64,000 bases of DNA from Halieaceae bacterium. Its GTDB lineage: Bacteria > Pseudomonadota > Gammaproteobacteria > Pseudomonadales > Halieaceae. Position 1 is the first letter of the stretch. Each line of letters begins with the position of its first letter. Made by a program: the position numbers and the translations under genes. The notes beneath the pieces were generated by a model. It searched no databases. It saw nothing but the letters and a program-made list of their open reading frames with translations, and was not told the DNA's origin. The stretch is from positions 1 to 64,000 of the forward strand of contig CACNSR010000013.1 of the NCBI GenBank assembly GCA_902623175.1, written 5' to 3'. Positions 1 to 64,000 of the stretch are shown one piece after another.

Positions 1-37
1 GGGTAGCCAGCCGGGATTTCCCATGTCGTTGTGAAAC

Positions 38-250
38 TCAAGCCTCTTCCGATGCCCGGTGAGGCTGATCCCCTGCTTCAAGATTGGAACTTCCTTCTAT
101 GCGGTCGAGGATCTCCTCGCGATGCACCGCTACCTCTTTGGGGGCCTTAACGCCGATGCGAACTTGATTGCCTTTGACGCCGAGCACAGTAATCGTGACA
201 TCGTCACCTATCATCAGGGACTCCCCGACTCTGCGTGTCAAAATCAACAT
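38..250 (-). CDS. csrA: Carbon storage regulator CsrA
   Basis: This is a small RNA-binding global regulator that binds GGA motifs in mRNA leaders and changes their translation or stability. The 70-residue product begins [10 protein letters not shown] and carries the typical five-strand CsrA core to about residue 55, including the VAVHREEI segment that contributes to RNA binding. The C-terminal tail (about 56-70) is the variable part of the family. The start is supported by an AGGAAG-type ribosome site before the ATG. It lies downstream of lysC and alaS on the same strand, the order seen in Pseudomonas and relatives. Confidence in identity is very high. Confidence 0.97.
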
Positions 251-323
251 GGGTCACTTCCTTGTTCCGGGGATCCCGCTCTCCGGCGAGGGTTTCTGAT
301 CCATGCACGTCAATGCGGGATAC

Positions 324-1553
324 TTACTCTATGTCTACTGTATCAAGGCCGAACGCAGAATGCAGGCTCCGCACGGCCAGTTCAAGATATTTCTCTTCGA
401 TGATCACTGAGATCTTGATCTCTGAAGTACTGATCATCTGAATATTGACGCCCACATCCGCCAACGCCTTAAACATCGTCGCCGCCACTCCCGAGTGAGA
501 GCGCATACCAACCCCTACAACCGATACTTTGGCAATGTGATCGTCGGTCAACACTTCACCCGCACCTAGTTCGGCCACCACTGGGGACAGCACAGCCGCT
601 GCCGTTTCCATATCACTCCGCGCAACAGTAAAGGTGAAGTCGGTGGCGTTTTCGCCGCGGCTGTTCTGGAGAATTACATCCACTTCGATATTAGCCTCGC
701 CTACGGGGCCCAGAATGCGATAGGCCATACCTGGGCTGTCTGGCACGCCCACCACCGTCAGTTTGGCCTCATCGCGATTGAAGGCAATCCCGGCAATAAC
801 AGGTGCTTCCATGGAGGCATCCTCCTCAGTCGTAATCAGGGTTCCGGGGCCTTCCTCAAAACTACTTAGCACCCGCAACGGAACTTTGTACTTACCTGCA
901 AACTCGACCGAGCGAATCTGCAAAACCTTTGATCCCATGCTCGACATTTCCAGCATCTCCTCGACGGTAATGCGATCCAGGCGTTTTGCCCCGTCCACCA
1001 TTCTGGGGTCGGTTGTATAAACACCGTCTACATCGGTATATATTTGGCATTCGGCTGCCGAGAGCGCCGCGGCCAGAGCCACCGCGGTCGTATCAGAACC
1101 GCCTCGGCCCAACGTGGTCACGTTGCCATTTACGTCAACGCCCTGAAAACCGGCAACCACCGCCACACCACCACTATCCAGCTCGGACTTCAACGTATCG
1201 AGCTGGATATCCTGAATACGGGCCTTGTTGTGCGCGCTGTCGGTCAAAATGCCAACCTGATTGCCGCTGTACGACCTTGCCCTGACAGATCGCCCACACA
1301 GCGCCATGCTCAATAATGCCGTCGTGACTTTCTCGCCAGTGCTGAGCAGTGCGTCCAATTCACGTGGCGTCGGGTTGGACTGGACCTCTTTTGCAAGCCC
1401 AAGCAACCGGTTGGTTTCGCCAGACATAGCAGACACCACCACAACCACATCGTGGCCCTCGCTTTTGAAGCGAGCCACTCGGTCAGCGACTGCACCAATC
1501 CGCTCTACCGAGCCGACTGAGGTGCCACCGTATTTTTGGACAATTAGCGCCAT
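324..1553 (-). CDS. lysC: Aspartate kinase
   Basis: Aspartokinase phosphorylates L-aspartate, the first step towards lysine, threonine, methionine and diaminopimelate. The 409-residue length matches the monofunctional Pseudomonas-type enzyme. The N-terminal kinase domain (about 1-245) has the KYGGTSVG nucleotide-binding motif at residues 8-15 and a GRGGSDTTA motif near residue 150. Two ACT domains (about 265-409) form the feedback-binding module. It sits between alaS and csrA in the same orientation. I looked for a lysine riboswitch in the 295 bases upstream and did not recognise one. Confidence 0.97.
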   Translation of the reverse strand: MALIVQKYGGTSVGSVERIGAVADRVARFKSEGHDVVVVVSAMSGETNRLLGLAKEVQSNPTPRELDALLSTGEKVTTALLSMALCGRSVRARSYSGNQVGILTDSAHNKARIQDIQLDTLKSELDSGGVAVVAGFQGVDVNGNVTTLGRGGSDTTAVALAAALSAAECQIYTDVDGVYTTDPRMVDGAKRLDRITVEEMLEMSSMGSKVLQIRSVEFAGKYKVPLRVLSSFEEGPGTLITTEEDASMEAPVIAGIAFNRDEAKLTVVGVPDSPGMAYRILGPVGEANIEVDVILQNSRGENATDFTFTVARSDMETAAAVLSPVVAELGAGEVLTDDHIAKVSVVGVGMRSHSGVAATMFKALADVGVNIQMISTSEIKISVIIEEKYLELAVRSLHSAFGLDTVDIE

Positions 1554-1848
1554 AACTTACGCGGTATGTCTAGAGAAGGGCGCGTATTTAACACGATTCC
1601 AGCCTCACTGAGAACCAGTTGTGGTCATAGTGGCAAGCTTTATAGGGTTCCTCTACGCTGGAGGCTATGCATGGTCAATGCGACGGCAACTTAGTGCGCG
1701 CTTTAAGTGGCCGCAGCGGGTGGTTCACACTGACGCATTCCCCCAGCACAGTACCAGCAAAGTGCAAGAGTTCGCGCTGCGCCACGAAATGGCCTGAAAC
1801 GGATCTTCTACTCTTAGCTAACATAACCCGTGCCCATGCTTATTGGCA

Positions 1849-4449
1849 TCAGCCTAGTTGCGCTGCGACCCACTGAGGGAGTGACGCGAGTACTTTCGGT
1901 AAGGCCGCAACGTCGGAACCGCCCCCTTGCGCCATATCAGGCCGTCCACCTCCTTTGCCACCGAGCTCACCCGCAAAATATTTGATCACATCGCCAGCTT
2001 TGATCCGGTCAGTCGTGTCTGAGGTCACACCTGCGACCAGCGAGATTTTCTCCTCTTCAACAGCAGCGAGCAGGATCACGCCTGTTCCAAGCTTATTCTT
2101 GCACTGATCCAAGGTATCGCGCAGCGTCGATGCAGTTGCGCCTTCAATTTGCGCAGCAAGCACCTTGATGCCTTCAATCTGTACCGCTTCCTGCGTCAGG
2201 TCGCCGCCCGTTGACGTCGCCAGCTTCTGGCGCAGTCTGGCGGATTCTTTCTCAAGGTTCCTCACCTCACCTCGAAGTGCCTCGACTTTGCCAGCGGCGG
2301 TCTCCGGCGCGGCCTTAAGTGCACCGCAGACCGATTGCAGGGTTTGCGACATCGTCGCCACATGTGCGAGCGCCGCTTCACCCGTCAATGCCTCAATACG
2401 TCGTACGCCGCTTGCCACGCCAGCTTCTCCGGTGATCCAAAAAAGACCTATGTCACCCGTGCGCGAGACATGGGTACCACCACAGAGCTCTACCGAAAAG
2501 CGATCAGCGCCCATCGTCAGCACCCTAACTTCGTCGCCATATTTTTCGCCAAAGAGCGCCATGGCGCCTGCCGCGATGGCATCATCCATGCTCATTAGCT
2601 CAGTCGACACCTCCGCGTTGGCAAGCACCTGGCCATTCACAATGGTAGTGATACTAGCGAGGGTTTCAGCTGACACCGGCTCACCATGTGAGAAGTCGAA
2701 GCGCAGACGCTGAGAATCGACCAACGAACCTTTCTGCAAAATATGATCTCCCAACTCCCGTCGCAAGGCTTCGTGAAGGAGATGCGTCGCGGAGTGGTTG
2801 AGGCGTGTTCTATTGCGCAAAGTGACATCGATCCAAGCATCAACCCTGTCGCCTACCGTGATGGTTCCAGCCGTCAAAGTCACATGGTGTAGGTGGTGCC
2901 CCTGTGCCTTGGTGGTATCGGTAACATCTGCTGCCCCGTCAGCCGCCGTCAGACGACCACAGTCACCTACCTGCCCACCACTCTCTCCGTAAAAGGGCGT
3001 GCGATCCAGAATCACAACACCGGACTGGTCTGCCTCCAGATATTCCTGCTCGGCACCGTCGACTAAAATAGCAAGCACGCATCCTTCAGCTTGATCCGCT
3101 TCATAACCCAGAAACTCTGTCTCGCCCTCAAGCTTCAGGCTCTGGCTATAATCCACTCTGAATCCGGCATGATCTTGGGATCGTTGCCGCTGCGAGGCCA
3201 TCGCCATCTCATACGCCTCAACATCCAGACTCAGCCCTCGCTCGCGGGCGATATCATTCGTCAGATCGACGGGAAATCCATAAGTATCGTAAAGCTTGAA
3301 GATCACGTCGCCCGGGATGGTCAGGTCAGCCATCTGCTCGAGCGCCTCTTCAAGAATGGCCATACCATTGTCGAGTGTCCGGGCGAATTGCTCCTCCTCG
3401 ACCTGCAAGGCCAACGTGATCGCCGACTGCTGGGAGACAAGCTGCGGATACGCACTGCCCATTTGAGCCACTAACGCGGGCACCAACTTCGCAAAAAAAG
3501 GCTCCTTGGCGCCCAGCTTGTTGCCATGTCGAATCGCGCGACGAATTATGCGCCGCAGCACGTAACCCCTGCCCTCGTTGCCCGGCATGACGCCATCGGC
3601 AATGAGGAACGCCGTGGAACGGAGGTGATCAGCAATCACTCGGAGGGATTTGTCTTCGGTGTCACTCGCGCCTAACTGTTTTGCCACCGCACTGATCAGA
3701 GCCGTGAACAAGTCGATTTCATAGTTGGAGTGCACGAGCTGAAGCACCGCAGCAATACGCTCCAAACCCATCCCGGTATCCACAGAAGGGGCAGGAAGCG
3801 CATGCAGCTCACCTTTGGCATCCCGGTTGTACTGCATGAAAACCAGATTCCAGATCTCGATATACCGATCGAGGTCATCATCCTCGCTACCCGGGGGGCC
3901 GCCAGGGACATCCGGGCCATGATCGTAGAAGACCTCTGAACACGGACCACAGGGGCCCGTGTCCCCCATCTGCCAGAAGTTATCCTCATCGAGGTGAGAG
4001 AGCCGCCCGGGATCAACCCCAATCTCGTCTACCCAAATCTTAGCGGCTTCATCATCGCTGATGTGTACCGTCACCCACAGCCGCTCAGGAGGTAACTGCA
4101 ACGTCTCCGTCAAAAACTGCCAGGCAAATTGAATCGCCTCGCGCTTAAAGTAGTCGCCGAAGCTGAAATTACCCAGCATTTCAAAGAACGTGTGGTGGCG
4201 GGCCGTATACCCGACATTCTCGAGATCGTTGTGTTTACCACCAGCTCTAACGCATTTCTGAGCTGTCACTGCCCTCTGATAAGGGCGCTGTTCAAGACCC
4301 AAAAAGGTCTCCTTAAACTGGTTCATACCCGCGTTGGTAAAAAGCAACGTAGGGTCATCCGCTGGAACCAGCGAGCTCGAATCCACGCGTTTGTGACCGT
4401 GCGCCTCGAAATAACTGAGAAATGCTTCGCGAATTTCAGCGGTGTTCAT
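1849..4449 (-). CDS. alaS: Alanine--tRNA ligase
   Basis: This cytoplasmic class II synthetase charges tRNA-Ala and edits mischarged Ser/Gly. The 866 residues match the family length. The N-terminal catalytic domain opens [14 protein letters not shown] and contains the [10 protein letters not shown] class II region near residue 40. The editing domain has HSATHLLH followed by CGGTH at C656-H660, which are zinc or editing ligands. The C-terminal coiled coil and C-Ala domain end with the glycine-rich [15 protein letters not shown] segment. It is followed on the same strand by lysC and csrA. No recA or recX is seen upstream; the preceding genes are a HIT protein and a Trm112-like protein. Confidence 0.98.
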
Positions 4450-4495
4450 GGGTACTTCTCTTGCTCAGTTTGTGGTGGTCAGGGGCGGCGGTTAA

Positions 4496-4852
4496 TCAGT
4501 TCAAGTCAGCCGCCAGCTGACCCTCGGTCATCTCACGCCCGGCCAGAATATGGAGGTGAAGGTGGAAAACGGTCTGGCCTCCCCCTTCACCGTTATTGAT
4601 CACGAGCCGAAACCCATCACCCACACCAAGATCTTCGGCAACACGACCCGCCACCAGTAATAGGTGGCCCAATAGCGCCTGGTCGTCGACGCTCGAGTCC
4701 ACCAATCGGGGAATAGGCTTGCGTGGAATGATCAGCACATGAGTGGGTGCCTGCGGGTGGATGTCGCGAATCACCACGCATTGGTCGTCCTCAAAGAGAA
4801 ATTCAGTGGGTATTTCACCCCGGGTGATCTTGCCGAAGATGGTGTCTTCCAT
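4496..4852 (-). CDS. HIT family (HinT-type) nucleotide hydrolase
   Basis: This is a histidine-triad protein of the HinT/PKCI class, 118 residues, the usual length. HinT enzymes hydrolyse purine nucleoside phosphoramidates such as AMP-lysine. The HIT motif HLHLH is at residues 97-101, preceded by the INNGEGGGQTV segment typical of the subgroup. The N-terminus MEDTIFGKITRGEIP matches the family start. It lies 46 bases before alaS on the same strand and just after a Trm112-like gene. The exact physiological substrate cannot be read from sequence. Confidence 0.93.
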   Translation of the reverse strand: MEDTIFGKITRGEIPTEFLFEDDQCVVIRDIHPQAPTHVLIIPRKPIPRLVDSSVDDQALLGHLLLVAGRVAEDLGVGDGFRLVINNGEGGGQTVFHLHLHILAGREMTEGQLAADLN

Positions 4853-4862
4853 GGCGTCTTGC

Positions 4863-5048
4863 TCAGTCCAGCTTCTCGTCGGCGGTCAGGGCGCGGGCTT
4901 CATCCTCTAGCATCACAGGGATACCGTCCCGAACCGGATAGGCGAGGCCACTCGCCTTACACAAGAGCTCTTGTGTTTTCTCGTTGTATACCAAAGGCGC
5001 CTTGGTCACGGGGCAGACAAGGATATTCAGCAACTTGGGGTCAAGCAC
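4863..5048 (-). CDS. Trm112 family protein (YcaR/UPF0434 type)
   Basis: This is a 61-residue protein of the bacterial Trm112-like/UPF0434 family. It opens [19 protein letters not shown] and ends with the [11 protein letters not shown] block that defines the family. Bacterial members often sit next to kdsB or lpxK; here the gene lies 10 bases upstream of the HIT gene, probably in the same transcript. Eukaryotic Trm112 activates methyltransferases, but the role of the bacterial protein is not established. One of the two canonical Cys pairs is reduced: only C12 and a second Cys near residue 30 are visible, so zinc binding is doubtful. Confidence 0.9.
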
Positions 5049-5149
5049 GGGTTAGTCCTGCCATTAAAAATGCAAAGTATACGGCCTTGTCACCCGGAGA
5101 GCACCGTCCTGTCCAACGCAGAAATGAATACTCGCCGCCAGAGCGATGC

Positions 5150-6070
5150 TTAATCAGGCATTGGTGGGACCAGCAACTGAGGATCAATGCGCTGATTGAA
5201 CCAGCTCATGCGCCAGTCGAGGTGTGGCCCGGTCGCCCTACCCGTCGCACCGATCGCGCCAATGAGATCGCCGGGGGCGAGTTGATCGCCCACCGAGACA
5301 GACAATTCACTCAAATGTAGGAACGAGGAGGAGAGTCCATAGCCGTGGTCAAGGATCACCGTGCCCCCCGAGTAAAAGAGGTCCGGCTCGGCTAGAGTGA
5401 CCTCCCCGGCTGCGGGCGCAGTGACCGGCGTGCCCGTGGGTCTGGCAACATCGACCCCATAATGGGGCGTCCCCGGCGTACCGTTGTAGATCCGCTGGCT
5501 ACCATAGACGCCGCTGATAAGCCCCGTGACCGGCCAGACAAATCCATCGCGCACTGCACGAAAGCCGTCATCGCGAGACAGTCGCTGTGCTTTGGCGATG
5601 CGGACTTTGGCGCGCTCGGCTCTGATACGTGCCAGGTGCTCCTCACTTGGGGTAACCGTTTGCTGGGGCACACCGGTGATTTCCTGTAGCCGATACTCCC
5701 GCACCGTCACTGCCACCACCTGCACACAGGTATCGTCGGCGGTGATCGTTAATGTATTGGCGCGGGGCATATCTCGACCCAGGCCCAATAGGAACGCGCC
5801 ATCGGGCAATACCGGCACCGTGATATCCGCAAAGGTGACCGTGGCCGACGGCCGCGTATGTCCCCGCAAGATACCGCCCTGAATCGCGTTACCTTCCAGC
5901 GTCGTGCACGGCTCAGCAAATGCAACGCCAACCCAGCAGGTAGTCAACTGCAACGCACTGATCCATAACCTGCGAAATTGGTCATGGCTCCAACCGGCCA
6001 ACGAGCTGATCGTGATAGTCACCTTTTCCCCTTGTGTGTTGTTACTGGCGAGGCTTGGTCCTGTCATCAT
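5150..6070 (-). CDS. M23 family metallopeptidase (secreted peptidoglycan hydrolase-like)
   Basis: This is a LytM/M23-type peptidase of about 306 residues. A hydrophobic stretch ending in WVGVAFAEP (about residues 36-55) looks like a signal peptide, so the true start may lie downstream of the longest ATG and is uncertain. An N-terminal beta-rich domain precedes the C-terminal M23 domain (about 195-300), which has the HYGVD zinc motif and the SSSFLHLS histidine. The last motif reads GPHLDW, with Asp where many LytM enzymes have the second His of HxH. It is expected to act on periplasmic peptidoglycan. It is divergent from greB. Confidence 0.88.
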   Translation of the reverse strand: MMTGPSLASNNTQGEKVTITISSLAGWSHDQFRRLWISALQLTTCWVGVAFAEPCTTLEGNAIQGGILRGHTRPSATVTFADITVPVLPDGAFLLGLGRDMPRANTLTITADDTCVQVVAVTVREYRLQEITGVPQQTVTPSEEHLARIRAERAKVRIAKAQRLSRDDGFRAVRDGFVWPVTGLISGVYGSQRIYNGTPGTPHYGVDVARPTGTPVTAPAAGEVTLAEPDLFYSGGTVILDHGYGLSSSFLHLSELSVSVGDQLAPGDLIGAIGATGRATGPHLDWRMSWFNQRIDPQLLVPPMPD

Positions 6071-6251
6071 TTCTGCGACATCTGTGTGTTTAAAGTAGCG
6101 CCCAAAGCAGATGGTATTACAGCACTGGCATTCCGTGTTTGGTATGCGGAGTTCGGCTCTCAGAATAGCTGCACGGAATGGATGGATGGGAACGTATCTT
6201 CACACAGCGTGTGGCATTCCCACTCTGCGTCCACCGTTCTACACTTTGCCC

Positions 6252-6749
6252 ATGAGCCGCTATCGACCACCCCGCCCTGCGGGCTCTCCCTATATCACCC
6301 CAGAAGGTGAGGAAATGCTGCGGACCGAACTCCATGAGCTGTGGAAGATAGAACGACCTGAAGTCACTAAAGCGGTTTCAGCGGCGGCGGCCAATGGTGA
6401 TCGCTCGGAGAATGGCGACTACATTTATGGCAAGAAACGACTGCGGGAAATCGACTCTCGAGTGAGGTTTTTGCGTAAGCGGCTAGATGCGTTACAAGTG
6501 GTTGATGGCCCCTTGGGTGACCGCAATAAGGCATGGTTCGGAGCCTGGGTCACGTTGGAAGACGACGAGGGCACTGAACAGGTGTGGCGGATTGTGGGCC
6601 CCGATGAATTTGACGTGAGCCAAGGGAAAATATCCTGTGACTCACCACTTGGGAGCGCGCTACTAGGGCAGCCGGTAGGCAGCGACATCCAGCTGCAGAC
6701 CCCCGAAGGGCACAGCTATTGGACATTGGTCGACGTCGAATACCGGTAA
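6252..6749 (+). CDS. greB: Transcription elongation factor GreB
   Basis: GreB stimulates transcript cleavage by backtracked RNA polymerase. I chose the ATG at 6252 (MSRYRPPRP), giving 165 residues, because a longer in-frame start at 6111 adds 47 residues without family similarity. The N-terminal coiled coil (about 10-75) includes ENGDYIYGKKRLREIDSRVRFL, which distinguishes GreB from GreA. The C-terminal FKBP-like domain includes the PLGSALLGQPVGS segment. It is divergent from the M23 peptidase gene and is followed by the iron genes bfd and bfr. Confidence 0.95.
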   Translation: MSRYRPPRPAGSPYITPEGEEMLRTELHELWKIERPEVTKAVSAAAANGDRSENGDYIYGKKRLREIDSRVRFLRKRLDALQVVDGPLGDRNKAWFGAWVTLEDDEGTEQVWRIVGPDEFDVSQGKISCDSPLGSALLGQPVGSDIQLQTPEGHSYWTLVDVEYR

Positions 6750-6784
6750 ATTAGGGTATTCTCGCCACTCGCGCGAACCTTATT

Positions 6785-6803
6785 GACAATCATTCCCATT
6801 ATC
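6785..6803 (+). promoter_or_regulatory. Fur box upstream of bfd
   Basis: The sequence GACAATCATTCCCATTATC closely matches the Fur consensus (GATAATGATAATCATTATC). It ends 14 bases before the bfd start codon, where bound Fur would block initiation. This predicts that bfd, and possibly bfr, is induced on iron starvation. Confidence 0.75.
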
Positions 6804-6817
6804 ACTAGCGTTGTGGC

Positions 6818-7033
6818 ATGTATATTTGTATTTGCAAAGGCGTCACGGAGCAGGCTATTCGCGAAGAAGTGTGCGCGGGCGCGAGATCTGTAGACGAAGT
6901 CAGTCGCAACACGGGCTGTTCGACCCAATGCGGCAAGTGCCTGCTCAGGGCCCAGCGGGTCTTTGAAGATGCCCGATTGGCATCGTCCGCCGTCGCATCT
7001 GGCACAGCTGTGGGAGCATCCGCTTCCGCCTGA
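6818..7033 (+). CDS. bfd: Bacterioferritin-associated ferredoxin
   Basis: Bfd is a small [2Fe-2S] protein that docks on bacterioferritin and reduces the core so iron is released. The 71-residue product starts MYICICKGVT. The four expected cluster ligands are C4, C6, C38 and C41, matching the E. coli spacing; C19 and C34 are extra cysteines. The last 17 residues are Ala/Ser-rich and look disordered. A Fur box ends 14 bases upstream, and bfr follows on the same strand, which fits an iron-mobilisation role. Confidence 0.95.
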   Translation: MYICICKGVTEQAIREEVCAGARSVDEVSRNTGCSTQCGKCLLRAQRVFEDARLASSAVASGTAVGASASA

Positions 7034-7147
7034 GAATACGAATACTTCTCACTTCCATTTTTATTAACAAAATCAGTAACTTACTTGCTACCCAGCCTTG
7101 GGCAGTTTATAGTGTGCCCGTCTAAGATACCCAGGCAGGCAAACGGC

Positions 7148-7633
7148 ATGAAAGGTAACTCCGAGGTGCTCAAGCACCTGAACAAAATCCTCTACAACGA
7201 ACTGGTTGCGATCAATCAGTACTTCCTTCACTCAAAAATGTTCAAGGATTGGGGACTGACTGAGCTCGCGGAGCACGAGTACCACGAATCGATCGATGAG
7301 ATGAAACATGCAGACGCGCTGGTTGAGCGAATCCTGTTCCTTGAGGGCATTCCAAACCTTCAGGATTTGGGCCAGCTACGGATCGGCGAGACGCCGAAGG
7401 AAATGTTGGAATGCGACCTCCAACTGGAGCACATTGCGCACACCGATTTAGTTGCCACAATCCAGTGCTGCGAAAAAGAAAATGACTTCGTTTCGCGAGA
7501 TCTCGCTAAGACAATTCTCGAGGCCGAGGAGGAACACGTGGATTGGCTCGAAACACAGCTCTCGTTGATCGAGCGGGTGGGTGAGCAGAACTACCTACAA
7601 ACAGCGATGAAAACTGTCAAACCCGCCGCTTAA
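7148..7633 (+). CDS. bfr: Bacterioferritin
   Basis: This heme-containing 24-mer ferritin stores ferric iron. I chose the ATG at 7148 (MKGNSEVLKHLNK), giving 161 residues, rather than the longer frame from 7085. Ferroxidase-centre residues E18, E51 and H54 are visible, with E127 and H130 in the EAEEEHVDW segment. The heme-ligand methionine is M52. It is separated from bfd by about 115 bases and probably has its own promoter there; I see no clear second Fur box. Pairing with bfd is standard. Confidence 0.96.
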   Translation: MKGNSEVLKHLNKILYNELVAINQYFLHSKMFKDWGLTELAEHEYHESIDEMKHADALVERILFLEGIPNLQDLGQLRIGETPKEMLECDLQLEHIAHTDLVATIQCCEKENDFVSRDLAKTILEAEEEHVDWLETQLSLIERVGEQNYLQTAMKTVKPAA

Positions 7634-7687
7634 GGCATACGTCTTAGATGAGCCATCAAAACGACGCTGAAGAACAACTGTCAATGT

Positions 7688-8608
7688 TTAAGGGACAGTA
7701 ATCGGACGCAGGTCATCAACACCGAATTCCTCGGCGTTTGGGCAACTCTCCACAATTCCGAAACTAAGCCCCCTAGCCTCGCTTCCGGCTACCCAGGTTC
7801 TATTGAACCTATCCCAGATAGCCAAAAAGGAACCATAATTGGGGTGTGAGTGGGTGATGGAGTGATGCAATTGGTGTTGCGCCGGACTAATGAGCAAACG
7901 CTCAGCACCACCAAAGTGAAAAGGCACGTGACTGTGTCTTAGGTTAGCTCCCAGTAGGGTCAAAAGAAAGCCAAGCGCATTGACCCCCAAGATATCCCAA
8001 ACCTGTAAGCCATGCCCAAACAGCCATACAAAAATCCCTGACATCAAACCCAGAGATAGCACTGCCCTACCGGAATTGATAAAGCTCTCTACCGGATGGG
8101 TGCGATGAACCGTCACTGGCGTGAGTGTCGTAGCCGAATGGTGCACTTTGTGAAAACGCCAAAGCACCGAGAAACGATGCATGCAGACATGCACCCAAAA
8201 GCGCATCCAATCATCAAACAAAAAAGCAGCCAGCGTGAAAGCAATAGATATCGCGATAGGCGACCAAGAGAAAATGTGGCTTTCCGTCACATTAAAGTGC
8301 AGAAACTTTGTGACGGTAAGCGAGACAACAACTTGACCACCCAGCACGGGTGCAAATAAGACCACTTTGAGGAAACTATTTAGCGCAAAAAGCAAATAGT
8401 CCAAGCGGGTTGAACTGTTCCACCAGTAGTCAGAGCTGAAGAATTTACTTGTCATTTCACTCAGCGAGCGACGATTTGATGAAAATCTGAAATAGATTAA
8501 TGCTATAACCGCCGCGCTCAGCAAATGTAACCAGTAGAGCCGTTTGCCAGGGTCGGCAAGAACAAACAACGCATCTCTGAGACTGAAAATTAAGTATTCA
8601 AGTTCCAT
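7688..8608 (-). CDS. Sterol desaturase/fatty acid hydroxylase family membrane protein
   Basis: This is an integral membrane di-iron oxygenase-like protein of 306 residues with several hydrophobic helices (about 20-40, 65-90, 105-125, 180-220). The histidine clusters of the superfamily are present: HVCMHR and HKVHH in the middle, then HSHVPFH and HQLHHSITHSH towards the C-terminus. Family members hydroxylate or desaturate sterols, carotenoids or fatty acids; the substrate here is unknown. It begins 5 bases after the TonB receptor gene on the same strand, so it is the last gene of an iron-type operon. That placement suggests a role linked to iron or to a lipid-like siderophore, which is inference. 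Confidence 0.88.
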   Translation of the reverse strand: MELEYLIFSLRDALFVLADPGKRLYWLHLLSAAVIALIYFRFSSNRRSLSEMTSKFFSSDYWWNSSTRLDYLLFALNSFLKVVLFAPVLGGQVVVSLTVTKFLHFNVTESHIFSWSPIAISIAFTLAAFLFDDWMRFWVHVCMHRFSVLWRFHKVHHSATTLTPVTVHRTHPVESFINSGRAVLSLGLMSGIFVWLFGHGLQVWDILGVNALGFLLTLLGANLRHSHVPFHFGGAERLLISPAQHQLHHSITHSHPNYGSFLAIWDRFNRTWVAGSEARGLSFGIVESCPNAEEFGVDDLRPITVP

Positions 8609-8613
8609 GACAA

Positions 8614-10797
8614 TCAGAATTGATACTTAACTCTACCGACGAGTGACCGGGGCCTATTCGGCCGCGCACCAAAGGGCCGATGCGATACAATCGCCGCCTC
8701 GTCAGAGGCATTCAACAATAAGAGCTGCCAAGTTAACTGTTCACTAGCTCGATAAGACACAGTTAGATCGACCGTAGTGAAGTCGTCGGCATGTAGATCT
8801 TCATTAATCAATCCAGTCCCGGGCACCTCCCGCATTTTCGACTGGGAATCTACGGACGCCTCTATACTCCAATCATTCCTATAGAGACTGACACGAGCAT
8901 TGCCGATGCTCTCAGGAACGTAAGGCAATTCATCGCCTTTTCGCACCAGACCCCACTGTGAAAAACCTGAGAAGAAAGTCTCTCCAAATTCCGATTCGGT
9001 ATAGGTGTAGGACAACGCCACTTCCAGCTCAATGGAAGCAGGAAGGCTCATGGCATGAAGAGCAGAAAACTCAACCCCCGTGATCTCTACTTGGCCTCCG
9101 TTGAATTCTGAACCCGGCACGCAATTGGGGTCGCTAACACGACAGCGGCCTATCAAGTTGTCGTAGTCGCTGTGAAAACCCGTCACAGATGCCTCTGAGT
9201 TGCCCGAAGAGAAACGCAGCCCCAACTCGTAATTTAGGCTTTCCTCGTGATCCGCTCCTGAAGCCGGGCCAGCGGGTGAGAACCCCTCGTAAGCACCCAG
9301 AAACAGGGATGTTGAATCAGTCACTTGCCAGATTCCACTTATAGATGCAGCGTTGAGCTCCTGTTTCTGACCCTTCACTGTATCAATCAGATAGTTGGCA
9401 ACCTCGCCGTCAATATCCTCATGCCTAAAGCCCAGTGACAGAGCAAAGTCTCCCAATGAAAACTTTGAGGTAACGTGAGCAGCCCATGCATCTGTCGTTG
9501 CCTTATTTAGAGTTTTAGGCGGTCGGGGAATGCCATCGGACACCATAATGGAATTGGACATCAAGTATGTCCTCGGCTGATGATCTCTCTCAACTTGATC
9601 CGTGTGGAACCTTAACCCTACGAGTGTCTCTATGTTGATGCCCCAAAACTCCCTGGCGTCAGATAGAGTCCATTGGAGTCCGCCATTGACGTATTTTCTA
9701 AAATTATTTGTTACGTCTAAGGTTTGGTCGGGAGACCCCGACGAATCTCTCTCCCCTGTCAGAATGGAATAGTAAAGGTCGTATTGGTCCGGAGCACGCA
9801 AGATTCTCTGCAGTGACGGACCTCGCCAAAAACGATCCAGCTTATTCCAAGATCTGTCGAACTTATTCCAGTAGAGCTTAATGTTAGTAGTGTTTTTTGG
9901 TGTCAATCTCGCACTGTAATTCAGCAACGCGTTGTAATGCTCCGAAGTAAATTTGGCGAGCTGCGAAGCCGCATATCTCCTGTTCGGCGTAGCTCTAAAA
10001 TCATCGTCAGTCAGCCCTAAATAGGTTTCATCCGCTACCTCGTCACCAACCTCCAACAGGAACGATACTTTGTGTTCGAATCGCGATTGTGGAAGAGCGT
10101 AGGCAAGCTTTATGCCGATGTCGTTGCGCTCGAAACCCGTATCCTGATTGCTCCTATCCACCCACTTGAAACCGTCTGCGCCGTAGCTGAGCAAATCGAA
10201 GACATATCCGAAGTTACCCTCAGTAGCGCCGTATGAGAACTGCCCCTTGTAATACCCGTCTGAGCCGGCGCTGAGATCAATGAACCCTTCCGAGCCACCC
10301 TCGGGAATTGATGGCGAAGCCAAATTGATGGCGCCACCCACGGTGTGCGGACCGTAAGCAGTGGCCGCAGGGCCTTTTAAAACCTCCACACTCGCGATCC
10401 GGCTCACGTTGGGAATGTAGTAGGCTGCTGGAGCTGAATAGGGGGCCGGTGTGATTAAAACTCCGTCCCTCATAATGGTAACTTTCTGGCTTCTCTCGGC
10501 CGCAGCCCCGCGAATTCCAATGTTTGGTCTTAGACCAAAACCATCTTCCTCACGAATGTACACGCCCGCCACTTGATTAAGGACCTTCCGCAGATCGATT
10601 TGGTCAAAACGCTCCAAGTCCTGCTCGCTGATGAAGTTTGCGGAGCCAGAGACGTTTTTGGCAGCAGTTTTGCTGCCAATGATTAAAACTTCCTCTAGCG
10701 CTGGTTCAGATATGGCCGCAGATTCAACCCAAACGGGAGAGGAGCTCGCGATGCAAATTAAGGCGACCCAAACGCGCCGTATCACACGACGCATCAA
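8614..10797 (-). CDS. TonB-dependent receptor (iron-operon member)
   Basis: This is an outer-membrane beta-barrel receptor of 727 residues. An N-terminal signal peptide (about 1-27) is followed by a TonB-box-like LEEVLIIGSK segment and a plug domain (about 45-155) with GVYIREEDGFGLRPNIGIRG. The barrel ends in the aromatic terminus VKYQF, which BAM recognises. The plug resembles FecA/ferric-siderophore receptors. The start codon overlaps the stop of the imelysin-like gene by four bases (ATGA), showing translational coupling. The Fur box upstream of the first operon gene suggests control by iron. The ligand is not determined. Confidence 0.93.
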   Translation of the reverse strand: MMRRVIRRVWVALICIASSSPVWVESAAISEPALEEVLIIGSKTAAKNVSGSANFISEQDLERFDQIDLRKVLNQVAGVYIREEDGFGLRPNIGIRGAAAERSQKVTIMRDGVLITPAPYSAPAAYYIPNVSRIASVEVLKGPAATAYGPHTVGGAINLASPSIPEGGSEGFIDLSAGSDGYYKGQFSYGATEGNFGYVFDLLSYGADGFKWVDRSNQDTGFERNDIGIKLAYALPQSRFEHKVSFLLEVGDEVADETYLGLTDDDFRATPNRRYAASQLAKFTSEHYNALLNYSARLTPKNTTNIKLYWNKFDRSWNKLDRFWRGPSLQRILRAPDQYDLYYSILTGERDSSGSPDQTLDVTNNFRKYVNGGLQWTLSDAREFWGINIETLVGLRFHTDQVERDHQPRTYLMSNSIMVSDGIPRPPKTLNKATTDAWAAHVTSKFSLGDFALSLGFRHEDIDGEVANYLIDTVKGQKQELNAASISGIWQVTDSTSLFLGAYEGFSPAGPASGADHEESLNYELGLRFSSGNSEASVTGFHSDYDNLIGRCRVSDPNCVPGSEFNGGQVEITGVEFSALHAMSLPASIELEVALSYTYTESEFGETFFSGFSQWGLVRKGDELPYVPESIGNARVSLYRNDWSIEASVDSQSKMREVPGTGLINEDLHADDFTTVDLTVSYRASEQLTWQLLLLNASDEAAIVSHRPFGARPNRPRSLVGRVKYQF

Positions 10798-12173
10798 TCA
10801 TTGTCCGACTGCGACCCGCCCGGAATATCCACGTTGACGATCGTAACAAAGTCTATTTTTAAGCTGTCCACGACGCGCTTCACTAATCCATACAGCGTAC
10901 ACATGGGGAGCGACTCGGAGACTGTATCTGGGTTACTGAAAGCATTAGTACACTCTGTCTCATCAGCCTCTGTCTGAATAGCGGCGACTTGAGACGCAAC
11001 AGAGCTGTCTATGCTCTCCGCAAGCTCTTTAGCTTTCGCTAGATTGGATTTAAACCCTTGAGATACCTCCGGCCAACCCTCATTCTCTAGATGCGCATCG
11101 AAACCGGTCTCAGCGTTAGAAGAGAACATCTCTGTAAAGATTTCTATGTTGGTGATGACATTCTGCAGCGACATACCACTGTAAGGCGCTTCAACAGACT
11201 CTGGACAAGTTCTATTCGTGCATGCCGTGATGATTCCCAACGGCTTCCCTAATTTTGCGTCCTTGGTACCCTTTTCTAAATAAAACAGGCTGTCCGTCGT
11301 CGCTTGCAAACTTTGGAAAGTATTTGAGGGCTCTAGGTACGTTGCCCTGTAGTTTCCTCCCGTTGTGCTCCAAGCGCTTTGGAGTTTATCTGCAGCGTCC
11401 GAAATATCCTCGGCAATGGCTACAGCAGCATTACATCGGGCGATTTTTCTGTCGGATTCAGACAACTCATTCCAGTCTGCGGTGGCTGACACTTGAGGCG
11501 CGCAGGTGTGCGTAAGATCGCTATTGAAAAGGAGGTAATCCAGCGCCCTGATGCCTCTCGCGTTGAGCGAACGGGAAGCCACGTCTACATTTTCGGATGC
11601 CGCAATGCTATCGATGCCACAAGTGCTGATAGGACCTGACATGTAAGAGTTAAGCCGATACTGAAGAGCTTTGCCGTTGTCCGTAGCAGGCCCAATTGCG
11701 TGCATCTCAGCACGCTGAACAGCTTTCACAAGGTCTTGCAAGCCCGCTTCAGCTGTGCTGAAAGCTTGGGCTTCATTAGCCGAAGATATAGCGGAACAGT
11801 AGTTGGCTAGCACTCCATCATCAGCCGAAAATTCACGAGCTTCCGTCGCCAGCTTTGAATAGCTGGGAATTATGACCTCATCAGCTAATGCAGTAAGCAT
11901 ACATCGCGTATCGTAAGAGCCAGAAACCGATTCCATGCATTCTGCATAACCCGAGTCGGCGGTGCCATTGGACCCGTCGTTGGAGTTATTGGACCCATCA
12001 GTACTGCCACCAGCTGGGTCGCCACCACCGCCATCAGGCTCAACCTGCTCATTTTTAACGCTATGGCTGTTCTGCACACTTTTCAGCAGCTGATGAAAAA
12101 GACTGAACATATTTGCCTCTGCGTTCACAGAGATCAATGCGGCAAATGCAAGTGCTACTCTCCAGTACTTCAT
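10794..12173 (-). CDS. Imelysin-like periplasmic protein
   Basis: This is a 459-residue exported protein with a signal peptide (about 1-20, ending NAEA). A Gly/Ser/Asn-rich linker (about 48-73) precedes an alpha-helical imelysin/M75-like domain. The region reading GIRALDYLLF near residue 190 aligns with the imelysin signature GxHxxE...LL, but His and Glu are replaced by Arg and Asp, so peptidase or metal-binding activity by that motif is doubtful. Imelysin-like proteins are iron-regulated and often sit beside TonB receptors, as here. It overlaps the receptor gene by four bases. A strong hairpin terminator lies just upstream. Confidence 0.8.
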   Translation of the reverse strand: MKYWRVALAFAALISVNAEANMFSLFHQLLKSVQNSHSVKNEQVEPDGGGGDPAGGSTDGSNNSNDGSNGTADSGYAECMESVSGSYDTRCMLTALADEVIIPSYSKLATEAREFSADDGVLANYCSAISSANEAQAFSTAEAGLQDLVKAVQRAEMHAIGPATDNGKALQYRLNSYMSGPISTCGIDSIAASENVDVASRSLNARGIRALDYLLFNSDLTHTCAPQVSATADWNELSESDRKIARCNAAVAIAEDISDAADKLQSAWSTTGGNYRATYLEPSNTFQSLQATTDSLFYLEKGTKDAKLGKPLGIITACTNRTCPESVEAPYSGMSLQNVITNIEIFTEMFSSNAETGFDAHLENEGWPEVSQGFKSNLAKAKELAESIDSSVASQVAAIQTEADETECTNAFSNPDTVSESLPMCTLYGLVKRVVDSLKIDFVTIVNVDIPGGSQSDND

Positions 12174-12243
12174 AATCGATCACCACCTAATTTCAGGGAA
12201 ATTGTCCCCCAAGAACTAAAATTGTCGCCTCAAATCAAGTCCA

Positions 12244-12279
12244 TAAAAAAACAAGAGCGTCGCAATGCGACGCTCTTGT
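12244..12279 (-). terminator. Intrinsic terminator between DUF4856-like and imelysin genes
   Basis: There is a perfect 13-bp stem (12251-12263 with 12267-12279) and a 3-base loop, followed on the minus strand by a run of seven T. It lies inside the presumed operon, between its first and second genes, so most transcripts could stop after the lipoprotein gene with partial read-through to the receptor genes. Confidence 0.85.
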
Positions 12280-12300
12280 CCCGAATGATAGCTAATCTTC

Positions 12301-14025
12301 TTACCAGATGGCGACTGCATCAGGATTGAAGCCATAAGCCTCTGACAAGATAGTCCTGGCCTCCTGCAAATCGCTGAGGTAGCCAGCAATGGCGTCATCG
12401 GCGGATGCAGCGGTAGTGGGCTGACCATTTTGCGAGCCGTCGGGCATCATTGGAGCATCTCCCATCAAATCGAGCGCCCTTTTCAAGTCAGTGATTGACT
12501 TGCCAGTGGACCCATCTCTGAACGGGGACAGCGCGCTAAATTGCAGCCCTAGAGCAAAGCCTTTCAATTCCCCCCAGTGCTTCGCCAAATTCACAAAATT
12601 GCTCCTATCCGCGAAAGCTCCATTAGAGAACTCTGCCATATCAGCCGACACGTCGTTAATGTAGTGAATGGCAGTCGCGGCAATGCACTTCTCCCAAGTC
12701 ACGGCAGCGATTTTGATCTGGGCTTGCAGAGCATCATTGGCCGCCTCAGTTAGCTCGCCGGCCTCCTCAGCATTTTGAAGAATCCTGCGGCCAATCATAA
12801 ACGCATCCATCGCGTCCTTCGTGAAATTGGTGTAAGCGTTACCCTCTGCATCCTTCAAACGATCGCGTTTGGCACAATTTTGCGCGTGACCAAACACGAA
12901 CTCGCTTCTAAGGTCGATAAGCCCATCTCCGTTAGAATCATAGTAGCCCTTGCCGTACTCGGCACGGCCGCCTTTTCCAGCCGCCTCGTCATCCGTGTAA
13001 TCGTTCATGTCGCGAGAAGCGCCGTAATAACCAAATCCCTCATCGAACTTGTGGGCGGCAGATGAGTAAGTCTTGTCCTTGTAGGGGCCAAGGGCCGAAC
13101 CAAAGTCAGTGAGGAGGTAGTCGTTTGTGCCCTGAGAGAAGTTTACTGCTACGGAAAGAAACTTCTGTATCAACTGTCGATAATGCACGCCTTCCTTGGA
13201 GATCATTGGCGACGAGATGTTGACCTGTGACCCATCCGCGATGGTAATTGTCGGGTCTTGTCCGTCTGAAGCTTCAGCGGCCAAAGCATCCATCCATAGG
13301 TAGACTAGCTCGATAGGTAGCGGTGTGCTGTCAAGACCAGATTTCCACCCAAAAAATTCGTCATTAATGAGTTTTCCGGTTTCCCCGGTCCCGGCTAAGC
13401 TGCCGCCAGCTATTTTGCCGTTCAGGTTTTTACCTTTGCTAATATCTCCGTATGTCGGCCCGGGGATAACCGGGTCGCCACCCTTGGTTGTGAAACCATG
13501 ATTAACGTCGTCGGCACCTTCTCCGGTAACGTAGAACCTTAATCCAGCAGAGATAGTCGCGGTTTCGCCCTCCTGCTCAACAATGTCTTCCATGTAGTCC
13601 GTCAGCTTCTGCTGCAGCACCAAGCGAGCTGTTTGACCGGTGTAGCTGACCCCGTCCGCCGATCCGCCGTTCAATTTGCCTTCGGCGCTATAAACCAGAG
13701 GCATAGCGTCACAAACGTCACCCTTACCGTTAGCGTCACTGTCCTCTTGCCCGGGGTTTTCGTTCTCAACGCAGTTATCGCCGTTGTCACCCACACCGTC
13801 GCCGTCTGTATCGGTATCCTCATTCGGATCATCCGGGAAAGCGTCATCATCATCCGCCACTCCATCGCCGTCAGCATCGGGCGGTGGGGGTGGTGGCTCG
13901 GCCGCTGCGGGGGGCGCCGGCGGCGGAGTGTATCCACTGCCTCCTCCACAAGCTGCTAAACCAATAGTCATAACTATGGCCCATGAAATCGTAGCTGCGA
14001 GCTTTCTAAGATCCATTGTCTTCAA
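12301..14025 (-). CDS. DUF4856-like lipoprotein with thrombospondin type-3-like repeats
   Basis: This is a 574-residue secreted lipoprotein. The signal peptide ends in a lipobox GLAAC (Cys at about residue 26). A Pro/Ala-rich spacer and an acidic stretch of DxDGDGxxD repeats (about 48-105), typical of calcium-binding thrombospondin type-3 repeats, follow. The remaining roughly 450 residues resemble the DUF4856 family, which I recall beside imelysin genes in other bacteria. That family assignment is from memory and not certain. A Fur box lies 94 bases upstream. Its location suggests an outer-membrane-attached accessory for iron acquisition. Confidence 0.7.
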   Translation of the reverse strand: MKTMDLRKLAATISWAIVMTIGLAACGGGSGYTPPPAPPAAAEPPPPPPDADGDGVADDDDAFPDDPNEDTDTDGDGVGDNGDNCVENENPGQEDSDANGKGDVCDAMPLVYSAEGKLNGGSADGVSYTGQTARLVLQQKLTDYMEDIVEQEGETATISAGLRFYVTGEGADDVNHGFTTKGGDPVIPGPTYGDISKGKNLNGKIAGGSLAGTGETGKLINDEFFGWKSGLDSTPLPIELVYLWMDALAAEASDGQDPTITIADGSQVNISSPMISKEGVHYRQLIQKFLSVAVNFSQGTNDYLLTDFGSALGPYKDKTYSSAAHKFDEGFGYYGASRDMNDYTDDEAAGKGGRAEYGKGYYDSNGDGLIDLRSEFVFGHAQNCAKRDRLKDAEGNAYTNFTKDAMDAFMIGRRILQNAEEAGELTEAANDALQAQIKIAAVTWEKCIAATAIHYINDVSADMAEFSNGAFADRSNFVNLAKHWGELKGFALGLQFSALSPFRDGSTGKSITDLKRALDLMGDAPMMPDGSQNGQPTTAASADDAIAGYLSDLQEARTILSEAYGFNPDAVAIW

Positions 14026-14118
14026 TCCTTGTTTTTTGAACTGTCGTTGCTATCGCCTGCATAGCTTTTCGTTGCACATGCTATCGCTAGCCCCATCTTG
14101 CTAGCAAGAGGCGCTATC

Positions 14119-14137
14119 GATAATCATTCTCATTTGC
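14119..14137 (-). promoter_or_regulatory. Fur box upstream of the iron-uptake operon
   Basis: GATAATCATTCTCATTTGC closely resembles the Fur consensus. It lies about 94 bases before the DUF4856-like lipoprotein start and about 98 bases before a small ORF on the other strand. Control of the operon to the left is the more likely role. Confidence 0.7.
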
Positions 14138-14234
14138 AAGATAATTGGATTGTTTCTCTTTTGCAACATCTTTTTCCTACTGCGATTTGATGGCTTGGTC
14201 GTGAGTAACTCAGATGTCTAGGAGGGCGAACCAT

Positions 14235-14357
14235 ATGGGAAATAAAGACTCTTCCGAAATCTGCTGCCAGCTGACCGTCCGAGATGCAGCCGCTGCCGAT
14301 TTAAATTGGTGTACCGGTAGTGCGCAAAAGGCTATTACCGGAGAAAGCCCAACATAA
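14235..14357 (+). CDS. Possible small protein of 40 residues
   Basis: This is an ATG-started ORF of 40 codons (MGNKDSSEICCQLT...) preceded by AGGAGGG at 14220-14226, eight bases before the ATG, an unusually strong ribosome site. It has a CC pair and one further Cys, no membrane segment and no family I recognise. It is divergent from the Fur-controlled operon. The rest of 14026-14387 shows only the Fur box and an A/T-rich stretch. It may be a real small ORF or a chance one; evidence is limited to the ribosome site and open frame. Confidence 0.35.
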   Translation: MGNKDSSEICCQLTVRDAAAADLNWCTGSAQKAITGESPT

Positions 14358-14387
14358 GACACGCTCTGCAAGTAGGAAAAGTCCTGC

Positions 14388-16106
14388 CTACCTGCTATAC
14401 ATGGGGCTCGCCCGGGAAAACACCAGCCTGCCGTCTGAAAAGGTGTGGTCTACCTTGATAGTATGTATCTTGTAGGGATCACTCGTATACGGATCTCTTT
14501 CAAGCACGATAATGTCCGCGAGCTTGCCCACCTCCAGCGTACCGATTTGATCTTCCAGTCGGAGTTGCCAGGCGGCGTCGGCCGTGTGCGCTCGAATCGC
14601 CTGATCCACACTCAATCGCTCGCTGACTCTGGCCTGCACGGGAACCCCTGGGTTACCGGCCTGCTGCCGGGTCACTGCCATTTCGATATTGAACATAGGG
14701 TTCAGCGCATCTTTGCCGATCCAACTCACCGGGTAGTCACTACCCAGCGTGACCTTGCCACCGTGCCGCAGGATCGAAGCCAGTGGATACATTTGGTTGA
14801 AGCGCCCCACTCCCAAATATCGGAGGGCAAGCGTGTCGTAATAAAACCAGGTGGGCGTGGTTTGGGCCACAGCACCAAGCTCGCCGAAGCGACTGACGTC
14901 ATCCGGACTCACAATCTCGATATGGCAGATGGTCGTCCGCGAATCAGTGTCGGGGTGCAGTCTTTTGGCGCGCTCGACTGCATCCAGCGCTGACCGCACC
15001 GCGCCATCACCAATCGCATGCAGGTGCAAATCCACGTCTGCTTCGTGGGCCGCAGCCACAGCATCAAACATTACTGGGTTGGGCAGCAGCGGTCTGGCCT
15101 CGTGGCCCTCCGGCAGGATATAGGGGTCAAGCATGACCGCTGTTTTTGCCTCCACAGTGCCATCCAATGACAGCTTCAATGTCGATACATTGAAAAGCGG
15201 ATGGTGGTAACGAGCGTTCAATTCCGCAAGCGTTGCCAAAGCAGTTGACAATTGTTCCGGCTGATTCACATAGAGCGAGGCCACCATACGCACCGGAAAC
15301 TCTCCTGCTTCGACCATCTTCAGCGCAAGCTGACGCCCCAACTCGCCCGTATCGATCATCCCAGCGTCAAAGGCTCCGGTGAGACCAACCGCTGACATCT
15401 CCTTGAAAAAATCAGGTGCGGCGAGGGCCAGCGCTTCCTCGCTGATCACGCCAAGCGCCTCAGTCACCGGATCGATCGCCGCACCCTCGACCAACCAGCC
15501 GGTTGGATTGCCCTTCTCATCCCGCTGAAAAAAGTGCGCACCCGGCAGAGGGTCGGGGGTATCACGTGAAATCCCTGCAGCCTTGAGAGCAAGCGTATTC
15601 GCCCAACCGGTATGTCCACCCTCGTCAATGATGAGCGCAGGTCGGTCGGGCACGATCGCGTCCAACTGCGCTGCCGTAGGCCCGTCCACCCCGAACGCGG
15701 GAGCCAGAAAACCGGAGCCAAGCAGCGGGTTCTGATAGGGATGTGTGCGGGCATGCTCTGCGATGGTTTCAAGCACCACCTCTGGACTGTCGTAAGGACT
15801 GAGCTTGACGCCATTGACCAAGGGCAGCGTGTCCATACTGTGGATATGAGTATCGATAAAACCGGGCAGCACCGTTCGACCCTCAAGTTCAATGATCTGG
15901 GTATCTGGACCAATCTGCGCCTCCGCGGCCTCACTCTCTCCCAGCCAGGTCAAACGATTCCCTTTGAAGGCCATCGCTGAGTAATGTGAGGCCTTGTCAT
16001 CCATCGAATAGATCACACCGCCCCGCAACACCCAGTCAGCCTCCGCTAGCGCAAACTGGCTGCAGAGGACGCCAATGAACATCCATGGAGACTGGCTAGC
16101 TCTCAT
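14388..16106 (-). CDS. Exported amidohydrolase (YtcJ-like, amidohydrolase 3 family)
   Basis: This is a metal-dependent amidohydrolase of 572 residues with an apparent signal peptide (about 1-22, ending ALAEA), so it is probably periplasmic. The TIM-barrel metal motif is HIHSMD near residue 88. Further ligands appear in LHLHAIGDG (about 370) and GSDYPVS (about 455). The C-terminal GTLEVGKLADIIVLERDP is the characteristic closing segment. Family members hydrolyse amide or imide bonds; the substrate is unknown. It is divergent from the first CoA-transferase gene, and the shared 160-bp region holds a possible GntR operator and a direct repeat. Confidence 0.88.
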   Translation of the reverse strand: MRASQSPWMFIGVLCSQFALAEADWVLRGGVIYSMDDKASHYSAMAFKGNRLTWLGESEAAEAQIGPDTQIIELEGRTVLPGFIDTHIHSMDTLPLVNGVKLSPYDSPEVVLETIAEHARTHPYQNPLLGSGFLAPAFGVDGPTAAQLDAIVPDRPALIIDEGGHTGWANTLALKAAGISRDTPDPLPGAHFFQRDEKGNPTGWLVEGAAIDPVTEALGVISEEALALAAPDFFKEMSAVGLTGAFDAGMIDTGELGRQLALKMVEAGEFPVRMVASLYVNQPEQLSTALATLAELNARYHHPLFNVSTLKLSLDGTVEAKTAVMLDPYILPEGHEARPLLPNPVMFDAVAAAHEADVDLHLHAIGDGAVRSALDAVERAKRLHPDTDSRTTICHIEIVSPDDVSRFGELGAVAQTTPTWFYYDTLALRYLGVGRFNQMYPLASILRHGGKVTLGSDYPVSWIGKDALNPMFNIEMAVTRQQAGNPGVPVQARVSERLSVDQAIRAHTADAAWQLRLEDQIGTLEVGKLADIIVLERDPYTSDPYKIHTIKVDHTFSDGRLVFSRASPMYSR

Positions 16107-16195
16107 CGCGGCTCCTTTCGGTTTTGGGAAATCGATAAGACTTACTCGGCTATACCAAAGTGACGGTGAGTCCCTACGTTCCCATTAGATTCGAA

Positions 16196-16205
16196 TGTCC
16201 GTACT
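16196..16205 (+). promoter_or_regulatory. Candidate GntR operator (site 1)
   Basis: TGTCCGTACT matches 8 of 10 bases of the palindrome TGTCCGGACA found at several promoters in this window. A possible -10 element TACTAT overlaps it at 16202-16207. It lies in the divergent region between the amidohydrolase and the first CoA-transferase. Confidence 0.45.
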
Positions 16206-16213
16206 ATTTATAC

Positions 16214-16246
16214 ATTGAGCAATAAATTTTATGTATTGAGCAATAA
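16214..16246 (+). repeat. Direct repeat of ATTGAGCAATAA, 21-bp period
   Basis: Two identical 12-mers occur at 16214-16225 and 16235-16246. The 21-bp period equals two helical turns. Each copy contains an ATTG-N2-CAAT inverted repeat. This is the arrangement expected for a dimeric regulator binding cooperatively on one DNA face, directly upstream of the CoA-transferase gene at 16267. Confidence 0.6.
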
Positions 16247-16266
16247 CTTCATCTGAGGAGCAAAAC

Positions 16267-17460
16267 ATGTCTCAATCGCGACCTCTGGAGGACCTGCGGG
16301 TCGTCGAGCTAGGGCAACTGTTGGCTGGTCCTTTTGCGGGCACTGTGCTCGGTTACTTCGGCGCCGAGGTAATCAAAGTGGAACCTCCTACGGGCGACCC
16401 CATCCGCCAATGGCGTGAGGTTCGCAACGGCATGTCGCTGTGGTATCACTCGCTGGCGCGAAACAAGAAGAGCGTGACGCTCGATTTGAAATCAGAGCGC
16501 GGTCGGGAGCTTGCTTTTGACCTTCTGACAAAAGCAGACGTAGTCATAGAGAACTTTCGGCCGGGTGCCATGGAGAGCTGGGGACTCGGCCCCGATCTAG
16601 TGAAGGAGAAGAACCCGGGCATCATCTACGCGCGTATCTCGGGTTACGGCCAGAGCGGTCCCTTTTCCGAAAAACCCGGCTATGCCTCTGTTACGGAAGG
16701 CTATGGTGGCTTTCGCTACATCAACGGCGAGCCCGGCAAGGCACCAGTGCGCCCAAACATCTCGCTTGGCGATACCGTGGCTGCGATTCACGCCGCATTG
16801 GGAGTGGCGTTTGCCATTATCGAGCGCAATAAAAGTGGAAAGGGCCAAGTGGTCGATGTGGCCCTGTACGAATCGATTTTCAACCTGCTAGAGGGGATCG
16901 TGCCTGAATTCGACGGCGCTGGGGTTGTACGGGAACCGTCAGGCACCACGATCACCGGCATCGTGCCAACCAATACGTATCTCTGCTCGGACGGCAAACA
17001 CGTTGTGATTGGCGGCAACGGTGATTCCATCTTCAAGCGCCTGATGACCGAAGCTGGTCGCGAGGACATGGCGAACGACCCTGAACTGGAGCACAACCAA
17101 GGTCGGGTCATTCACGAGCAAAAGATCGACGCCGCGCTCGCCAAGTGGTGCCATGAGCACCCCTCTGCTGAGATTATTAGCAAGCTGGAGGCGGCCAGAG
17201 TACCGGTTGGCCCAATTTACAGCGTGGAAGACATGATGACTGATCCACATTACATCGCTCGCGGGATGTTCGAGACGGTTGAAATCGATGGAGAACCACT
17301 AAAGATCCCCGCAATAATGCCCAAGCTCTCTGACACACCGGGCCGCACCGACTGGCCTGGTGCAAAAATCGGACAGCACAACACCGAGATCTTGGGCGAA
17401 TTGCTTGGCCTTTCCGCGGAGGACCTAGACAGACTCAGCGCAGACGGCGTGACCTGCTGA
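16267..17460 (+). CDS. CaiB/BaiF family III CoA-transferase (first of pair)
   Basis: This is a 397-residue family III CoA-transferase, which moves CoA between acyl-CoA and a free carboxylate through an aspartyl-CoA anhydride intermediate. The N-terminal VVELGQLLAGPFAGTVLGYFGAEV-type region and VIKVEPPTGDP are diagnostic, and the likely catalytic Asp lies in SLGDTVAA near residue 169. A good ribosome site (GAGGAG) precedes the ATG. A second CoA-transferase gene follows after 10 bases in the same direction, so they are probably co-transcribed and may form a hetero-oligomer or act on consecutive substrates. The acyl substrate is unknown. Confidence 0.92.
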   Translation: MSQSRPLEDLRVVELGQLLAGPFAGTVLGYFGAEVIKVEPPTGDPIRQWREVRNGMSLWYHSLARNKKSVTLDLKSERGRELAFDLLTKADVVIENFRPGAMESWGLGPDLVKEKNPGIIYARISGYGQSGPFSEKPGYASVTEGYGGFRYINGEPGKAPVRPNISLGDTVAAIHAALGVAFAIIERNKSGKGQVVDVALYESIFNLLEGIVPEFDGAGVVREPSGTTITGIVPTNTYLCSDGKHVVIGGNGDSIFKRLMTEAGREDMANDPELEHNQGRVIHEQKIDAALAKWCHEHPSAEIISKLEAARVPVGPIYSVEDMMTDPHYIARGMFETVEIDGEPLKIPAIMPKLSDTPGRTDWPGAKIGQHNTEILGELLGLSAEDLDRLSADGVTC

Positions 17461-17470
17461 ACCTGCCTTT

Positions 17471-18640
17471 ATGAAACTCGAAGGACTAACTGTTCTTGAT
17501 TTATCACTGTTCTTGCCGGGCCCAGCCGCCACGCAGTTAATGGCGGACCACGGCGCCAGGGTGATCAAAGTGGAAAACCCGCGAGCGCCGGAGCCTACAA
17601 GGTCCGCGGCGGCGTTCCCTTGGAAACAAGGCGGCAAGACGGTGATGTTTCGCAACACTCAGCGCGGCAAAGAGAGTATCGCCCTGGATTTGAAGACAGA
17701 GGCCGGCAAACATGGCCTCCTCGCTCTAGCTAGCAAGGTCGACGTGGTGGTTGAAGCCTTCCGACCCGGTGTCGCAAAGCGTTTAGGGATCGACTACGCA
17801 TCACTGTCTGCCGACAACCCTGGTCTCGTCTACTGTTCTATTTCCGCCTTCGGGCAAACGGGACCATGGCGAGATCGTCCCGCCCATGACACCGCCACTG
17901 TGGCCGCCGCTGGCGTTCTCGATGTCACGCGTTCTCCTGAGGGCGATAGTGGGCCCGCAATTATTGGAGTGCCTATCGCCGATATGCTCTCTTCCTACTT
18001 GGCGCTGTCAGGGGTTTTGATGGCCCTCAATCGGCGCCATACCACGGGCAAGGGTGATTTCGTAGACATCAGCATGTTTGAATCAGTACTCGCAGCCAGC
18101 CCCAATATTATGGGACCCGTATTTGGCGGCGATAAGGCCCCCGAGCGACTGCAAGAGCGCACTCACGGCGGCAACGCCATGCTCAACATCTATCAAACGG
18201 GCGATGGCCAATATCTGGCGTTGGGTGGCGGAGAGCATAAATTTGTTGAAGCGCTCTTCAACGGTCTCGGCCGGCCAGAATTCATTGCTGACGTGACAGG
18301 TCCCGCTGGCGAGGGACACTGGGAAGCGATTGCATACTTGAGAGAAACTTTCCGTACTCGGTCTCGAAGCGACTGGGAGAGTTGGTTTGATAACCGCGAT
18401 ATCTGCTGGAGCCCAGTTGTGTCGCTCTACGAGGCATGGCAATCAGAGCATGTCCTCGAGCGAGGCATGCGGTTTATCGACGACGAGGGCAATGATCACA
18501 TCGGTTCAGCGATCAAATTCGCGGCTGAGCCTGCAAAAATAAGCACTCGGTTACCCAATATTGGTGAACAAACAGCCCAAATTCTTGACGAGCTAGACTT
18601 GACCGAAGCCGATCGTAAAGCGATATTGGACGGGTTATAG
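17471..18640 (+). CDS. CaiB/BaiF family III CoA-transferase (second of pair)
   Basis: This 389-residue protein is homologous to the upstream gene and starts MKLEGLTVLDLSLFLPGPAATQLMADHGARV-like, the family N-terminus. The likely catalytic Asp is in GVPIADML near residue 167. The two tandem proteins are too different to be a recent duplication. Family members include formyl-CoA, carnitine and succinyl-CoA transferases; specificity cannot be read. A perfect TGTCCGGACA palindrome begins six bases after its stop codon, apparently belonging to the promoter of the next gene. Confidence 0.92.
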   Translation: MKLEGLTVLDLSLFLPGPAATQLMADHGARVIKVENPRAPEPTRSAAAFPWKQGGKTVMFRNTQRGKESIALDLKTEAGKHGLLALASKVDVVVEAFRPGVAKRLGIDYASLSADNPGLVYCSISAFGQTGPWRDRPAHDTATVAAAGVLDVTRSPEGDSGPAIIGVPIADMLSSYLALSGVLMALNRRHTTGKGDFVDISMFESVLAASPNIMGPVFGGDKAPERLQERTHGGNAMLNIYQTGDGQYLALGGGEHKFVEALFNGLGRPEFIADVTGPAGEGHWEAIAYLRETFRTRSRSDWESWFDNRDICWSPVVSLYEAWQSEHVLERGMRFIDDEGNDHIGSAIKFAAEPAKISTRLPNIGEQTAQILDELDLTEADRKAILDGL

Positions 18641-18645
18641 TTCAA

Positions 18646-18655
18646 TGTCCGGACA
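18646..18655 (+). promoter_or_regulatory. GntR operator candidate (site 2, perfect palindrome)
   Basis: TGTCCGGACA is an exact 10-bp palindrome in the gap before the TonB-receptor gene. A TATAGT -10-like hexamer lies just upstream at 18636-18641, so the site would cover the transcription start and suit repression. Confidence 0.65.
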
Positions 18656-18756
18656 ACAAGGCGTTCGCGGTGTACCTTCAGCTGATCTGAAGCTGAGGGA
18701 AAACTGTAAACACCCATAATCATGGCCCTGTGTGGCCTTTAATAAGGAGGCTACCC

Positions 18757-21336
18757 ATGAGGAGCACCCCAGTCAGCCGGCGCCAAAAGGTTCTGGCTTC
18801 TCTTCCATTGACCGCAGCAGTATCTGTCGCACTTTCCACGACGACGCTGCTACTCCCTTCCACTGCATCCGCTCAGTTGGAAGAAGTCGTTGTAACGGCT
18901 CGTGCGCGGGCCGAATCTTTGCAAGACGTCCCTAGCACTGTTTCAGCGTTTACAGCGGGCCAAATTAAAGATATGGGAATACAGCGAGCTGAGGATTTTA
19001 TCTCCCAAACGCCGGGGGTGAGTTTTGTAAACACAGTAGAGACTGGGGATTCTTCTGTTTCAATTCGCGGTATGACTGGGGCACGTGATGCAGAGACAAA
19101 CTTTGCTCTGATTATTGATGGCATCCTCTACATCAACACCTATGCGTTCAACAGGGAATACGCAGACCTCGAGCAAATAGAAATTCTTAAAGGCCCACAA
19201 GGGGCCTTATATGGGCGCTCAGCTGCCGCAGGCGCAATAATTATGTCTACGAAAAAACCCTCTCAGGAATTTGAGGCAGAAGTAAGAGCGGGGTTCGCAG
19301 AAGACAGCACTTATACTGGATTGGCAACGGTATCAGGCCCCTTGGGTGATAACGTGGCCGGCCGATTAACCGTAGATTACCGCAGTACGGATGGCTTTTA
19401 TTACAACTCTTTCCTTGACGACAGCGTCGTAGACGATGCTGAGAACTATGCGGTACAAGGACGAATCGTCATGGATCCTCGCGACGATTTATCAATTGAC
19501 ACAAAGATTCGGTACGGCAAGTCAGAAGCCGCTGCGATCACCTTTAACGCTGCATTCGAATTGCCGCCTTTTGTTCCATTTGGGACTCCGGGCTCTGAAT
19601 CTTTCTACCAGGATGTGAATACCCATGAGTTCATATTCGCGGGCAACGTGCGGCCCGTAAATGAACAGGACGTCCTTGAGGTCAGCGTAAAGGCTGACTT
19701 TGAAATGGATTGGGCCACAATGAGTGCTTGGGCGTTTTACAGCGATACCGAGGATACATTCATAGCTGACGGCACATCAGGCGCGTTCGGCTTTTACGGC
19801 GGCACTGCCGCATGTATCAACTCTTTGGATGCCCTCACCCCTTCTTATACCCCTAACGTCCCTGGCGGCGTGACCGCTATGCCAGCGCCCACCTTTATCT
19901 TTGGCTCTGCGCCTGGCGCACAAGTTCTCCCGCCTTACAGTCCCTCCACATGTGATGGTTACCAGTATCAGGAGCGATTCCAGAGAGACCTTAGTATGCA
20001 AGTCCAGCTTACCTCGCCAGGAGATCAGCGTTTGAGATGGCAAGCGGGTGTCTATCTCCTTGATATTGAGAGGTATCAGGCAGTTTCACAGTTGCGCGAC
20101 GATGGCACGAACTGGCCCAATCCAGCTGGCAATGTGCCTCGCTCAATTTATAACCAATTTACAGATGCCATGGTAAACGACACATTCGACACAGAAACGT
20201 TCGCCCTTTATGGCTCAATTAACTTCGACGTTACAGAAGCCTTAGAATTGTCTGTTGCTTTGCGCTATGACAGTGAAAAACGGACAGTTACAAACGGAGT
20301 GCCCTCTCCAGCAGATGGGGCATTGAGCACCAATATTGATTACTGCGGCGGCCAGTGCACTCTCAACGGGCAGCCCTTGCCCGGCTCTCCACTAAATCCC
20401 GGCTTCGTAAATTTTGACGACTTCACTGTGTCCGCACGAATGCCGGGTAATACCAAAACCTTCGACCAACTTCAGCCAAAGGTCAGCTTAACGTGGGACC
20501 TTAACGATGATTCTACTATTTACGGAAGTTGGGGAGTCGGATTCAAGGCTGGCGGGTTTAACAACACTGGCGCTAACCAAATCGTAGACTATTACCTGGT
20601 TCAGAACGGCGGCGCTCTAATCGCGCCCCCTGATGTCATCCGAAAGGAGACTTCTAGCTCCTTTGAGCTGGGTTTTAGGTCTACTCTCCTAGATGGAAAC
20701 TTGACCCTTAATGGAGCCGTTTTTCAGACTGACGTAGACGATATGCAGTTCTTTGAGTTCTTTGTAGGCCCATTCGGACTGCTGCGAACCGCCGAAAACA
20801 TCGACGAAGTCTCCCTAAGCGGGTTTGAGCTCAGTGCAGCGTGGGCGGTCACAGATAATCTTCGGATTGACGCAGGGTACTCCGAAGTTGACGGCGAGAT
20901 TGACGTCAACAATCTCCGTCCCTACACCGCAGGTAACGAGGTGCCAAACAACCCGGAGTTCACGGCTAACGCAGCGATCCAGTACACCATGCCACTTGGC
21001 AACCTGGAACTGTTCGGGCGTCTTGAGTACTCCTACAAGGGCGACACCTGGTACCACACAGTCCAGGACGATGTTCTCCCAGCCACCTTGTTCGGCGGTC
21101 CTCCAGCTAATTATGGCCAGACCAATGGCCAGGGCGGAACAATGGTCGACGCCTATGGTCTGACAAACTTGAGACTCGGTCTCAGAGGTGACAACTGGAG
21201 CGTGACCGCGTTTGCTCGCAATCTGACCGATGAAGAATTCGTTGCTGAGGTTATCCTCGCACCTGAGTTTGGCGGTGCATTTGTCGCTCCTGGCACTCAG
21301 CGACGAGTTGGCGTTGAGATGTCGTACAGTTTTTAA
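18757..21336 (+). CDS. TonB-dependent receptor of the catabolic island
   Basis: This is an outer-membrane receptor. The start at 18757 is preferred because AGGAGG at 18745-18750 has ideal spacing; the longer ATG at 18730 lacks one. The product is 859 residues with a signal peptide (about 1-38, ending ASAQ), a TonB box LEEVVVTAR, a plug domain (about 50-165) and a C-terminal barrel ending MSYSF. This architecture is common in marine and sphingomonad receptors for carbohydrates or organic compounds as well as siderophores. No Fur box is seen; instead a perfect TGTCCGGACA lies upstream. It may import the substrate of the nearby catabolic genes, which is inference. Confidence 0.93.
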   Translation: MRSTPVSRRQKVLASLPLTAAVSVALSTTTLLLPSTASAQLEEVVVTARARAESLQDVPSTVSAFTAGQIKDMGIQRAEDFISQTPGVSFVNTVETGDSSVSIRGMTGARDAETNFALIIDGILYINTYAFNREYADLEQIEILKGPQGALYGRSAAAGAIIMSTKKPSQEFEAEVRAGFAEDSTYTGLATVSGPLGDNVAGRLTVDYRSTDGFYYNSFLDDSVVDDAENYAVQGRIVMDPRDDLSIDTKIRYGKSEAAAITFNAAFELPPFVPFGTPGSESFYQDVNTHEFIFAGNVRPVNEQDVLEVSVKADFEMDWATMSAWAFYSDTEDTFIADGTSGAFGFYGGTAACINSLDALTPSYTPNVPGGVTAMPAPTFIFGSAPGAQVLPPYSPSTCDGYQYQERFQRDLSMQVQLTSPGDQRLRWQAGVYLLDIERYQAVSQLRDDGTNWPNPAGNVPRSIYNQFTDAMVNDTFDTETFALYGSINFDVTEALELSVALRYDSEKRTVTNGVPSPADGALSTNIDYCGGQCTLNGQPLPGSPLNPGFVNFDDFTVSARMPGNTKTFDQLQPKVSLTWDLNDDSTIYGSWGVGFKAGGFNNTGANQIVDYYLVQNGGALIAPPDVIRKETSSSFELGFRSTLLDGNLTLNGAVFQTDVDDMQFFEFFVGPFGLLRTAENIDEVSLSGFELSAAWAVTDNLRIDAGYSEVDGEIDVNNLRPYTAGNEVPNNPEFTANAAIQYTMPLGNLELFGRLEYSYKGDTWYHTVQDDVLPATLFGGPPANYGQTNGQGGTMVDAYGLTNLRLGLRGDNWSVTAFARNLTDEEFVAEVILAPEFGGAFVAPGTQRRVGVEMSYSF

Positions 21337-21351
21337 ATAGGCTCATTAAAA

Positions 21352-21372
21352 AAGCGGGGCTTTGCCCCGCTT
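21352..21372 (+). terminator. Bidirectional intrinsic terminator
   Basis: A 9-bp GC-rich stem (AAGCGGGGC with GCCCCGCTT) has a TTT loop at 21361-21363. A long A run precedes it and a T run follows, so it can stop transcription from both the TonB-receptor gene and the convergent SDR gene. Confidence 0.9.
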
Positions 21373-21426
21373 TTTTTTCAGGTATTTTGCGCCGTCTTCA
21401 TAAGTCACAAAGCTCTGACGGCAATT

Positions 21427-22182
21427 TTAAAGACTGATCGTGGTGCCGCCGTCTACAGGAATGATCTGGCCCGTCAAGTAACGTGCTTTGTCAGAAAGTA
21501 AAAAGACTGCCACATCGGCGATATCTTCAGGGTCACCCACGCGCCCCAGTGGGACTGTTTCGGCAAATGCCACTAAACCCTCTTCACCTAGTGAGTTAAC
21601 GGGGTCCAACGTTTGGGCGGAACGTATGACGCCGGGCGCGATCCCATTAACACGGATCCCGTCACCAGCGAGCTCCAAAGCAGCCGATCTCACCAAGCCC
21701 ATTACTCCCCCTTTACTTGCCACATAGGGAATGTGTTCTGACCAACCGAGAACGGCGCCTACAATTGAGCTGATGCATACAACAGAGGGTTTGTCGGCAT
21801 TTCTCAGACCTGGCAGTGTTGCACGAAACACGCGCATCATTCCTTTCAGGTTAACATCTAAAGTCTCATCCCATTCTGCATCTTCAAGTGACGGTAGCGG
21901 TAAGGTGCGTGCAATACCTGCATTCAGCACTAGGGCGTCAATAGCTTTGAATCTTCCAAGAACGTCCGCTAGTGCGCGATTCACCGCATCAGTATCTGTC
22001 ACATCAACATGATGAAACTCAGCTGATAAATTGCGTTCGCGGATATCTGCAACAACTTGAGCACCCTCCTCGTCTAGAATGTCTGTGACGATGACGTGGT
22101 AATCCGCCTCGGCAAGCGCCAAGGCAGTAGCTCGACCCAACCCAATGCCGGCCCCCGTGACAATCGCTGTGCGTTTTGACAT
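21427..22182 (-). CDS. Short-chain dehydrogenase/reductase
   Basis: This is an NAD(P)-dependent oxidoreductase. The ATG at 22182 (MSKRTAIVTGAG) has a GGAGG site in front and gives 251 residues, the standard length; the longer frame from 22251 adds 23 unsupported residues. The Rossmann motif TGAGIGLGR is at residues 8-16, NAG near residue 90, and the catalytic YVASK near residue 155. The C-terminus ends GQIIPVDGGTTISL, typical of 3-oxoacyl reductase-type members. It is divergent from the methyltransferase gene at 22380; the function may be in reducing or oxidising an intermediate of the catabolic island. Confidence 0.92.
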   Translation of the reverse strand: MSKRTAIVTGAGIGLGRATALALAEADYHVIVTDILDEEGAQVVADIRERNLSAEFHHVDVTDTDAVNRALADVLGRFKAIDALVLNAGIARTLPLPSLEDAEWDETLDVNLKGMMRVFRATLPGLRNADKPSVVCISSIVGAVLGWSEHIPYVASKGGVMGLVRSAALELAGDGIRVNGIAPGVIRSAQTLDPVNSLGEEGLVAFAETVPLGRVGDPEDIADVAVFLLSDKARYLTGQIIPVDGGTTISL

Positions 22183-22379
22183 GTCATTCCTCCAAATATG
22201 TGAAAGAGAAACCAATGTGCCAAGTCGTGGCGTAAAGGGCAACTCACGCACCTTGCCCTTTAAACAGCTGGTTCATCACAAAAAGGTGTCCAGGGGCCAT
22301 GGCGGACAGAGCCCATTGGCGTCATCAGGCCACTGAGCTATATTCTTTTACTTAAAGCCTAATTCTGAGGACGAACTTA

Positions 22380-23537
22380 ATGTCAGGCCCATACGTAGAA
22401 CAAAATGCGCACATCGTTCTCCCAAAGACCGATCACGACGAATTATCCCGGCAACACTTTGTCAGATCCTTTAAAGAACACATCGTAGAGTCGCTTCACC
22501 CGGGACTCAGGCTAGCGTATGAAAAGAGAGCGAGACCAAAATACCTCGCCAAACACCAACACGAGCCCAATACTATTCAAGAAGTAGCCGATGCAATGAA
22601 GCCGGACCAGCACTACCAAGCTTGGAGCTCGCTACTGCGTACCAGCCAAGAAATGATGTGGTCCTCAACACAGATACCCGTAGAACGGGCAATCAACGAT
22701 CTCGCTGCTTCATCCACCGATCAGATGACCTTAGGCAGCTTGAACCTGAACCCAGAACTAAAAATCCCTGACTATCACACGGCAGTCGATATTCACTGCC
22801 AGCCGGGTGGCTATCATACTGAATACATCGAAGGGGACGTGGCGCAGGGGGCCATCTACGACAGAGCGGTTTATCTCTACGCAATGGGGCAAATGGGCAG
22901 CAATAACGCCGACATGGGCGACAGCACCGTGGCATGGCTTAAGCAGACTCACCCAGAATTCAGCCCTACTCGCATATTGGATATGGGATGTGCGGTGGGC
23001 CACAGTACCTTACCTTACGCTGATGGTTACCCGGAAGCCGAAGTGCACGCAATTGATGTTGCAGCACCGATGCTTCGCTATGCCCACGCCCGAGCATCTG
23101 CAATGGGAAGCACTGTTCATTTCTCGCAACAGAACGCGGAACATACTGAATTCGAAGAGGGATCTTTTGATCTGGTGGTATCACATATCTTGCTACACGA
23201 GACTTCTTCTGCCGCCATAAAGAACGTCATCAAAGAATGCTTCCGCTTACTCAGGCCGGGGGGGTGGATGTTGCATGTGGAAACACCGCCATACGAAGGC
23301 ATGGAACCGTTCGATAAGTTCCTTTTTGACTGGGACAGTGAAAACAATAACGAGCCTTTTTGGCGGAAAAGTCACCAGCTCGATCTGGAGGGCCTCGCAA
23401 GGGACTCGGGCTTCAGTCGAGAAACTCTTCAAATAATGGTGCCTAGCGCCTTTCAAGAAACACAACGCACCAACACATTCCAAGGCGGCGATTTTGGAGG
23501 CGGCGGCGTTTGGTTCGTCTATGGGTGCCAAAAGTGA
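22380..23537 (+). CDS. Class I SAM-dependent methyltransferase
   Basis: This is a 385-residue protein with a roughly 200-residue N-terminal extension followed by a methyltransferase domain. Motif I reads LDMGCAVGHST near residue 205, with an acidic residue ending the next strand (VHAIDVAAP). Later motifs include FDLVVSHILLHE and LLRPGGWMLHVE. The substrate cannot be inferred. The ribosome site GAGGA precedes the ATG. The GTG of the next gene overlaps its stop (GTGA), indicating translational coupling. It is divergent from the SDR gene. Similar N-terminally extended methyltransferases are mostly uncharacterised. Confidence 0.85.
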   Translation: MSGPYVEQNAHIVLPKTDHDELSRQHFVRSFKEHIVESLHPGLRLAYEKRARPKYLAKHQHEPNTIQEVADAMKPDQHYQAWSSLLRTSQEMMWSSTQIPVERAINDLAASSTDQMTLGSLNLNPELKIPDYHTAVDIHCQPGGYHTEYIEGDVAQGAIYDRAVYLYAMGQMGSNNADMGDSTVAWLKQTHPEFSPTRILDMGCAVGHSTLPYADGYPEAEVHAIDVAAPMLRYAHARASAMGSTVHFSQQNAEHTEFEEGSFDLVVSHILLHETSSAAIKNVIKECFRLLRPGGWMLHVETPPYEGMEPFDKFLFDWDSENNNEPFWRKSHQLDLEGLARDSGFSRETLQIMVPSAFQETQRTNTFQGGDFGGGGVWFVYGCQK

Positions 23538-23905
23538 GAGAGTCCTCCGCTGACGAACAGCTGGAACTTCAGCGCAAAGCTAAAGGCAAGCGCCCCTTTT
23601 ACTTTTCAAACCCAGATGTAGACAAGCTACTGTCAATGATCATGGCGCTAACCGGAGAGTTGGCAATCGCGCGCGATCGTATCGATACTCTCGAACGCGT
23701 AGCTGCCGCGAAAAAGTTGTTCTCTTCAGAAGATATCGAAAATTTTGAATTAGATGCCAATGCCTTGGAAGCGAGAGCCGGTCGTCACAAGCGGTTACTG
23801 CGCGAAGTCAATCGGATCATTATTGGTGAACTCGAGGACCTAGAAGAGGCTGATGAAGAAGACTACAGCGCTGTAGTAGAGCAAGTTGAATACGACGACA
23901 GATGA
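23534..23905 (+). CDS. Small helical/coiled-coil protein coupled to the methyltransferase
   Basis: This is a protein of about 123 residues that I do not recognise. The likely start is GTG at 23534, which overlaps the methyltransferase stop by four bases (GTGA); a TTG frame from 23510 adds eight residues within the upstream gene. The sequence is highly charged and helical, with a heptad-like region around residues 30-60 (GELAIARDRIDTLERV) and a very acidic C-terminus (EEADEEDYSAVVE). No membrane or signal segment is seen. The tight coupling suggests that it forms a complex with or regulates the methyltransferase. Confidence 0.6.
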   Translation: MRESSADEQLELQRKAKGKRPFYFSNPDVDKLLSMIMALTGELAIARDRIDTLERVAAAKKLFSSEDIENFELDANALEARAGRHKRLLREVNRIIIGELEDLEEADEEDYSAVVEQVEYDDR

Positions 23906-23959
23906 AATGCCATAAACCCATGGCAGGTCAATTTACTAGCTCCGGTCAGGGTATCTTTA

Positions 23960-25021
23960 CTACCCAACCTGCAAATCGGGAAGAACCTCCTCACCAAATC
24001 GTTCAATACCGGCAACAAAATCAGGCCAGCTGAAGAGCATCCCATCAATACCTGTTTTCTGTGCTATCGCGTCTATACGCTGCCGAATTGTGTTGGCGCT
24101 GCCATAGATGACCGGTATACCCATAAATGCCATATTGCCGCTCTCTACATCTTGATCCAGAGCTGCTTTAAGTTGATCCGCAGTGCCGCCAGTGTTGGTA
24201 TCGAGGCTGGCGCTTGCCAGAATATTGCTAATAGCACCTTGATCAGCCAATTCGATAATTTGACGGACTTGAGCCTGAGCCATTTCGTCGGTGTCAGCCA
24301 AAATCATGTGGAATAGCGCATAGACACCCACTTTTCGACCGCTTGCCGCTGACTTCACTCTAATGTCCTCTACCGACCTCACAAGATTATCTTCACTCGT
24401 TAGGACGAACTGATGATCTGCATGCTTTGCGACGAATGCGCGTCCAGCAGGCGACTGCCCTGCGCATACAAGCGGTATGGGGTTGGCCGGCGTCGGCAGC
24501 ACTGAACAGTCGTCTATCTTGAAATACTCACCCTCCCAACTCGCCCGGCCCGACTGCCATAACGCTTGCAGTATCTCTACATACTCCGCGGCATAATCAT
24601 AGCGACGCTGGTAATGATCATCCCCTGGCCACATTCCCATTTGGGCATACTCTGGTCGATTCCATCCCGTGACGATATTTAAACCACATCGGCCACCGCT
24701 AATGTCGTCAATCGTGGCGACCATTCGGGCAACGACAGCGGGATGTTGGCTCAGGATGGAGATTGATGGAAAGAGGCCAATACTGCTTGTCGCAGAGGCT
24801 ATCCCCGCCATTAATGTAAACGATTCAAGACAGCTGTCCCAATAACCGGTTTCGCCACCGAATCCCCTAAACTTCATCATTGAAAGGACAAAATCTAGCC
24901 CGTGCTTTTCAGCAGCGAGCGATATCGCCAAGTTGTGCTGAAAGGTCGGCTCATAGATGGGACTGCCTGCAGACGGAATGTAACCATTACTGCCATTGGG
25001 CAAGAAAACGCCAAACTTCAT
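23960..25021 (-). CDS. RutA-like flavin-dependent monooxygenase (LLM class)
   Basis: This is a luciferase-like F420/FMN-type monooxygenase related to RutA, the pyrimidine oxygenase. The ATG at 25021 (MKFGVFLPNG) follows an AGGTGGG site; the upstream GTG at 25039 is less likely. The 353-residue product shares with RutA the segments DFVLSMMKFRGFGG, ESFTLMAGIA, ISGGRCGLNIVTGW and PEYAQMGMWPGDDHYQRRYDYAAEYV-like. Family members oxidise N-heterocycles or C-S and C-N bonds using reduced FMN. No rutB-F cluster or dedicated flavin reductase is adjacent, but a nitroreductase-type flavoprotein lies 19 kb away. The substrate is unknown. Confidence 0.87.
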   Translation of the reverse strand: MKFGVFLPNGSNGYIPSAGSPIYEPTFQHNLAISLAAEKHGLDFVLSMMKFRGFGGETGYWDSCLESFTLMAGIASATSSIGLFPSISILSQHPAVVARMVATIDDISGGRCGLNIVTGWNRPEYAQMGMWPGDDHYQRRYDYAAEYVEILQALWQSGRASWEGEYFKIDDCSVLPTPANPIPLVCAGQSPAGRAFVAKHADHQFVLTSEDNLVRSVEDIRVKSAASGRKVGVYALFHMILADTDEMAQAQVRQIIELADQGAISNILASASLDTNTGGTADQLKAALDQDVESGNMAFMGIPVIYGSANTIRQRIDAIAQKTGIDGMLFSWPDFVAGIERFGEEVLPDLQVG

Positions 25022-25415
25022 TTTGAACCCACCTCGCACTCATTCATGTGGCCATCCGACCACCATATAAAACCGTCTGTACCCTTCACTAACCTTACAG
25101 GCACCCATAGAACAGAGCAAAAAATTCTACTGAGGACGCGAACCGGTAGCGCAGAATCAACTTCCTTCAGCGTTGTAGAGTGATGCTGAGAGTGCTGTCA
25201 CAGAGACTGGTTTGCGGTTAGTGCAGGCCACTGTCAGAATGCTCCTACAGCATTTGCGCGACTCTAATTAAATAAGAGATTCGTCGGCCTGATATCCGCG
25301 CCAATAGCGACTCATCGGGGATACGGGTACAGTGATGTGCCCATGCGCCAACTTCACCCCCAGACAAGAGCCCGGACGCTCCTGGCGCCCCGCAAAAATG
25401 CGATGAGGTGCACCG
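25022..25415. other. Intergenic region between divergent genes, no gene seen
   Basis: This 394-bp gap separates the RutA-like gene and the acyl-CoA ligase, which diverge. It holds their promoters by position. I find no TGTCCGGACA-type site, Fur box, hairpin or credible ORF in it. Confidence 0.5.
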
Positions 25416-27014
25416 ATGTCACTGGCTGACTTCGAGACGATTCCCTTCGCCGAGGCGTTGCTGCGGGGTTCAAGGCAGCACCCGGACCGTGACTGTATTG
25501 TTGTCGGCGATGACAGGGTCACCTACGGTGAACTCGAGGTCCAAGCGTGGCGCGTCGGTCGCTCCCTGATCGCCCTGGGTATCGAGCGCGGTGATCGCGT
25601 GGGCATCCTGATGGCCAATGGGTTGGATTTCACCGACCTGCTGTTCGGCGCATCTCTGATCGGCGCGATCCCGGTGCTGTACAACGCCCGTTTCAAGGCA
25701 CGTGAAATCGCCCATGTCACAGCGGATGCTGGTATCAAAGTGGTGGTAACCAACGACATCGTCGAAGAACACACGGATTACGTTGAGCTTTTGAACAAGG
25801 CCGGGGTGCAGAGAGTGCCCTGTCTGCAGCATCGGATATTCCTGGGCGCAGGGCAACGCGAGGGCTTCATGGATCGCGACACCTTCTGCGGTTTGGCAGA
25901 ATCGGTATACCCCGATGAGGTTGAAAAACGTCACGCAGGTACCGCGATAACCGATGCCGCGCTGATGTTTTATACCTCGGGCACAACGGCGATGCCCAAG
26001 GGCTGCCCGTTGGACCATATTGTCCTGCAACATGCCGGCGTGGTGGGTGGCACAGATCGCTTGCGGCTCACCGCGGGCGATGTCGTTTGGAACCCATTGC
26101 CTATGTTCCATAGCGCCTTCACCCAGCCGCTCACCGGCACCCTACATGTCGGTGGGACACTGGTCTCCATGGCTCACTTTGAGCCGGTCGAGGCGCTTAA
26201 CCTGATTACCCGCGAGCGGGTCACCGTCGCCTTCCCCGCTTTCCCCGCCATTACTCTGCAAATACTCCACCACCCTCGCTACACCCCTGACGCCTTGAAG
26301 GACGTGCGCGTCATGCTGAATGTAGGAGCGCCCGAGGAGCTAGTAGCTATGCAGTCCCTGATGCCGCATACCACTCAAATCACCTGCTTTGGTATGAGCG
26401 AGTGCGGCGGGTCCGTAGCGATGTGTAATCCCGACGATCCCCTGCCACTGCGCTCGGAGTGCTCAGGTCAAGCGCTGCCGGGCATCGACATTGAAGTGCG
26501 CGACCCGGAAACCGGCGAGACGCTGGCGCACGGCGAACCCGGAGAAATTGTCGCCCGCGGGCGCGGCGTCTTTCGCGGTTACTACAACGACCCCGAGAAG
26601 ACCGAGGCAGCTTTCTGGGACGACGAATGGTTCCGGACCGGTGATCTTGGCGTTTTAGACGCTGAGGGCCGTGTGACATTCCGCGGCCGACTCAAAGACA
26701 TGCTGAAAGTGGGTGGTGAGAACGTCGCGGCTGTCGAGATAGAGGGTTACCTCGCGCTCCACCCGGCGGTGAGGCTGGCACAGGTTGTGGGCCTGCCCGA
26801 CGAAAAATACGGTGAGGTGCCTGTCGCGTTCATTGAACTGATACCGGATGCGGCAGCGACGGAAGCTGAGATGATCGCTTTTTGCCGTGGTGAGATTGCA
26901 AGCTTCAAGATTCCTCGGCATGTAAGGTTTGTGGACAACTGGCCCATGGGCGCCACCAAGATACTCAAGTCTGCGCTCCGCGAGCGAATCCTCGCTGAAG
27001 TGGCCCCCGCTTGA
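25416..27014 (+). CDS. AMP-forming acyl-CoA ligase/synthetase
   Basis: This is an ANL-superfamily enzyme of 532 residues that activates a carboxylic acid to its CoA thioester via an acyl-adenylate. The core motifs are YTSGTTAMPKG (residues 186-196), GMSECGG (about 325), WFRTGDLG (about 408) and the C-terminal catalytic lysine K515 in PMGATKILK. The start has a GAGGTG site. It sits in the catabolic island next to a dehydratase pair, so it may activate an organic acid for beta-oxidation-like degradation. Whether it is fatty, aromatic or other cannot be read from sequence. Confidence 0.92.
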   Translation: MSLADFETIPFAEALLRGSRQHPDRDCIVVGDDRVTYGELEVQAWRVGRSLIALGIERGDRVGILMANGLDFTDLLFGASLIGAIPVLYNARFKAREIAHVTADAGIKVVVTNDIVEEHTDYVELLNKAGVQRVPCLQHRIFLGAGQREGFMDRDTFCGLAESVYPDEVEKRHAGTAITDAALMFYTSGTTAMPKGCPLDHIVLQHAGVVGGTDRLRLTAGDVVWNPLPMFHSAFTQPLTGTLHVGGTLVSMAHFEPVEALNLITRERVTVAFPAFPAITLQILHHPRYTPDALKDVRVMLNVGAPEELVAMQSLMPHTTQITCFGMSECGGSVAMCNPDDPLPLRSECSGQALPGIDIEVRDPETGETLAHGEPGEIVARGRGVFRGYYNDPEKTEAAFWDDEWFRTGDLGVLDAEGRVTFRGRLKDMLKVGGENVAAVEIEGYLALHPAVRLAQVVGLPDEKYGEVPVAFIELIPDAAATEAEMIAFCRGEIASFKIPRHVRFVDNWPMGATKILKSALRERILAEVAPA

Positions 27015-27044
27015 GGCCGGTATCGCGTTTTTGTAACCGCCCCA

Positions 27045-27491
27045 CTAGCCTCGTGAGGGAATACGAGCCTTTGCCTCACCTTTCAGAATGGTCTCGCCCT
27101 TTTGATTCCGTTGCCACACTGCGCAGGTCACGATACCGCCACCCGCCTCTACGGGCGCTACGGCCAGCACTGCTCCACCACAAGTCAAGATGTCATCAGG
27201 AAACACATTGGCAGCAAAGCGCATTTTAGTCGTCACCAAATCCCACGGGTCATGCAACAACGTTGTAAAATAGCGATAGAGATAAGCCTGATTCAGCGGT
27301 CCCTGCTGCACCACATCGGGCAGTCCTCGCTCCTGAGCATAAACGCGATCCAAATGGAGCGGATTGGTGTCTCTTAAAATCAGCGCAATCGGGATGTAAT
27401 CGAAGCGATCCATTGGCCCCTGCTCAATAGTGGGCAGCGACATCGAGACCTCATAATCCTCAAACCACGGTTTGTTCAATGGCGCTGTCAC
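27045..27491 (-). CDS. MaoC-like dehydratase subunit (C-terminal half type)
   Basis: This is a 148-residue hot-dog-fold protein. The hydratase-2-type motif DTNPLHLD near residue 41 followed by a Gly-rich segment (GLPDVVQQGPL) supports an R-specific enoyl-CoA or hydroxyacyl dehydratase catalytic subunit. Its start overlaps the stop of the preceding gene by four bases. The pair resembles a split two-domain hydratase, like mycobacterial HadAB, with this member carrying the catalytic Asp-His. The substrate is probably a CoA thioester from the nearby ligase or transferases, which is inference. Confidence 0.85.
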   Translation of the reverse strand: MTAPLNKPWFEDYEVSMSLPTIEQGPMDRFDYIPIALILRDTNPLHLDRVYAQERGLPDVVQQGPLNQAYLYRYFTTLLHDPWDLVTTKMRFAANVFPDDILTCGGAVLAVAPVEAGGGIVTCAVWQRNQKGETILKGEAKARIPSRG

Positions 27492-27949
27492 TTGAACAGA
27501 ATATAGGATTGCTGACCGGACATGAGCAGACCGCCCTCGTCGCGACTCTTAATGTCGAAGGTAACTTCGATCACATCAAACGTCTGCTTGCCCTGCTTCT
27601 CATAAACATCGCTTATAGCTGCCGAGATGGCAACAGATTCCCCCACCACCAAGGGTCGATGAAACTCGATGGACTGCTCTCCGAACATGGCCGTACCCGT
27701 TCGGTAATCAAACAGAAAGTCTTTCTGCCAGTCGAAGGTTCTCAGTAGGCCAAGCACCGCAACGAAAGGCGCGAAGGATGGCGGCGCCAAGCGCCCTAAG
27801 GCTGCCTCAGCGCAAGTCTCAGAACCATCGGTTGACGCGAATTCTGGCTCAGCCACCACGCCTAGGAAGTCGTTCACATCCACTTCGGATACGGTATAGG
27901 TTGCGGGCCGCAAGGGGCGACCGATCAGGGCTGTACGGTCAACGATCAA
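27488..27949 (-). CDS. FAS1-like/MaoC N-terminal dehydratase subunit
   Basis: This is a 153-residue hot-dog-fold protein with the segments APPSFAPF and FGEQSIEFHRPL that typify the non-catalytic, substrate-binding half (FAS1-like dehydratase domain). It overlaps the catalytic half by four bases (ATGA), so the two are co-translated and likely form a heterodimer. It lies downstream of the HyuB gene on the same strand, but a terminator separates them. A TGACCGGACA sequence within its 3' end (27513-27522) is inside coding sequence and may be chance. Confidence 0.8.
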   Translation of the reverse strand: MIVDRTALIGRPLRPATYTVSEVDVNDFLGVVAEPEFASTDGSETCAEAALGRLAPPSFAPFVAVLGLLRTFDWQKDFLFDYRTGTAMFGEQSIEFHRPLVVGESVAISAAISDVYEKQGKQTFDVIEVTFDIKSRDEGGLLMSGQQSYILFK

Positions 27950-27974
27950 GCTGCCCCCTGAGTGATTGACTCAA

Positions 27975-27998
27975 GAAAAAGCCGGGCAAGGCCCGGCT
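27975..27998 (-). terminator. Intrinsic terminator after the HyuB gene
   Basis: An 8-bp stem AGCCGGGC/GCCCGGCT with loop AAG (27988-27990) is followed on the minus strand by a T5 run. It closes the HyuA-HyuB transcript about 27 bases after the HyuB stop codon. Confidence 0.85.
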
Positions 27999-28024
27999 GT
28001 GCGGAAGCTTAGCTAGCAAGCTTG

Positions 28025-29947
28025 TCAGCCGCGCGCCATCTTGATACGGCCCTTAGGCTTGGGCTGTTCCTCAAGGAACTTGAGTGCCCAGGCCTGGAAC
28101 TCCGGCTGGCGCGGTGCGTCCAGCCCGGTCTCTTTCTTGCAGCGCCTTTTCAGCTCGGCGATGTCACCACCGCGGTCAAACATTTTGGCCTTGCCGCGTT
28201 GCTTGGCCATCTTGGCGCGCAGCGCTTTGGTCTTTTTCTCGTCAACCGTGTAGTCGGCATTCATCACCACACCATAGCGCTTGGCGCCCTCGACCGAGAC
28301 CAGCCCCCCCCTCACATCGAACTCAACACGCTCAGTTTCCCGCTTCAAGGGATCGCCACAGCCACCACCACCCCAGGTGTTGAAGTAAAGAATATCGCCG
28401 GCGTTAACGGTAATCCGGTCGCACTTACTGGGCATCATCTCTTCACTGCCATCGACACGCTTGAGAATCTTTTCCGAACGACGTCCCGGCAAGCCACCGT
28501 TAACGCCCCACGGGTAGGTTAGCCAGCGGTCATCGTGAATGGAGATCGTACCGGGCTCCAAGAAGCAGTAGCCCATGCGTAAGCCGTTACCGCCGCGATT
28601 ATAGCCCGCGCCGCCACTATCAGTGATCGTCTCGTAAGCTTCGATACGCAGCGGGAAGTAACTCTCGAGGAACTCGTTGGGCACGTTGGTAAAGCTGGGC
28701 CACAATGAGTGCCCGTCGGGCCCGTCACCCGAGGGTTTGCCGGGAATTCCGCCAAAGCCGATGGAATACAGCTGATACCACTCACCGTTCTTGTCGTAAC
28801 CCGAGTACATAAAGTGCGGGCTGTCAGAGAAACCAGCGCCCGCCAGAAAGTCGGGATCACCCTGGCCCAAAAGACCACCCAAGACGTCAAAAATCCTACC
28901 CAGAGCGTGGGTACGACACGAGAGTGCGGCGGGTTCACGCGGCTTGAGTAGCGTGCCCTCGGGAATCCGCACCTCCATCAGGTCATAGAAACCGTCGTTA
29001 AACATAATCTGGGGATCAAACACCATGATCATGTAAACGCCGCAGAACATTTTGAACATCTCTTCATTGAGATAGAAGTTGATCGAGCTGATCGACTGCG
29101 GGTCAGTACCGTCAAAGTCAAAAATGACTTTGTCCTTGTCCCGCCACATCGAGCACTTGATGCGATACGGGCCCATGCCCAAACCGTCATCACAAATGTA
29201 GTCCTCGAAGTGCTGCTTTTTCGTCGGTACGGTGTCCTTAATCAACCGGGCCATAGCGCGCTTATTACGGGCTAAAAGCTCGTCCAAGGCTGAGTAATAC
29301 TCATCATCACCAAAGCGCTCCGCCATCTCGATGACGCGCTTTTCAGCGGTCCGCATGGCGGCAACGAGGGCATTGAAGTCACTGCGATTCCAAGTTGGCA
29401 TGCGGCTGTTATGCAGAATCAAATTCAGCACGTCACTCTGCAGTTCGTCGTTTTTGAAGATCTTAAGAGGCGGCACGCGAATACCCTCCTCAAAAATCTC
29501 CCGCGCGTCGGTTGGCAGACTGCCGGGCACCTTACCGCCCACGTCCGTCATATGGCCGAACATGGCAGCGTAGGCAATCAGCCGGCCGTCCTTAAAGATT
29601 GGCCGCAGCAAAAGCCAATCGTTGATGTGGCTAATGGCGCCGTTACACGCGTAGGGGTCGGTGGTCAGGAACAGGTCACCTTCTTCGATGGTGCCATCGT
29701 AGGCTTCTTTGAAGCCATGAATAAAGCTACCGAATTGGCCGACCACCATCTTGCCTTCCAAATTGGCGATCATCGGGAACATATCGTTTTGCTCACGAAT
29801 ACCCGGTGACATTGCCGTTCGAAACACGACCGCATCCATCTCGTAGCGGGCGTTCATCATCGCGTTTTCGATGATGTCGAGGGTGATTGGGTCGATATCT
29901 TTACGCTTGAATTTCTTGGTGTTGGTTTCAACGATTGTTGCAGGCAT
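28025..29947 (-). CDS. Hydantoinase B/oxoprolinase family protein (HyuB-like)
   Basis: This is a 640-residue HyuB/HydB-family subunit, related to the alpha subunit of acetone and acetophenone carboxylases and to 5-oxoprolinase C-terminal halves. The N-terminal IDPITLDIIENAMMNARYEM region and GHMTDVGGKVPGSLPT block are typical of the family, as is NTWGGGGCGDP near residue 525. It pairs with the HyuA gene 16 bases upstream on the same strand, so the two form the usual heteromer that couples ATP hydrolysis to substrate activation. A missing gamma subunit argues against an acetone carboxylase of the classic three-subunit form. The substrate is unknown. Confidence 0.9.
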   Translation of the reverse strand: MPATIVETNTKKFKRKDIDPITLDIIENAMMNARYEMDAVVFRTAMSPGIREQNDMFPMIANLEGKMVVGQFGSFIHGFKEAYDGTIEEGDLFLTTDPYACNGAISHINDWLLLRPIFKDGRLIAYAAMFGHMTDVGGKVPGSLPTDAREIFEEGIRVPPLKIFKNDELQSDVLNLILHNSRMPTWNRSDFNALVAAMRTAEKRVIEMAERFGDDEYYSALDELLARNKRAMARLIKDTVPTKKQHFEDYICDDGLGMGPYRIKCSMWRDKDKVIFDFDGTDPQSISSINFYLNEEMFKMFCGVYMIMVFDPQIMFNDGFYDLMEVRIPEGTLLKPREPAALSCRTHALGRIFDVLGGLLGQGDPDFLAGAGFSDSPHFMYSGYDKNGEWYQLYSIGFGGIPGKPSGDGPDGHSLWPSFTNVPNEFLESYFPLRIEAYETITDSGGAGYNRGGNGLRMGYCFLEPGTISIHDDRWLTYPWGVNGGLPGRRSEKILKRVDGSEEMMPSKCDRITVNAGDILYFNTWGGGGCGDPLKRETERVEFDVRGGLVSVEGAKRYGVVMNADYTVDEKKTKALRAKMAKQRGKAKMFDRGGDIAELKRRCKKETGLDAPRQPEFQAWALKFLEEQPKPKGRIKMARG

Positions 29948-29963
29948 TGTTATCTCCCCTCGC

Positions 29964-32024
29964 TCAAGCTGTCGGTGCTATCAGGATGTTGCCGAACTTG
30001 TCGACGTTGCCGGTATGCCCGGACAGGATGACTGTGGTCGAATCCATCTCTAGCACGATCGCGGGTCCGTCGATCTTATTACCGGCTTTTAGCTGATCCC
30101 GTCGGTAAAGGTTTGCTTCCATATTTTTGCCGTCCATAAAGACTTTTGACGTCCCGATCTTGGCGGCCGCGACCGGCGTGCGGCTGCCAGAGCGGGTCAC
30201 TTTCTTCGCGTCGATTTCAGCGCTCTTGCCTTGCGCCACCGCTCGAACATTCACAATTTCCTTGTCCGCATCGAGCGCAAAGGTGAATAGCTGTCTATGC
30301 ATATCATCAAAAGGATCGCCAATTACCGACAAGCCCTTGGACTTCAGCTTCTTCAGGTCGAAATCGACTGTCAGCGTGAGTCCTTGCCCGGAATAACGAA
30401 TATCCGCTTGGTAGGTCACCGAACGATGCGCCTTAGGAACGCCTTCTTTCTCCAGCGTTTTGAGCGCCTTATTCGCCAGCTGCTGATAGGTTTTGGTCAG
30501 CTCCGAGGGCGAGATATTGGCGAAACGCCGGATAAAGGTTCGCGACGCCTCGTCACGCACGCGCGTGGTCGCGTCTCCGTAAGCGCAGAGCACACCCGGA
30601 CCAGGTGGAATAATCACCGGCCAGCTATTCATTAACTTACCGAGTGCGTTGGCGTGCAGAGGGCCCGCGCCGCCAAACCCAATCAGTGCGAAGTCGCGGG
30701 GGTCAAAACCCTGCTCCACCGACACCAGTCGCAGTGCGCCGTACATGTTCTCGTTCACAATATCGATGATGCCTGCAGCGGCGCGCTTCACTGAAATACC
30801 TAACGCGTCTGCAACTGGCTTGATCGCTTTTTCAGCGAGGTCCTTGCGAATTTCCATATCACCACCCAGCCGCACTTCGCTGGGCAAGTAGCCAAGCACC
30901 ACGTTTGCGTCGGTAACGGTCGGCAGGTCACCACCTTTGTTGTAGGCAGCCGGTCCAGGTTCGGCGCCGGCACTTTCCGGACCCACACGCAATGCGCCCG
31001 TAAGCTCAGGCACGTGAGCGATCGAGCCGCCGCCGGCGCCGACGGTACGCACGTCGACTGAGGATGCCCTCACAGTCACGTCGCCAACGGTTGTCTCTCT
31101 ACGCAACTGTGCGTTGCTGTCCTGCACCAGTGCCACATCGGTCGAGGTGCCACCCATATCGAAGGTCAGCAGGTTTTCAAATCCCGCCTGTTTGGCGACC
31201 CAAACGGCACCGGACACACCACCAGCGGGCCCCGACATCAGCAGATTAACTGGCAAGGACTGGGCGACTTTGGCCGAGGCCATGCCGCCGTCAGAGCGGA
31301 GGATATGCAGCTTAACATCCTTCATTTTGGCTTTGAGTTTTCGCTCAAGGCTTTTTACGTAGGCGGCCACTTTGGGCCGAACGTAGGAGTTAGCGACCGT
31401 CGTAATCGTGCGCTCGTACTCCTGCATCTCAGGCACCACGTCATATGAGAGCGAAACCGGAATACCGGGTAGCACTTGCTTGGCGATTTTCTCGACTTCC
31501 TTCTCGTGGGCTGGGTTGGCGTAGGAATTCACCAGCGAAATCGTCAATGCCTCGATATTTTCTTTTTTCAGCCGTTTCAGCTCTTTGGTCAATGCGGTCT
31601 TATTCAGCTTTCGCACCACAGAGCCGTCAGCACCCATGCGCTCATGCGCCTCAATCGTGCACGACAGTGGAGCCAGTGGTTGGCTCTTGTTGTAGATTAC
31701 CCAACCACCCAGGCCGCCGGGCACGTAAGAGCGCGCGATCTGTAGTACCTGTTGATAACCTTTAGTGGTTACCAATCCGACTTTAGCCCCGGTTCCCGTC
31801 AGCACCGTATTCGTCGCGACCGTGGTGCCGTGCATCACCTGGGCGATTTCAGAGGGGTCGACTCCGGCGTTGTCGCAGACCCTTGCAACACCGTTCATGA
31901 CGCCGATCGATGAATCAGAAGGGGTACTTGGGACTTTCGCTGTATGGATAGAACCCGATTTCTCATCAACGAGAATCAGGTCGGTAAATGTGCCGCCGAC
32001 GTCGACACCAAGACGATAAGGCAT
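29964..32024 (-). CDS. Hydantoinase A/oxoprolinase family protein (HyuA-like)
   Basis: This is a 686-residue ATP-binding HyuA-family subunit. The N-terminus carries DVGGTFTDL (residues 8-16), MHGTTVATNTVLT near residue 65, and the central FDMGGTSTD block near residue 290, all ATPase signatures of the ASKHA fold. It is the partner of the downstream HyuB gene. Family activities include ATP-dependent N-methylhydantoin or oxoproline ring opening and ATP-dependent carboxylation of ketones. It is divergent from a CoA-transferase gene, and a TGACCGGACA site lies in the shared 199-bp region. Confidence 0.9.
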   Translation of the reverse strand: MPYRLGVDVGGTFTDLILVDEKSGSIHTAKVPSTPSDSSIGVMNGVARVCDNAGVDPSEIAQVMHGTTVATNTVLTGTGAKVGLVTTKGYQQVLQIARSYVPGGLGGWVIYNKSQPLAPLSCTIEAHERMGADGSVVRKLNKTALTKELKRLKKENIEALTISLVNSYANPAHEKEVEKIAKQVLPGIPVSLSYDVVPEMQEYERTITTVANSYVRPKVAAYVKSLERKLKAKMKDVKLHILRSDGGMASAKVAQSLPVNLLMSGPAGGVSGAVWVAKQAGFENLLTFDMGGTSTDVALVQDSNAQLRRETTVGDVTVRASSVDVRTVGAGGGSIAHVPELTGALRVGPESAGAEPGPAAYNKGGDLPTVTDANVVLGYLPSEVRLGGDMEIRKDLAEKAIKPVADALGISVKRAAAGIIDIVNENMYGALRLVSVEQGFDPRDFALIGFGGAGPLHANALGKLMNSWPVIIPPGPGVLCAYGDATTRVRDEASRTFIRRFANISPSELTKTYQQLANKALKTLEKEGVPKAHRSVTYQADIRYSGQGLTLTVDFDLKKLKSKGLSVIGDPFDDMHRQLFTFALDADKEIVNVRAVAQGKSAEIDAKKVTRSGSRTPVAAAKIGTSKVFMDGKNMEANLYRRDQLKAGNKIDGPAIVLEMDSTTVILSGHTGNVDKFGNILIAPTA

Positions 32025-32117
32025 GATTGGCCTCCCCTTGTTATTGATCTTCTATTGATCGCAACGCGAGTCGCAGGGTTCAGAAAACTGCGAGTGCTCA
32101 GTGGCACTCAAAACAAT

Positions 32118-32127
32118 TGACCGGACA
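32118..32127 (+). promoter_or_regulatory. GntR operator candidate (site 3)
   Basis: TGACCGGACA matches 9 of 10 positions of the core and has AAT/ATT-type flanks. It ends two bases before an extended -10 element (TG at 32130-32131, TACAAT at 32133-32138) reading towards the CoA-transferase, so a bound repressor would block that promoter. It also lies upstream of the divergent HyuA gene. Confidence 0.6.
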
Positions 32128-32223
32128 TTTGCTACAATTTCGCTTCCAACTCAAAGATGCACCAATCTGCAGACAGGTGCAAGGTATCCTCCTTCCCATA
32201 TCCGAGATTTGCTGGAGCCCACC

Positions 32224-33408
32224 ATGATGAAACCCCTCGCCGGCATTCGTGTACTGGCCATCGAACAGTTTGGCGCGGGGCCCTATGGGTCAATGTATCT
32301 CGCCGAACTAGGAGCCGAGGTGATCAAGATCGAGAATCGCGCCACGGGCGGTGACCCATCGCGTCAGTCAGGGTCAGTCACTCTCGCCGATGACGACAGC
32401 GCCTACTTTCAGGCATTTAACCTCGCCAAAAAAAGCGTGACGCTGAACCTGAAAAGCGACGAGGGCCGCGAGCTGTTTCATGAACTGGTCAAAAAGAGCG
32501 ACGTGGTCTGGAACAACCTGCGCGGCAGCCAGCCTGCCAAGATGGGCCTGACCTATGACGATCTTAAAGGCGTCAAGCCCGACATCATCTGCACTCATAT
32601 CTCGGCCTACGGGCGGGATAATGACCGTGCTGACTGGCCGGGCTATGACTACCTGATGCAAGCCGAGTGCGGGTTTTTATCGGTGACTGGCGAGCCAGGC
32701 ACGCCGCCGTCCCGATTTGGCTTGTCGATGATCGATTTCATGACCGGAGTCGTAGCGGCGCTCGGCTGCGTCTCAGCATTGTTGGCTCGCCCGGGCCAAG
32801 GTGGACGCGACGTTGATGTTAGCTTGTTCGATGTGGCGCTTCATCAGCTGACCTATCCCGGCACTTGGTACCTTAACCACGGTATCGAGACAGGCCGCGT
32901 CGCGCGCTCGGCCCACCCCTACAATACGCCAGTGCAACTTTACAAAACCCACGACGGCTGGATTTTCGTCATGTGCATGACCGACAAGTTTTGGCAGCTG
33001 CTGCTGGAACGCTCGGAGCACACAGAACTGGCAGATGATCCGCGCTTTAATTCCATGGCCGGGCGCGCGAAAAACCGCGATGCCTTGACCGAGGTTCTAG
33101 ATGAGATCTTTCAGACACAGAACACCGACCACTGGTTTGGAAAGCTGCAGACCTACATTCCCGTTGCGCCGGTATACGACTTACCCAACGCGCTAGACAA
33201 TCCCTTCGTAGCCTCCATCGGCATGATGCAAAACATGACCCACCGCGAGTTCGGCGAGTACCGGGGCCTGAGCAATCCCATCAAGATCGATCAGCAGCGC
33301 CTGCAGACCAACTGCGGCCCCGGCCTCGGGGCGGATAATCAGGAAATTCTCGGTGAGGAACTGGGCGCGGGAGATCTTGAGGACTTGGCCGCACGAGGGG
33401 TGATCTAG
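32224..33408 (+). CDS. CaiB/BaiF family III CoA-transferase
   Basis: This is the third family III CoA-transferase of the island. I prefer ATG at 32224 over the GTG at 32101, because the first 41 residues of the longer frame are not family-like and would place the operator inside the gene. The product is about 394 residues and starts MMKPLAGIRVLAIEQFGAGPYGS. The likely catalytic Asp is in LSMIDFMTG near residue 173. The reaction class is CoA transfer to a carboxylate. In the regulon hypothesis it could be the itaconate-type transferase, but specificity is not shown. It converges on the alpha/beta-hydrolase gene with only 10 bases between stops. Confidence 0.9.
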   Translation: MMKPLAGIRVLAIEQFGAGPYGSMYLAELGAEVIKIENRATGGDPSRQSGSVTLADDDSAYFQAFNLAKKSVTLNLKSDEGRELFHELVKKSDVVWNNLRGSQPAKMGLTYDDLKGVKPDIICTHISAYGRDNDRADWPGYDYLMQAECGFLSVTGEPGTPPSRFGLSMIDFMTGVVAALGCVSALLARPGQGGRDVDVSLFDVALHQLTYPGTWYLNHGIETGRVARSAHPYNTPVQLYKTHDGWIFVMCMTDKFWQLLLERSEHTELADDPRFNSMAGRAKNRDALTEVLDEIFQTQNTDHWFGKLQTYIPVAPVYDLPNALDNPFVASIGMMQNMTHREFGEYRGLSNPIKIDQQRLQTNCGPGLGADNQEILGEELGAGDLEDLAARGVI

Positions 33409-33418
33409 GCACTATTGA

Positions 33419-34222
33419 CTAATGAGCCCCCAGGAAGTCAAACAGGATCTTGCCGAAGGCAATTTTCTCTTCTTTGCCAGCCACCACGTGGGCGACATCA
33501 TCCATTGTGACCCCCACCGAGTTTCTGAGCCCCTCCTCTAGAGGCTTGGTAGTCCGAGGTCCGGTGATAATGTCCTGCCCCGCGTGAATCACCAGTGTCG
33601 GCGCCTCGATATCGCTAAGGTGGGGCCGAATATCGTGTCCCCGGCAGGCTTGCACAAAGCGCAGGTGGGTTTGGATACGCCCCTCGAGAGCACCCCATAC
33701 ACCGCCGCTACCGAGCAATTTTTCGCGGTTGGCATTGTAGTAATCGGGCTTGAACGACAGGGAGGCCACCATCGACTGGAAGGCATGGAATCCCGCATGT
33801 TCGTGGATGTCACCAAAGGCCTGAAGGTGGTCCGAGAGCATTGGATCGGCCCAGGTCCAGCACCCCATATTCACCATGCAGCGGACTAGATCAGGCCGCT
33901 TAAGCGCTATCCACTGACCAATACACGCACCAATGCCCACCAGCCCTACGAAGTACACCGACTTCATATTGAGGTAGTCCAAAAGGCCACTGATGTCATC
34001 GGCAAACAATTGCGTAGAGGGCTCCATCGAGTAGTCATCGGTTGACTCACCCAGCCCACGGTAATCAATGATGACGGTGGAGAACTGATCGGTCATACCC
34101 CGTGCCAGATAATGATGCCTGCCGTGACAAAAGGTATCCCAGCCGCCAATGTAAACGGCTGGCGGCCCATCACCATGCACCTCGTAGTACATGTCGTGTC
34201 CGTTGATCTGGGCAATAGGCAT
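33419..34222 (-). CDS. Alpha/beta-hydrolase fold protein lacking the nucleophile serine
   Basis: This is a 267-residue alpha/beta-hydrolase-fold protein starting MPIAQINGHDMYYEVHG. The candidate acid D217 (HAGQD) and base H245 (DDVAHVV) are in place. The nucleophile elbow reads LVGIG at residues 94-98: the helix register to the following KRPDLV places Gly96 where Ser, Cys or Asp would normally stand. C100 is nearby but out of register. It is therefore either inactive as a classic hydrolase or uses other chemistry. It lies downstream of an isochorismatase-type gene on the same strand, spaced 76 bases. Confidence 0.85.
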   Translation of the reverse strand: MPIAQINGHDMYYEVHGDGPPAVYIGGWDTFCHGRHHYLARGMTDQFSTVIIDYRGLGESTDDYSMEPSTQLFADDISGLLDYLNMKSVYFVGLVGIGACIGQWIALKRPDLVRCMVNMGCWTWADPMLSDHLQAFGDIHEHAGFHAFQSMVASLSFKPDYYNANREKLLGSGGVWGALEGRIQTHLRFVQACRGHDIRPHLSDIEAPTLVIHAGQDIITGPRTTKPLEEGLRNSVGVTMDDVAHVVAGKEEKIAFGKILFDFLGAH

Positions 34223-34298
34223 GGTGTTCTCCTAAGGGCTAATCAAATTCAGTGTTGTTCTGTTAAATTGGCAAGCTCTGAGTGACCAAATAGATCCC

Positions 34299-34916
34299 TT
34301 AGAGTCCGTTGATATGTGCCAGCACGCTCTCCAGATCAGTGACATCGGCATAGCGTCTACCCACGTCCCGAAGGTTGCTCGCATGGGCTTCTTCGTCCTG
34401 ATCACCACAGCAATCCGCAGGGACGATGGTGCGGTAGCCGGCTGAGAAGCTGTCCACGATCGAGGCGCGCACGCACCCAGAGGTTGTGCAACCAGTGATA
34501 ATGGTGGTGTCGACGCAATGCGTGACCAGCCACGGCTTGAGAGGCGTCTCATAAAAAATAGAGGGCGCCGTTTTTATAAACTGAAAGATGTACTCATCGT
34601 CGCGGATTCGCGGGTCGAGCTCTGTGCAGGGATGCCCGTGATAGAAGCTGCCGTCATAAAGTGAGTCGATCTTCCAATAGGTCATCTCGTCGGGACCCCC
34701 CCAAGATACAGCGCAGGAAGCGACCGGAATGTCCTTGGCCTTGCATGCCGCGAGCAATACCGCCGTGTTATCCACTGCGCGCTGCACGTGATCGCTGCGG
34801 CCCAGTGGATTGCTGGCGTCGGTAAAGCCCTGCTGAAAGTCGACCATGACGAGCGCTGGCCGCTCACCAAATCCAATATCGCGCTGGCCGTAGCCAGCCT
34901 CTGCAAACTTATCCAT
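34299..34916 (-). CDS. Isochorismatase-family hydrolase (N-carbamoylsarcosine amidase-like)
   Basis: This is a 205-residue cysteine hydrolase of the isochorismatase superfamily. The candidate catalytic triad is D26 (VMVDFQQ), K115 and C148, within the diagnostic GCTTSGCVRAS segment that is typical of the N-carbamoylsarcosine/maleamate amidase branch. It probably hydrolyses an amide, carbamoyl or maleamate-like bond. It is divergent from another isochorismatase gene at 35003, with a degenerate operator-like palindrome between them, and upstream of the alpha/beta-fold gene. Confidence 0.92.
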   Translation of the reverse strand: MDKFAEAGYGQRDIGFGERPALVMVDFQQGFTDASNPLGRSDHVQRAVDNTAVLLAACKAKDIPVASCAVSWGGPDEMTYWKIDSLYDGSFYHGHPCTELDPRIRDDEYIFQFIKTAPSIFYETPLKPWLVTHCVDTTIITGCTTSGCVRASIVDSFSAGYRTIVPADCCGDQDEEAHASNLRDVGRRYADVTDLESVLAHINGL

Positions 34917-34970
34917 GAGTAGTCGGGTCCCGTTGCCTCGATCACGTCAGTCACGCAATATGACTTAGAA

Positions 34971-34980
34971 TGTACGGATG
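34971..34980 (+). promoter_or_regulatory. Degenerate GntR operator candidate (site 4)
   Basis: TGTACGGATG matches 7 of 10 core bases, and the flanked form matches 12 of 15 of the extended consensus. It lies in the 86-bp divergent region between the two isochorismatase genes, 23 bases before the right-hand ATG. It is weaker than the other sites. Confidence 0.35.
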
Positions 34981-35002
34981 TTTCAAGGACGGCGATCCCG
35001 CT

Positions 35003-35686
35003 ATGAGCCAACCCAGCTTTATTGACAACTTCAGTCAGCAGTTTTCCCTCGAGCCCAGTCGCACAGCCCTGCTAGTCATCGACATGCAGAACGCCACGGG
35101 CAATCGCAACATGGGGCTGGGCAAACTCCTGGCTGAACAGGGCAAGATCGAGTCGGCGCAATATCGCTTTGATCGCATTGATAACCTGCTGATCCCCAAC
35201 ATCCAAAAACTCATCGCAGGGTTTCGCGAGGCCGGCGCGCACGTGATCTGGATTACCTATGGGGCCAACGCAGCAGATGCCAGCGATGCGCCCCACCACA
35301 TTGCCCCTATCATCAAAGCCACCAACAACATTGCGGGTCAGCCCGAACACGAGGTGGTCGATGCGCTGAAGCCCGGACCAGGCGATCTGGTGTTGAACAA
35401 GACAACGCAGGGAGCGTTCCGCTCGACTGCGCTGGACAGCTCGCTGCGCGCGCTGGGTGTCGATTCTGTGGTCTCTACCGGTGTCTCCACCAACAACTGT
35501 GTCGCCATGACGTCGATGGAAGCTTGCGATCTGCAATATCGAGTGGTGGTGATCAGCGACGCCACCGGCACCGATAGCGAGGAGATGCAGGAAGCCACGC
35601 TGACCATGCTGAAACGACTTTGGTCCCGCGTCCTGACAACCGACGAGGTCCTTAGCGAACTCAGCGCTGGGGTAAGCCGCACCTGA
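35003..35686 (+). CDS. Isochorismatase-family hydrolase (second)
   Basis: This is a 227-residue cysteine hydrolase. I chose ATG at 35003 (MSQPSFIDNF); the longer ATG at 34970 would run through the operator-like site. The triad residues are D27 (LLVIDMQN), K133 and C166 in GVSTNNCV, the RutB/nicotinamidase-like variant rather than the GCTTSGC variant of the divergent gene. The difference suggests a different substrate. A DMT transporter gene follows closely in the same direction. Confidence 0.92.
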   Translation: MSQPSFIDNFSQQFSLEPSRTALLVIDMQNATGNRNMGLGKLLAEQGKIESAQYRFDRIDNLLIPNIQKLIAGFREAGAHVIWITYGANAADASDAPHHIAPIIKATNNIAGQPEHEVVDALKPGPGDLVLNKTTQGAFRSTALDSSLRALGVDSVVSTGVSTNNCVAMTSMEACDLQYRVVVISDATGTDSEEMQEATLTMLKRLWSRVLTTDEVLSELSAGVSRT

Positions 35687-35721
35687 CTAGCGTCCAGAAC
35701 CCCGGTCTGATCGGCGGGCTG

Positions 35722-36600
35722 TTGGTAGCCATCGGGGCCGTCTTGCTAGCTGCCAAGGGGCTGTTCGCAAAAACTCTGTATGACATGGGCCTCAGCTTTC
35801 ACGACGTCGCGGCCGTTCGCTCGGTACTGGCGGTGCCGGGCTTCGCGCTGCTGGCGTGGCTGTCTCGGACTAAAAATCCAGCGAAGCGGGTCGCCACCTG
35901 CCGGCGCAACGACCTACTTCTCGCCCTCTTTGCGGGATTCCTCTGCTATTACCTTGGGGCACTGGCGAACTTTTATGCCCTGACCATCATCGACGCCAGC
36001 GTCGAGCGGCCGTTGCTGTTTGCTTACCCCATCTTCGTGGTCATCATTACCACGCTCATTACGCGGCAACCGCCCTCGGCGAGAGTTGTGCTCGCATTGC
36101 TGCTAACCACGCTGGGGGTCGCGCTAGTCACCGGCGCCTTGAATGCTCGACTCTCGGCCAGCCAATGGTCCGGCATGGCTTGGATCTTGTTCTGCTCGAT
36201 GAGTATTGCCATTTACACCCTGATCAGCGGTGAGCTCACCCAGAGGCTGGGCAGCGGCCTATTTACCCTAGCTGCCATGACCGCAGCCGCACTCGGCATG
36301 GCAATCCACTATCAAATTTTCGCCGGCTGGCAGAACGTCGATCTGTCCGGGCCCGCATGGCGGACGCTCGCAGCACTCGTGGTCTTCTCTACCGTTTTAC
36401 CGCTATTCCTGATGGCTGAAGGCGTGCGCAGGGTCGGTGCTTCCAAAGCCTCTCTGATCAGCACACTGGGACCACCCGCCACCGCTATCATGGCGCAGGA
36501 ATTGACCGGCGAGATTCTTACCCCAGCCCAGTGGCTGGGCATTGCATTGGTCTTGATCGGCGTGATGGCGCTCGAGGTCAGGCGACACCCACCCACCTGA
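35722..36600 (+). CDS. DMT-superfamily (EamA) transporter
   Basis: This is a 10-helix drug/metabolite transporter of about 292 residues with two EamA repeats. Hydrophobic segments cover most of the length, with a basic interhelical loop KNPAKRVATCRRND near residue 55. The given start is TTG, which would begin directly inside the first helix. The frame remains open upstream, and a CTG at 35683 that overlaps the isochorismatase stop (CTGA) could add 13 residues, so the true start is unsettled. It may export or import an intermediate of the island. Confidence 0.85.
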   Translation: MVAIGAVLLAAKGLFAKTLYDMGLSFHDVAAVRSVLAVPGFALLAWLSRTKNPAKRVATCRRNDLLLALFAGFLCYYLGALANFYALTIIDASVERPLLFAYPIFVVIITTLITRQPPSARVVLALLLTTLGVALVTGALNARLSASQWSGMAWILFCSMSIAIYTLISGELTQRLGSGLFTLAAMTAAALGMAIHYQIFAGWQNVDLSGPAWRTLAALVVFSTVLPLFLMAEGVRRVGASKASLISTLGPPATAIMAQELTGEILTPAQWLGIALVLIGVMALEVRRHPPT

Positions 36601-36641
36601 AAACCGTGCCCAGATTGCTTTGAGTTGGTGTTTTGGGTAAA

Positions 36642-36651
36642 TGTCCGTACA
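36642..36651 (+). promoter_or_regulatory. GntR operator candidate (site 5)
   Basis: TGTCCGTACA matches 9 of 10 core bases. It overlaps a -10 element (TACAAT at 36648-36653) spaced 17 bases from a -35-like TTGGTG (36625-36630), so bound protein would block this promoter of the TauD-type gene. Confidence 0.6.
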
Positions 36652-36680
36652 ATTAGAGTATTACGTCTAGAGGTGTCCCC

Positions 36681-37526
36681 ATGTATGCCACACGTCCACT
36701 AAGCCGAACCTTTGGTGCAGAGGTACTAGATTTTCAACTTACTGGTGACCCTCGTAGCGAGGACACCCGGGCTATCAAAGAGCTTTGGGCTGAGCACAAA
36801 CTGTTGCTATTCCGTAATCAGTCATTTGATGAAGCGGCGTTGGTCGGGTTCAGCCGGGAATTCGGCGACCTTGAAATTCACGTGCGTGAGGAATACCTCT
36901 CACCAGAGCATCCCGAGATCCTGTATGTATCCAACGTTAAAAAAGACGGACGTCTCCTCGGGATCCTAGCCGATAGCGAAGTAGGTTGGCACTATGATCA
37001 GATCTACTTACCGAGGCCTGCTGTAGGGTCGCTGCTGATGGCCGACACTCTTCCTCCTGAGGGGGGCAATACTGAATTCGCAGACATGTGCGCAGCCTGG
37101 GACGCACTGCCAGAAGAGACACAAACTAGGCTAGATGGTTGTCTGGCGAACCAGTCATACGAAGCTTTCAATAAGGCCTACAGCGTCCCAACGAACAAAA
37201 AGCAAAAAGCGCTATCCCCGGACATTCATCACCCTATTGTGCGCACACATCCAGTGACACACCGCAAGGCGCTGTATCTCTGTCCTGGAATGACCACTGA
37301 AATTGTGGGTTGGGACCCTGAAAAGAGCGCCGAGATGCTAGACTTTTTGTTTGATTGGACCACCCGACCGGAGTTCGTCTACTCGCACTCTTGGCAACCA
37401 GGCGATGCCTTAATGTGGGATAACGCCTGTACCATGCATCGTCGAGATCCGTTCGACCCAGAGCACGCGCGGCTGATGAAGCGGACTACCATTCTACCAC
37501 CTGCAGATTTGGCTGTTCCATTCTAA
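36681..37526 (+). CDS. TauD/TfdA-family Fe(II)/2-oxoglutarate dioxygenase
   Basis: This is a 281-residue dioxygenase. The facial-triad residues are H104 and D106 (WHYDQIY) and a distal H253 (NACTMHRRD), with R264 a candidate 2-oxoglutarate carboxylate anchor. Length and motifs match TauD/TfdA. Such enzymes hydroxylate sulfonates, phenoxyacetates, betaines or related small acids at the expense of 2-oxoglutarate and oxygen; the substrate here is unknown. An AGAGGTG site precedes the ATG. It sits after the transporter and is preceded by an operator-overlapped promoter. Confidence 0.93.
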   Translation: MYATRPLSRTFGAEVLDFQLTGDPRSEDTRAIKELWAEHKLLLFRNQSFDEAALVGFSREFGDLEIHVREEYLSPEHPEILYVSNVKKDGRLLGILADSEVGWHYDQIYLPRPAVGSLLMADTLPPEGGNTEFADMCAAWDALPEETQTRLDGCLANQSYEAFNKAYSVPTNKKQKALSPDIHHPIVRTHPVTHRKALYLCPGMTTEIVGWDPEKSAEMLDFLFDWTTRPEFVYSHSWQPGDALMWDNACTMHRRDPFDPEHARLMKRTTILPPADLAVPF

Positions 37527-37861
37527 GGAATGCTGAGGCAATCATGTCAAGCGGCATCAGCAAAATATATGGAGGCCCGAACGGCTTTTAGGATACCACC
37601 GGGCCGTGCCTCATTAGGGTAAAAAGGAGGATGCCCAGCCCGAGAGGCCCCGCCCCTGCCTACTCGCAAAATGACACCTGCGAGATATCGAGCTGATGCA
37701 CCCCACGCTCCGGCGTCGCCCGCGATCTAACTCGAATTACTCCAAGACGCATCGATGAAGGTCCACCGACACTGAGCAACGTGGAGCATGGGGTAGCGAT
37801 AGGTCTGGCTACAGCCGTAATTTATTACGCTGGCCGGAAGCTATGCCTCCAGATTGGCCAA
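37527..37861. other. Intergenic region with no supported gene
   Basis: This 335-bp gap lies between the TauD-type gene and the convergent crotonase gene. It contains an imperfect inverted repeat (GGCCCG...CGGGCC around 37574-37604) without a T run, and a GGAGG directly abutting an ATG, too close for translation. No convincing gene, RNA or regulatory motif is seen. Confidence 0.5.
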
Positions 37862-38680
37862 TTAATCGATTTCTTTAAAATCTCCGTGCCTTCCTAAACC
37901 ACCAGCGAACCGTCCTGCACCGTCCACACCATCTTTTATCAACGCCTCTCTCCCGTTGTACCACTCGCTTATTAGCGCGTCACGCATGTTCATATCGCGG
38001 TGATTTATGGCGGATCTGCGATCTGCCCGCACACATGTCTGAGGAAATCGAGCGATCTCAGCAGCGAGAGTCTCCGCTTTTTCTCTCGATCCACCCTCTT
38101 CAACAACATACTCACAAAGGCCTAAGCGCTCACACTCCTCTGCCATTACCTGTCTGCCGGTGAGGATTATCTCAAGCGCGCGCCCTTGCCCAACTATTCT
38201 AGGAAGTCTGATAGTCCCTCCATCAATCAATGGCACACCCCAACGACGGCAATAAACACCCAAGTAAGCTGTGCTCTCCATGACTCTAAAATCACACCAC
38301 AGAGCTAGCTCCATTCCACCCGCTACGGCGGGTCCCGCGACTGCCGCAATAACTGGTTTATCTAGCTCTAAGCGGCTAGGCCCTAACGGACCTCTGGGGA
38401 TGTCTCCACCATTTCCTCGACTCCCGCCATCCTCTGGAATATCCAGCTCTTTCAGTGGGTATTGCTTATCAAGTGTCGAAACGTACTTTAGATCCCAACC
38501 TGAACAAAATGAGCCACCCTCGCCCCAGAACACAGCAACAGAGGCGGTGGGATCATCATCAAAATCGAGAAAAGCGGATGTGACCTCGTCAGCACTGTTG
38601 GGGTCCATAGCATTTCGTGCTTCAGGCCTTGAGTGAATAATCGTCCAAACAGGCCCGTCTTTTTCTATCCTTACAGCCAT
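37862..38680 (-). CDS. Enoyl-CoA hydratase/isomerase family (crotonase-like) protein
   Basis: This is a 272-residue crotonase-fold protein. The oxyanion-hole segment FCSGWDLKYV is near residue 57, and VAGGMELALWCDFRV retains the first catalytic Glu of enoyl-CoA hydratase. At the second Glu position the sequence reads GVYCRRWGVPLIDGGT, with Cys, a feature of a crotonase subfamily whose reaction is not settled. It may be a hydratase, isomerase or hydrolase of a CoA thioester. AGGAGG precedes the ATG. The next gene upstream on the strand is the MmgE/PrpD gene, 137 bases away. Confidence 0.88.
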   Translation of the reverse strand: MAVRIEKDGPVWTIIHSRPEARNAMDPNSADEVTSAFLDFDDDPTASVAVFWGEGGSFCSGWDLKYVSTLDKQYPLKELDIPEDGGSRGNGGDIPRGPLGPSRLELDKPVIAAVAGPAVAGGMELALWCDFRVMESTAYLGVYCRRWGVPLIDGGTIRLPRIVGQGRALEIILTGRQVMAEECERLGLCEYVVEEGGSREKAETLAAEIARFPQTCVRADRRSAINHRDMNMRDALISEWYNGREALIKDGVDGAGRFAGGLGRHGDFKEID

Positions 38681-38817
38681 TTTTCCTCCTACGGTTAATT
38701 GCTTCTAGGTACCAATATCCGCCTCACGGGCGATTCAACGTGGACTCTGCGAACAGGTCCTTTGTTGCGCTCGCACTGCAAATCTTGGTCTCAACATGCT
38801 TCGCTCCCGGGGCTCCG

Positions 38818-40236
38818 TCAGGCCGCCCTGTTGGCTTGTGTTCGCAGCAACGCCGTCAACTCTGCTACGTCAGTCATTCCGTCGAGGTTTAGCATTGCAC
38901 TCCATAACTGCTCTGCTATGTCCGCTGGAATAGTGAGCTCACAATTATCGAGGAATTTGGCCTTCACTTGCTCAGCGGAGAGTAGCTGCCCCTCCGCACC
39001 CCGATTCACCGCCTCAAAGTGCTCCAGCTCGGTACCGTCGGTGAGAATGATTTTAACACCGCCCGAAAAAGCGTTGGGGTAGCGTGATCTGTCGTCATGG
39101 GTGTATTCGATGCACTGGGCGAGCGACAGTACCTCCGGATCCATCCGTGCGGCGTCTTCCAAATCGGCCAGTGTGAAGCTACCTTTGCAGAGCGCGGTAG
39201 CCACTGCGTAGGGCGCGCTGAATTTGGCATCGTACTCACTTTGGGGCGCTCGTTTGGTTTCAATTGGCTCCACCACCACACCAAACTGACGTTCGTCGAG
39301 ACCAATGGTGACCGATGCGATCTTATCTGGCGTTAAACCGTGCGCTTGCCGCAATGCCAACGCGGCGTCTACGAGCGCGTGGTTAAAGTGACAGATGGGA
39401 TAGGGCTTGATAGCGACCGTGCGCAACGCCCAGTCGTGAAAAAGCTGGGATGACACTGCCTCTGTGTCCACCGAGGTACCCGGCGCATAAAGCGCATAAA
39501 AACCAAAGCGCCCACCGTAGGCCTCGCCCGGCCCTTTAAACCCAGAGACGCCCATCGCCGCCGCTTGAAGCGCCGCAGACGCTGCCCATCCTGGATGCAG
39601 GCGCTTGGTCCAACTGCCATCGTCCAAAAACGCCATGCTGCCGCTACTTAGACTGAGCGCTACGCCTTGAGCCCTCACCAACGCGTCGCTGTCGGCCTCC
39701 ATCATGCGTGCCGCGGCAACGGTCGCGCCAAATACGCCAACAACACCCGTGGGGTGAAAGCCCACCTGCTGGAACACGCCGCCCGCTTGCGTACCTAACA
39801 TAGCGTCGACTTCGACCGCCATCAGCGCGGCAAGAAGCAGTTCTGCTCCACTCAGGCCGCGCTGTTCAGCCAGAGCCAATACTGCGGGGAAAGCACTGGC
39901 GGAGCAATGCACGACTGATGCCAGATGGGTGTCGTCGTAGTCCAACCCGTGCACTAGCAATCCGTTCATCAAAGCTGCGTCGCGCAACGACACCGTCGTG
40001 GACTGGCCAATAATGGTCGATGCACCGTTACTGCCCAGCAGATTCAGCGCATCCAGGGAGGTGTGCGCAAAATCGTAAGCACGAGACGCAAAGGCGATCC
40101 CGACGGCGTCTGCCAGACACAGCTTGAGGTAGTCCCATACGTCTTGCGGAACTTTATCTTGCTGCAACGCAAGGACGCGATCAGCAATCGCGCGACTCAA
40201 AGGTGCGGTTTGATGGGTTAGCGGTGATGCCTGCAT
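38818..40236 (-). CDS. MmgE/PrpD-family protein
   Basis: This is a member of the family of 2-methylcitrate dehydratase and cis-aconitate decarboxylase. I chose ATG at 40236 (MQASPLTHQTA) with GGAG in front, giving 472 residues; the longer ATG at 40269 would overlap the operator. The family block GLDYDDTHLASVVHCSASAFPA-type region (about 80-100) and GFHPTGVVGVFGA near residue 155 are seen. It lies next to the CitE-like lyase. In Pseudomonas aeruginosa an MmgE/PrpD gene occurs in the itaconate degradation cluster together with such genes; this is recalled, not tested. Confidence 0.9.
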   Translation of the reverse strand: MQASPLTHQTAPLSRAIADRVLALQQDKVPQDVWDYLKLCLADAVGIAFASRAYDFAHTSLDALNLLGSNGASTIIGQSTTVSLRDAALMNGLLVHGLDYDDTHLASVVHCSASAFPAVLALAEQRGLSGAELLLAALMAVEVDAMLGTQAGGVFQQVGFHPTGVVGVFGATVAAARMMEADSDALVRAQGVALSLSSGSMAFLDDGSWTKRLHPGWAASAALQAAAMGVSGFKGPGEAYGGRFGFYALYAPGTSVDTEAVSSQLFHDWALRTVAIKPYPICHFNHALVDAALALRQAHGLTPDKIASVTIGLDERQFGVVVEPIETKRAPQSEYDAKFSAPYAVATALCKGSFTLADLEDAARMDPEVLSLAQCIEYTHDDRSRYPNAFSGGVKIILTDGTELEHFEAVNRGAEGQLLSAEQVKAKFLDNCELTIPADIAEQLWSAMLNLDGMTDVAELTALLRTQANRAA

Positions 40237-40250
40237 CAGGAACTCCGGAA

Positions 40251-40262
40251 ATGTCCGGACAT
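40251..40262 (+). promoter_or_regulatory. GntR operator candidate (site 6, perfect 12-bp palindrome)
   Basis: ATGTCCGGACAT is an exact 12-bp palindrome 15 bases before the MmgE/PrpD start. A -10-like TATTAT on the minus strand (40261-40266) abuts it, so the site covers the transcription start of this gene. Confidence 0.65.
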
Positions 40263-40312
40263 AATACACTAACCGTGTGAGGATGCCGACTGACGAGCCG
40301 GCTATTGGCCTG

Positions 40313-41200
40313 TCAGCTCAACAAAGAGTCCGCCAGCGCGAGAATCCGCTGACTCTTGTAAACAATCGGGTAGTCGATAAAGTAACCGTCCAACTGGATG
40401 GAGGCCGAGCCCTCTGCCTCTGCAGCCTCAAACGCAGCCACAACGGCCCGGGCGTGGGCAATCTCCTCCTCGGAAGGCGTGAACACCTTATGCGCTAAGG
40501 GAATCTGGGCGGGGTGGATACAGAGCTTACCGCCAAAACCGAACTGCTTTCCGTGCCGGGCAGACTGCAAAAACCGCTCGTCATCTTTGATTTGCAACAC
40601 CACCGTGTCGATCGGCGCCTCGAGATTGCCCAGACGCGCCGCATGAGACAGCTTCGCTCGCGCATAAGCCAACACCGACTCATCCTCGTTCCACTCGTAA
40701 TTCAGATCCAGCGTATAGTCCCCGCCGCCAAACGCCATACGCTTGATGCGACTGTCGGAGGTGGCAATCTTCCTCGCCCCCTCAACACCTGCAGCCGTCT
40801 CAATAATGGGCATTAAATCCAGACTACCCACCGCTATACCCTGTGCCGTTTCTGCCGCAGCCAACAGGTTTTCCAGTTGATTGAGGCAAGCCCGCGACTC
40901 CACCTTGGGCAACACCACGCCATCGAGCCATGGCCCGACGGTAGCTTTAATGTCTTCAGCGCAGTAGGGCGTGTCGATGCTGTTCACTCGAACATAGTGC
41001 CGGACGCTGCTGTTAGGGCGGGCACAAAAGGCATTCACTACGCACTGTCGCGCCGCAGGCTTCTCGCTGATCGCCACCGCATCCTCCAGATCCAGAATGA
41101 CTGCATCGGCGCCAACTTCAAAAACCTTCTCGACACGCCGTGAATGGTTCGCGGGGGTGAACAGAAAACTGCGAATGGGTGTGAAATCGTCGGGGGTCAT
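40313..41200 (-). CDS. CitE/HpcH-HpaI-type CoA-ester lyase (citramalyl-CoA lyase-like)
   Basis: This is a 295-residue TIM-barrel lyase that cleaves 3-hydroxyacyl-CoA or citramalyl-type CoA esters with a divalent metal. The motifs VILDLEDAV, YVRVNS, VVLPKVES, IIETAAG, FGGGDYTLDL and FGGKLCIHPAQI follow the family order, and the Asp/Glu metal ligands are in place. It lies directly downstream of the GntR regulator gene (1 base apart) and 76 bases before the MmgE/PrpD start region on the same strand. The (S)-citramalyl-CoA lyase of itaconate degradation is in this family, so this is the natural candidate in the island. Confidence 0.88.
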   Translation of the reverse strand: MTPDDFTPIRSFLFTPANHSRRVEKVFEVGADAVILDLEDAVAISEKPAARQCVVNAFCARPNSSVRHYVRVNSIDTPYCAEDIKATVGPWLDGVVLPKVESRACLNQLENLLAAAETAQGIAVGSLDLMPIIETAAGVEGARKIATSDSRIKRMAFGGGDYTLDLNYEWNEDESVLAYARAKLSHAARLGNLEAPIDTVVLQIKDDERFLQSARHGKQFGFGGKLCIHPAQIPLAHKVFTPSEEEIAHARAVVAAFEAAEAEGSASIQLDGYFIDYPIVYKSQRILALADSLLS

Positions 41201-41201
41201 A

Positions 41202-42005
41202 TCAGTTGTTCCAGGACCAGTGATCGGCGGTTTGCCAGCCGCGGGTGAACTCGAAGTTATAGCTGAAGTTACTTGCGGGATGTTCAGAGATAGACGCCTC
41301 GAAAATTCGCCCGCGCCCGCCTTGATAGAAACGACTTACGCTGAGCGAGGGCGACCCTGGCTCGACACCTAGGATTGCGGCTTTTTGCTCTGACAGGACG
41401 CCCGCAGTGAGGCGAATCGCAATGTTCTCGATCGATTCCTTAAAGGTTTCGGCTATCATCTCGTATACCGGACGTGAACTCCCACCCAGCCGCTGGGCGA
41501 TCGAGCCGTACTCGGGGATGACATACACATTGGCCAGACAGATCGGCATGCCCTCTTCGCCCAGCGTCCGCAAGCCCGAAATCTGCACCCACTGGTCTCC
41601 CACCTCACAGCCCAACTCTCTAGCCAGAGGTTTGTCCGCCGCAATGCGCTCATCGGAGAGCATTCTAAAAATACTGCTGTCGGGATAACTGAAGAGTTCC
41701 GATGGCGAACGCACCATTTGCACGAACGCAGGAGAAGCCTCGGTGGATAGCACCAGCGTGCCACGGCCCCGCTGTCGCTTCACGAGACCCATGTCTTCCA
41801 GCACACGTAACGCCTCGCGGATCGTATGCCGGCTGGCGTCGAAGCGATCGATCAGCTCTAGTTCGCCGGGTAAAAAGGTGCCCACAGGAAACTTCCCATC
41901 TCGGATACCAGTGAGCAAGGTGTCCGAAATCTGTCGGTACAGCGGCAGTCTATATGAGCTTTGCGCGCCATCTGCCGGCCGCTTTTTTACTTGCTCAACT
42001 TGCAT
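41202..42005 (-). CDS. GntR-family transcriptional regulator with UTRA domain
   Basis: This is a HutC-type regulator of about 267 residues. The start at 42005 (MQVEQVKKRPADG) is chosen because the longer ATG at 42044 would place the palindrome TGTCCAGACA inside the first codons and neither start has a strong ribosome site. The winged helix-turn-helix (about 20-90) reads PLYRQISDTLLTGIRDGKFPVG...SRHTIREALRVLEDMGLVKRQRGRGT, and a UTRA effector domain follows. It probably binds the palindrome found upstream of itself and of neighbouring genes, an inference from site placement. It overlaps the lyase gene's operon and is divergent from the MaoC gene. Confidence 0.92.
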   Translation of the reverse strand: MQVEQVKKRPADGAQSSYRLPLYRQISDTLLTGIRDGKFPVGTFLPGELELIDRFDASRHTIREALRVLEDMGLVKRQRGRGTLVLSTEASPAFVQMVRSPSELFSYPDSSIFRMLSDERIAADKPLARELGCEVGDQWVQISGLRTLGEEGMPICLANVYVIPEYGSIAQRLGGSSRPVYEMIAETFKESIENIAIRLTAGVLSEQKAAILGVEPGSPSLSVSRFYQGGRGRIFEASISEHPASNFSYNFEFTRGWQTADHWSWNN

Positions 42006-42033
42006 GACAGGTCTGAACCCCCCAGACTTAAAT

Positions 42034-42043
42034 TGTCCAGACA
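42034..42043 (+). promoter_or_regulatory. GntR operator candidate (site 7, auto-regulatory)
   Basis: TGTCCAGACA matches 9 of 10 core bases within an 18-bp quasi-palindrome AAATTGTCCAGACATTTT. It lies between the GntR gene and the divergent MaoC gene, so it is placed for autoregulation and control of both sides. Confidence 0.65.
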
Positions 42044-42102
42044 TTTTAGATGGTTATCGGGTGACCACAACCCGTTCTGCCGTTCTCACGAGGTATTTGA
42101 TC

Positions 42103-42591
42103 ATGGCTAAAACCACTGCAAAGGCGCGCTACGCTCATCAAAGTGGCCGTCACTTTGAGGACTTCATCGTGGGAGATATCTATCATCACCTGCCTGGAAG
42201 GACGATATCGCAACACGACAACGCCTGGTTCACCTTGCTGACCATGAATACACACCCACTTCATTTTGATGAGGAGTACGCCGCAGAGACCGAGTTTGGT
42301 CGACCACTGGTCGCGAGCCCGCTCACGGTGGCGATCATCGTGGGCATGAGCGTATCGGATGTGAGTGAGGCCGCCATCGCCAATTTGGGCTGGAAAGAAA
42401 TCAAATTGCCTGCTCCGGTCTTTCCAGGGGATACCCTTTACGCCAACACGGAAGTGCTAGCCAAGCGTGAGTCGCGCTCGCGGCCCAATGCGGGCATCGT
42501 CAGCGTGATGACCCGCGGTATCAACCAGGACGACAACGAGGTGTGTGTCTTCGAACGTCAGATCCTCATTCCAAAGCGCAACCCCGCCTAA
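42103..42591 (+). CDS. MaoC-family hydratase (mesaconyl/itaconyl-CoA hydratase-like)
   Basis: This is a 162-residue hot-dog-fold hydratase. ATG at 42103 (MAKTTAKARY) is preferred to the 120-residue longer frame from 41743, which is not family-like and overlaps the regulator gene. The motif TMNTHPLHFDEEYAAETEFGRPL carries the Asn/His catalytic region of R-hydratases. It is divergent from the GntR gene with the operator between them and is followed after 23 bases by an acyl-CoA dehydrogenase gene. Its shape resembles itaconyl-CoA or mesaconyl-CoA hydratases, which is inference. Confidence 0.88.
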   Translation: MAKTTAKARYAHQSGRHFEDFIVGDIYHHLPGRTISQHDNAWFTLLTMNTHPLHFDEEYAAETEFGRPLVASPLTVAIIVGMSVSDVSEAAIANLGWKEIKLPAPVFPGDTLYANTEVLAKRESRSRPNAGIVSVMTRGINQDDNEVCVFERQILIPKRNPA

Positions 42592-42614
42592 CCCCTTTTT
42601 ACAGGAGAAACAGC

Positions 42615-43763
42615 ATGAGCCACGACGCGTCGGTCGAACAACAAATTCTGGCCACCATCGACAAGTGGGTCGAACAGGAGCTGCGGCCTATCGCGTGCGA
42701 GTTCGATCAGGCGGACGAATACCCAGGCGATCTGGTGGAGCAGATGAAGGAGCTCGGACTGTTTGGCGCTACGATCTCTGAGGAATATGGCGGCTTGGGC
42801 CTGAGCGCCTCGACCTATTCGCGGATCGTTTCGCGGATTTGCGAGGTATGGATGGCGCCCTCGGGCATCTTCAACTCCCATCTAATTATGGCGAGCTGTG
42901 TCGAGCGCGCCGGCACACAGGCGCAGAAAGAACATTTTCTGCCTAAGTTCGCCACCGGGGAGCTGCGCGGCGGTATTGGCTTGACCGAGCCCGACGCAGG
43001 GTCAGACCTGCAAGGTATTCGTCTGGTGGCCAAGAAAGACGGTGATCAATATGTGCTGAACGGCACCAAGACCTGGATCTCCAACGGCATTAAAGGCAAT
43101 TGTCTCGCCGTACTGACCAAGACCGACCCCAGCGCCTCACCGCCGCACCGGGGTATGAGCCTCTTCATTTGCGAGAAGGGTGAAGGCTTTAGCGTCGGCA
43201 AAAAGCTCAAGAAGCTGGGTTACCGGTCGATCGACAGCGCCGAGCTCATTTTTGAGGACTTCAGTGTCCCCGCTGACAACTTGGTGGGTGGAGAGGAAGG
43301 TAAGGGCTTCCAGCAAGTTGCGGGTGGCCTGGAGCTTGGGCGCATCAATATTGCAGCGCGCGGTGCGGGCATGGCTAAAGGCGCGACCAATATGGCGCTG
43401 CATTACGCGATGGACCGAAGAACCTTTGGCAAGGCGATTGCCGAGCACCAGGCCATTCAGTTAAAGCTTGCGGAAATGTCGACCCGGGCGGCGGCCGCTG
43501 AATTATTGGTGCATCAGGCCGCCGACAAGTTCGATCGCCACGAGCGATGTGATCTGGAAGCGGGTCAAGCCAAATTCTTCGCCTCAGAAGCGGCAGTGCA
43601 GAACAGCCTCGATGCAATGCGGGTCTTTGGTGGTTATAGCTACTCACCCGAGTATGAGATCGAGCGCTTCTACCGAGACGCCCCGCTCCTATGCATCGGT
43701 GAGGGAACCAACGAGATCCAGCGTATGATCATTGCCAAACAAATGGTGGCACGGGCCACCTGA
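42615..43763 (+). CDS. Acyl-CoA dehydrogenase
   Basis: This is a FAD-dependent acyl-CoA dehydrogenase of 382 residues. ATG at 42615 (MSHDASVEQQ) follows an AGGAG site; the longer frame from 42543 overlaps the MaoC gene. The FAD-binding LTEPDAGSDLQG near residue 125, TWISNG, and the C-terminal motif YRDAPLLCIGEGTNEIQRMIIAKQ-type region with the usual Glu are seen. It is co-oriented with the MaoC gene and likely co-transcribed. Its stop codon directly abuts the stop of the nitroreductase gene on the opposite strand. Confidence 0.94.
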   Translation: MSHDASVEQQILATIDKWVEQELRPIACEFDQADEYPGDLVEQMKELGLFGATISEEYGGLGLSASTYSRIVSRICEVWMAPSGIFNSHLIMASCVERAGTQAQKEHFLPKFATGELRGGIGLTEPDAGSDLQGIRLVAKKDGDQYVLNGTKTWISNGIKGNCLAVLTKTDPSASPPHRGMSLFICEKGEGFSVGKKLKKLGYRSIDSAELIFEDFSVPADNLVGGEEGKGFQQVAGGLELGRINIAARGAGMAKGATNMALHYAMDRRTFGKAIAEHQAIQLKLAEMSTRAAAAELLVHQAADKFDRHERCDLEAGQAKFFASEAAVQNSLDAMRVFGGYSYSPEYEIERFYRDAPLLCIGEGTNEIQRMIIAKQMVARAT

Positions 43764-44432
43764 TCAATCCAGTACCGTCATAAACTCCGCAGCATCTAGC
43801 CGCTGGGTGCGGTAACTATTCACCAACGCGTCGGGGTCGGCGTAGCCCAGCGACATACCGCAGACTAGCATCTGCTCACTAGGGGCCCCCAGAATCGGCA
43901 TGACGATATCGTGGTAGGAGCAAAACGCGGCCTGTGCGCAACTCTCCATGCCCATTTCCCGTGCCGCCAGCATAAACGACTGCAAAAACATGCCGTAGTC
44001 GAGCCAGCTGCCCTGCTCCATATCCCGATCAATGGTGAAGAAAAGTCCCACCGGCGCGCCAAAAAACTGATAGTTCTGGACGCGATATCCCTGCACCGCC
44101 TCAGTGTCCTTTCTGTCGATGCCCAATAAGCCATAGAGGCCGAAGCCCGTTTGGCGACGCCTGCCTATGTAAGGCTCGCGCCATGCGCGGGGGTAGTAGT
44201 GGTACTCGTATTCACCCTCATCACCCGACAAATACCGCGCCTCGCACGCGTCAGTGATGCGGGCCTTTGTCTCCCCCCGCACCACATAGACATGCCAAGG
44301 TTGAATATTGGATCCCGAGGGTGCGCGCCCTGCAACTCTCAATAGCGACTGAATTTGCTCATCGCTAACAGGCCTTTCAGAGAGAAACGCGCGAATGCTC
44401 TGCCGGCCGACGATGGCCTCACTGACCCGCAC
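43764..44432 (-). CDS. Nitroreductase-family flavoprotein
   Basis: This is a 222-residue FMN-dependent oxidoreductase. The N-terminus RQSIRAFLSERPVSDEQIQSLLR and the APSGSNIQPWHVYVV segment near residue 38 are the FMN-binding signature of the family. It may reduce nitro groups, quinones or act as a flavin reductase; the RutA-like enzyme needs reduced FMN, but there is no direct link in the sequence. It is followed upstream on the same strand by the HMG-CoA lyase-like gene, 8 bases apart. It converges on the acyl-CoA dehydrogenase with no gap between stops. Confidence 0.92.
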   Translation of the reverse strand: MRVSEAIVGRQSIRAFLSERPVSDEQIQSLLRVAGRAPSGSNIQPWHVYVVRGETKARITDACEARYLSGDEGEYEYHYYPRAWREPYIGRRRQTGFGLYGLLGIDRKDTEAVQGYRVQNYQFFGAPVGLFFTIDRDMEQGSWLDYGMFLQSFMLAAREMGMESCAQAAFCSYHDIVMPILGAPSEQMLVCGMSLGYADPDALVNSYRTQRLDAAEFMTVLD

Positions 44433-44440
44433 GGGTTAGC

Positions 44441-45337
44441 TCAAGCACACTGCTTGGACAGCCAGGTGTGGGCTCTTCCGCCCTGAGGGGCGCCGATCAT
44501 CTCGCTCAACAGCGCAACGGCCTCCAGCAGCTTAGGCATGTTAAGGCCGGTGTCGTAGCCAATCGACTGACACAGCATGACCACGTCTTCGGTGGCCACA
44601 TTACCTTTGGCGCCGGGCGCAAAGGGACAGCCCCCCAACCCCCCTGCCGAGGCGTCGAAGTGACGAACGCCCGCCTGAAGTGCTGCATAAACGTTGGCCA
44701 AACCCATGGCACGGGTATCGTGAAAATGGCAACCCAACCGCTCAGGTCCGTATCGATCAACAAGCTTGTGCATCATAGAGTGCACCGCGGCAGGGTTAGC
44801 AGCACCAATAGTATCGGCGATCATTAATCGCGCCGGCTGGTGTTGCATCAGGCGGTCCACCTGCTCCAGCACCAGCGATTCCTCAACAGCTCCCTCGTAG
44901 GGGCACTCAAACGCTACGGCAAGATACGCGTGGATATCGACACCCTCTCTTGCCGCGCGATCTAGAATCTCCTCCCCCATGACGAAGGTGTCCTCAAGGC
45001 TTTTGCGGATATTGTTCTGGTTCATCTCTTCGGTGGCAGCGAGCGCGATGGCTTGGCTGCGAATCCCCGCCATGACCGCCAGCTCGTAACCCTTCATATT
45101 GGGCACCAGCGCGCTGTAAGCGAGCTGCGCCTGAGGCAAGTTGGCGGCGATTTCGTCCGTGCCCGCCATCTGCGGCACGGCTTTTGGCGAGACAAACGAC
45201 CCTATCTCAAGCTCGGGGATGCCGGTCTTGGCAAGAGCGCCCAACAGCGCGATCCGCTGCTCAACAGTAAGGTGCTTTGGCTGCGCCTGAAGCCCGTCGC
45301 GGGCTGCAACTTCTTTGATAATCACCTTCTCGGCCAT
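44441..45337 (-). CDS. HMG-CoA lyase-like (DRE-TIM metallolyase)
   Basis: This is a 298-residue DRE-TIM metallolyase. The N-terminal VAARDGLQAQPK near residue 10 carries the family's Arg/Asp pair, with CHFHDTRAMGLAN (metal His) near residue 205 and AGGLGGCPFAPGAKGN near residue 235. HMG-CoA lyase splits 3-hydroxy-3-methylglutaryl-CoA into acetoacetate and acetyl-CoA in leucine degradation; related lyases act on similar branched acids. The gene is separate from the leucine catabolic operon normally seen, so another branched CoA substrate is possible. Confidence 0.9.
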   Translation of the reverse strand: MAEKVIIKEVAARDGLQAQPKHLTVEQRIALLGALAKTGIPELEIGSFVSPKAVPQMAGTDEIAANLPQAQLAYSALVPNMKGYELAVMAGIRSQAIALAATEEMNQNNIRKSLEDTFVMGEEILDRAAREGVDIHAYLAVAFECPYEGAVEESLVLEQVDRLMQHQPARLMIADTIGAANPAAVHSMMHKLVDRYGPERLGCHFHDTRAMGLANVYAALQAGVRHFDASAGGLGGCPFAPGAKGNVATEDVVMLCQSIGYDTGLNMPKLLEAVALLSEMIGAPQGGRAHTWLSKQCA

Positions 45338-45441
45338 GGGTATCTCCTTCTACGGGAGCAGGAAGCGGCGCCAACTGCACCCGGCGGCACCAAGTGTAAC
45401 GCCACTGGATGAGCGCCACCACTCGGGGTCCAAGTGTGAAC

Positions 45442-48024
45442 CTAGCTCACCGTCCTTTTTCGAGCGGCATCGGCGATGGAAGCGGCGTCGACCTTGAAGT
45501 GGGCCCGCAGATCCGAGCGCCGCTCACTCATGCCAAAGCCATCGGTACCCAAAGCCGTAAACGGTCCGTTTATCCAACTGGCGATCATGCGAGGCAAGGC
45601 GCGGACGTAGTCCGTTGCCGCCACGATAGGTACGTCGGTCTCAGGGAGAATGATGTCCAACCACGCTGGATCAGCATCGGCAGCATCTGCCTGCTCAGCT
45701 CGCTCGGCGTCGCGCGCCAGTTCTACGTAACTAGTGATGCTGTATACGGCAACCGAGTAGCCTTCTTCTCTAAGCGTCTCCGCCGCCTGCATCACCTCAA
45801 ACAAAATCGTGCCGGAGCCGAGAAGATTTACGCGCGGTCCGTCGCCCGCGGCGGGCTCCAGCAGATATCCACCCCTTACCACGCCCTCATCGAGATCGTC
45901 GTGGGCGGGTCGCGCCGGCATGGGTAACGCTTCGTTGTACATCATCAGGTAAAACAGCTCATCGTGATCTTCCACAAACATCCGCTGTATGCCGAAGCGG
46001 ACGAGGACTGCCATCTCCCACGCAAAAGCGGGATCGTAGGTACGCACCGAGGGTACGGTGCTGGCAAGGATGGGAGAGTGCCCGTCCTGATGTTGGAGAC
46101 CTTCACCGTTCAAGGTGGTGCGACCCGCCGTACCCCCCAACAGAAAGCCCCGGGCCATCATGTCGGCGGACGCCCAAATCATGTCGCCCACGCGCTGGAA
46201 GCCAAACATCGAGTAGAAGATATAAAACGGAATCATGGGGACTGCGAAGGTGGCGTAAGCGGTCCCGGCGGCGATAAACGAGGCAATCGCGCCAGCTTCG
46301 CAGATACCCTCCTGCAAAATCTGCCCGTCAATGGCCTCCCGATAGGTGTTCAGTGCCTCTGCGTCCACGGGCGTATATCGTTGACCATCGGGGGAGTAAA
46401 TACCCGCCACCTTGAACAGTGCGTCCATGCCAAAGGTGCGCGCCTCGTCCGGCACAATCGGAACAATAAACTCGCCCACCTCAGGGTCTTTCAGGAGCTT
46501 GGTCAGCAACCGCACCATGGCGGTCGTGGTAGACAAACTCCGTGAGTCGCTGCCCGCATCTGAGGTCCTGAAAATCGCCGCATCCGGCGCCTTGAGACTG
46601 GCAGCAGGCACTTCGCGTCGTGGTAAATAGCCGCCCAGCGCCTCCCTTCGCGCCCTCAGGTATCGGAGCTCCTCGCTGTCCTCTTCCGGACGGTAAAAAT
46701 CGGCGCGGGCAATCGCCTCATCGTCGAGGGGTATCCCCCAGCTACGCGCACAGGCAATCCGTTCCTCGCGACTCAAATCTTTCTTTTGATGCGCCGTGTT
46801 TCGGCCTTGCAAAGCCGAGCCCATACCATCGCCCTTCACGGTTTTCACAAGAATCACCGTCGGACGATCCTCGCTCTCACAAGCCCGCCGATACGCGGCA
46901 TAGAGTTTTTTCGGATCCTGCCCGCCGCGCTTGATCTGCGCGACTTCGACATCGGTGAGGGTATTCATGAGTTGTTCCAGGCGGGGGTCACCGTGTACCC
47001 AGTGCTCGCGCTGCTCGTCTCCAGGGAGTATCGAGTAACGCTGATAGTCGCCATCTAGGCACTCTTCCATGCGATGGCGTAAAACCCCCTCGTGATCCGA
47101 GGCCAGTAGGGCATCCCAACCACTGCCCCAGATCACTTTCAGGACCTGCCAATCGGCACCGCGAAAGGCACGCTCCAACTCCTGAATGATTTTTCCGTTA
47201 CCTCGCACCGGTCCATCGAGGCGCTGCAGATTACAGTTGACGACAATCACCAAATTGTCGAGCCGCTCGCGGGCGGCGATATTGACGGTGCCCAGCACCT
47301 CAGGCTCGTCGGCCTCACCATCGCCGATAAAGCACCAGATCCGCGCGTCATCTGCCGCCAGCAGTCCGCGATGCTGCAGGTACTTGGCGAACCGTGCGAT
47401 ATAGATCGATATGGGCACGGAGAGGCCCATTGACGCGTTGGGGACCTGCCAGAAATCGGGCATGGATCGAGGATGCGGGTAGGAAGACAAACCCCCGCCC
47501 TCTCCCAATTCACGCCGGAAATTACGCAGCTGCTGCTCGGTCAGCCGGCTTTCCAGATAGGCTCTGGCGTAGATACCTGGCGCGGCATGCGGCTGGGGGA
47601 GCACGAGGTCTCCTCGACCTTCGGCGCTGAAAACATGATTAAAGGCCGTCTCCATGGCCGTGGCAGCAGAGGCATAGGTCGCAATGTGCCCGCCCAAACC
47701 GGCACCGTCGTCCTGCGCCCGCAAGATCATGGCGGCCGCGTTCCAGCGAATGATATTCTCGATGCGTTTCTCGAGCTCCAGATCACCGGGATACGGCGGC
47801 TGCTCGTCAGGAGAAAGCGTATTGATGTAAGGGGTATTAAGTAAAGCATCGGAGAGTGTGACGCCCTGATCGATGCTGTATTCCTGAAGGCGCCTGAGTA
47901 GCGCTCTCACGCCCTCGTCACCATATTCGCGCCGGATGTCCTCGAGTGCCGACCGCCACTCGGGCCAGTCCGCGTCAATGACGGCACTGACGTCGATAGA
48001 CATCTGAGACGGGGCGTCATCCAT
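45442..48024 (-). CDS. AceE-type homodimeric pyruvate/2-oxoacid dehydrogenase E1
   Basis: This is a thiamine-diphosphate 2-oxoacid dehydrogenase E1 of 860 residues, near the 887 of E. coli AceE. The ThDP-Mg motif is GDGEADEPEVLG followed by NCNLQ near residue 260. The middle Glu-containing region TAGRTTLNGEGLQHQDGHSPI is the AceE signature. No E2 (aceF) or E3 (lpd) gene lies beside it, unlike the normal aceEF operon. It could be a second E1 used for a branched or 2-oxobutyrate-like oxoacid, as in MdeB-type paralogues, or could lend itself to the main complex. The pyruvate formed from citramalyl-CoA cleavage would be an obvious substrate, which is inference. Confidence 0.9.
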   Translation of the reverse strand: MDDAPSQMSIDVSAVIDADWPEWRSALEDIRREYGDEGVRALLRRLQEYSIDQGVTLSDALLNTPYINTLSPDEQPPYPGDLELEKRIENIIRWNAAAMILRAQDDGAGLGGHIATYASAATAMETAFNHVFSAEGRGDLVLPQPHAAPGIYARAYLESRLTEQQLRNFRRELGEGGGLSSYPHPRSMPDFWQVPNASMGLSVPISIYIARFAKYLQHRGLLAADDARIWCFIGDGEADEPEVLGTVNIAARERLDNLVIVVNCNLQRLDGPVRGNGKIIQELERAFRGADWQVLKVIWGSGWDALLASDHEGVLRHRMEECLDGDYQRYSILPGDEQREHWVHGDPRLEQLMNTLTDVEVAQIKRGGQDPKKLYAAYRRACESEDRPTVILVKTVKGDGMGSALQGRNTAHQKKDLSREERIACARSWGIPLDDEAIARADFYRPEEDSEELRYLRARREALGGYLPRREVPAASLKAPDAAIFRTSDAGSDSRSLSTTTAMVRLLTKLLKDPEVGEFIVPIVPDEARTFGMDALFKVAGIYSPDGQRYTPVDAEALNTYREAIDGQILQEGICEAGAIASFIAAGTAYATFAVPMIPFYIFYSMFGFQRVGDMIWASADMMARGFLLGGTAGRTTLNGEGLQHQDGHSPILASTVPSVRTYDPAFAWEMAVLVRFGIQRMFVEDHDELFYLMMYNEALPMPARPAHDDLDEGVVRGGYLLEPAAGDGPRVNLLGSGTILFEVMQAAETLREEGYSVAVYSITSYVELARDAERAEQADAADADPAWLDIILPETDVPIVAATDYVRALPRMIASWINGPFTALGTDGFGMSERRSDLRAHFKVDAASIADAARKRTVS

Positions 48025-48127
48025 TGCGCACCCAGCTGCTCACAAGAGCATCAGTCCTCATGGGTCGATGTCGAATGAGATCGCTCATCATGAGATAGTA
48101 ACTAGGACACCCCTGAGGAGGCCAGCC

Positions 48128-48730
48128 ATGTCGGACCGAAAAGCGTTGGACATAATCGCCGGCGGCATGGGCCAGCACCCTGCCTTGATTGTTGTCGACG
48201 CGTTAGTGGGCTTCACCGATCCGGCCTGCCCCCTAGGTTCGGAGGCGGACGCCGTGGTGGCGGCCAATATCGAGCTGATGAATGCCTTCCATCGTGCGGA
48301 CCTGCCTGTCGTGCTGACCACCGTGATCTATCGCAACGCTGAGCAGGCATCCGTCTTCCGAGCGAGGGTGCCGGCGCTCAACCTCCTGACCCCAGAATCA
48401 GAATGGGTCAAGTTTGACCCGCGGTTACCCATCGCCCCCTCAGATCTTCAGCTAGAGAAACTTCATGCCAGCGGCTTCCACGGCACTGACTTGGATGAAT
48501 GGCTAAAAGCAAAAGGAGTGGACTCTGTGGTGGTCACAGGTCTCACAACCAGTGGCTGTGTGCGCGCGACTGCAGTGGACGGATTACAGAATAACTACCG
48601 CGTCTTGGTGCCCCGGGAGGCTTCTGGGGATCGGGATGAGCAAGCGCATGAGGCCAATCTTTATGACCTCAATGCCAAATATGCTGACGTCGTCTCGGTC
48701 GCCGATGTGTTGGAGTCATTGCCCGGCTGA
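48128..48730 (+). CDS. Isochorismatase-family hydrolase (third)
   Basis: This is a 200-residue cysteine hydrolase. ATG at 48128 (MSDRKALDII) follows GAGGAGG; the longer frame from 48068 is not supported. The triad is D24 (IVVDALVGF), K111 and C144 in GLTTSGCVRAT, the same branch as the 34299 gene. It probably acts on an amide or carbamoyl bond. It is divergent from the AceE-like gene, and its 3' end overlaps the convergent DUF1244 gene by 15 bases. No operator palindrome is seen upstream. Confidence 0.92.
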   Translation: MSDRKALDIIAGGMGQHPALIVVDALVGFTDPACPLGSEADAVVAANIELMNAFHRADLPVVLTTVIYRNAEQASVFRARVPALNLLTPESEWVKFDPRLPIAPSDLQLEKLHASGFHGTDLDEWLKAKGVDSVVVTGLTTSGCVRATAVDGLQNNYRVLVPREASGDRDEQAHEANLYDLNAKYADVVSVADVLESLPG

Positions 48731-49012
48731 ATCCACCTGCTTTGCAGCAAATTGCGCCGCCTGCTCTGGCGTCGCCTCGGTCTGATACTGCGCCTTCCAC
48801 TCCTCATACGGCATGCCGTACACAATCTCGCGTGCCGCCTCTTTGTCCAGCGTGATCCCGTGTTCAGCGGCGGCTTCCGCGTACCATTTGGACAGGCAGT
48901 TGCGGCAAAAGCCAGCCAGATTCATGAGGTCTATATTCTGGACGTCTTTGCGGCCGTCGAGGTGAGACACCAGTCGGCGAAAAACGGCCGCTTCAATCGA
49001 TTCTTGACTCAT
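48716..49012 (-). CDS. DUF1244 family protein
   Basis: This is a 98-residue protein of the DUF1244 family (SMc04008-like), recognised by the VFRRLVSHLDGRKDVQNIDLMNLAGFCRNCL-type block with paired Cys. Function is unknown. The Cys pair and helix-rich prediction may suggest a small metal or redox role, but that is not shown. It lies downstream of the Nudix gene in the same direction. The last residues overlap the stop region of the isochorismatase gene on the other strand, so one of the two ends could be slightly off. Confidence 0.88.
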   Translation of the reverse strand: MSQESIEAAVFRRLVSHLDGRKDVQNIDLMNLAGFCRNCLSKWYAEAAAEHGITLDKEAAREIVYGMPYEEWKAQYQTEATPEQAAQFAAKQVDSAGQ

Positions 49013-49051
49013 GTTCTACTTCATCTCCTCTAATTGTGGCGCTCGCCACCG

Positions 49052-49522
49052 TTAATCAACGGGCGCCTCCGATCGCGCCATAATCAGCTCACGAATCATC
49101 GCTCCCTGAGCCGGATATCGCCAGGTGCCATCAGGCAAGGCCTCAAGGTTCCACCAGATGACATCTGCCACCTCCAGTGGGCGTTGAATGCGGGGCTCCG
49201 CCGCGGCGGGCACTGCGCACCAATACAGATGGAAGCCATTTTCGAAAACGGTGGCTAGCTCAATGGTGTGAGCGGCCAAACCAGTTTCTTCAAACACTTC
49301 TCGCTCCGCGCCACAGCGAGGCGATTCTGACGAGTCAACACTGCCACCGGGCAGCGCCCACTCACCCGACCAATCTTTGACGAGTACTGTGCCCCGCGCA
49401 TCCCACACCAGACAACCGGCGCTTGGCGCTGAGCCTGAAAGATTGGATGAAGTGCAGGGCGGTGGCGTCTCTCCGCAAGCCGTCAACAACATCAGGAGAA
49501 GCAGTACGCCATTACGCCTCAT
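49052..49522 (-). CDS. Lipoprotein-type Nudix hydrolase
   Basis: This is a 156-residue Nudix-fold protein. Start ATG at 49522 (MRRNGVLLLL) is chosen because it makes an ideal lipoprotein signal peptide ending in the lipobox LLTAC (Cys near residue 16), whereas the longer frame from 49696 reads through dnaE in another frame. The Nudix box is perfect: GGSVDSSESPRCGAEREVFEETGL-type spacing GX5EX7REUXEEXGU, with REVFEETGL. Nudix enzymes cleave nucleoside diphosphates linked to X; a membrane-anchored one is unusual and its substrate is unknown. The start overlaps the dnaE stop by 11 bases. Confidence 0.85.
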   Translation of the reverse strand: MRRNGVLLLLMLLTACGETPPPCTSSNLSGSAPSAGCLVWDARGTVLVKDWSGEWALPGGSVDSSESPRCGAEREVFEETGLAAHTIELATVFENGFHLYWCAVPAAAEPRIQRPLEVADVIWWNLEALPDGTWRYPAQGAMIRELIMARSEAPVD

Positions 49523-52500
49523 ACACCCATTCCACTGCATCGTTCCCCACTGCAATGCGCAGCTCGTCCAGTAGCGCGTCGCTCGGATGGACCTGCCAGG
49601 CGCCACCCAGACGCACAGCGACAGATCCTTTCGGCTGCACATATTCCATGACCACGGGGCACTGTCCGCCCACCGCAGAGCGCAGCGTGTTGGCAAGCAA
49701 GGTATTAAAACGCTCGTCTACACGATGGCTCGGCACCCTGAGAAGCAGCTGGGTGACCTTGGCTTTTCGGGCTTGCTCCAGTGAACGGACGGTTTTGGTT
49801 CGCATTGCCAGGCCACCGTTGAAATCGTCAACCTGCAATCTGCCGTCCAGCAAGACGATGCGGTCCTTATGCAACAGATCCCGATGCTCAGTAAATACGT
49901 CGTTATACACCGCGGCTTCCATCTGCCCTGAACCGTCGTCCAGGGTCAGCACTGCCATGGAACCTCGCTGAGTTTTGATGGTGCGGATATCGAGAATCAG
50001 TCCAGCCACCACCGCCTGATTGTTGGCCTGCAATTCGCAAATGCGGCGCGGCGCAAATTTCCTGATCTCCGCCTCATAGGCTTCCATCGGGTGGCCACTC
50101 AAGAAACTACCCAGGCTCTCTTTTTCAGCGTTGAGCAGCTCCATCAGAGACCAGGGCCGCGCTCCGCGGTACTCCTGATAGGGGTCTTCGGCGTCACCCA
50201 CCGTGGCAATCACCTCGCCAAATAAATCATCGATACCGGCAGCGGTGTTGCTGGCGACTTGTTCGGCGCCTTTGATCGCATCATCCAGCGCGGCCAACAT
50301 CACCCACCGCTCAACACCCAGCTCATCCAGCGCGCCGCTTTTAATCAAGGCCTCCAGCGCGCGTCGATTTACTTTACGGGGATCTGTTCGCGCGCAGAGA
50401 TCAAAAAGGCTGCTAAACGGACCGCCCTCTCGCGCGGCCAGCACACTACTGATCGGTCCCTCACCCAACCCTTTAATCGCACCGAGGCCGTAGCGAATCT
50501 GGCTCTCGTTGTCGACAGAGAAGGCGTACTGGCCGCTCTGAATCGACGGCGCCTGCACCGTCACGCCCATCCTTCGGGCCTCATCCCGGAAAGTGAGCAG
50601 CTTGTCGGTGTTGTCGATCTCGGAACTCATGACCGCAGCCATAAATTCTGCGGGGTGATGGGTTTTCAGCCACGCGGTTTGATACGAGACCAACGCGTAA
50701 GCCGCCGAGTGCGACTTATTGAAACCGTAACCCGCAAATTTCTCGACAAGATCGAAGATCTTGATGGCCAGCATGGGGTCAATTCCCTGTGCCGCGGCGC
50801 CCTCCTCGAAAACGCTGCGCTGTTTGGCCATCTCCTCGGGTTTTTTCTTGCCCATTGCCCGTCGCAGCAAATCGGCACCACCAAGCGTATAGCCCGCCAG
50901 CACCTGGGCAATCTGCATCACCTGCTCCTGATACAGAATGATGCCATACGTAGGCTCCAAAATGGGTTTCAACCATTCATGCTGATATTGGGCGTCGGGA
51001 TAGGCCAGCGGTTCGCGCCCATGCTTGCGGTCAATGAAATTGTCGACCATGCCCGACTGTAAAGGCCCGGGCCTGAACAGCGCCACCAGCGCAATGATGT
51101 CTTCAAAACAGTCGGGGCGCAAATTTTTGATCAGTTCCTTCATGCCGCGACTCTCGAGCTGGAAGACCGCCGTGGTATCACCACTCTGAAGCATGCGGAA
51201 GACCTCTGGATCATCTAGAGGCACACGATCAAGGTCGAGCGCTGACTTTCCTCTGGCATCGATCATCTGGATTGCCCACTGGATGATCGTCAACGTGCGC
51301 AGGCCAAGAAAATCGAACTTCACCAAGCCCGCTTCTTCAACATCGTTCTTGTCGTACTGGGTGACAACACCGCCACCGTCTTCGTCGCAGTAAATAGGAG
51401 AAAAATCGGTGAGTTTACTGGGCGCAATGACCACACCGCCGGCGTGTTTACCCGCATTGCGGGTCACCCCCTCGAGCTGCACGGCCATGTCCCAGATTTC
51501 CTGCGCCGAGCTGTCCTCTTCGAGAAGCTGTATCAGCTGCTCCTCCTGCTCCAACGCCTTCGATAGGGTCATCCCCACTTCGAAGGGGATCAGTTTCGAC
51601 ATGCGGTCGGCTAGACCGTAGGGCTTGCCCTGAACCCGGGCGACATCGCGCACCACCGCTTTAGCGGCCATGGTGCCGAAGGTAATGATTTGCGACACCG
51701 CCTGACGACCATAGGTCTGCGCCACATACTCAATGACTTCGTCGCGGCGCTCCATGCAGAAATCCACGTCGAAGTCAGGCATCGAAACTCGCTCGGGATT
51801 CAGAAAGCGCTCAAAAAGCAGATCGTATTCAATCGGGTCGAGGTCGGTGATCTCCAGTGCATACGCCACCAGAGACCCGGCACCGGAGCCTCTACCGGGA
51901 CCGACGGGGATATCCTGCTGCTTGGCCCAGTGGATAAAGTCCATGACCACGAGAAAATAGCCGGGGAATCCCATCTGGTTGATAGTGTTTAACTCGAACT
52001 TAAGACGCTCTCTGTAGGGTTCCAGCTGCTGGTCGCTCCATTCGGGAAAGCGGCGCTGCAACCCCTCATGAGAGAGTCGACCGAGGTACCCCTCGATCGA
52101 CTCTTCCTTGGGAACCGGGTAGTTAGGCAGAGAAGGCTGGCCCAACGTCAGTGACACCGAGCAGCGCCGGGCGATTTCCACCGAGTTTTCGAGTGCTTCG
52201 GGAATGTCGGAGAACAGCTCCGCCATCTCCTCGGCAGAGCGCAGATATTGTTGATTGGAGTAGGCCCGCAGGCGTCTGGGATCATCCAGTGTGCGCCCAT
52301 CGCCAATGCAGACCCGGGCCTCGTGCGCCTCAAACTCATCCGCTTCCAGAAAACGCACATCATTGGTCGCCACGACAGGGCAACTGCATTCCGCTGCCAA
52401 TGACACTGCGGCGTGGAGATAGTCCTCCTCCCTTGCGCGCCCGGTGCGTTGCAGTTCCAGATAGAAGCGGTCGGAGAAGCAGCGCTGCCACTCCGCCAAA

Positions 52501-52955
52501 GCTGCGCGGGCATCGTCCTCCCGGCCATTCAACAACGCCTGACCGATGTCACCCTGGCGACCGCCGGACAATGCGATGACTCCCTCCGAATGTTCCTGGA
52601 CCCAGGCCTGCTTCACACGCGGCCGGCCCAGATATTGACCCTGCTGGTAGGAGCGGGACAGCAGCAACATCAGATTCCGATAGCCCGTCTCATTCTGGGC
52701 CAGCAGACATAATTCGTGGTGGCGCTCCTCATCCAATGGGTCCAGCACATGCAGATCCGCACCAATTATCAGCTTGAGTCCTAACTCCGCAGCAGCCTTG
52801 TAGGCCTTAACTAGACCAAAAAAATTGTGGTGGTCGGTAATGGCCACAGCGGGCATTCCCAGCTCCGCCACCCGACTGAGTGCGGGGCGGATGAGGAGTA
52901 AGCCATCGATCAGGGAGTATTCGCTGTGAAGACGGAGGTGAACAAACGACGCCAT
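49512..52955 (-). CDS. dnaE: DNA polymerase III alpha subunit
   Basis: This is the replicative polymerase of 1147 residues (E. coli 1160). An N-terminal PHP domain (about 1-270; begins ASFVHLRLHSEYSLIDG) is followed by the palm with GRGSGAGSLVAY near residue 350 and the catalytic triple including MPDFDVDFC near residue 405, then fingers, tandem HhH and an OB-fold region. The rnhB gene lies 9 bases upstream and the Nudix lipoprotein gene overlaps its 3' end. The gene neighbourhood lpxA-lpxB-rnhB-dnaE is standard in this class. Confidence 0.98.
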   Translation of the reverse strand: MASFVHLRLHSEYSLIDGLLLIRPALSRVAELGMPAVAITDHHNFFGLVKAYKAAAELGLKLIIGADLHVLDPLDEERHHELCLLAQNETGYRNLMLLLSRSYQQGQYLGRPRVKQAWVQEHSEGVIALSGGRQGDIGQALLNGREDDARAALAEWQRCFSDRFYLELQRTGRAREEDYLHAAVSLAAECSCPVVATNDVRFLEADEFEAHEARVCIGDGRTLDDPRRLRAYSNQQYLRSAEEMAELFSDIPEALENSVEIARRCSVSLTLGQPSLPNYPVPKEESIEGYLGRLSHEGLQRRFPEWSDQQLEPYRERLKFELNTINQMGFPGYFLVVMDFIHWAKQQDIPVGPGRGSGAGSLVAYALEITDLDPIEYDLLFERFLNPERVSMPDFDVDFCMERRDEVIEYVAQTYGRQAVSQIITFGTMAAKAVVRDVARVQGKPYGLADRMSKLIPFEVGMTLSKALEQEEQLIQLLEEDSSAQEIWDMAVQLEGVTRNAGKHAGGVVIAPSKLTDFSPIYCDEDGGGVVTQYDKNDVEEAGLVKFDFLGLRTLTIIQWAIQMIDARGKSALDLDRVPLDDPEVFRMLQSGDTTAVFQLESRGMKELIKNLRPDCFEDIIALVALFRPGPLQSGMVDNFIDRKHGREPLAYPDAQYQHEWLKPILEPTYGIILYQEQVMQIAQVLAGYTLGGADLLRRAMGKKKPEEMAKQRSVFEEGAAAQGIDPMLAIKIFDLVEKFAGYGFNKSHSAAYALVSYQTAWLKTHHPAEFMAAVMSSEIDNTDKLLTFRDEARRMGVTVQAPSIQSGQYAFSVDNESQIRYGLGAIKGLGEGPISSVLAAREGGPFSSLFDLCARTDPRKVNRRALEALIKSGALDELGVERWVMLAALDDAIKGAEQVASNTAAGIDDLFGEVIATVGDAEDPYQEYRGARPWSLMELLNAEKESLGSFLSGHPMEAYEAEIRKFAPRRICELQANNQAVVAGLILDIRTIKTQRGSMAVLTLDDGSGQMEAAVYNDVFTEHRDLLHKDRIVLLDGRLQVDDFNGGLAMRTKTVRSLEQARKAKVTQLLLRVPSHRVDERFNTLLANTLRSAVGGQCPVVMEYVQPKGSVAVRLGGAWQVHPSDALLDELRIAVGNDAVEWVYEA

Positions 52956-52964
52956 GCCTGAACG

Positions 52965-53573
52965 CTATCCCACCTCGGGGTCTTCCAGCAAGCGTCTGAC
53001 CGGGCCAAAGCTCCGCCGGTGCATTGGAGAGACACCCACGGTCTCTAGCGCCGCCAAATGCGCCTTCGTCGGATAGCCCTTGTGCCGGTCAAACCCGTAT
53101 GCCGGGTAGTGCTCGTGCAGAGCCTGCATCTCTGCGTCGCGCTGCACTTTGGCAAGAATGGATGCGGCACCAATGCTGGGCTCAGACAAGTCGCCTTTGA
53201 CGATGGCACGCGCTTCATAGGGCCACTTGGGCAAGCGATTCCCGTCTACCAAGACCAACGAAGGCTGTATGGGTAACGCCTCAACTGCCCGGCGCATCGC
53301 CAGAAGCGACGCCTGCAAGATATTCAGCTCGTCAATCTCAGCCACTGTGGCGCGTCCCAGCGCCCAGCTCAAGGCCTCGTCGCGAATGCGTTCAGCCAGG
53401 GTTTCGCGTCGCTCCGGGGTCAACATTTTTGAATCGGTGACGCCTTCGAGAGGAGATTCCGCCAGAATCACCGCTGCCGCGACGACATCACCCGCCAACG
53501 GCCCCCGACCCACCTCATCGACACCCGCCACCAGATGGCCTGCTGTGCCTTCGAAGAGGTCAGCGAATGTCAT
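52965..53573 (-). CDS. rnhB: Ribonuclease HII
   Basis: This enzyme removes ribonucleotides incorporated in DNA and RNA of RNA-DNA hybrids. The 202-residue product has the motif [10 protein letters not shown] with catalytic D19 and E20, and the later [13 protein letters not shown] region near residue 137 that belongs to the RNase HII fold. The lpxB stop overlaps its ATG by four bases (ATGA), showing coupling in the lpx-rnhB-dnaE cluster. Confidence 0.97.
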
Positions 53574-54709
53574 CGCCCCTTAACCAGCGGCAACAGCGCA
53601 TCGATACTGCGCTCGGCAAAGTTGCCACCGATTAACCCCGCCAACTCGTCGAATCGGCGCACCTGCCGGTCGCCGTCACCCCCCAGAAGCTCGGAAACCG
53701 CGTCAGCCAGCAGCGAATCGGTGGCATCGTGCTGCAAAATCTCTGGCACAACCTTCTCACCGGCCAATACATTGGGCAAACCGACGTATGGCGTCTTCAC
53801 CAAGCGCGACAGAATGGCCCATGACAGCGATGCCATGCGGTAACTGATGACCATAGGTTTGCGCAACAGCATTGCTTCCAACGTTGCGGTACCCGATGCG
53901 ATCATGATCGCATCGCTGCATCGCATTACTTCACGCCCCTGCCCCCGAATCAGACTCACCGATAGTGCTGTCGACTGCAGCACCGATTCAATCTGTTGGT
54001 GCCGCTCGGCGTTGGCAGCAGGGATCACAAAATGTAGACCGGTATGTCGTGCCTGTAGCAACTGCATGGCGTCTGCAAAGACGGGCATCAAATGCCGCAC
54101 CTCCCCCTCCCGACTGCCAGGTAGCACTGCGACCAGGGTTTTGTCGAACGGCAGCCCCATGGCGGCGCGGAGTTCGCCTGCTGCGGGTAATTGCTGGAGC
54201 TCGTCTACCAGTGGATGGCCTACACAAACCGCGTCAATTCCGGCCTCTCGGTAGATATCTACCTCAAAGGGCAACAAGCACAGCATGCGATCAACCGATT
54301 CCCGGATACCCCGGAGCCGCCCCCGTCGCCAAGCCCATACTGTGGGACTAACCAGATGAGCAGTGGGGATACCCGACGCGCGCAGGCGGCGCTCGACAGG
54401 CAGATTGAAATCGGGGCTGTCGACGCCGACAAAGAGCTCCGGCGCCACCCGCTGCTGCTGCGCAATGAGACGCCGGCGAATGCCCAGCAGTTCTGGCAAC
54501 CGTTTCAATGGTTCTACTAGGCCCATTACGGCCAACCGGTCTACGGCGCAAAGTGACTCAAGGCCCGCGGCTTGCATCTGATCGCCGCCAACACCTGTGA
54601 TGTCGAGTGAGGTGCCGCGTCGCTGCCAGGCCCGCAAAATCGAGCCTGCGAGTATATCGCCAGACGCTTCACCCGCGCACAGACCGAGGCGCAGCGACTC
54701 CTGTGACAC
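53570..54709 (-). CDS. lpxB: Lipid-A-disaccharide synthase
   Basis: This peripheral membrane glycosyltransferase condenses UDP-2,3-diacylglucosamine with lipid X in lipid A synthesis. The 379-residue protein has the family's N-terminal [12 protein letters not shown] (residues 11-22) and VDSPDFNL near residue 95. The start is GTG at 54709, with the lpxA TAG and this GTG overlapping by one base. It is the second last step cluster member between lpxA and rnhB. Confidence 0.97.
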
Positions 54710-55479
54710 TAACGAACAATGCCCCGTTGGGATTGTTTCAGTGAGTCGACCAGTATCTGAATACTGGGGGTCTCGGCTACCATGCCTGCCAGTCGCTCCA
54801 GGGCAACATCGAGCGTCAGGCCTTGCCGATAGAGGACCTTGAACGCTCGTCTGAGTTCCGAAATCTCAGTGCTCTCGAAACCACGTCGGCGCAGTCCCTC
54901 GGCATTGATCGTTTTCGCCTCAGCGGGACTGCCCGCTACTGTCACGAATGCGGGGACATCTTTACCAATTGAAGTACCCATCCCGCTGAAGCTGTGCGCC
55001 CCGATCTTGCAGAACTGATGCACCAGCGTGTAGCCCGAGAGAATCGCCCAATCGCCAATTTCAACGTGACCGGCCAGAGCCGTGTTGTTCACCAAAATGG
55101 TGTCGTTACCCACGAAACTGTCGTGGCCAATATGGACGTACGCCATGATGAGATTGCGGTGTCCCACTGAGGTGAGAGAGCGATCCTGTACGGTCCCCCG
55201 GTGAATGGTCACATTTTCTCTGATCACGTTGTCATCGCCAATGTGCAGTTCGGTGGGTTCATCTAGGTACTTCAAGTCTGGGGTTGCCTCCCCCACCGTC
55301 GAGAACTGATAAATGTGATTACGTGCACCAATCTTTGTCGGGCCCTTGATGACTACATGGGACTCAATCTTGGTGCACTCACCGATCTCAACATGGGGTC
55401 CAATCAATGACCAGGGACCCACCTCTACAGATTCATGGAGGCGCGCGCCCGGGTCGACAATGGCGGTCTCGTGGATCAC
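54709..55479 (-). CDS. lpxA: UDP-N-acetylglucosamine acyltransferase
   Basis: This cytoplasmic trimer performs the first step of lipid A synthesis, attaching the 3-hydroxyacyl chain. The 256-residue product opens MIHETAIVDPGARL and contains left-handed beta-helix hexapeptide repeats (about 1-190) with the catalytic His region AYVHIGHDSFVGN near residue 123. A C-terminal helical bundle follows. It is 3 bases after fabZ and just before lpxB. Confidence 0.98.
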   Translation of the reverse strand: MIHETAIVDPGARLHESVEVGPWSLIGPHVEIGECTKIESHVVIKGPTKIGARNHIYQFSTVGEATPDLKYLDEPTELHIGDDNVIRENVTIHRGTVQDRSLTSVGHRNLIMAYVHIGHDSFVGNDTILVNNTALAGHVEIGDWAILSGYTLVHQFCKIGAHSFSGMGTSIGKDVPAFVTVAGSPAEAKTINAEGLRRRGFESTEISELRRAFKVLYRQGLTLDVALERLAGMVAETPSIQILVDSLKQSQRGIVR

Positions 55480-55482
55480 GGG

Positions 55483-55917
55483 TCACCGATTGGCGCAAAG
55501 GATGGTGCCCGATGCCGCCAACTCGTCATCGACCCGAGCTTCGACATCAAACTTCCAGATACCGCGTCTGTCGCTCACGATACTGGCATACAGCATCACC
55601 TGATCCCCCGGCACGCAGGGGCGCTTAAAACGGAGATTATCGGCGCCGACAAAGTAATAGATCGAGCCGTCCGCTGGGGTTTTATCCATGGTGACAAAGC
55701 CCAGAATACCTGCGGCCTGGGCCATGGCTTCAAGCAGCAGTACTCCTGGAAACACTGGCTTACCGGGAAAATGGCCGTCGAAAAACGGCTCATTGATACT
55801 AAGGTTCTTGTAGGCCTCAATGCGCTCACCCGGCTCTACCAACACCACTCGGTCTACCAGCAAAAACGGATACCGGTGGGGAAGTCGGTTGCGAATTTCT
55901 TCAATGTCGAGTGTCAC
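55483..55917 (-). CDS. fabZ: 3-hydroxyacyl-ACP dehydratase FabZ
   Basis: This enzyme dehydrates 3-hydroxyacyl-ACP in fatty acid synthesis and competes with lpxA for 3-hydroxymyristoyl-ACP. The GTG at 55917 overlapping the lpxD stop (GTGA) gives 144 residues starting [17 protein letters not shown], the family length; a longer ATG frame from 56022 lies inside lpxD. Catalytic H49 (FFDGHFPG) and E63 (LLLEAMAQ) are in place. Confidence 0.96.
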
Positions 55918-56951
55918 GCTTTGCCGTCCTCTTGCTGATCGAGACCGGTGGCTCTCTCCAGTTCCGAAATCCGTTTCGCCATCTGGTCCAATTGAGTAAA
56001 TCTTGAGGCGCTTCTCAGCCAAGATCTCAGCGGCTGGATCGGCGTGCCCGATGAATAATGCCCCGCTTCGGTGACCGAGCTAGCCACCCTGCCCTGACCA
56101 CCGATATGCACGTCGTCGACAATCTCCAGGTGCCCCGCTAGACCAGCTTGCCCTGCAATCACGCACCTGGCGCCAATTTTCGTGCTACCCGAGACACCTA
56201 CTTGAGAAACGATCACCGACTGGCGGCCGACTCGCACCCCGTGCCCGATCTGCACGAGGTTATCGATAATCACGCCATCTTCCACCACCGTGTCTTCGAG
56301 CGCGCCACGATCCACCGTCGAGTTGGATCCGATTTCAACGTCGTCGCCAATCACAACTGTTGCGAGCTGCTCAATTTTTACCCAACCCTTTGCGCTGGGC
56401 GCATAACCAAAGCCATCCGCACCGATCGTAGCGTTGGGGTGAATAGCGCATCGCTGGCCAATTTTCACCGCGTGACAGATCACCGCACCGGGCTTGATTA
56501 CCGTATCGGCACCGATGCTCGCACCGTGACCAATATAAGCGCCCGCGCCGATCCAGACCCGATCTCCCAGCACCGCGTTCGCCTCCACGCACGCGCCAGC
56601 ATCAATGGTGACATCAGTACCAAGCACGGCACTATCTGCAACGGCAGCCTGCTCGTGGATCTGCCCGCTGCAAGGCGGATGGTTATCGAAGATCCGGGTT
56701 GCTCTGGCGAACGCCACATAGGGCGTGTCGCTCAGTAGCGCGCAGCCGGACCAGGCGTCGACCCAGTCAGGATGCAAGATCAGCGCGCCTGCGCTCGTAT
56801 TAGAAGCCTTAGACAGATGCTTTTTATCCGAGACGAAGCTCAGATCATCCTCGGTGGCCGACTCCAGTGCTGCCAGACCGGCGATGGAGCGAGTCGGATC
56901 TCCCCGGAGCTCGAGCTCCAAGGTTTTGGCGAGCTCCCCGAGGGTGGTCAT
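55914..56951 (-). CDS. lpxD: UDP-3-O-acyl-glucosamine N-acyltransferase
   Basis: This enzyme adds the N-linked 3-hydroxyacyl chain in the third step of lipid A synthesis. The 345-residue protein has an N-terminal uridine-binding domain (about 1-100), left-handed beta-helix hexapeptide repeats (about 105-290) with the catalytic region [12 protein letters not shown] near residue 235, and a C-terminal helix. It lies 5 bases downstream of the skp gene's end region in the usual skp-lpxD-fabZ-lpxA order. Confidence 0.97.
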
Positions 56952-56956
56952 GGCGC

Positions 56957-57472
56957 TTACTCAGCGCCCAGTTGATTCATCTTGTCAGAGACTTTCGCCG
57001 TGATGTTGTAGCCCAGATCAGCGTGAATAACGGCTTGCTGCTGAAGCAAGAGGCCAATCTGATCGGTCTCGATGATCTCGCGCAGCACCTCTTGTGCTTG
57101 CGGCGCGAGTTCCTGCATCACGCGCTGCGCATTCTGGGTCTGTAGCGTTTGCAATTTCTTGGCAACGTACTCGAGATCAGACTGCTTGCTGGCCATCTTT
57201 TGTCGAGCCGCGACCTGATCCTCCTCACTCATCGCTGCCTGGTCGCGTTGGAAATCCTTGACCAGTTGATCCAGCTCGGCACGCAACGCATCAAACTGTG
57301 ACTTGTCCGACGCAAAGTCCTCGTTGGTCTCAAACTCCTGCAGACGCTGCTGCGCCACATCGGTTTGCAGGATCGCCTGTTCCAGATTGACGACCGCAAT
57401 TCGGCCCTGCGCCAAAGCGATTGATGGCAAAACGGCCATCAGCAGGCCTGCCAGCCACACACGTGCGTTCAT
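56957..57472 (-). CDS. skp: Periplasmic chaperone Skp/OmpH
   Basis: This periplasmic trimeric chaperone holds unfolded outer-membrane proteins for BAM. ATG at 57472 (MNARVWLAGLL) gives 171 residues with a signal peptide ending ALAQG (about residue 23); the longer frame from 57556 overlaps bamA. The mature protein is a long helical tentacle (about 50-140), rich in Gln/Lys/Glu, as the OmpH family. Position between bamA and lpxD is canonical. Confidence 0.93.
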   Translation of the reverse strand: MNARVWLAGLLMAVLPSIALAQGRIAVVNLEQAILQTDVAQQRLQEFETNEDFASDKSQFDALRAELDQLVKDFQRDQAAMSEEDQVAARQKMASKQSDLEYVAKKLQTLQTQNAQRVMQELAPQAQEVLREIIETDQIGLLLQQQAVIHADLGYNITAKVSDKMNQLGAE

Positions 57473-57497
57473 TGAACTTTCTCCATTTTTTCTCACA

Positions 57498-60144
57498 TCA
57501 GAAGCCTCGCCCCAGCGAAAACTGGAAGACTTCCCTTTCATCAATTGGGCTGGCATTTAGCGGCTTGGCCAAACTAAAAGTCAGCGGGCCAAAACCGGAC
57601 AGCCACGTTACGCCGATGCCGACAGAGTAACGTAATTCACCAGCGTCGATACCAAAACAATTAGCCTGATTTTCACGGCAATTTGTGTTGAAAACGTTGC
57701 CAAAATCAAAGAACAGGGCCGATCTCAGCGAACTCCGATCTTTTATAAACGGCATCGGAAACAACACTTCTGCGCTACCTTCTATGAGAGCGTTGCCTCC
57801 GAAAGGGTTCGGTCTGTTTCTGGTGTTAAACTGTTGGGTCGGTATCTTTCCAGTCTGTGGGTCAACCGTATAACCATAGCCGCGACCGTCCGCCCCCCCC
57901 AAATTGTGTGGGGACGCCATTGTCATCAATAGCAGTCGCAGCTGAATTGGCCGTATAAACAATAGGTTCCGTTGCACGAGGACCCAAGGTGTTGACTTCA
58001 TAGCCCCTGACCGAACCAAAACCGCCAGCGAAAAAGTGCTCATAAAAAGGCAGCTCGGTGGTATTTCCATAGCCGTCGCCGTAGCCTAACTCGCCCCGGA
58101 GGTGTAAAGTGAACTCACCAAACAGTGGGAAATAAATTTCACCGCGGTAGTTCAATTTGTAGAACTCTAGATCTGAGAGCGGAACCGCTATCTCAAGCGA
58201 CACAGACTGCGAGGCGCCGCGAGTCGCCAACTGCCCGCGATTAAGTGTCGACTGGAGCCAACTACCTGTGACGCTCCAGTTCAGGTAGTGATCACCATTC
58301 AGATCCAGAAAACCTTCGTTCTCTGGTGGGGATAGTGCCGAGAAAGGCAGTGTGTCGATCGGCTCCAGGACTTCGGCAGCGGCATAGGTGCCATCTTCCT
58401 GCAGCGTTGAGTAGTACCAATACTCGATTTCGGGTGCGAGCCTTGGACTAGCGGAGATCTCCTGCACCGCATACTGACCCGATGTAATCTTGGTGTCAGT
58501 GACTCCTAATGAAAAACCAAGTCGCTGCGTCTCGCTAATGGGATAGCCAAAATTCATGCTGCCTCCCCAGCTATCCGTGGTATAGCTTGCCACGTTGATC
58601 TTTGAAAGATCGGTTTTGCGATAGAAGATGCCGAATCCGCGACTGACACCGTCTTCCGTGAAATACGGATTGGTATAGTTGAAGCTGACGACGTCCTGGA
58701 AACGGGATGAATTCAGCGAGACTCCGACCCGGCGACCGGTTCCCAGAAAGTTATTCTGCTGAAGATTCAGCCCGAGAATCAAACCCGCGTCCTGCGCGTA
58801 ACCCAAGCTGCCGCCAATCGAGCCAAAGGACTGCTCCTCAACCGCAAAATCGACGTCAATCATGTCGTCAGAGCCTGGAACTTCATTGGTCTCCACCTCG
58901 GCCGTTTTGAAAAAGCCCAGCCGCTCGAGTCGGATACGGGACTGCTCGATGGCCGCAGAAGAAGCGGGAGCGGACTCCATCTGACGCATTTCCCTGCGCA
59001 GTACGTCATCCATGGTGGTCATGTTGCCCGCAAAATTTATTCGTCGAACGTAGGTGCGCTTGCCGGGATCAATGAAGAATTTCATGACCACCGTGCTGTT
59101 CTCTTCATCGATCTCGGGCATGCCCGTGACCTTGGCAAAATTGTAGCCCTCGTTACCGAGCCGGCGAGTCAGGTAATCCTCAGTGGCGGTTACCAGTTGC
59201 TGGGAATAGATCTGCTCAGGTTGCACGATCAGGAAACGATTGAGATCTTCCTCAGGCAATACCAGATCACCGCTTAAACCCACCTCACTGACAGTGAATT
59301 TGTCGCCCTCAGTGACGTTCGCCGTGATGTAGACCTCTTCCTTGTTGGGAGAGACCGCGACCTGAGTAGAGTCGATGTTGAACTGCAGATAACCGCGATC
59401 CAAATAATAGGAAGACAGCGTCTCCAAATCGGACGTCAGCTTTTCTTTAGAATATTTGTTGTCGCTGGTGAAAAACGAAAACCAGCCGCCGGTCTTGAGC
59501 TCGAACAGATCAATCAGGTCCTCGTCCGAGAAAATAGTGTTGCCCACCACATTGATATGTTGAATCGTGGCAACCGTGCCCTCGTTCACATCGATCGCGA
59601 TCGAGACGCGATTGCGGGGCTCAGCGATGACTTCAGAATCAATGGTGGCGTCGTATCGGCCCTGCAACACGTATTGGCGCTGCAGCTCGAGCTGCATCCC
59701 CTCTAACGTAGAGCGCTGGAAGACCTGACCTACGGACAGGCCTGCCCCCTTGAGTCCATCCAACAGCGCCTCGGTCTCAATGGCCTTATTGCCATCGATG
59801 GTGATCTCACTGATGCTGGGACGCTCCGCCACAACCACCACGAGCACGCCGCCGTCCCGGGCAATCGAGATGTCATCAAAATTGCCTGAGGCAAACAGAC
59901 TCTTGGCCGCTGCACGCACGGCGCGGGTATCCACCGTATCGCCAACGCCCACTGGCAACGCCGCAAACACACTCCCCGGCGAGATCCGCTGAAGACCCTC
60001 TACGCGGATATCCTGAATGACGAAGGGCTCGACCTGAGCCAGCGCCGACTGCCCACCACCGAGCGAAGCCAGCAGCGTGACCAGCAGAGCGAGAAGTGCC
60101 CCGAGGCGAGTGCCTCGCTGCATATGGTAGTGTGTTAGCCGCAT
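57498..60144 (-). CDS. bamA: Outer-membrane assembly factor BamA, with a frameshift
   Basis: BamA is the essential outer-membrane insertase. The N-terminal signal peptide (ending ALAQ), five POTRA domains and the start of the barrel read in one frame from about 60144. At the G8 tract (57893-57900) the frame ends after VPTQFGGGGRSRL..., while the rest of the barrel, to the terminal SLGRGF with the required terminal Phe, continues in another frame down to 57498. Seven G's would give one intact reading frame of about 881 residues. Either one G is extra in this sequence or the gene is truly split. BamA is essential, so a sequence error or slippage is more plausible than a dead gene. The longest start is at 60192. 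Confidence 0.92.
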
Positions 60145-60248
60145 AAGGTGTTTTCTGTAAAACCTATTCACACATCGCCGCGCAACCCGCACGATTGGGC
60201 GCTTGGGCGAGCGTCGGTGGTTGTGAAACAGCCTGTCATCCTGCGCCG

Positions 60249-61604
60249 TCAGAATTTTGTAAAATCATTATACAGGGCAAATACCATGATGCTCAGCACC
60301 AATACCAATCCGACCTGATGGCCCGCCATCTGAATCCGATCCGGCAGCGGCTTGCCCAAAATCGCCTCAAACCCATAAAAGACCAGGTGTCCGCCATCCA
60401 AAACCGGTATCGGCAGTAAGTTCAAGGCACCGAGCGACACGCTGAGTAGCGCCAAAAACCCGAACCAGGCTACCCAGCCCGCCTCTGCCGTCGAGGCTGC
60501 TACCTTGGCGATAGTAATCGGCCCCGACAGATTACTGGGCGAAATCAGCCCCTGTAGCATCCGACCAATAGACTTGAATGTAAAGACCACGAGGTCACCG
60601 GTTCGCTTTACCGAAGCCACCAGCGCCGCCACCGGCCCCCTATCAAAGTGGCGCTGCTGCGCATCCGGAACCACCGGTAGGGCCACAGACATGCCGACCG
60701 CGCCAATACGCCTTCCCTCAGACACAGCGGCGGCCGGCGTCACCGATAGATTCTGACGTTTCCCCTCACGTTCAAGCTCCACAGTGATGGCCTGACCAGG
60801 TCTGGCGCGAACGTAGGTCACCCAATCCATCCACAGCGGGATCGCCTCCCCGTCTGCACTGATTATGAGATCGCCCTCCAGAAAGCCGGCTTGCGCGGCG
60901 GCGCCGTCCTCGGTCAGCCCACCCACTACGGGAAGCACCGGCGGCATACGAATAGTGACGCCGAGCGCTCCGAGAAGATCGGGTTCCTTTTCGCCTTTGA
61001 GCCATTGGCTGATGCGCGTCTCTGACTGGGTGACCACATCTGACCCCGGATAACGGGCAGCCAATGTCAGCGTGCCCGAATCCCCCAGCCGCTCGAGCAA
61101 GGCGAAATTGACCGACGCCACGGTCGGCGTCTCCCGACCATCAATCGCAATAATCTCCTGACCAGTCTGCAGTCCCGCTGCTTCGGCAAGGGAGTTCGGT
61201 GCAACCTTGTAGATTTCGGGCACGATGCCGACTTCGCCTCTTAGGAAAAGCCCCCACAGCACCAAAATAGCCAAAAGGAAATTGGCGATCGGGCCCGCGG
61301 AGGCAATCGCAATGCGCTTGGACACAGGTTGGCGGTTGTGCGCGCGGGGCAGGTCCACCTCGGCGATCTCAACGTCGCGCTCGTCTGCCATACGCACGTA
61401 GCCTCCCAAAGGAATAGCGGCGATCACATATTCGGTGTTGTCCTTACCCTGCCAATAAAACAAGGGCCGACCGAAACCGATCGAGAACCGCAAGACTTTC
61501 ACACCCGCGCGGCGCGCCATCCAGAAATGACCGTATTCATGAAATGCCACGACGATGGCAAAGGTTGCCAGCGCGACAAATAGGGTTTGCAGGGTATCGA
61601 GCAC
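60249..61604 (-). CDS. rseP: Intramembrane zinc metalloprotease RseP
   Basis: This site-2 protease cleaves the anti-sigma factor RseA in the envelope stress response and removes signal-peptide remnants. The 451-residue product has the HEYGH zinc motif (H22, E23, H26) in the first helix, two PDZ domains (about 110-290) and the C-terminal NLLPIPVLDGGHLV motif (Asp ligand) near residue 398, followed by final helices. It lies between dxr and bamA as usual. Confidence 0.97.
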   Translation of the reverse strand: MLDTLQTLFVALATFAIVVAFHEYGHFWMARRAGVKVLRFSIGFGRPLFYWQGKDNTEYVIAAIPLGGYVRMADERDVEIAEVDLPRAHNRQPVSKRIAIASAGPIANFLLAILVLWGLFLRGEVGIVPEIYKVAPNSLAEAAGLQTGQEIIAIDGRETPTVASVNFALLERLGDSGTLTLAARYPGSDVVTQSETRISQWLKGEKEPDLLGALGVTIRMPPVLPVVGGLTEDGAAAQAGFLEGDLIISADGEAIPLWMDWVTYVRARPGQAITVELEREGKRQNLSVTPAAAVSEGRRIGAVGMSVALPVVPDAQQRHFDRGPVAALVASVKRTGDLVVFTFKSIGRMLQGLISPSNLSGPITIAKVAASTAEAGWVAWFGFLALLSVSLGALNLLPIPVLDGGHLVFYGFEAILGKPLPDRIQMAGHQVGLVLVLSIMVFALYNDFTKF

Positions 61605-61613
61605 CGCCTCGTC

Positions 61614-62801
61614 CTAGGATTCAGAGCGAGTGAGCCCACTCGCTATAGATTGCTGCGCGGCCTCCCGCGCCTTCTGATCGAGTGCTTGGACAGCATCGAG
61701 GCTGTCAGGTTCCGCCAAATTAGTTGTTTTCAACGCAACGTCAATCACTCTGTCGATGTCTGTAAAACGGATCTCGCCGGACAGGAATGCTGCCACGGCG
61801 ATCTCATTTGCAGCGCTGAAGACACACATGCCCCCTGGCTGGGTAATCGCCCATTGCGCCAACGCGAGGCATGGAAACGCTTCCAGATCGGGCGCCTCGA
61901 AATCCAGACGCCCCGCGCTGACGATATCCAGTGCGTCGACGCCTGCATCGACACGCTCGGGCCAGGCGAGACAATAGGCGATGGGCGTGCGCATATCCGG
62001 TTGGCCCAATTGCGCCAAGACCGAGCCATCGCGATAACGAATCATCGAGTGGACGATGCTCTGAAGGTGCACCACAATCTCGATCTCATCCGGGCGTCGA
62101 CCAAATAACCAACATGCCTCCGCCAACTCCAGGCCCTTGTTCGCCAGCGTGGCGGAATCGACTGAAATCTTCTGGCCCATTGACCAATTGGGGTGGGCGC
62201 AGGCCTCCGCGGGCGTCACAGCATTAAGAGACGATCTGGATCGACCGCGGAAAGGTCCGCCTGACGCCGTCAGTACGATTTTCTCGACATCGGTCATATC
62301 GGGACGTCCGTCAGACGCGACCGGCAAACACTGGTGCATGGCATTGTGCTCACTGTCTACGGGCAACAGGATAGCCCCGCCCTGGCGAACCGTGTCCATG
62401 AATAGGCCACCAGCACTCACCAGTGCCTCCTTATTAGCGAGCAGAATCGTTTTACCTGCTCTGGCTGCACTCAGCGTCGGGCGCAGCCCCGCAAACCCGA
62501 CGATACCCGCAACAACCGAATCAACGGTGGATTCAGCCACCAAATCATCCAGGACCGCTGCGCCGGACTCGACCTCAACGGCCGACAGGTCGGCAAGCCT
62601 ATCGGCGAGTGCCGCCGCGGCGTCCGGGTCACCCATCACCGCATGGGTTGGCCGATGGGTTCTGCACAGCGCTTCCATATCGTCCACCGAGCGATGAGCA
62701 GATAGCAGTTTTACCTGATAGCGATCGGGGTGTCGCTGAATCACATCAAGGGTAGACCGTCCGATCGACCCCGTTGCACCCAACACCGCCACCCGTCGCA
62801 T
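61614..62801 (-). CDS. dxr: 1-deoxy-D-xylulose-5-phosphate reductoisomerase
   Basis: This NADPH-dependent enzyme makes 2-C-methyl-D-erythritol 4-phosphate in isoprenoid synthesis. The 395-residue length is typical. The N-terminus GATGSIGRSTLDVI (residues 8-21) is the nucleotide-binding motif; LLANKEALVSAG near residue 122 and PVDSEHNA near residue 148 are the active-site motifs. It lies 3 bases after cdsA and before rseP. Confidence 0.97.
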   Translation of the reverse strand: MRRVAVLGATGSIGRSTLDVIQRHPDRYQVKLLSAHRSVDDMEALCRTHRPTHAVMGDPDAAAALADRLADLSAVEVESGAAVLDDLVAESTVDSVVAGIVGFAGLRPTLSAARAGKTILLANKEALVSAGGLFMDTVRQGGAILLPVDSEHNAMHQCLPVASDGRPDMTDVEKIVLTASGGPFRGRSRSSLNAVTPAEACAHPNWSMGQKISVDSATLANKGLELAEACWLFGRRPDEIEIVVHLQSIVHSMIRYRDGSVLAQLGQPDMRTPIAYCLAWPERVDAGVDALDIVSAGRLDFEAPDLEAFPCLALAQWAITQPGGMCVFSAANEIAVAAFLSGEIRFTDIDRVIDVALKTTNLAEPDSLDAVQALDQKAREAAQQSIASGLTRSES

Positions 62802-62804
62802 GAA

Positions 62805-63641
62805 TCAGTAACCGATCAACAACAGGCCGAGGGCAAAAACCGGCGCAGCGCCACAAATACTGTCTAGCCGATCCATGAGACCGCCATGGCCAGGCAGCAA
62901 CGACCCAGAGTCTTTCAGGCCCACTTCGCGTTTAAGCAGGCTGACCGTCAAATCCCCAACTACCGAGGCCCCTGCCGTGGCCAGTCCCAGCACCATGAGC
63001 GAGCCCCAGCCCAGATGGAGTTGTGATAATGGCAGGTTTTGCCAGACCAATGTAGCCAACAGCGCCACGCAGAGCATACCGCCCCAAAAACCCTCCCAGG
63101 TTTTGGCCGGACTGATCTCGGCGGCCAGCGCATGCTGCCCGAAGCGCTGGCCAGCAAAGTAGGCGCCGATGTCGGCCGCGGCGACAGTCAATATCAAGAG
63201 AAACACAACAAAAGGCCCGTTGATCAGTGTTAAGCACACAATCACAGCAAGCCAGGTTGCAGCGAGCATCAGCCACCCCATCACCGCGCGCAGCCATGCG
63301 AAGCGCCATGCACCGCGGCCGGCGGCATAATACTTCAACCCTACCAGCATGGCAGACCATAAGAGCGCGGTGGCGGCCAGCAAAGGCCGGGCATTCAGTG
63401 CCGCTTCGGAACCATCAAGTGCCAGACCCGCCCACAGCGCAATGCAGAGTAGCGGAATGATGGCAGCATAGAGCGTTCGGGAGGTCGCTCTCTGAGCACC
63501 GACCAGCGCCGCCCACTCCCAGCCACCGGCGGTAGCCACCAGAGCAAACAGAATCGCCTGCATGGGATAGGGCGCAAATGATAGGATCGCAATTAGAGGC
63601 CCCACGAGAATCAATGCAGTGATCACCCTCTGGCGGAGCAT
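62805..63641 (-). CDS. cdsA: Phosphatidate cytidylyltransferase
   Basis: This integral membrane enzyme makes CDP-diacylglycerol for phospholipid synthesis. The 278 residues are mostly hydrophobic. The CdsA signature is clear at the C-terminus: SLLKREVGLKDSGSLLPGHG followed by GLMDRLDS. It lies downstream of uppS and upstream of dxr, the usual order. Confidence 0.95.
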   Translation of the reverse strand: MLRQRVITALILVGPLIAILSFAPYPMQAILFALVATAGGWEWAALVGAQRATSRTLYAAIIPLLCIALWAGLALDGSEAALNARPLLAATALLWSAMLVGLKYYAAGRGAWRFAWLRAVMGWLMLAATWLAVIVCLTLINGPFVVFLLILTVAAADIGAYFAGQRFGQHALAAEISPAKTWEGFWGGMLCVALLATLVWQNLPLSQLHLGWGSLMVLGLATAGASVVGDLTVSLLKREVGLKDSGSLLPGHGGLMDRLDSICGAAPVFALGLLLIGY

Positions 63642-63662
63642 GCGTTGTTCTCCAGAGCGCCG

Positions 63663-64000
63663 TTAGTAGCGATGTAACAGCGGGCGTACGCCAAAGCGCC
63701 GCTCCCGCACCGCGTAGTCAGCCAAGGCAAGATCCAATACGGTCTCGTCGAAATCGGGCCACAGGACTTCGGTAAACCAGAATTCGGCGTAGGCAAACTG
63801 CCACAGCAGGAAATTGGACACGCGTGTCTCGCCCGCCGTGCGAATACAAAGATCCGGGTCAGGCAACTCCGCCGTAGCGAGTCGCTGTGAGATCGTGTCT
63901 TCATTAATATCATCGGGCAATATCTTACCCGAGGCTACATCTCGGGCGAGGGATTGGGTAACTTGCGTCACATCCCAGCGACCACCATAGTCCAGCGCCA
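63663..64000 (-). CDS. uppS: Undecaprenyl diphosphate synthase, C-terminal part (truncated by window edge)
   Basis: This prenyltransferase makes the C55 lipid carrier used for peptidoglycan and O-antigen synthesis. Only the C-terminal portion lies in the window; the frame runs off the right edge, so the start is not seen. The visible part includes YGGRWDV and the later family blocks RTAGETRVSNFLLWQFAYAEF-type and WPDFDE, which match UppS. The 5' half including the FPP-binding DGNGRWA motif must lie beyond 64000. Confidence 0.95.
   Translation of the reverse strand, partial: ALDYGGRWDVTQVTQSLARDVASGKILPDDINEDTISQRLATAELPDPDLCIRTAGETRVSNFLLWQFAYAEFWFTEVLWPDFDETVLDLALADYAVRERRFGVRPLLHRY

Follow-up and report, generated by a model that had tools for sequence, protein, structure and literature searches.

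In the window, the whole stretch of 64,000 nucleotides analyzed, copies of a 14-bp palindrome (AATGTCCGGACATT; 10-bp core TGTCCGGACA) very probably serve as operators of the GntR/UTRA protein encoded at 41202-42044, which would bind them, repress one catabolic island that includes its own gene and respond to an effector. The ranking and conservation of the palindrome, its tracking of the GntR gene, the operator geometry and the DNA-contact residues of the protein argue for an autoregulated HutC-type regulon, and the view that it is a conserved and local one in Luminiphilus (Halieaceae), drawn from sequence comparison, appears largely right. The candidate operators and the genes of the island are listed below.

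16194..16207, operator copy between an amidohydrolase gene (- strand) and the CoA-transferase pair (+ strand); 3 mismatches to AATGTCCGGACATT; matrix rank 6
18644..18657, operator copy ahead of the gene for the TonB receptor, its 10-bp core exact
32116..32129, operator copy flanked by hyuA and the third CoA-transferase gene
34969..34982, operator copy (weak) flanked by the two isochorismatase genes
36640..36653, operator copy ahead of the TauD-type gene
40250..40263, operator copy ahead of the MmgE/PrpD gene; 1 mismatch to AATGTCCGGACATT
42032..42045, operator copy common to the divergently oriented GntR and MaoC genes
16267..18640, + strand, a pair of family III CoA-transferase genes 14 bp apart, forming a presumed operon (Pfam PF02515)
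18757..21336, + strand, TonB-dependent receptor gene (Pfam, NCBIfam)
23960..25039, - strand, RutA-like luciferase-type monooxygenase gene, without an operator of its own
28025..32024, - strand, hyuB and hyuA of the hydantoinase/oxoprolinase type, 20 bp apart and forming a presumed operon (Pfam, NCBIfam, PDB)
32101..33408, + strand, third family III CoA-transferase gene (Pfam); listed ORF start, the true start probably lying downstream of the operator
33419..34916, - strand, isochorismatase-fold hydrolase 1 and alpha/beta hydrolase genes (Pfam, gap)
34970..36600, + strand, genes for isochorismatase-fold hydrolase 2, probably starting at 35003, and an EamA transporter (Pfam)
36681..37526, + strand, TauD/TfdA-family dioxygenase gene (Pfam)
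38818..40236, - strand, MmgE/PrpD-family gene; probable start 40236, the listed ORF beginning at 40269
40313..41200, - strand, CitE/HpcH-family lyase gene, 5 bp after the GntR gene
41202..42044, - strand, GntR/UTRA (HutC-subfamily) regulator gene; the listed ORF overlaps the operator, and a later ATG near 42006 is the likelier start
42103..43763, + strand, MaoC-type hydratase (RipB/Ich-like) and acyl-CoA dehydrogenase genes

All seven copies claimed by the sequence-only reading were found where it placed them: the two exact cores at 18646 and 40252, three near-copies at 32118, 36642 and 42034, each with one mismatch to TGTCCGGACA, and two weaker ones at 16196 (two mismatches) and 34971 (weaker still). 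Two more one-mismatch copies of TGTCCGGACA, absent from that list, lie in coding sequence at 27513 and 30016.

The same reading had named a lack of conservation upstream of orthologous genes as a sign against itself; the sites are kept in relatives. In syntenic DNA of 28 relatives and the window (0.90 Mb), some blocks of which are near-identical so that the relatives are not independent, all 100 of the 100 AATGTCCGGACATT matches with at most two mismatches lay near orthologous gene starts (-350 to +90, a zone of our choosing), and about 300 permuted palindromes gave a mean of 0.4 near-start matches in the same DNA. The site counts leave out four distant homologues of 30-36% identity (G127, G044, G113 and G004) as well as G085, where the orthologue is present. 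With the zone to +90 the MmgE site was found in 29 of 29 genomes, and with a narrower zone to +20 in 21 of 29. Ahead of the TauD gene 20 of 20 genomes share the same 14 letters, though the flanks have drifted, and between hyuA and the third CoA-transferase gene the letters were identical in 17 of 17. The isochorismatase site (34969) is degenerate here, yet a near-perfect palindrome in most relatives; of 17 genomes having a site there, 11 read AATGTACGAACATT. The site is missing in two relatives, and its 14 best-conserved columns are offset by 3-5 bases from the palindrome. The promoters of the CoA-transferase pair and the TonB receptor are marked less consistently than the other targets: the former site was found in six and missing in two of the eight genomes scanned, and the latter had at most three mismatches in five of nine and no copy within three mismatches in the other four. 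Site columns carried 1.6-2.0 bits of information, against 0.4-1.1 bits in the 30-base flanks.

The regulator combines an N-terminal GntR winged helix (PF00392, 61.5 bits; cut-off 27) with a C-terminal UTRA domain (PF07702, 54.7 bits; cut-off 23.8), and its best PDB matches are YvoA and DasR. According to passages of PMC4494728, HutC-type operators are palindromes with GT and AC four bases apart; the operator described here, T-GT-CCGG-AC-A, has this GT-N4-AC spacing, but the exact GTMTAKAC centre is not kept (CG, not TA). The portion of PMC4333415 describing the contacts of NagR has Arg48 reading G-4 and Arg38 reading G-5, with Gly69 as the wing glycine. The equivalent of Arg48 is Arg72, and G-4 is kept in the operator; in contrast, Leu or Met stands at the position of Arg38 and the operator base at -5 is T, not G, while the wing glycine is kept. 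The motifs SRHT and RG(R/L)GT occur in all 28 readable orthologue rows (28 of 29 were readable). Both the operator geometry and the DNA-contact residues thus fit a HutC-type GntR protein.

Where the sites lie relative to promoters bears on the mode of regulation. The earlier remark that most copies overlap or abut -10-like hexamers is only partly supported, because the promoter scans gave no excess (5 against 5.5 expected; 2 against 2.6 expected); five of the seven copies do abut or overlap a sequence readable as such a hexamer (TATTAT, TAAAAT, TACAAT, TACTAT and TAGAAT). We infer that the GntR protein acts as a repressor. The sites could instead be real operators of this protein at which it activates or acts in a mixed fashion, as the variable distance of the site centre from the start (about -35 for TauD, -98 for hyuA and -107 for the receptor) and the -10 overlap, clear at some promoters only, would allow. 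Such a mode is unlikely: the sites of the TauD, MmgE and GntR promoters abut or overlap a conserved -10-like hexamer, a common position for a repressor, and abstracts on the HutC relatives NagR and DasR call them repressors.

Several observations tie the sites to the GntR gene. The copy claimed between the GntR/UTRA gene and the divergent MaoC gene was confirmed, with at most three mismatches in 28 of 29 genomes. Within the genus, sites exceeded the control only where the GntR/UTRA gene is present: strict sites numbered 91, against 16 for the reversed pattern, in the 29 genomes with the gene, and 22 against 32 in the 28 genomes without it (G112, at 34% identity, was scored as lacking the orthologue). 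Of the 57 genus genomes, 29 have the GntR gene, and the MmgE gene occurs in exactly those; since gain and loss affect the entire island at once, this co-occurrence links the sites to the island and not to GntR alone. As for spread, E 1e-45 was reached in 2 of 390 genomes of the order, this one and one congener. The operators might belong to a different regulator, such as this genome's second UTRA protein (contig C11:55977), given that the link between the local GntR protein and the operators comes from sequence. This is very improbable. The three places on C11 listed at three mismatches include none within 12 kb of the second UTRA gene, a Pfam scan of 29 ORFs around the island matched no regulator other than the local GntR protein, the gene of this protein itself carries a site, and in G007, a member of another genus, the two strict matches of the genome flank the GntR orthologue. 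The claim of a single GntR regulon is supported by sites that are kept upstream of orthologues, track the GntR gene and fit the HutC subfamily.

The features that distinguish the motif are its position and the longer palindrome, rather than the count of the 10-mer. TGTCCGGACA with up to two mismatches showed no excess over chance in the window (31 found, 27.9 expected), and with up to one mismatch it was modestly enriched (7 found; simulated means 1.4-2.5, largest 7-8). AATGTCCGGACATT gave 11 window matches with up to three mismatches (simulated means 1.6-2.6, largest 5-8) and five with up to two, every one at a gene start. In the whole 2.39-Mb genome there were 10 matches with up to two mismatches, five of them within 24 kb, four of the other five within ORFs and one intergenic; at three mismatches no genome-wide excess was seen (65 against 64 for the reversed pattern). 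With five start codons set by hand (MmgE, GntR, MaoC, third CoA-transferase and second isochorismatase), so that operator sites at those genes count as intergenic, AATGTCCGGACATT ranked first of all 16,384 14-bp palindromes by intergenic matches in the island (7; best unrelated 3) and the 10-bp core first of 1,024 (5; next 2). A matrix trained on relatives only, leaving out this genome and G100, put the seven sites among the eight best-scoring positions of the window; the one other position in that group, at rank 7, is 15178 within the amidohydrolase gene. Equal frequency in coding DNA, the other sign against itself that the sequence-only reading had named, was not what the palindrome ranking, mismatch counts and permuted controls gave. 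That the palindromes are chance matches chosen by eye, as the chance-level 10-mer count at two mismatches might suggest, is contradicted already by the conservation in 28 relatives and further by the unbiased ranking, the footprint and the out-of-sample matrix, and its probability is negligible.

The proposal of local autoregulation plus remote targets was supported in its first part by a site at the regulator's own promoter; all targets lie within one island and none outside it was confirmed. Outside the island, this genome has a single intergenic match with at most two mismatches; it precedes another TonB-receptor gene on contig C26 and was rejected as a target. Across the 26 genus genomes with a match to that gene, this one included, it had two mismatches here and in G100, three in G091 (GntR not found) and G106, and at least four in the other 22. 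In 14 chosen stretches outside the island in relatives, among the matches listed, several strict matches belonged to island genes on other contigs and some lay within ORFs. On contig C105 of G078 a strict match lies directly upstream of another TonB-receptor-like gene. The palindrome letters occur in 18 of the papers searched, none of them bacterial by title, and by title none among the matches listed had the regulon as its topic; coverage of subscription journals was thin, so this negative does not show that the regulon is unpublished.

In the regulon proposed here, each half-site (AATGTCC) would take one DNA-binding domain of a GntR dimer, the sites lying at the promoters of the island's main transcription units, the regulator's own included. 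The protein would most likely repress the island until a pathway intermediate bound the UTRA domain and released it from the operators. HyuAB and the two isochorismatases appear to open a nitrogen-containing ring or amide; in eight relatives a RutA-like monooxygenase gene stands next to hyuB, on its 3' side and in the same orientation, whereas three genes intervene here. The carbon skeleton could then be degraded as CoA esters by a CoA-transferase, MmgE/PrpD, acyl-CoA dehydrogenase, MaoC hydratase and CitE lyase, an itaconate/methylsuccinate-type route suggested by gene families only. A loose set of catabolic genes in a marine lineage would thus become one co-regulated unit, which tells which enzymes likely act together, and the operators and regulator offer a handle for seeking the effector and hence the substrate.

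For the HutC subfamily such a regulatory design is standard, and the value lies in the uncharacterised pathway under its control. NagR (YvoA) of Bacillus subtilis and DasR of Streptomyces share with it the GntR winged helix-turn-helix, the UTRA domain and the GT-N4-AC palindrome, but they govern amino sugars, whereas the targets here form an acyl-CoA/amide pathway. The itaconate/methylsuccinate degradation cluster (ich, mcd, mmgE, ict, ccl) is described in Pseudomonas aeruginosa and Cupriavidus necator in sections of PMC12290011, the main text of which lacks the words GntR, LysR and regulator. Its five enzyme families all occur in the island, at family level only, as the MaoC hydratase, acyl-CoA dehydrogenase, MmgE/PrpD, family III CoA-transferase and CitE-type lyase, and the island adds hydantoinase, isochorismatase, TauD and TonB genes. 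The hydratase fell below the RipB/Ich equivalog cut-off (199.5 of 340 bits) and the lyase below that of RipC/Ccl (171.1 of 375 bits), which no other protein of this genome passed. The MmgE/PrpD protein has the conserved His/Lys motifs; a counterpart of Tyr148 of methylsuccinate isomerase was sought, and no tyrosine was seen directly ahead of GFHPTG (the Pseudomonas isomerase was not aligned directly). From the Rut pyrimidine pathway the relatedness extends to the RutA-like monooxygenase, which matches RutA best in the PDB, to isochorismatase 2, which is RutB-like, and to a hydrolase with PcaD/RutD-type matches, with scores below the equivalog cut-offs (RutA 368.3 of 498.3 bits, RutB 85.6 of 377.95 bits). 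Among ATP-dependent hydantoinases and caprolactamases, HyuA is nearest to N-methylhydantoinase (PDB) and caprolactamase alpha (NCBIfam), below the CapA equivalog cut-off (551.3 of 1000). We tentatively suggest an undescribed marine pathway, in which a compound whose ring contains nitrogen (imide, lactam or ureide) might, after possible import by the TonB receptor, be opened by HyuAB and the isochorismatases, joined in several relatives by the RutA-like monooxygenase, to a branched dicarboxylate that enters an itaconate/methylsuccinate-type route, with one HutC-type regulator sensing an intermediate. By its predicted gene content, the core under this regulator is similar to the itaconate/methylsuccinate cluster of Pseudomonas and Cupriavidus, with hydantoinase and isochorismatase genes attached.

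All seven palindrome copies in which the sequence-only reading saw a single GntR-repressed regulon were located in the catabolic island at the positions it gave (14-bp units starting at 16194, 18644, 32116, 34969, 36640, 40250 and 42032). The 10-mer alone, with up to two mismatches, showed no excess (31 matches against 27.9 in shuffles). The likeness among copies extends past this core, the unit being the 14-bp palindrome AATGTCCGGACATT. Since post hoc choice of motif had to be avoided, every possible palindrome was ranked by its intergenic matches between 14.4 and 48.0 kb (2,676 intergenic bases). TGTCCGGACA came top among 1,024 palindromes (5 matches against 2 for the runner-up) and AATGTCCGGACATT among 16,384 (7 against 3 for the best unrelated one), in a ranking that used manually assigned start codons for five genes, which allows sites there to count as intergenic. 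The conservation data from relatives are independent of those start codons, and a matrix built from relatives only placed all seven sites among the top eight window positions, five of them outscoring the maximum of 40 simulated windows.

Conservation was determined in the window and 28 relatives carrying a GntR orthologue (27 of the same genus and G007 of another; 900,655 bases). The sites proved to be conserved in syntenic relatives: all 100 matches with up to two mismatches, and 130 of 153 with up to three, fell in the zone from -350 to +90 around orthologous starts, which makes up 18% of the bases. About 300 permuted palindromes gave on average 2.5 matches overall and 0.4 in this zone (maximum 5).

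Genomes retaining each site with up to three mismatches (counts are of sequences, not independent events)
TauD: 20/20, single invariant sequence
hyuA: 17/17, single invariant sequence
MmgE: 29/29
GntR/MaoC: 28/29 (GntR at 41202..42044, minus strand)
Isochorismatase: 17/19
CoA-transferase pair: 6/8
TonB receptor: 5/9

Site columns carried a mean of 1.6-2.0 bits, against 0.4-1.1 in the 30-base flanks. For the isochorismatases, the best-conserved 14 columns are displaced 3-5 bases from the palindrome, so that it does not stand out clearly there as the most conserved element.

The whole assembly (2.39 Mb, 65 contigs, 85% complete) contains ten places within two mismatches, five inside a 24-kb stretch of the island and five elsewhere. 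Four of the latter fall within ORFs; the fifth is intergenic, but retained in the closest relatives only. At three mismatches there was no genome-wide excess (65 against 64 for the reversed-pattern control). In one relative, G078, an 825-aa TonB-receptor-like gene that is not part of the island has a one-mismatch palindrome some 45 bp upstream (L123:3123, contig C105), which makes it a possible remote target in that species.

Co-occurrence was surveyed across 57 genus genomes. The strict motif occurred 91 times in the 29 with a GntR orthologue, against 16 for the reversed-pattern control; the 28 genomes lacking the orthologue had 22 occurrences, against 32 for the control. GntR and MmgE were detected in the same 29 genomes, the 34%-identical G112 protein being excluded from the GntR set. 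Among 26 genomes with TauD, GntR was not found in two, G073 (70% complete) and G099 (83%); G073 retains the sites. The island is present or absent as one block, so that co-occurrence connects the sites with it and not with GntR alone. Their link to GntR is drawn from its own site, present as proposed between GntR and the divergent MaoC gene in 28 of 29 genomes, from the finding of no other regulator among 29 ORFs scanned, and from the subfamily fit.

Among named contigs that contain the GntR gene, those matching best mostly bore Luminiphilus or Halieaceae in their titles. Copies 75-89% identical on L051, L058 and L064 (titled Cryomorphaceae, Opitutia and Nanopelagicales) are likeliest to come from mis-binned Luminiphilus contigs. 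On L108 (contig C29 of G095) the operators are retained and the GntR gene may be frameshifted or wrongly assembled, since it matches as two overlapping pieces.

Overlap or contact with -10-like hexamers was seen at five genes: MmgE (TATTAT), TauD (TACAAT), GntR (TAAAAT), the CoA-transferase pair (TACTAT) and the second isochorismatase (TAGAAT). The right half of the TauD site is fixed as TACAAT in 20/20 genomes, with a conserved GTTnG positioned like a -35 element at a 17-base spacer, and TATnAT is present in the MmgE consensus of 29 genomes. Promoters were not in excess in a consensus scan, so those at the sites are proposals. Since the sites touch or overlap these hexamers, a repressor bound there would fit a block of RNA polymerase; we infer that GntR would be released, inducing the genes, once a pathway compound binds its UTRA domain.

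Short, conserved gaps suggest six operons: GntR-CitE, MaoC-acyl-CoA dehydrogenase, the CoA-transferase pair, isochorismatase 1-hydrolase, isochorismatase 2-EamA and hyuA-hyuB. Downstream of hyuB, eight relatives carry a RutA-like gene in the same orientation at a distance of 130-543 bp; in the window, three genes (AMP-ligase, MaoC and FAS1-type dehydratase) separate the two. Orthologues of this cassette (25416-27949) were seen in one relative block only, in G100, suggesting that it was inserted into an older gene arrangement. Pyruvate dehydrogenase E1-type and HMG-CoA-lyase-like genes at the island edge (45442-48024) are syntenic in many relatives. The regulon edge varies between species, since one-mismatch sites occur at the HMG-CoA-lyase-like gene of G062 and the PDH-E1-like gene of G102, whereas the window has none there within four mismatches.

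The closest solved structures were iminodisuccinate epimerase and cis-aconitate decarboxylase for MmgE, and N-methylhydantoinase for HyuA. The pathway would open a ring or amide and then break down a branched dicarboxylate as CoA esters. The itaconate/methylsuccinate cluster described in PMC12290011 comprises five enzyme families, all of which occur in the island, although the island's hydratase and lyase fall under the curated cut-offs.

The palindrome fits the GT-N4-AC operator spacing given for the HutC subfamily, to which GntR belongs, in PMC4494728. Of the DNA contacts taken from the NagR account (PMC4333415), Arg48 with its G-4 and the wing glycine are retained, whereas Arg38 is replaced by Leu or Met jointly with T for G-5. 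The proposal of one GntR regulon over the island is correct in essence: comparative sequence evidence argues for a local HutC-type regulon over an uncharacterised pathway, a regulon of a known kind whose present member appears new within the scope of the searches.
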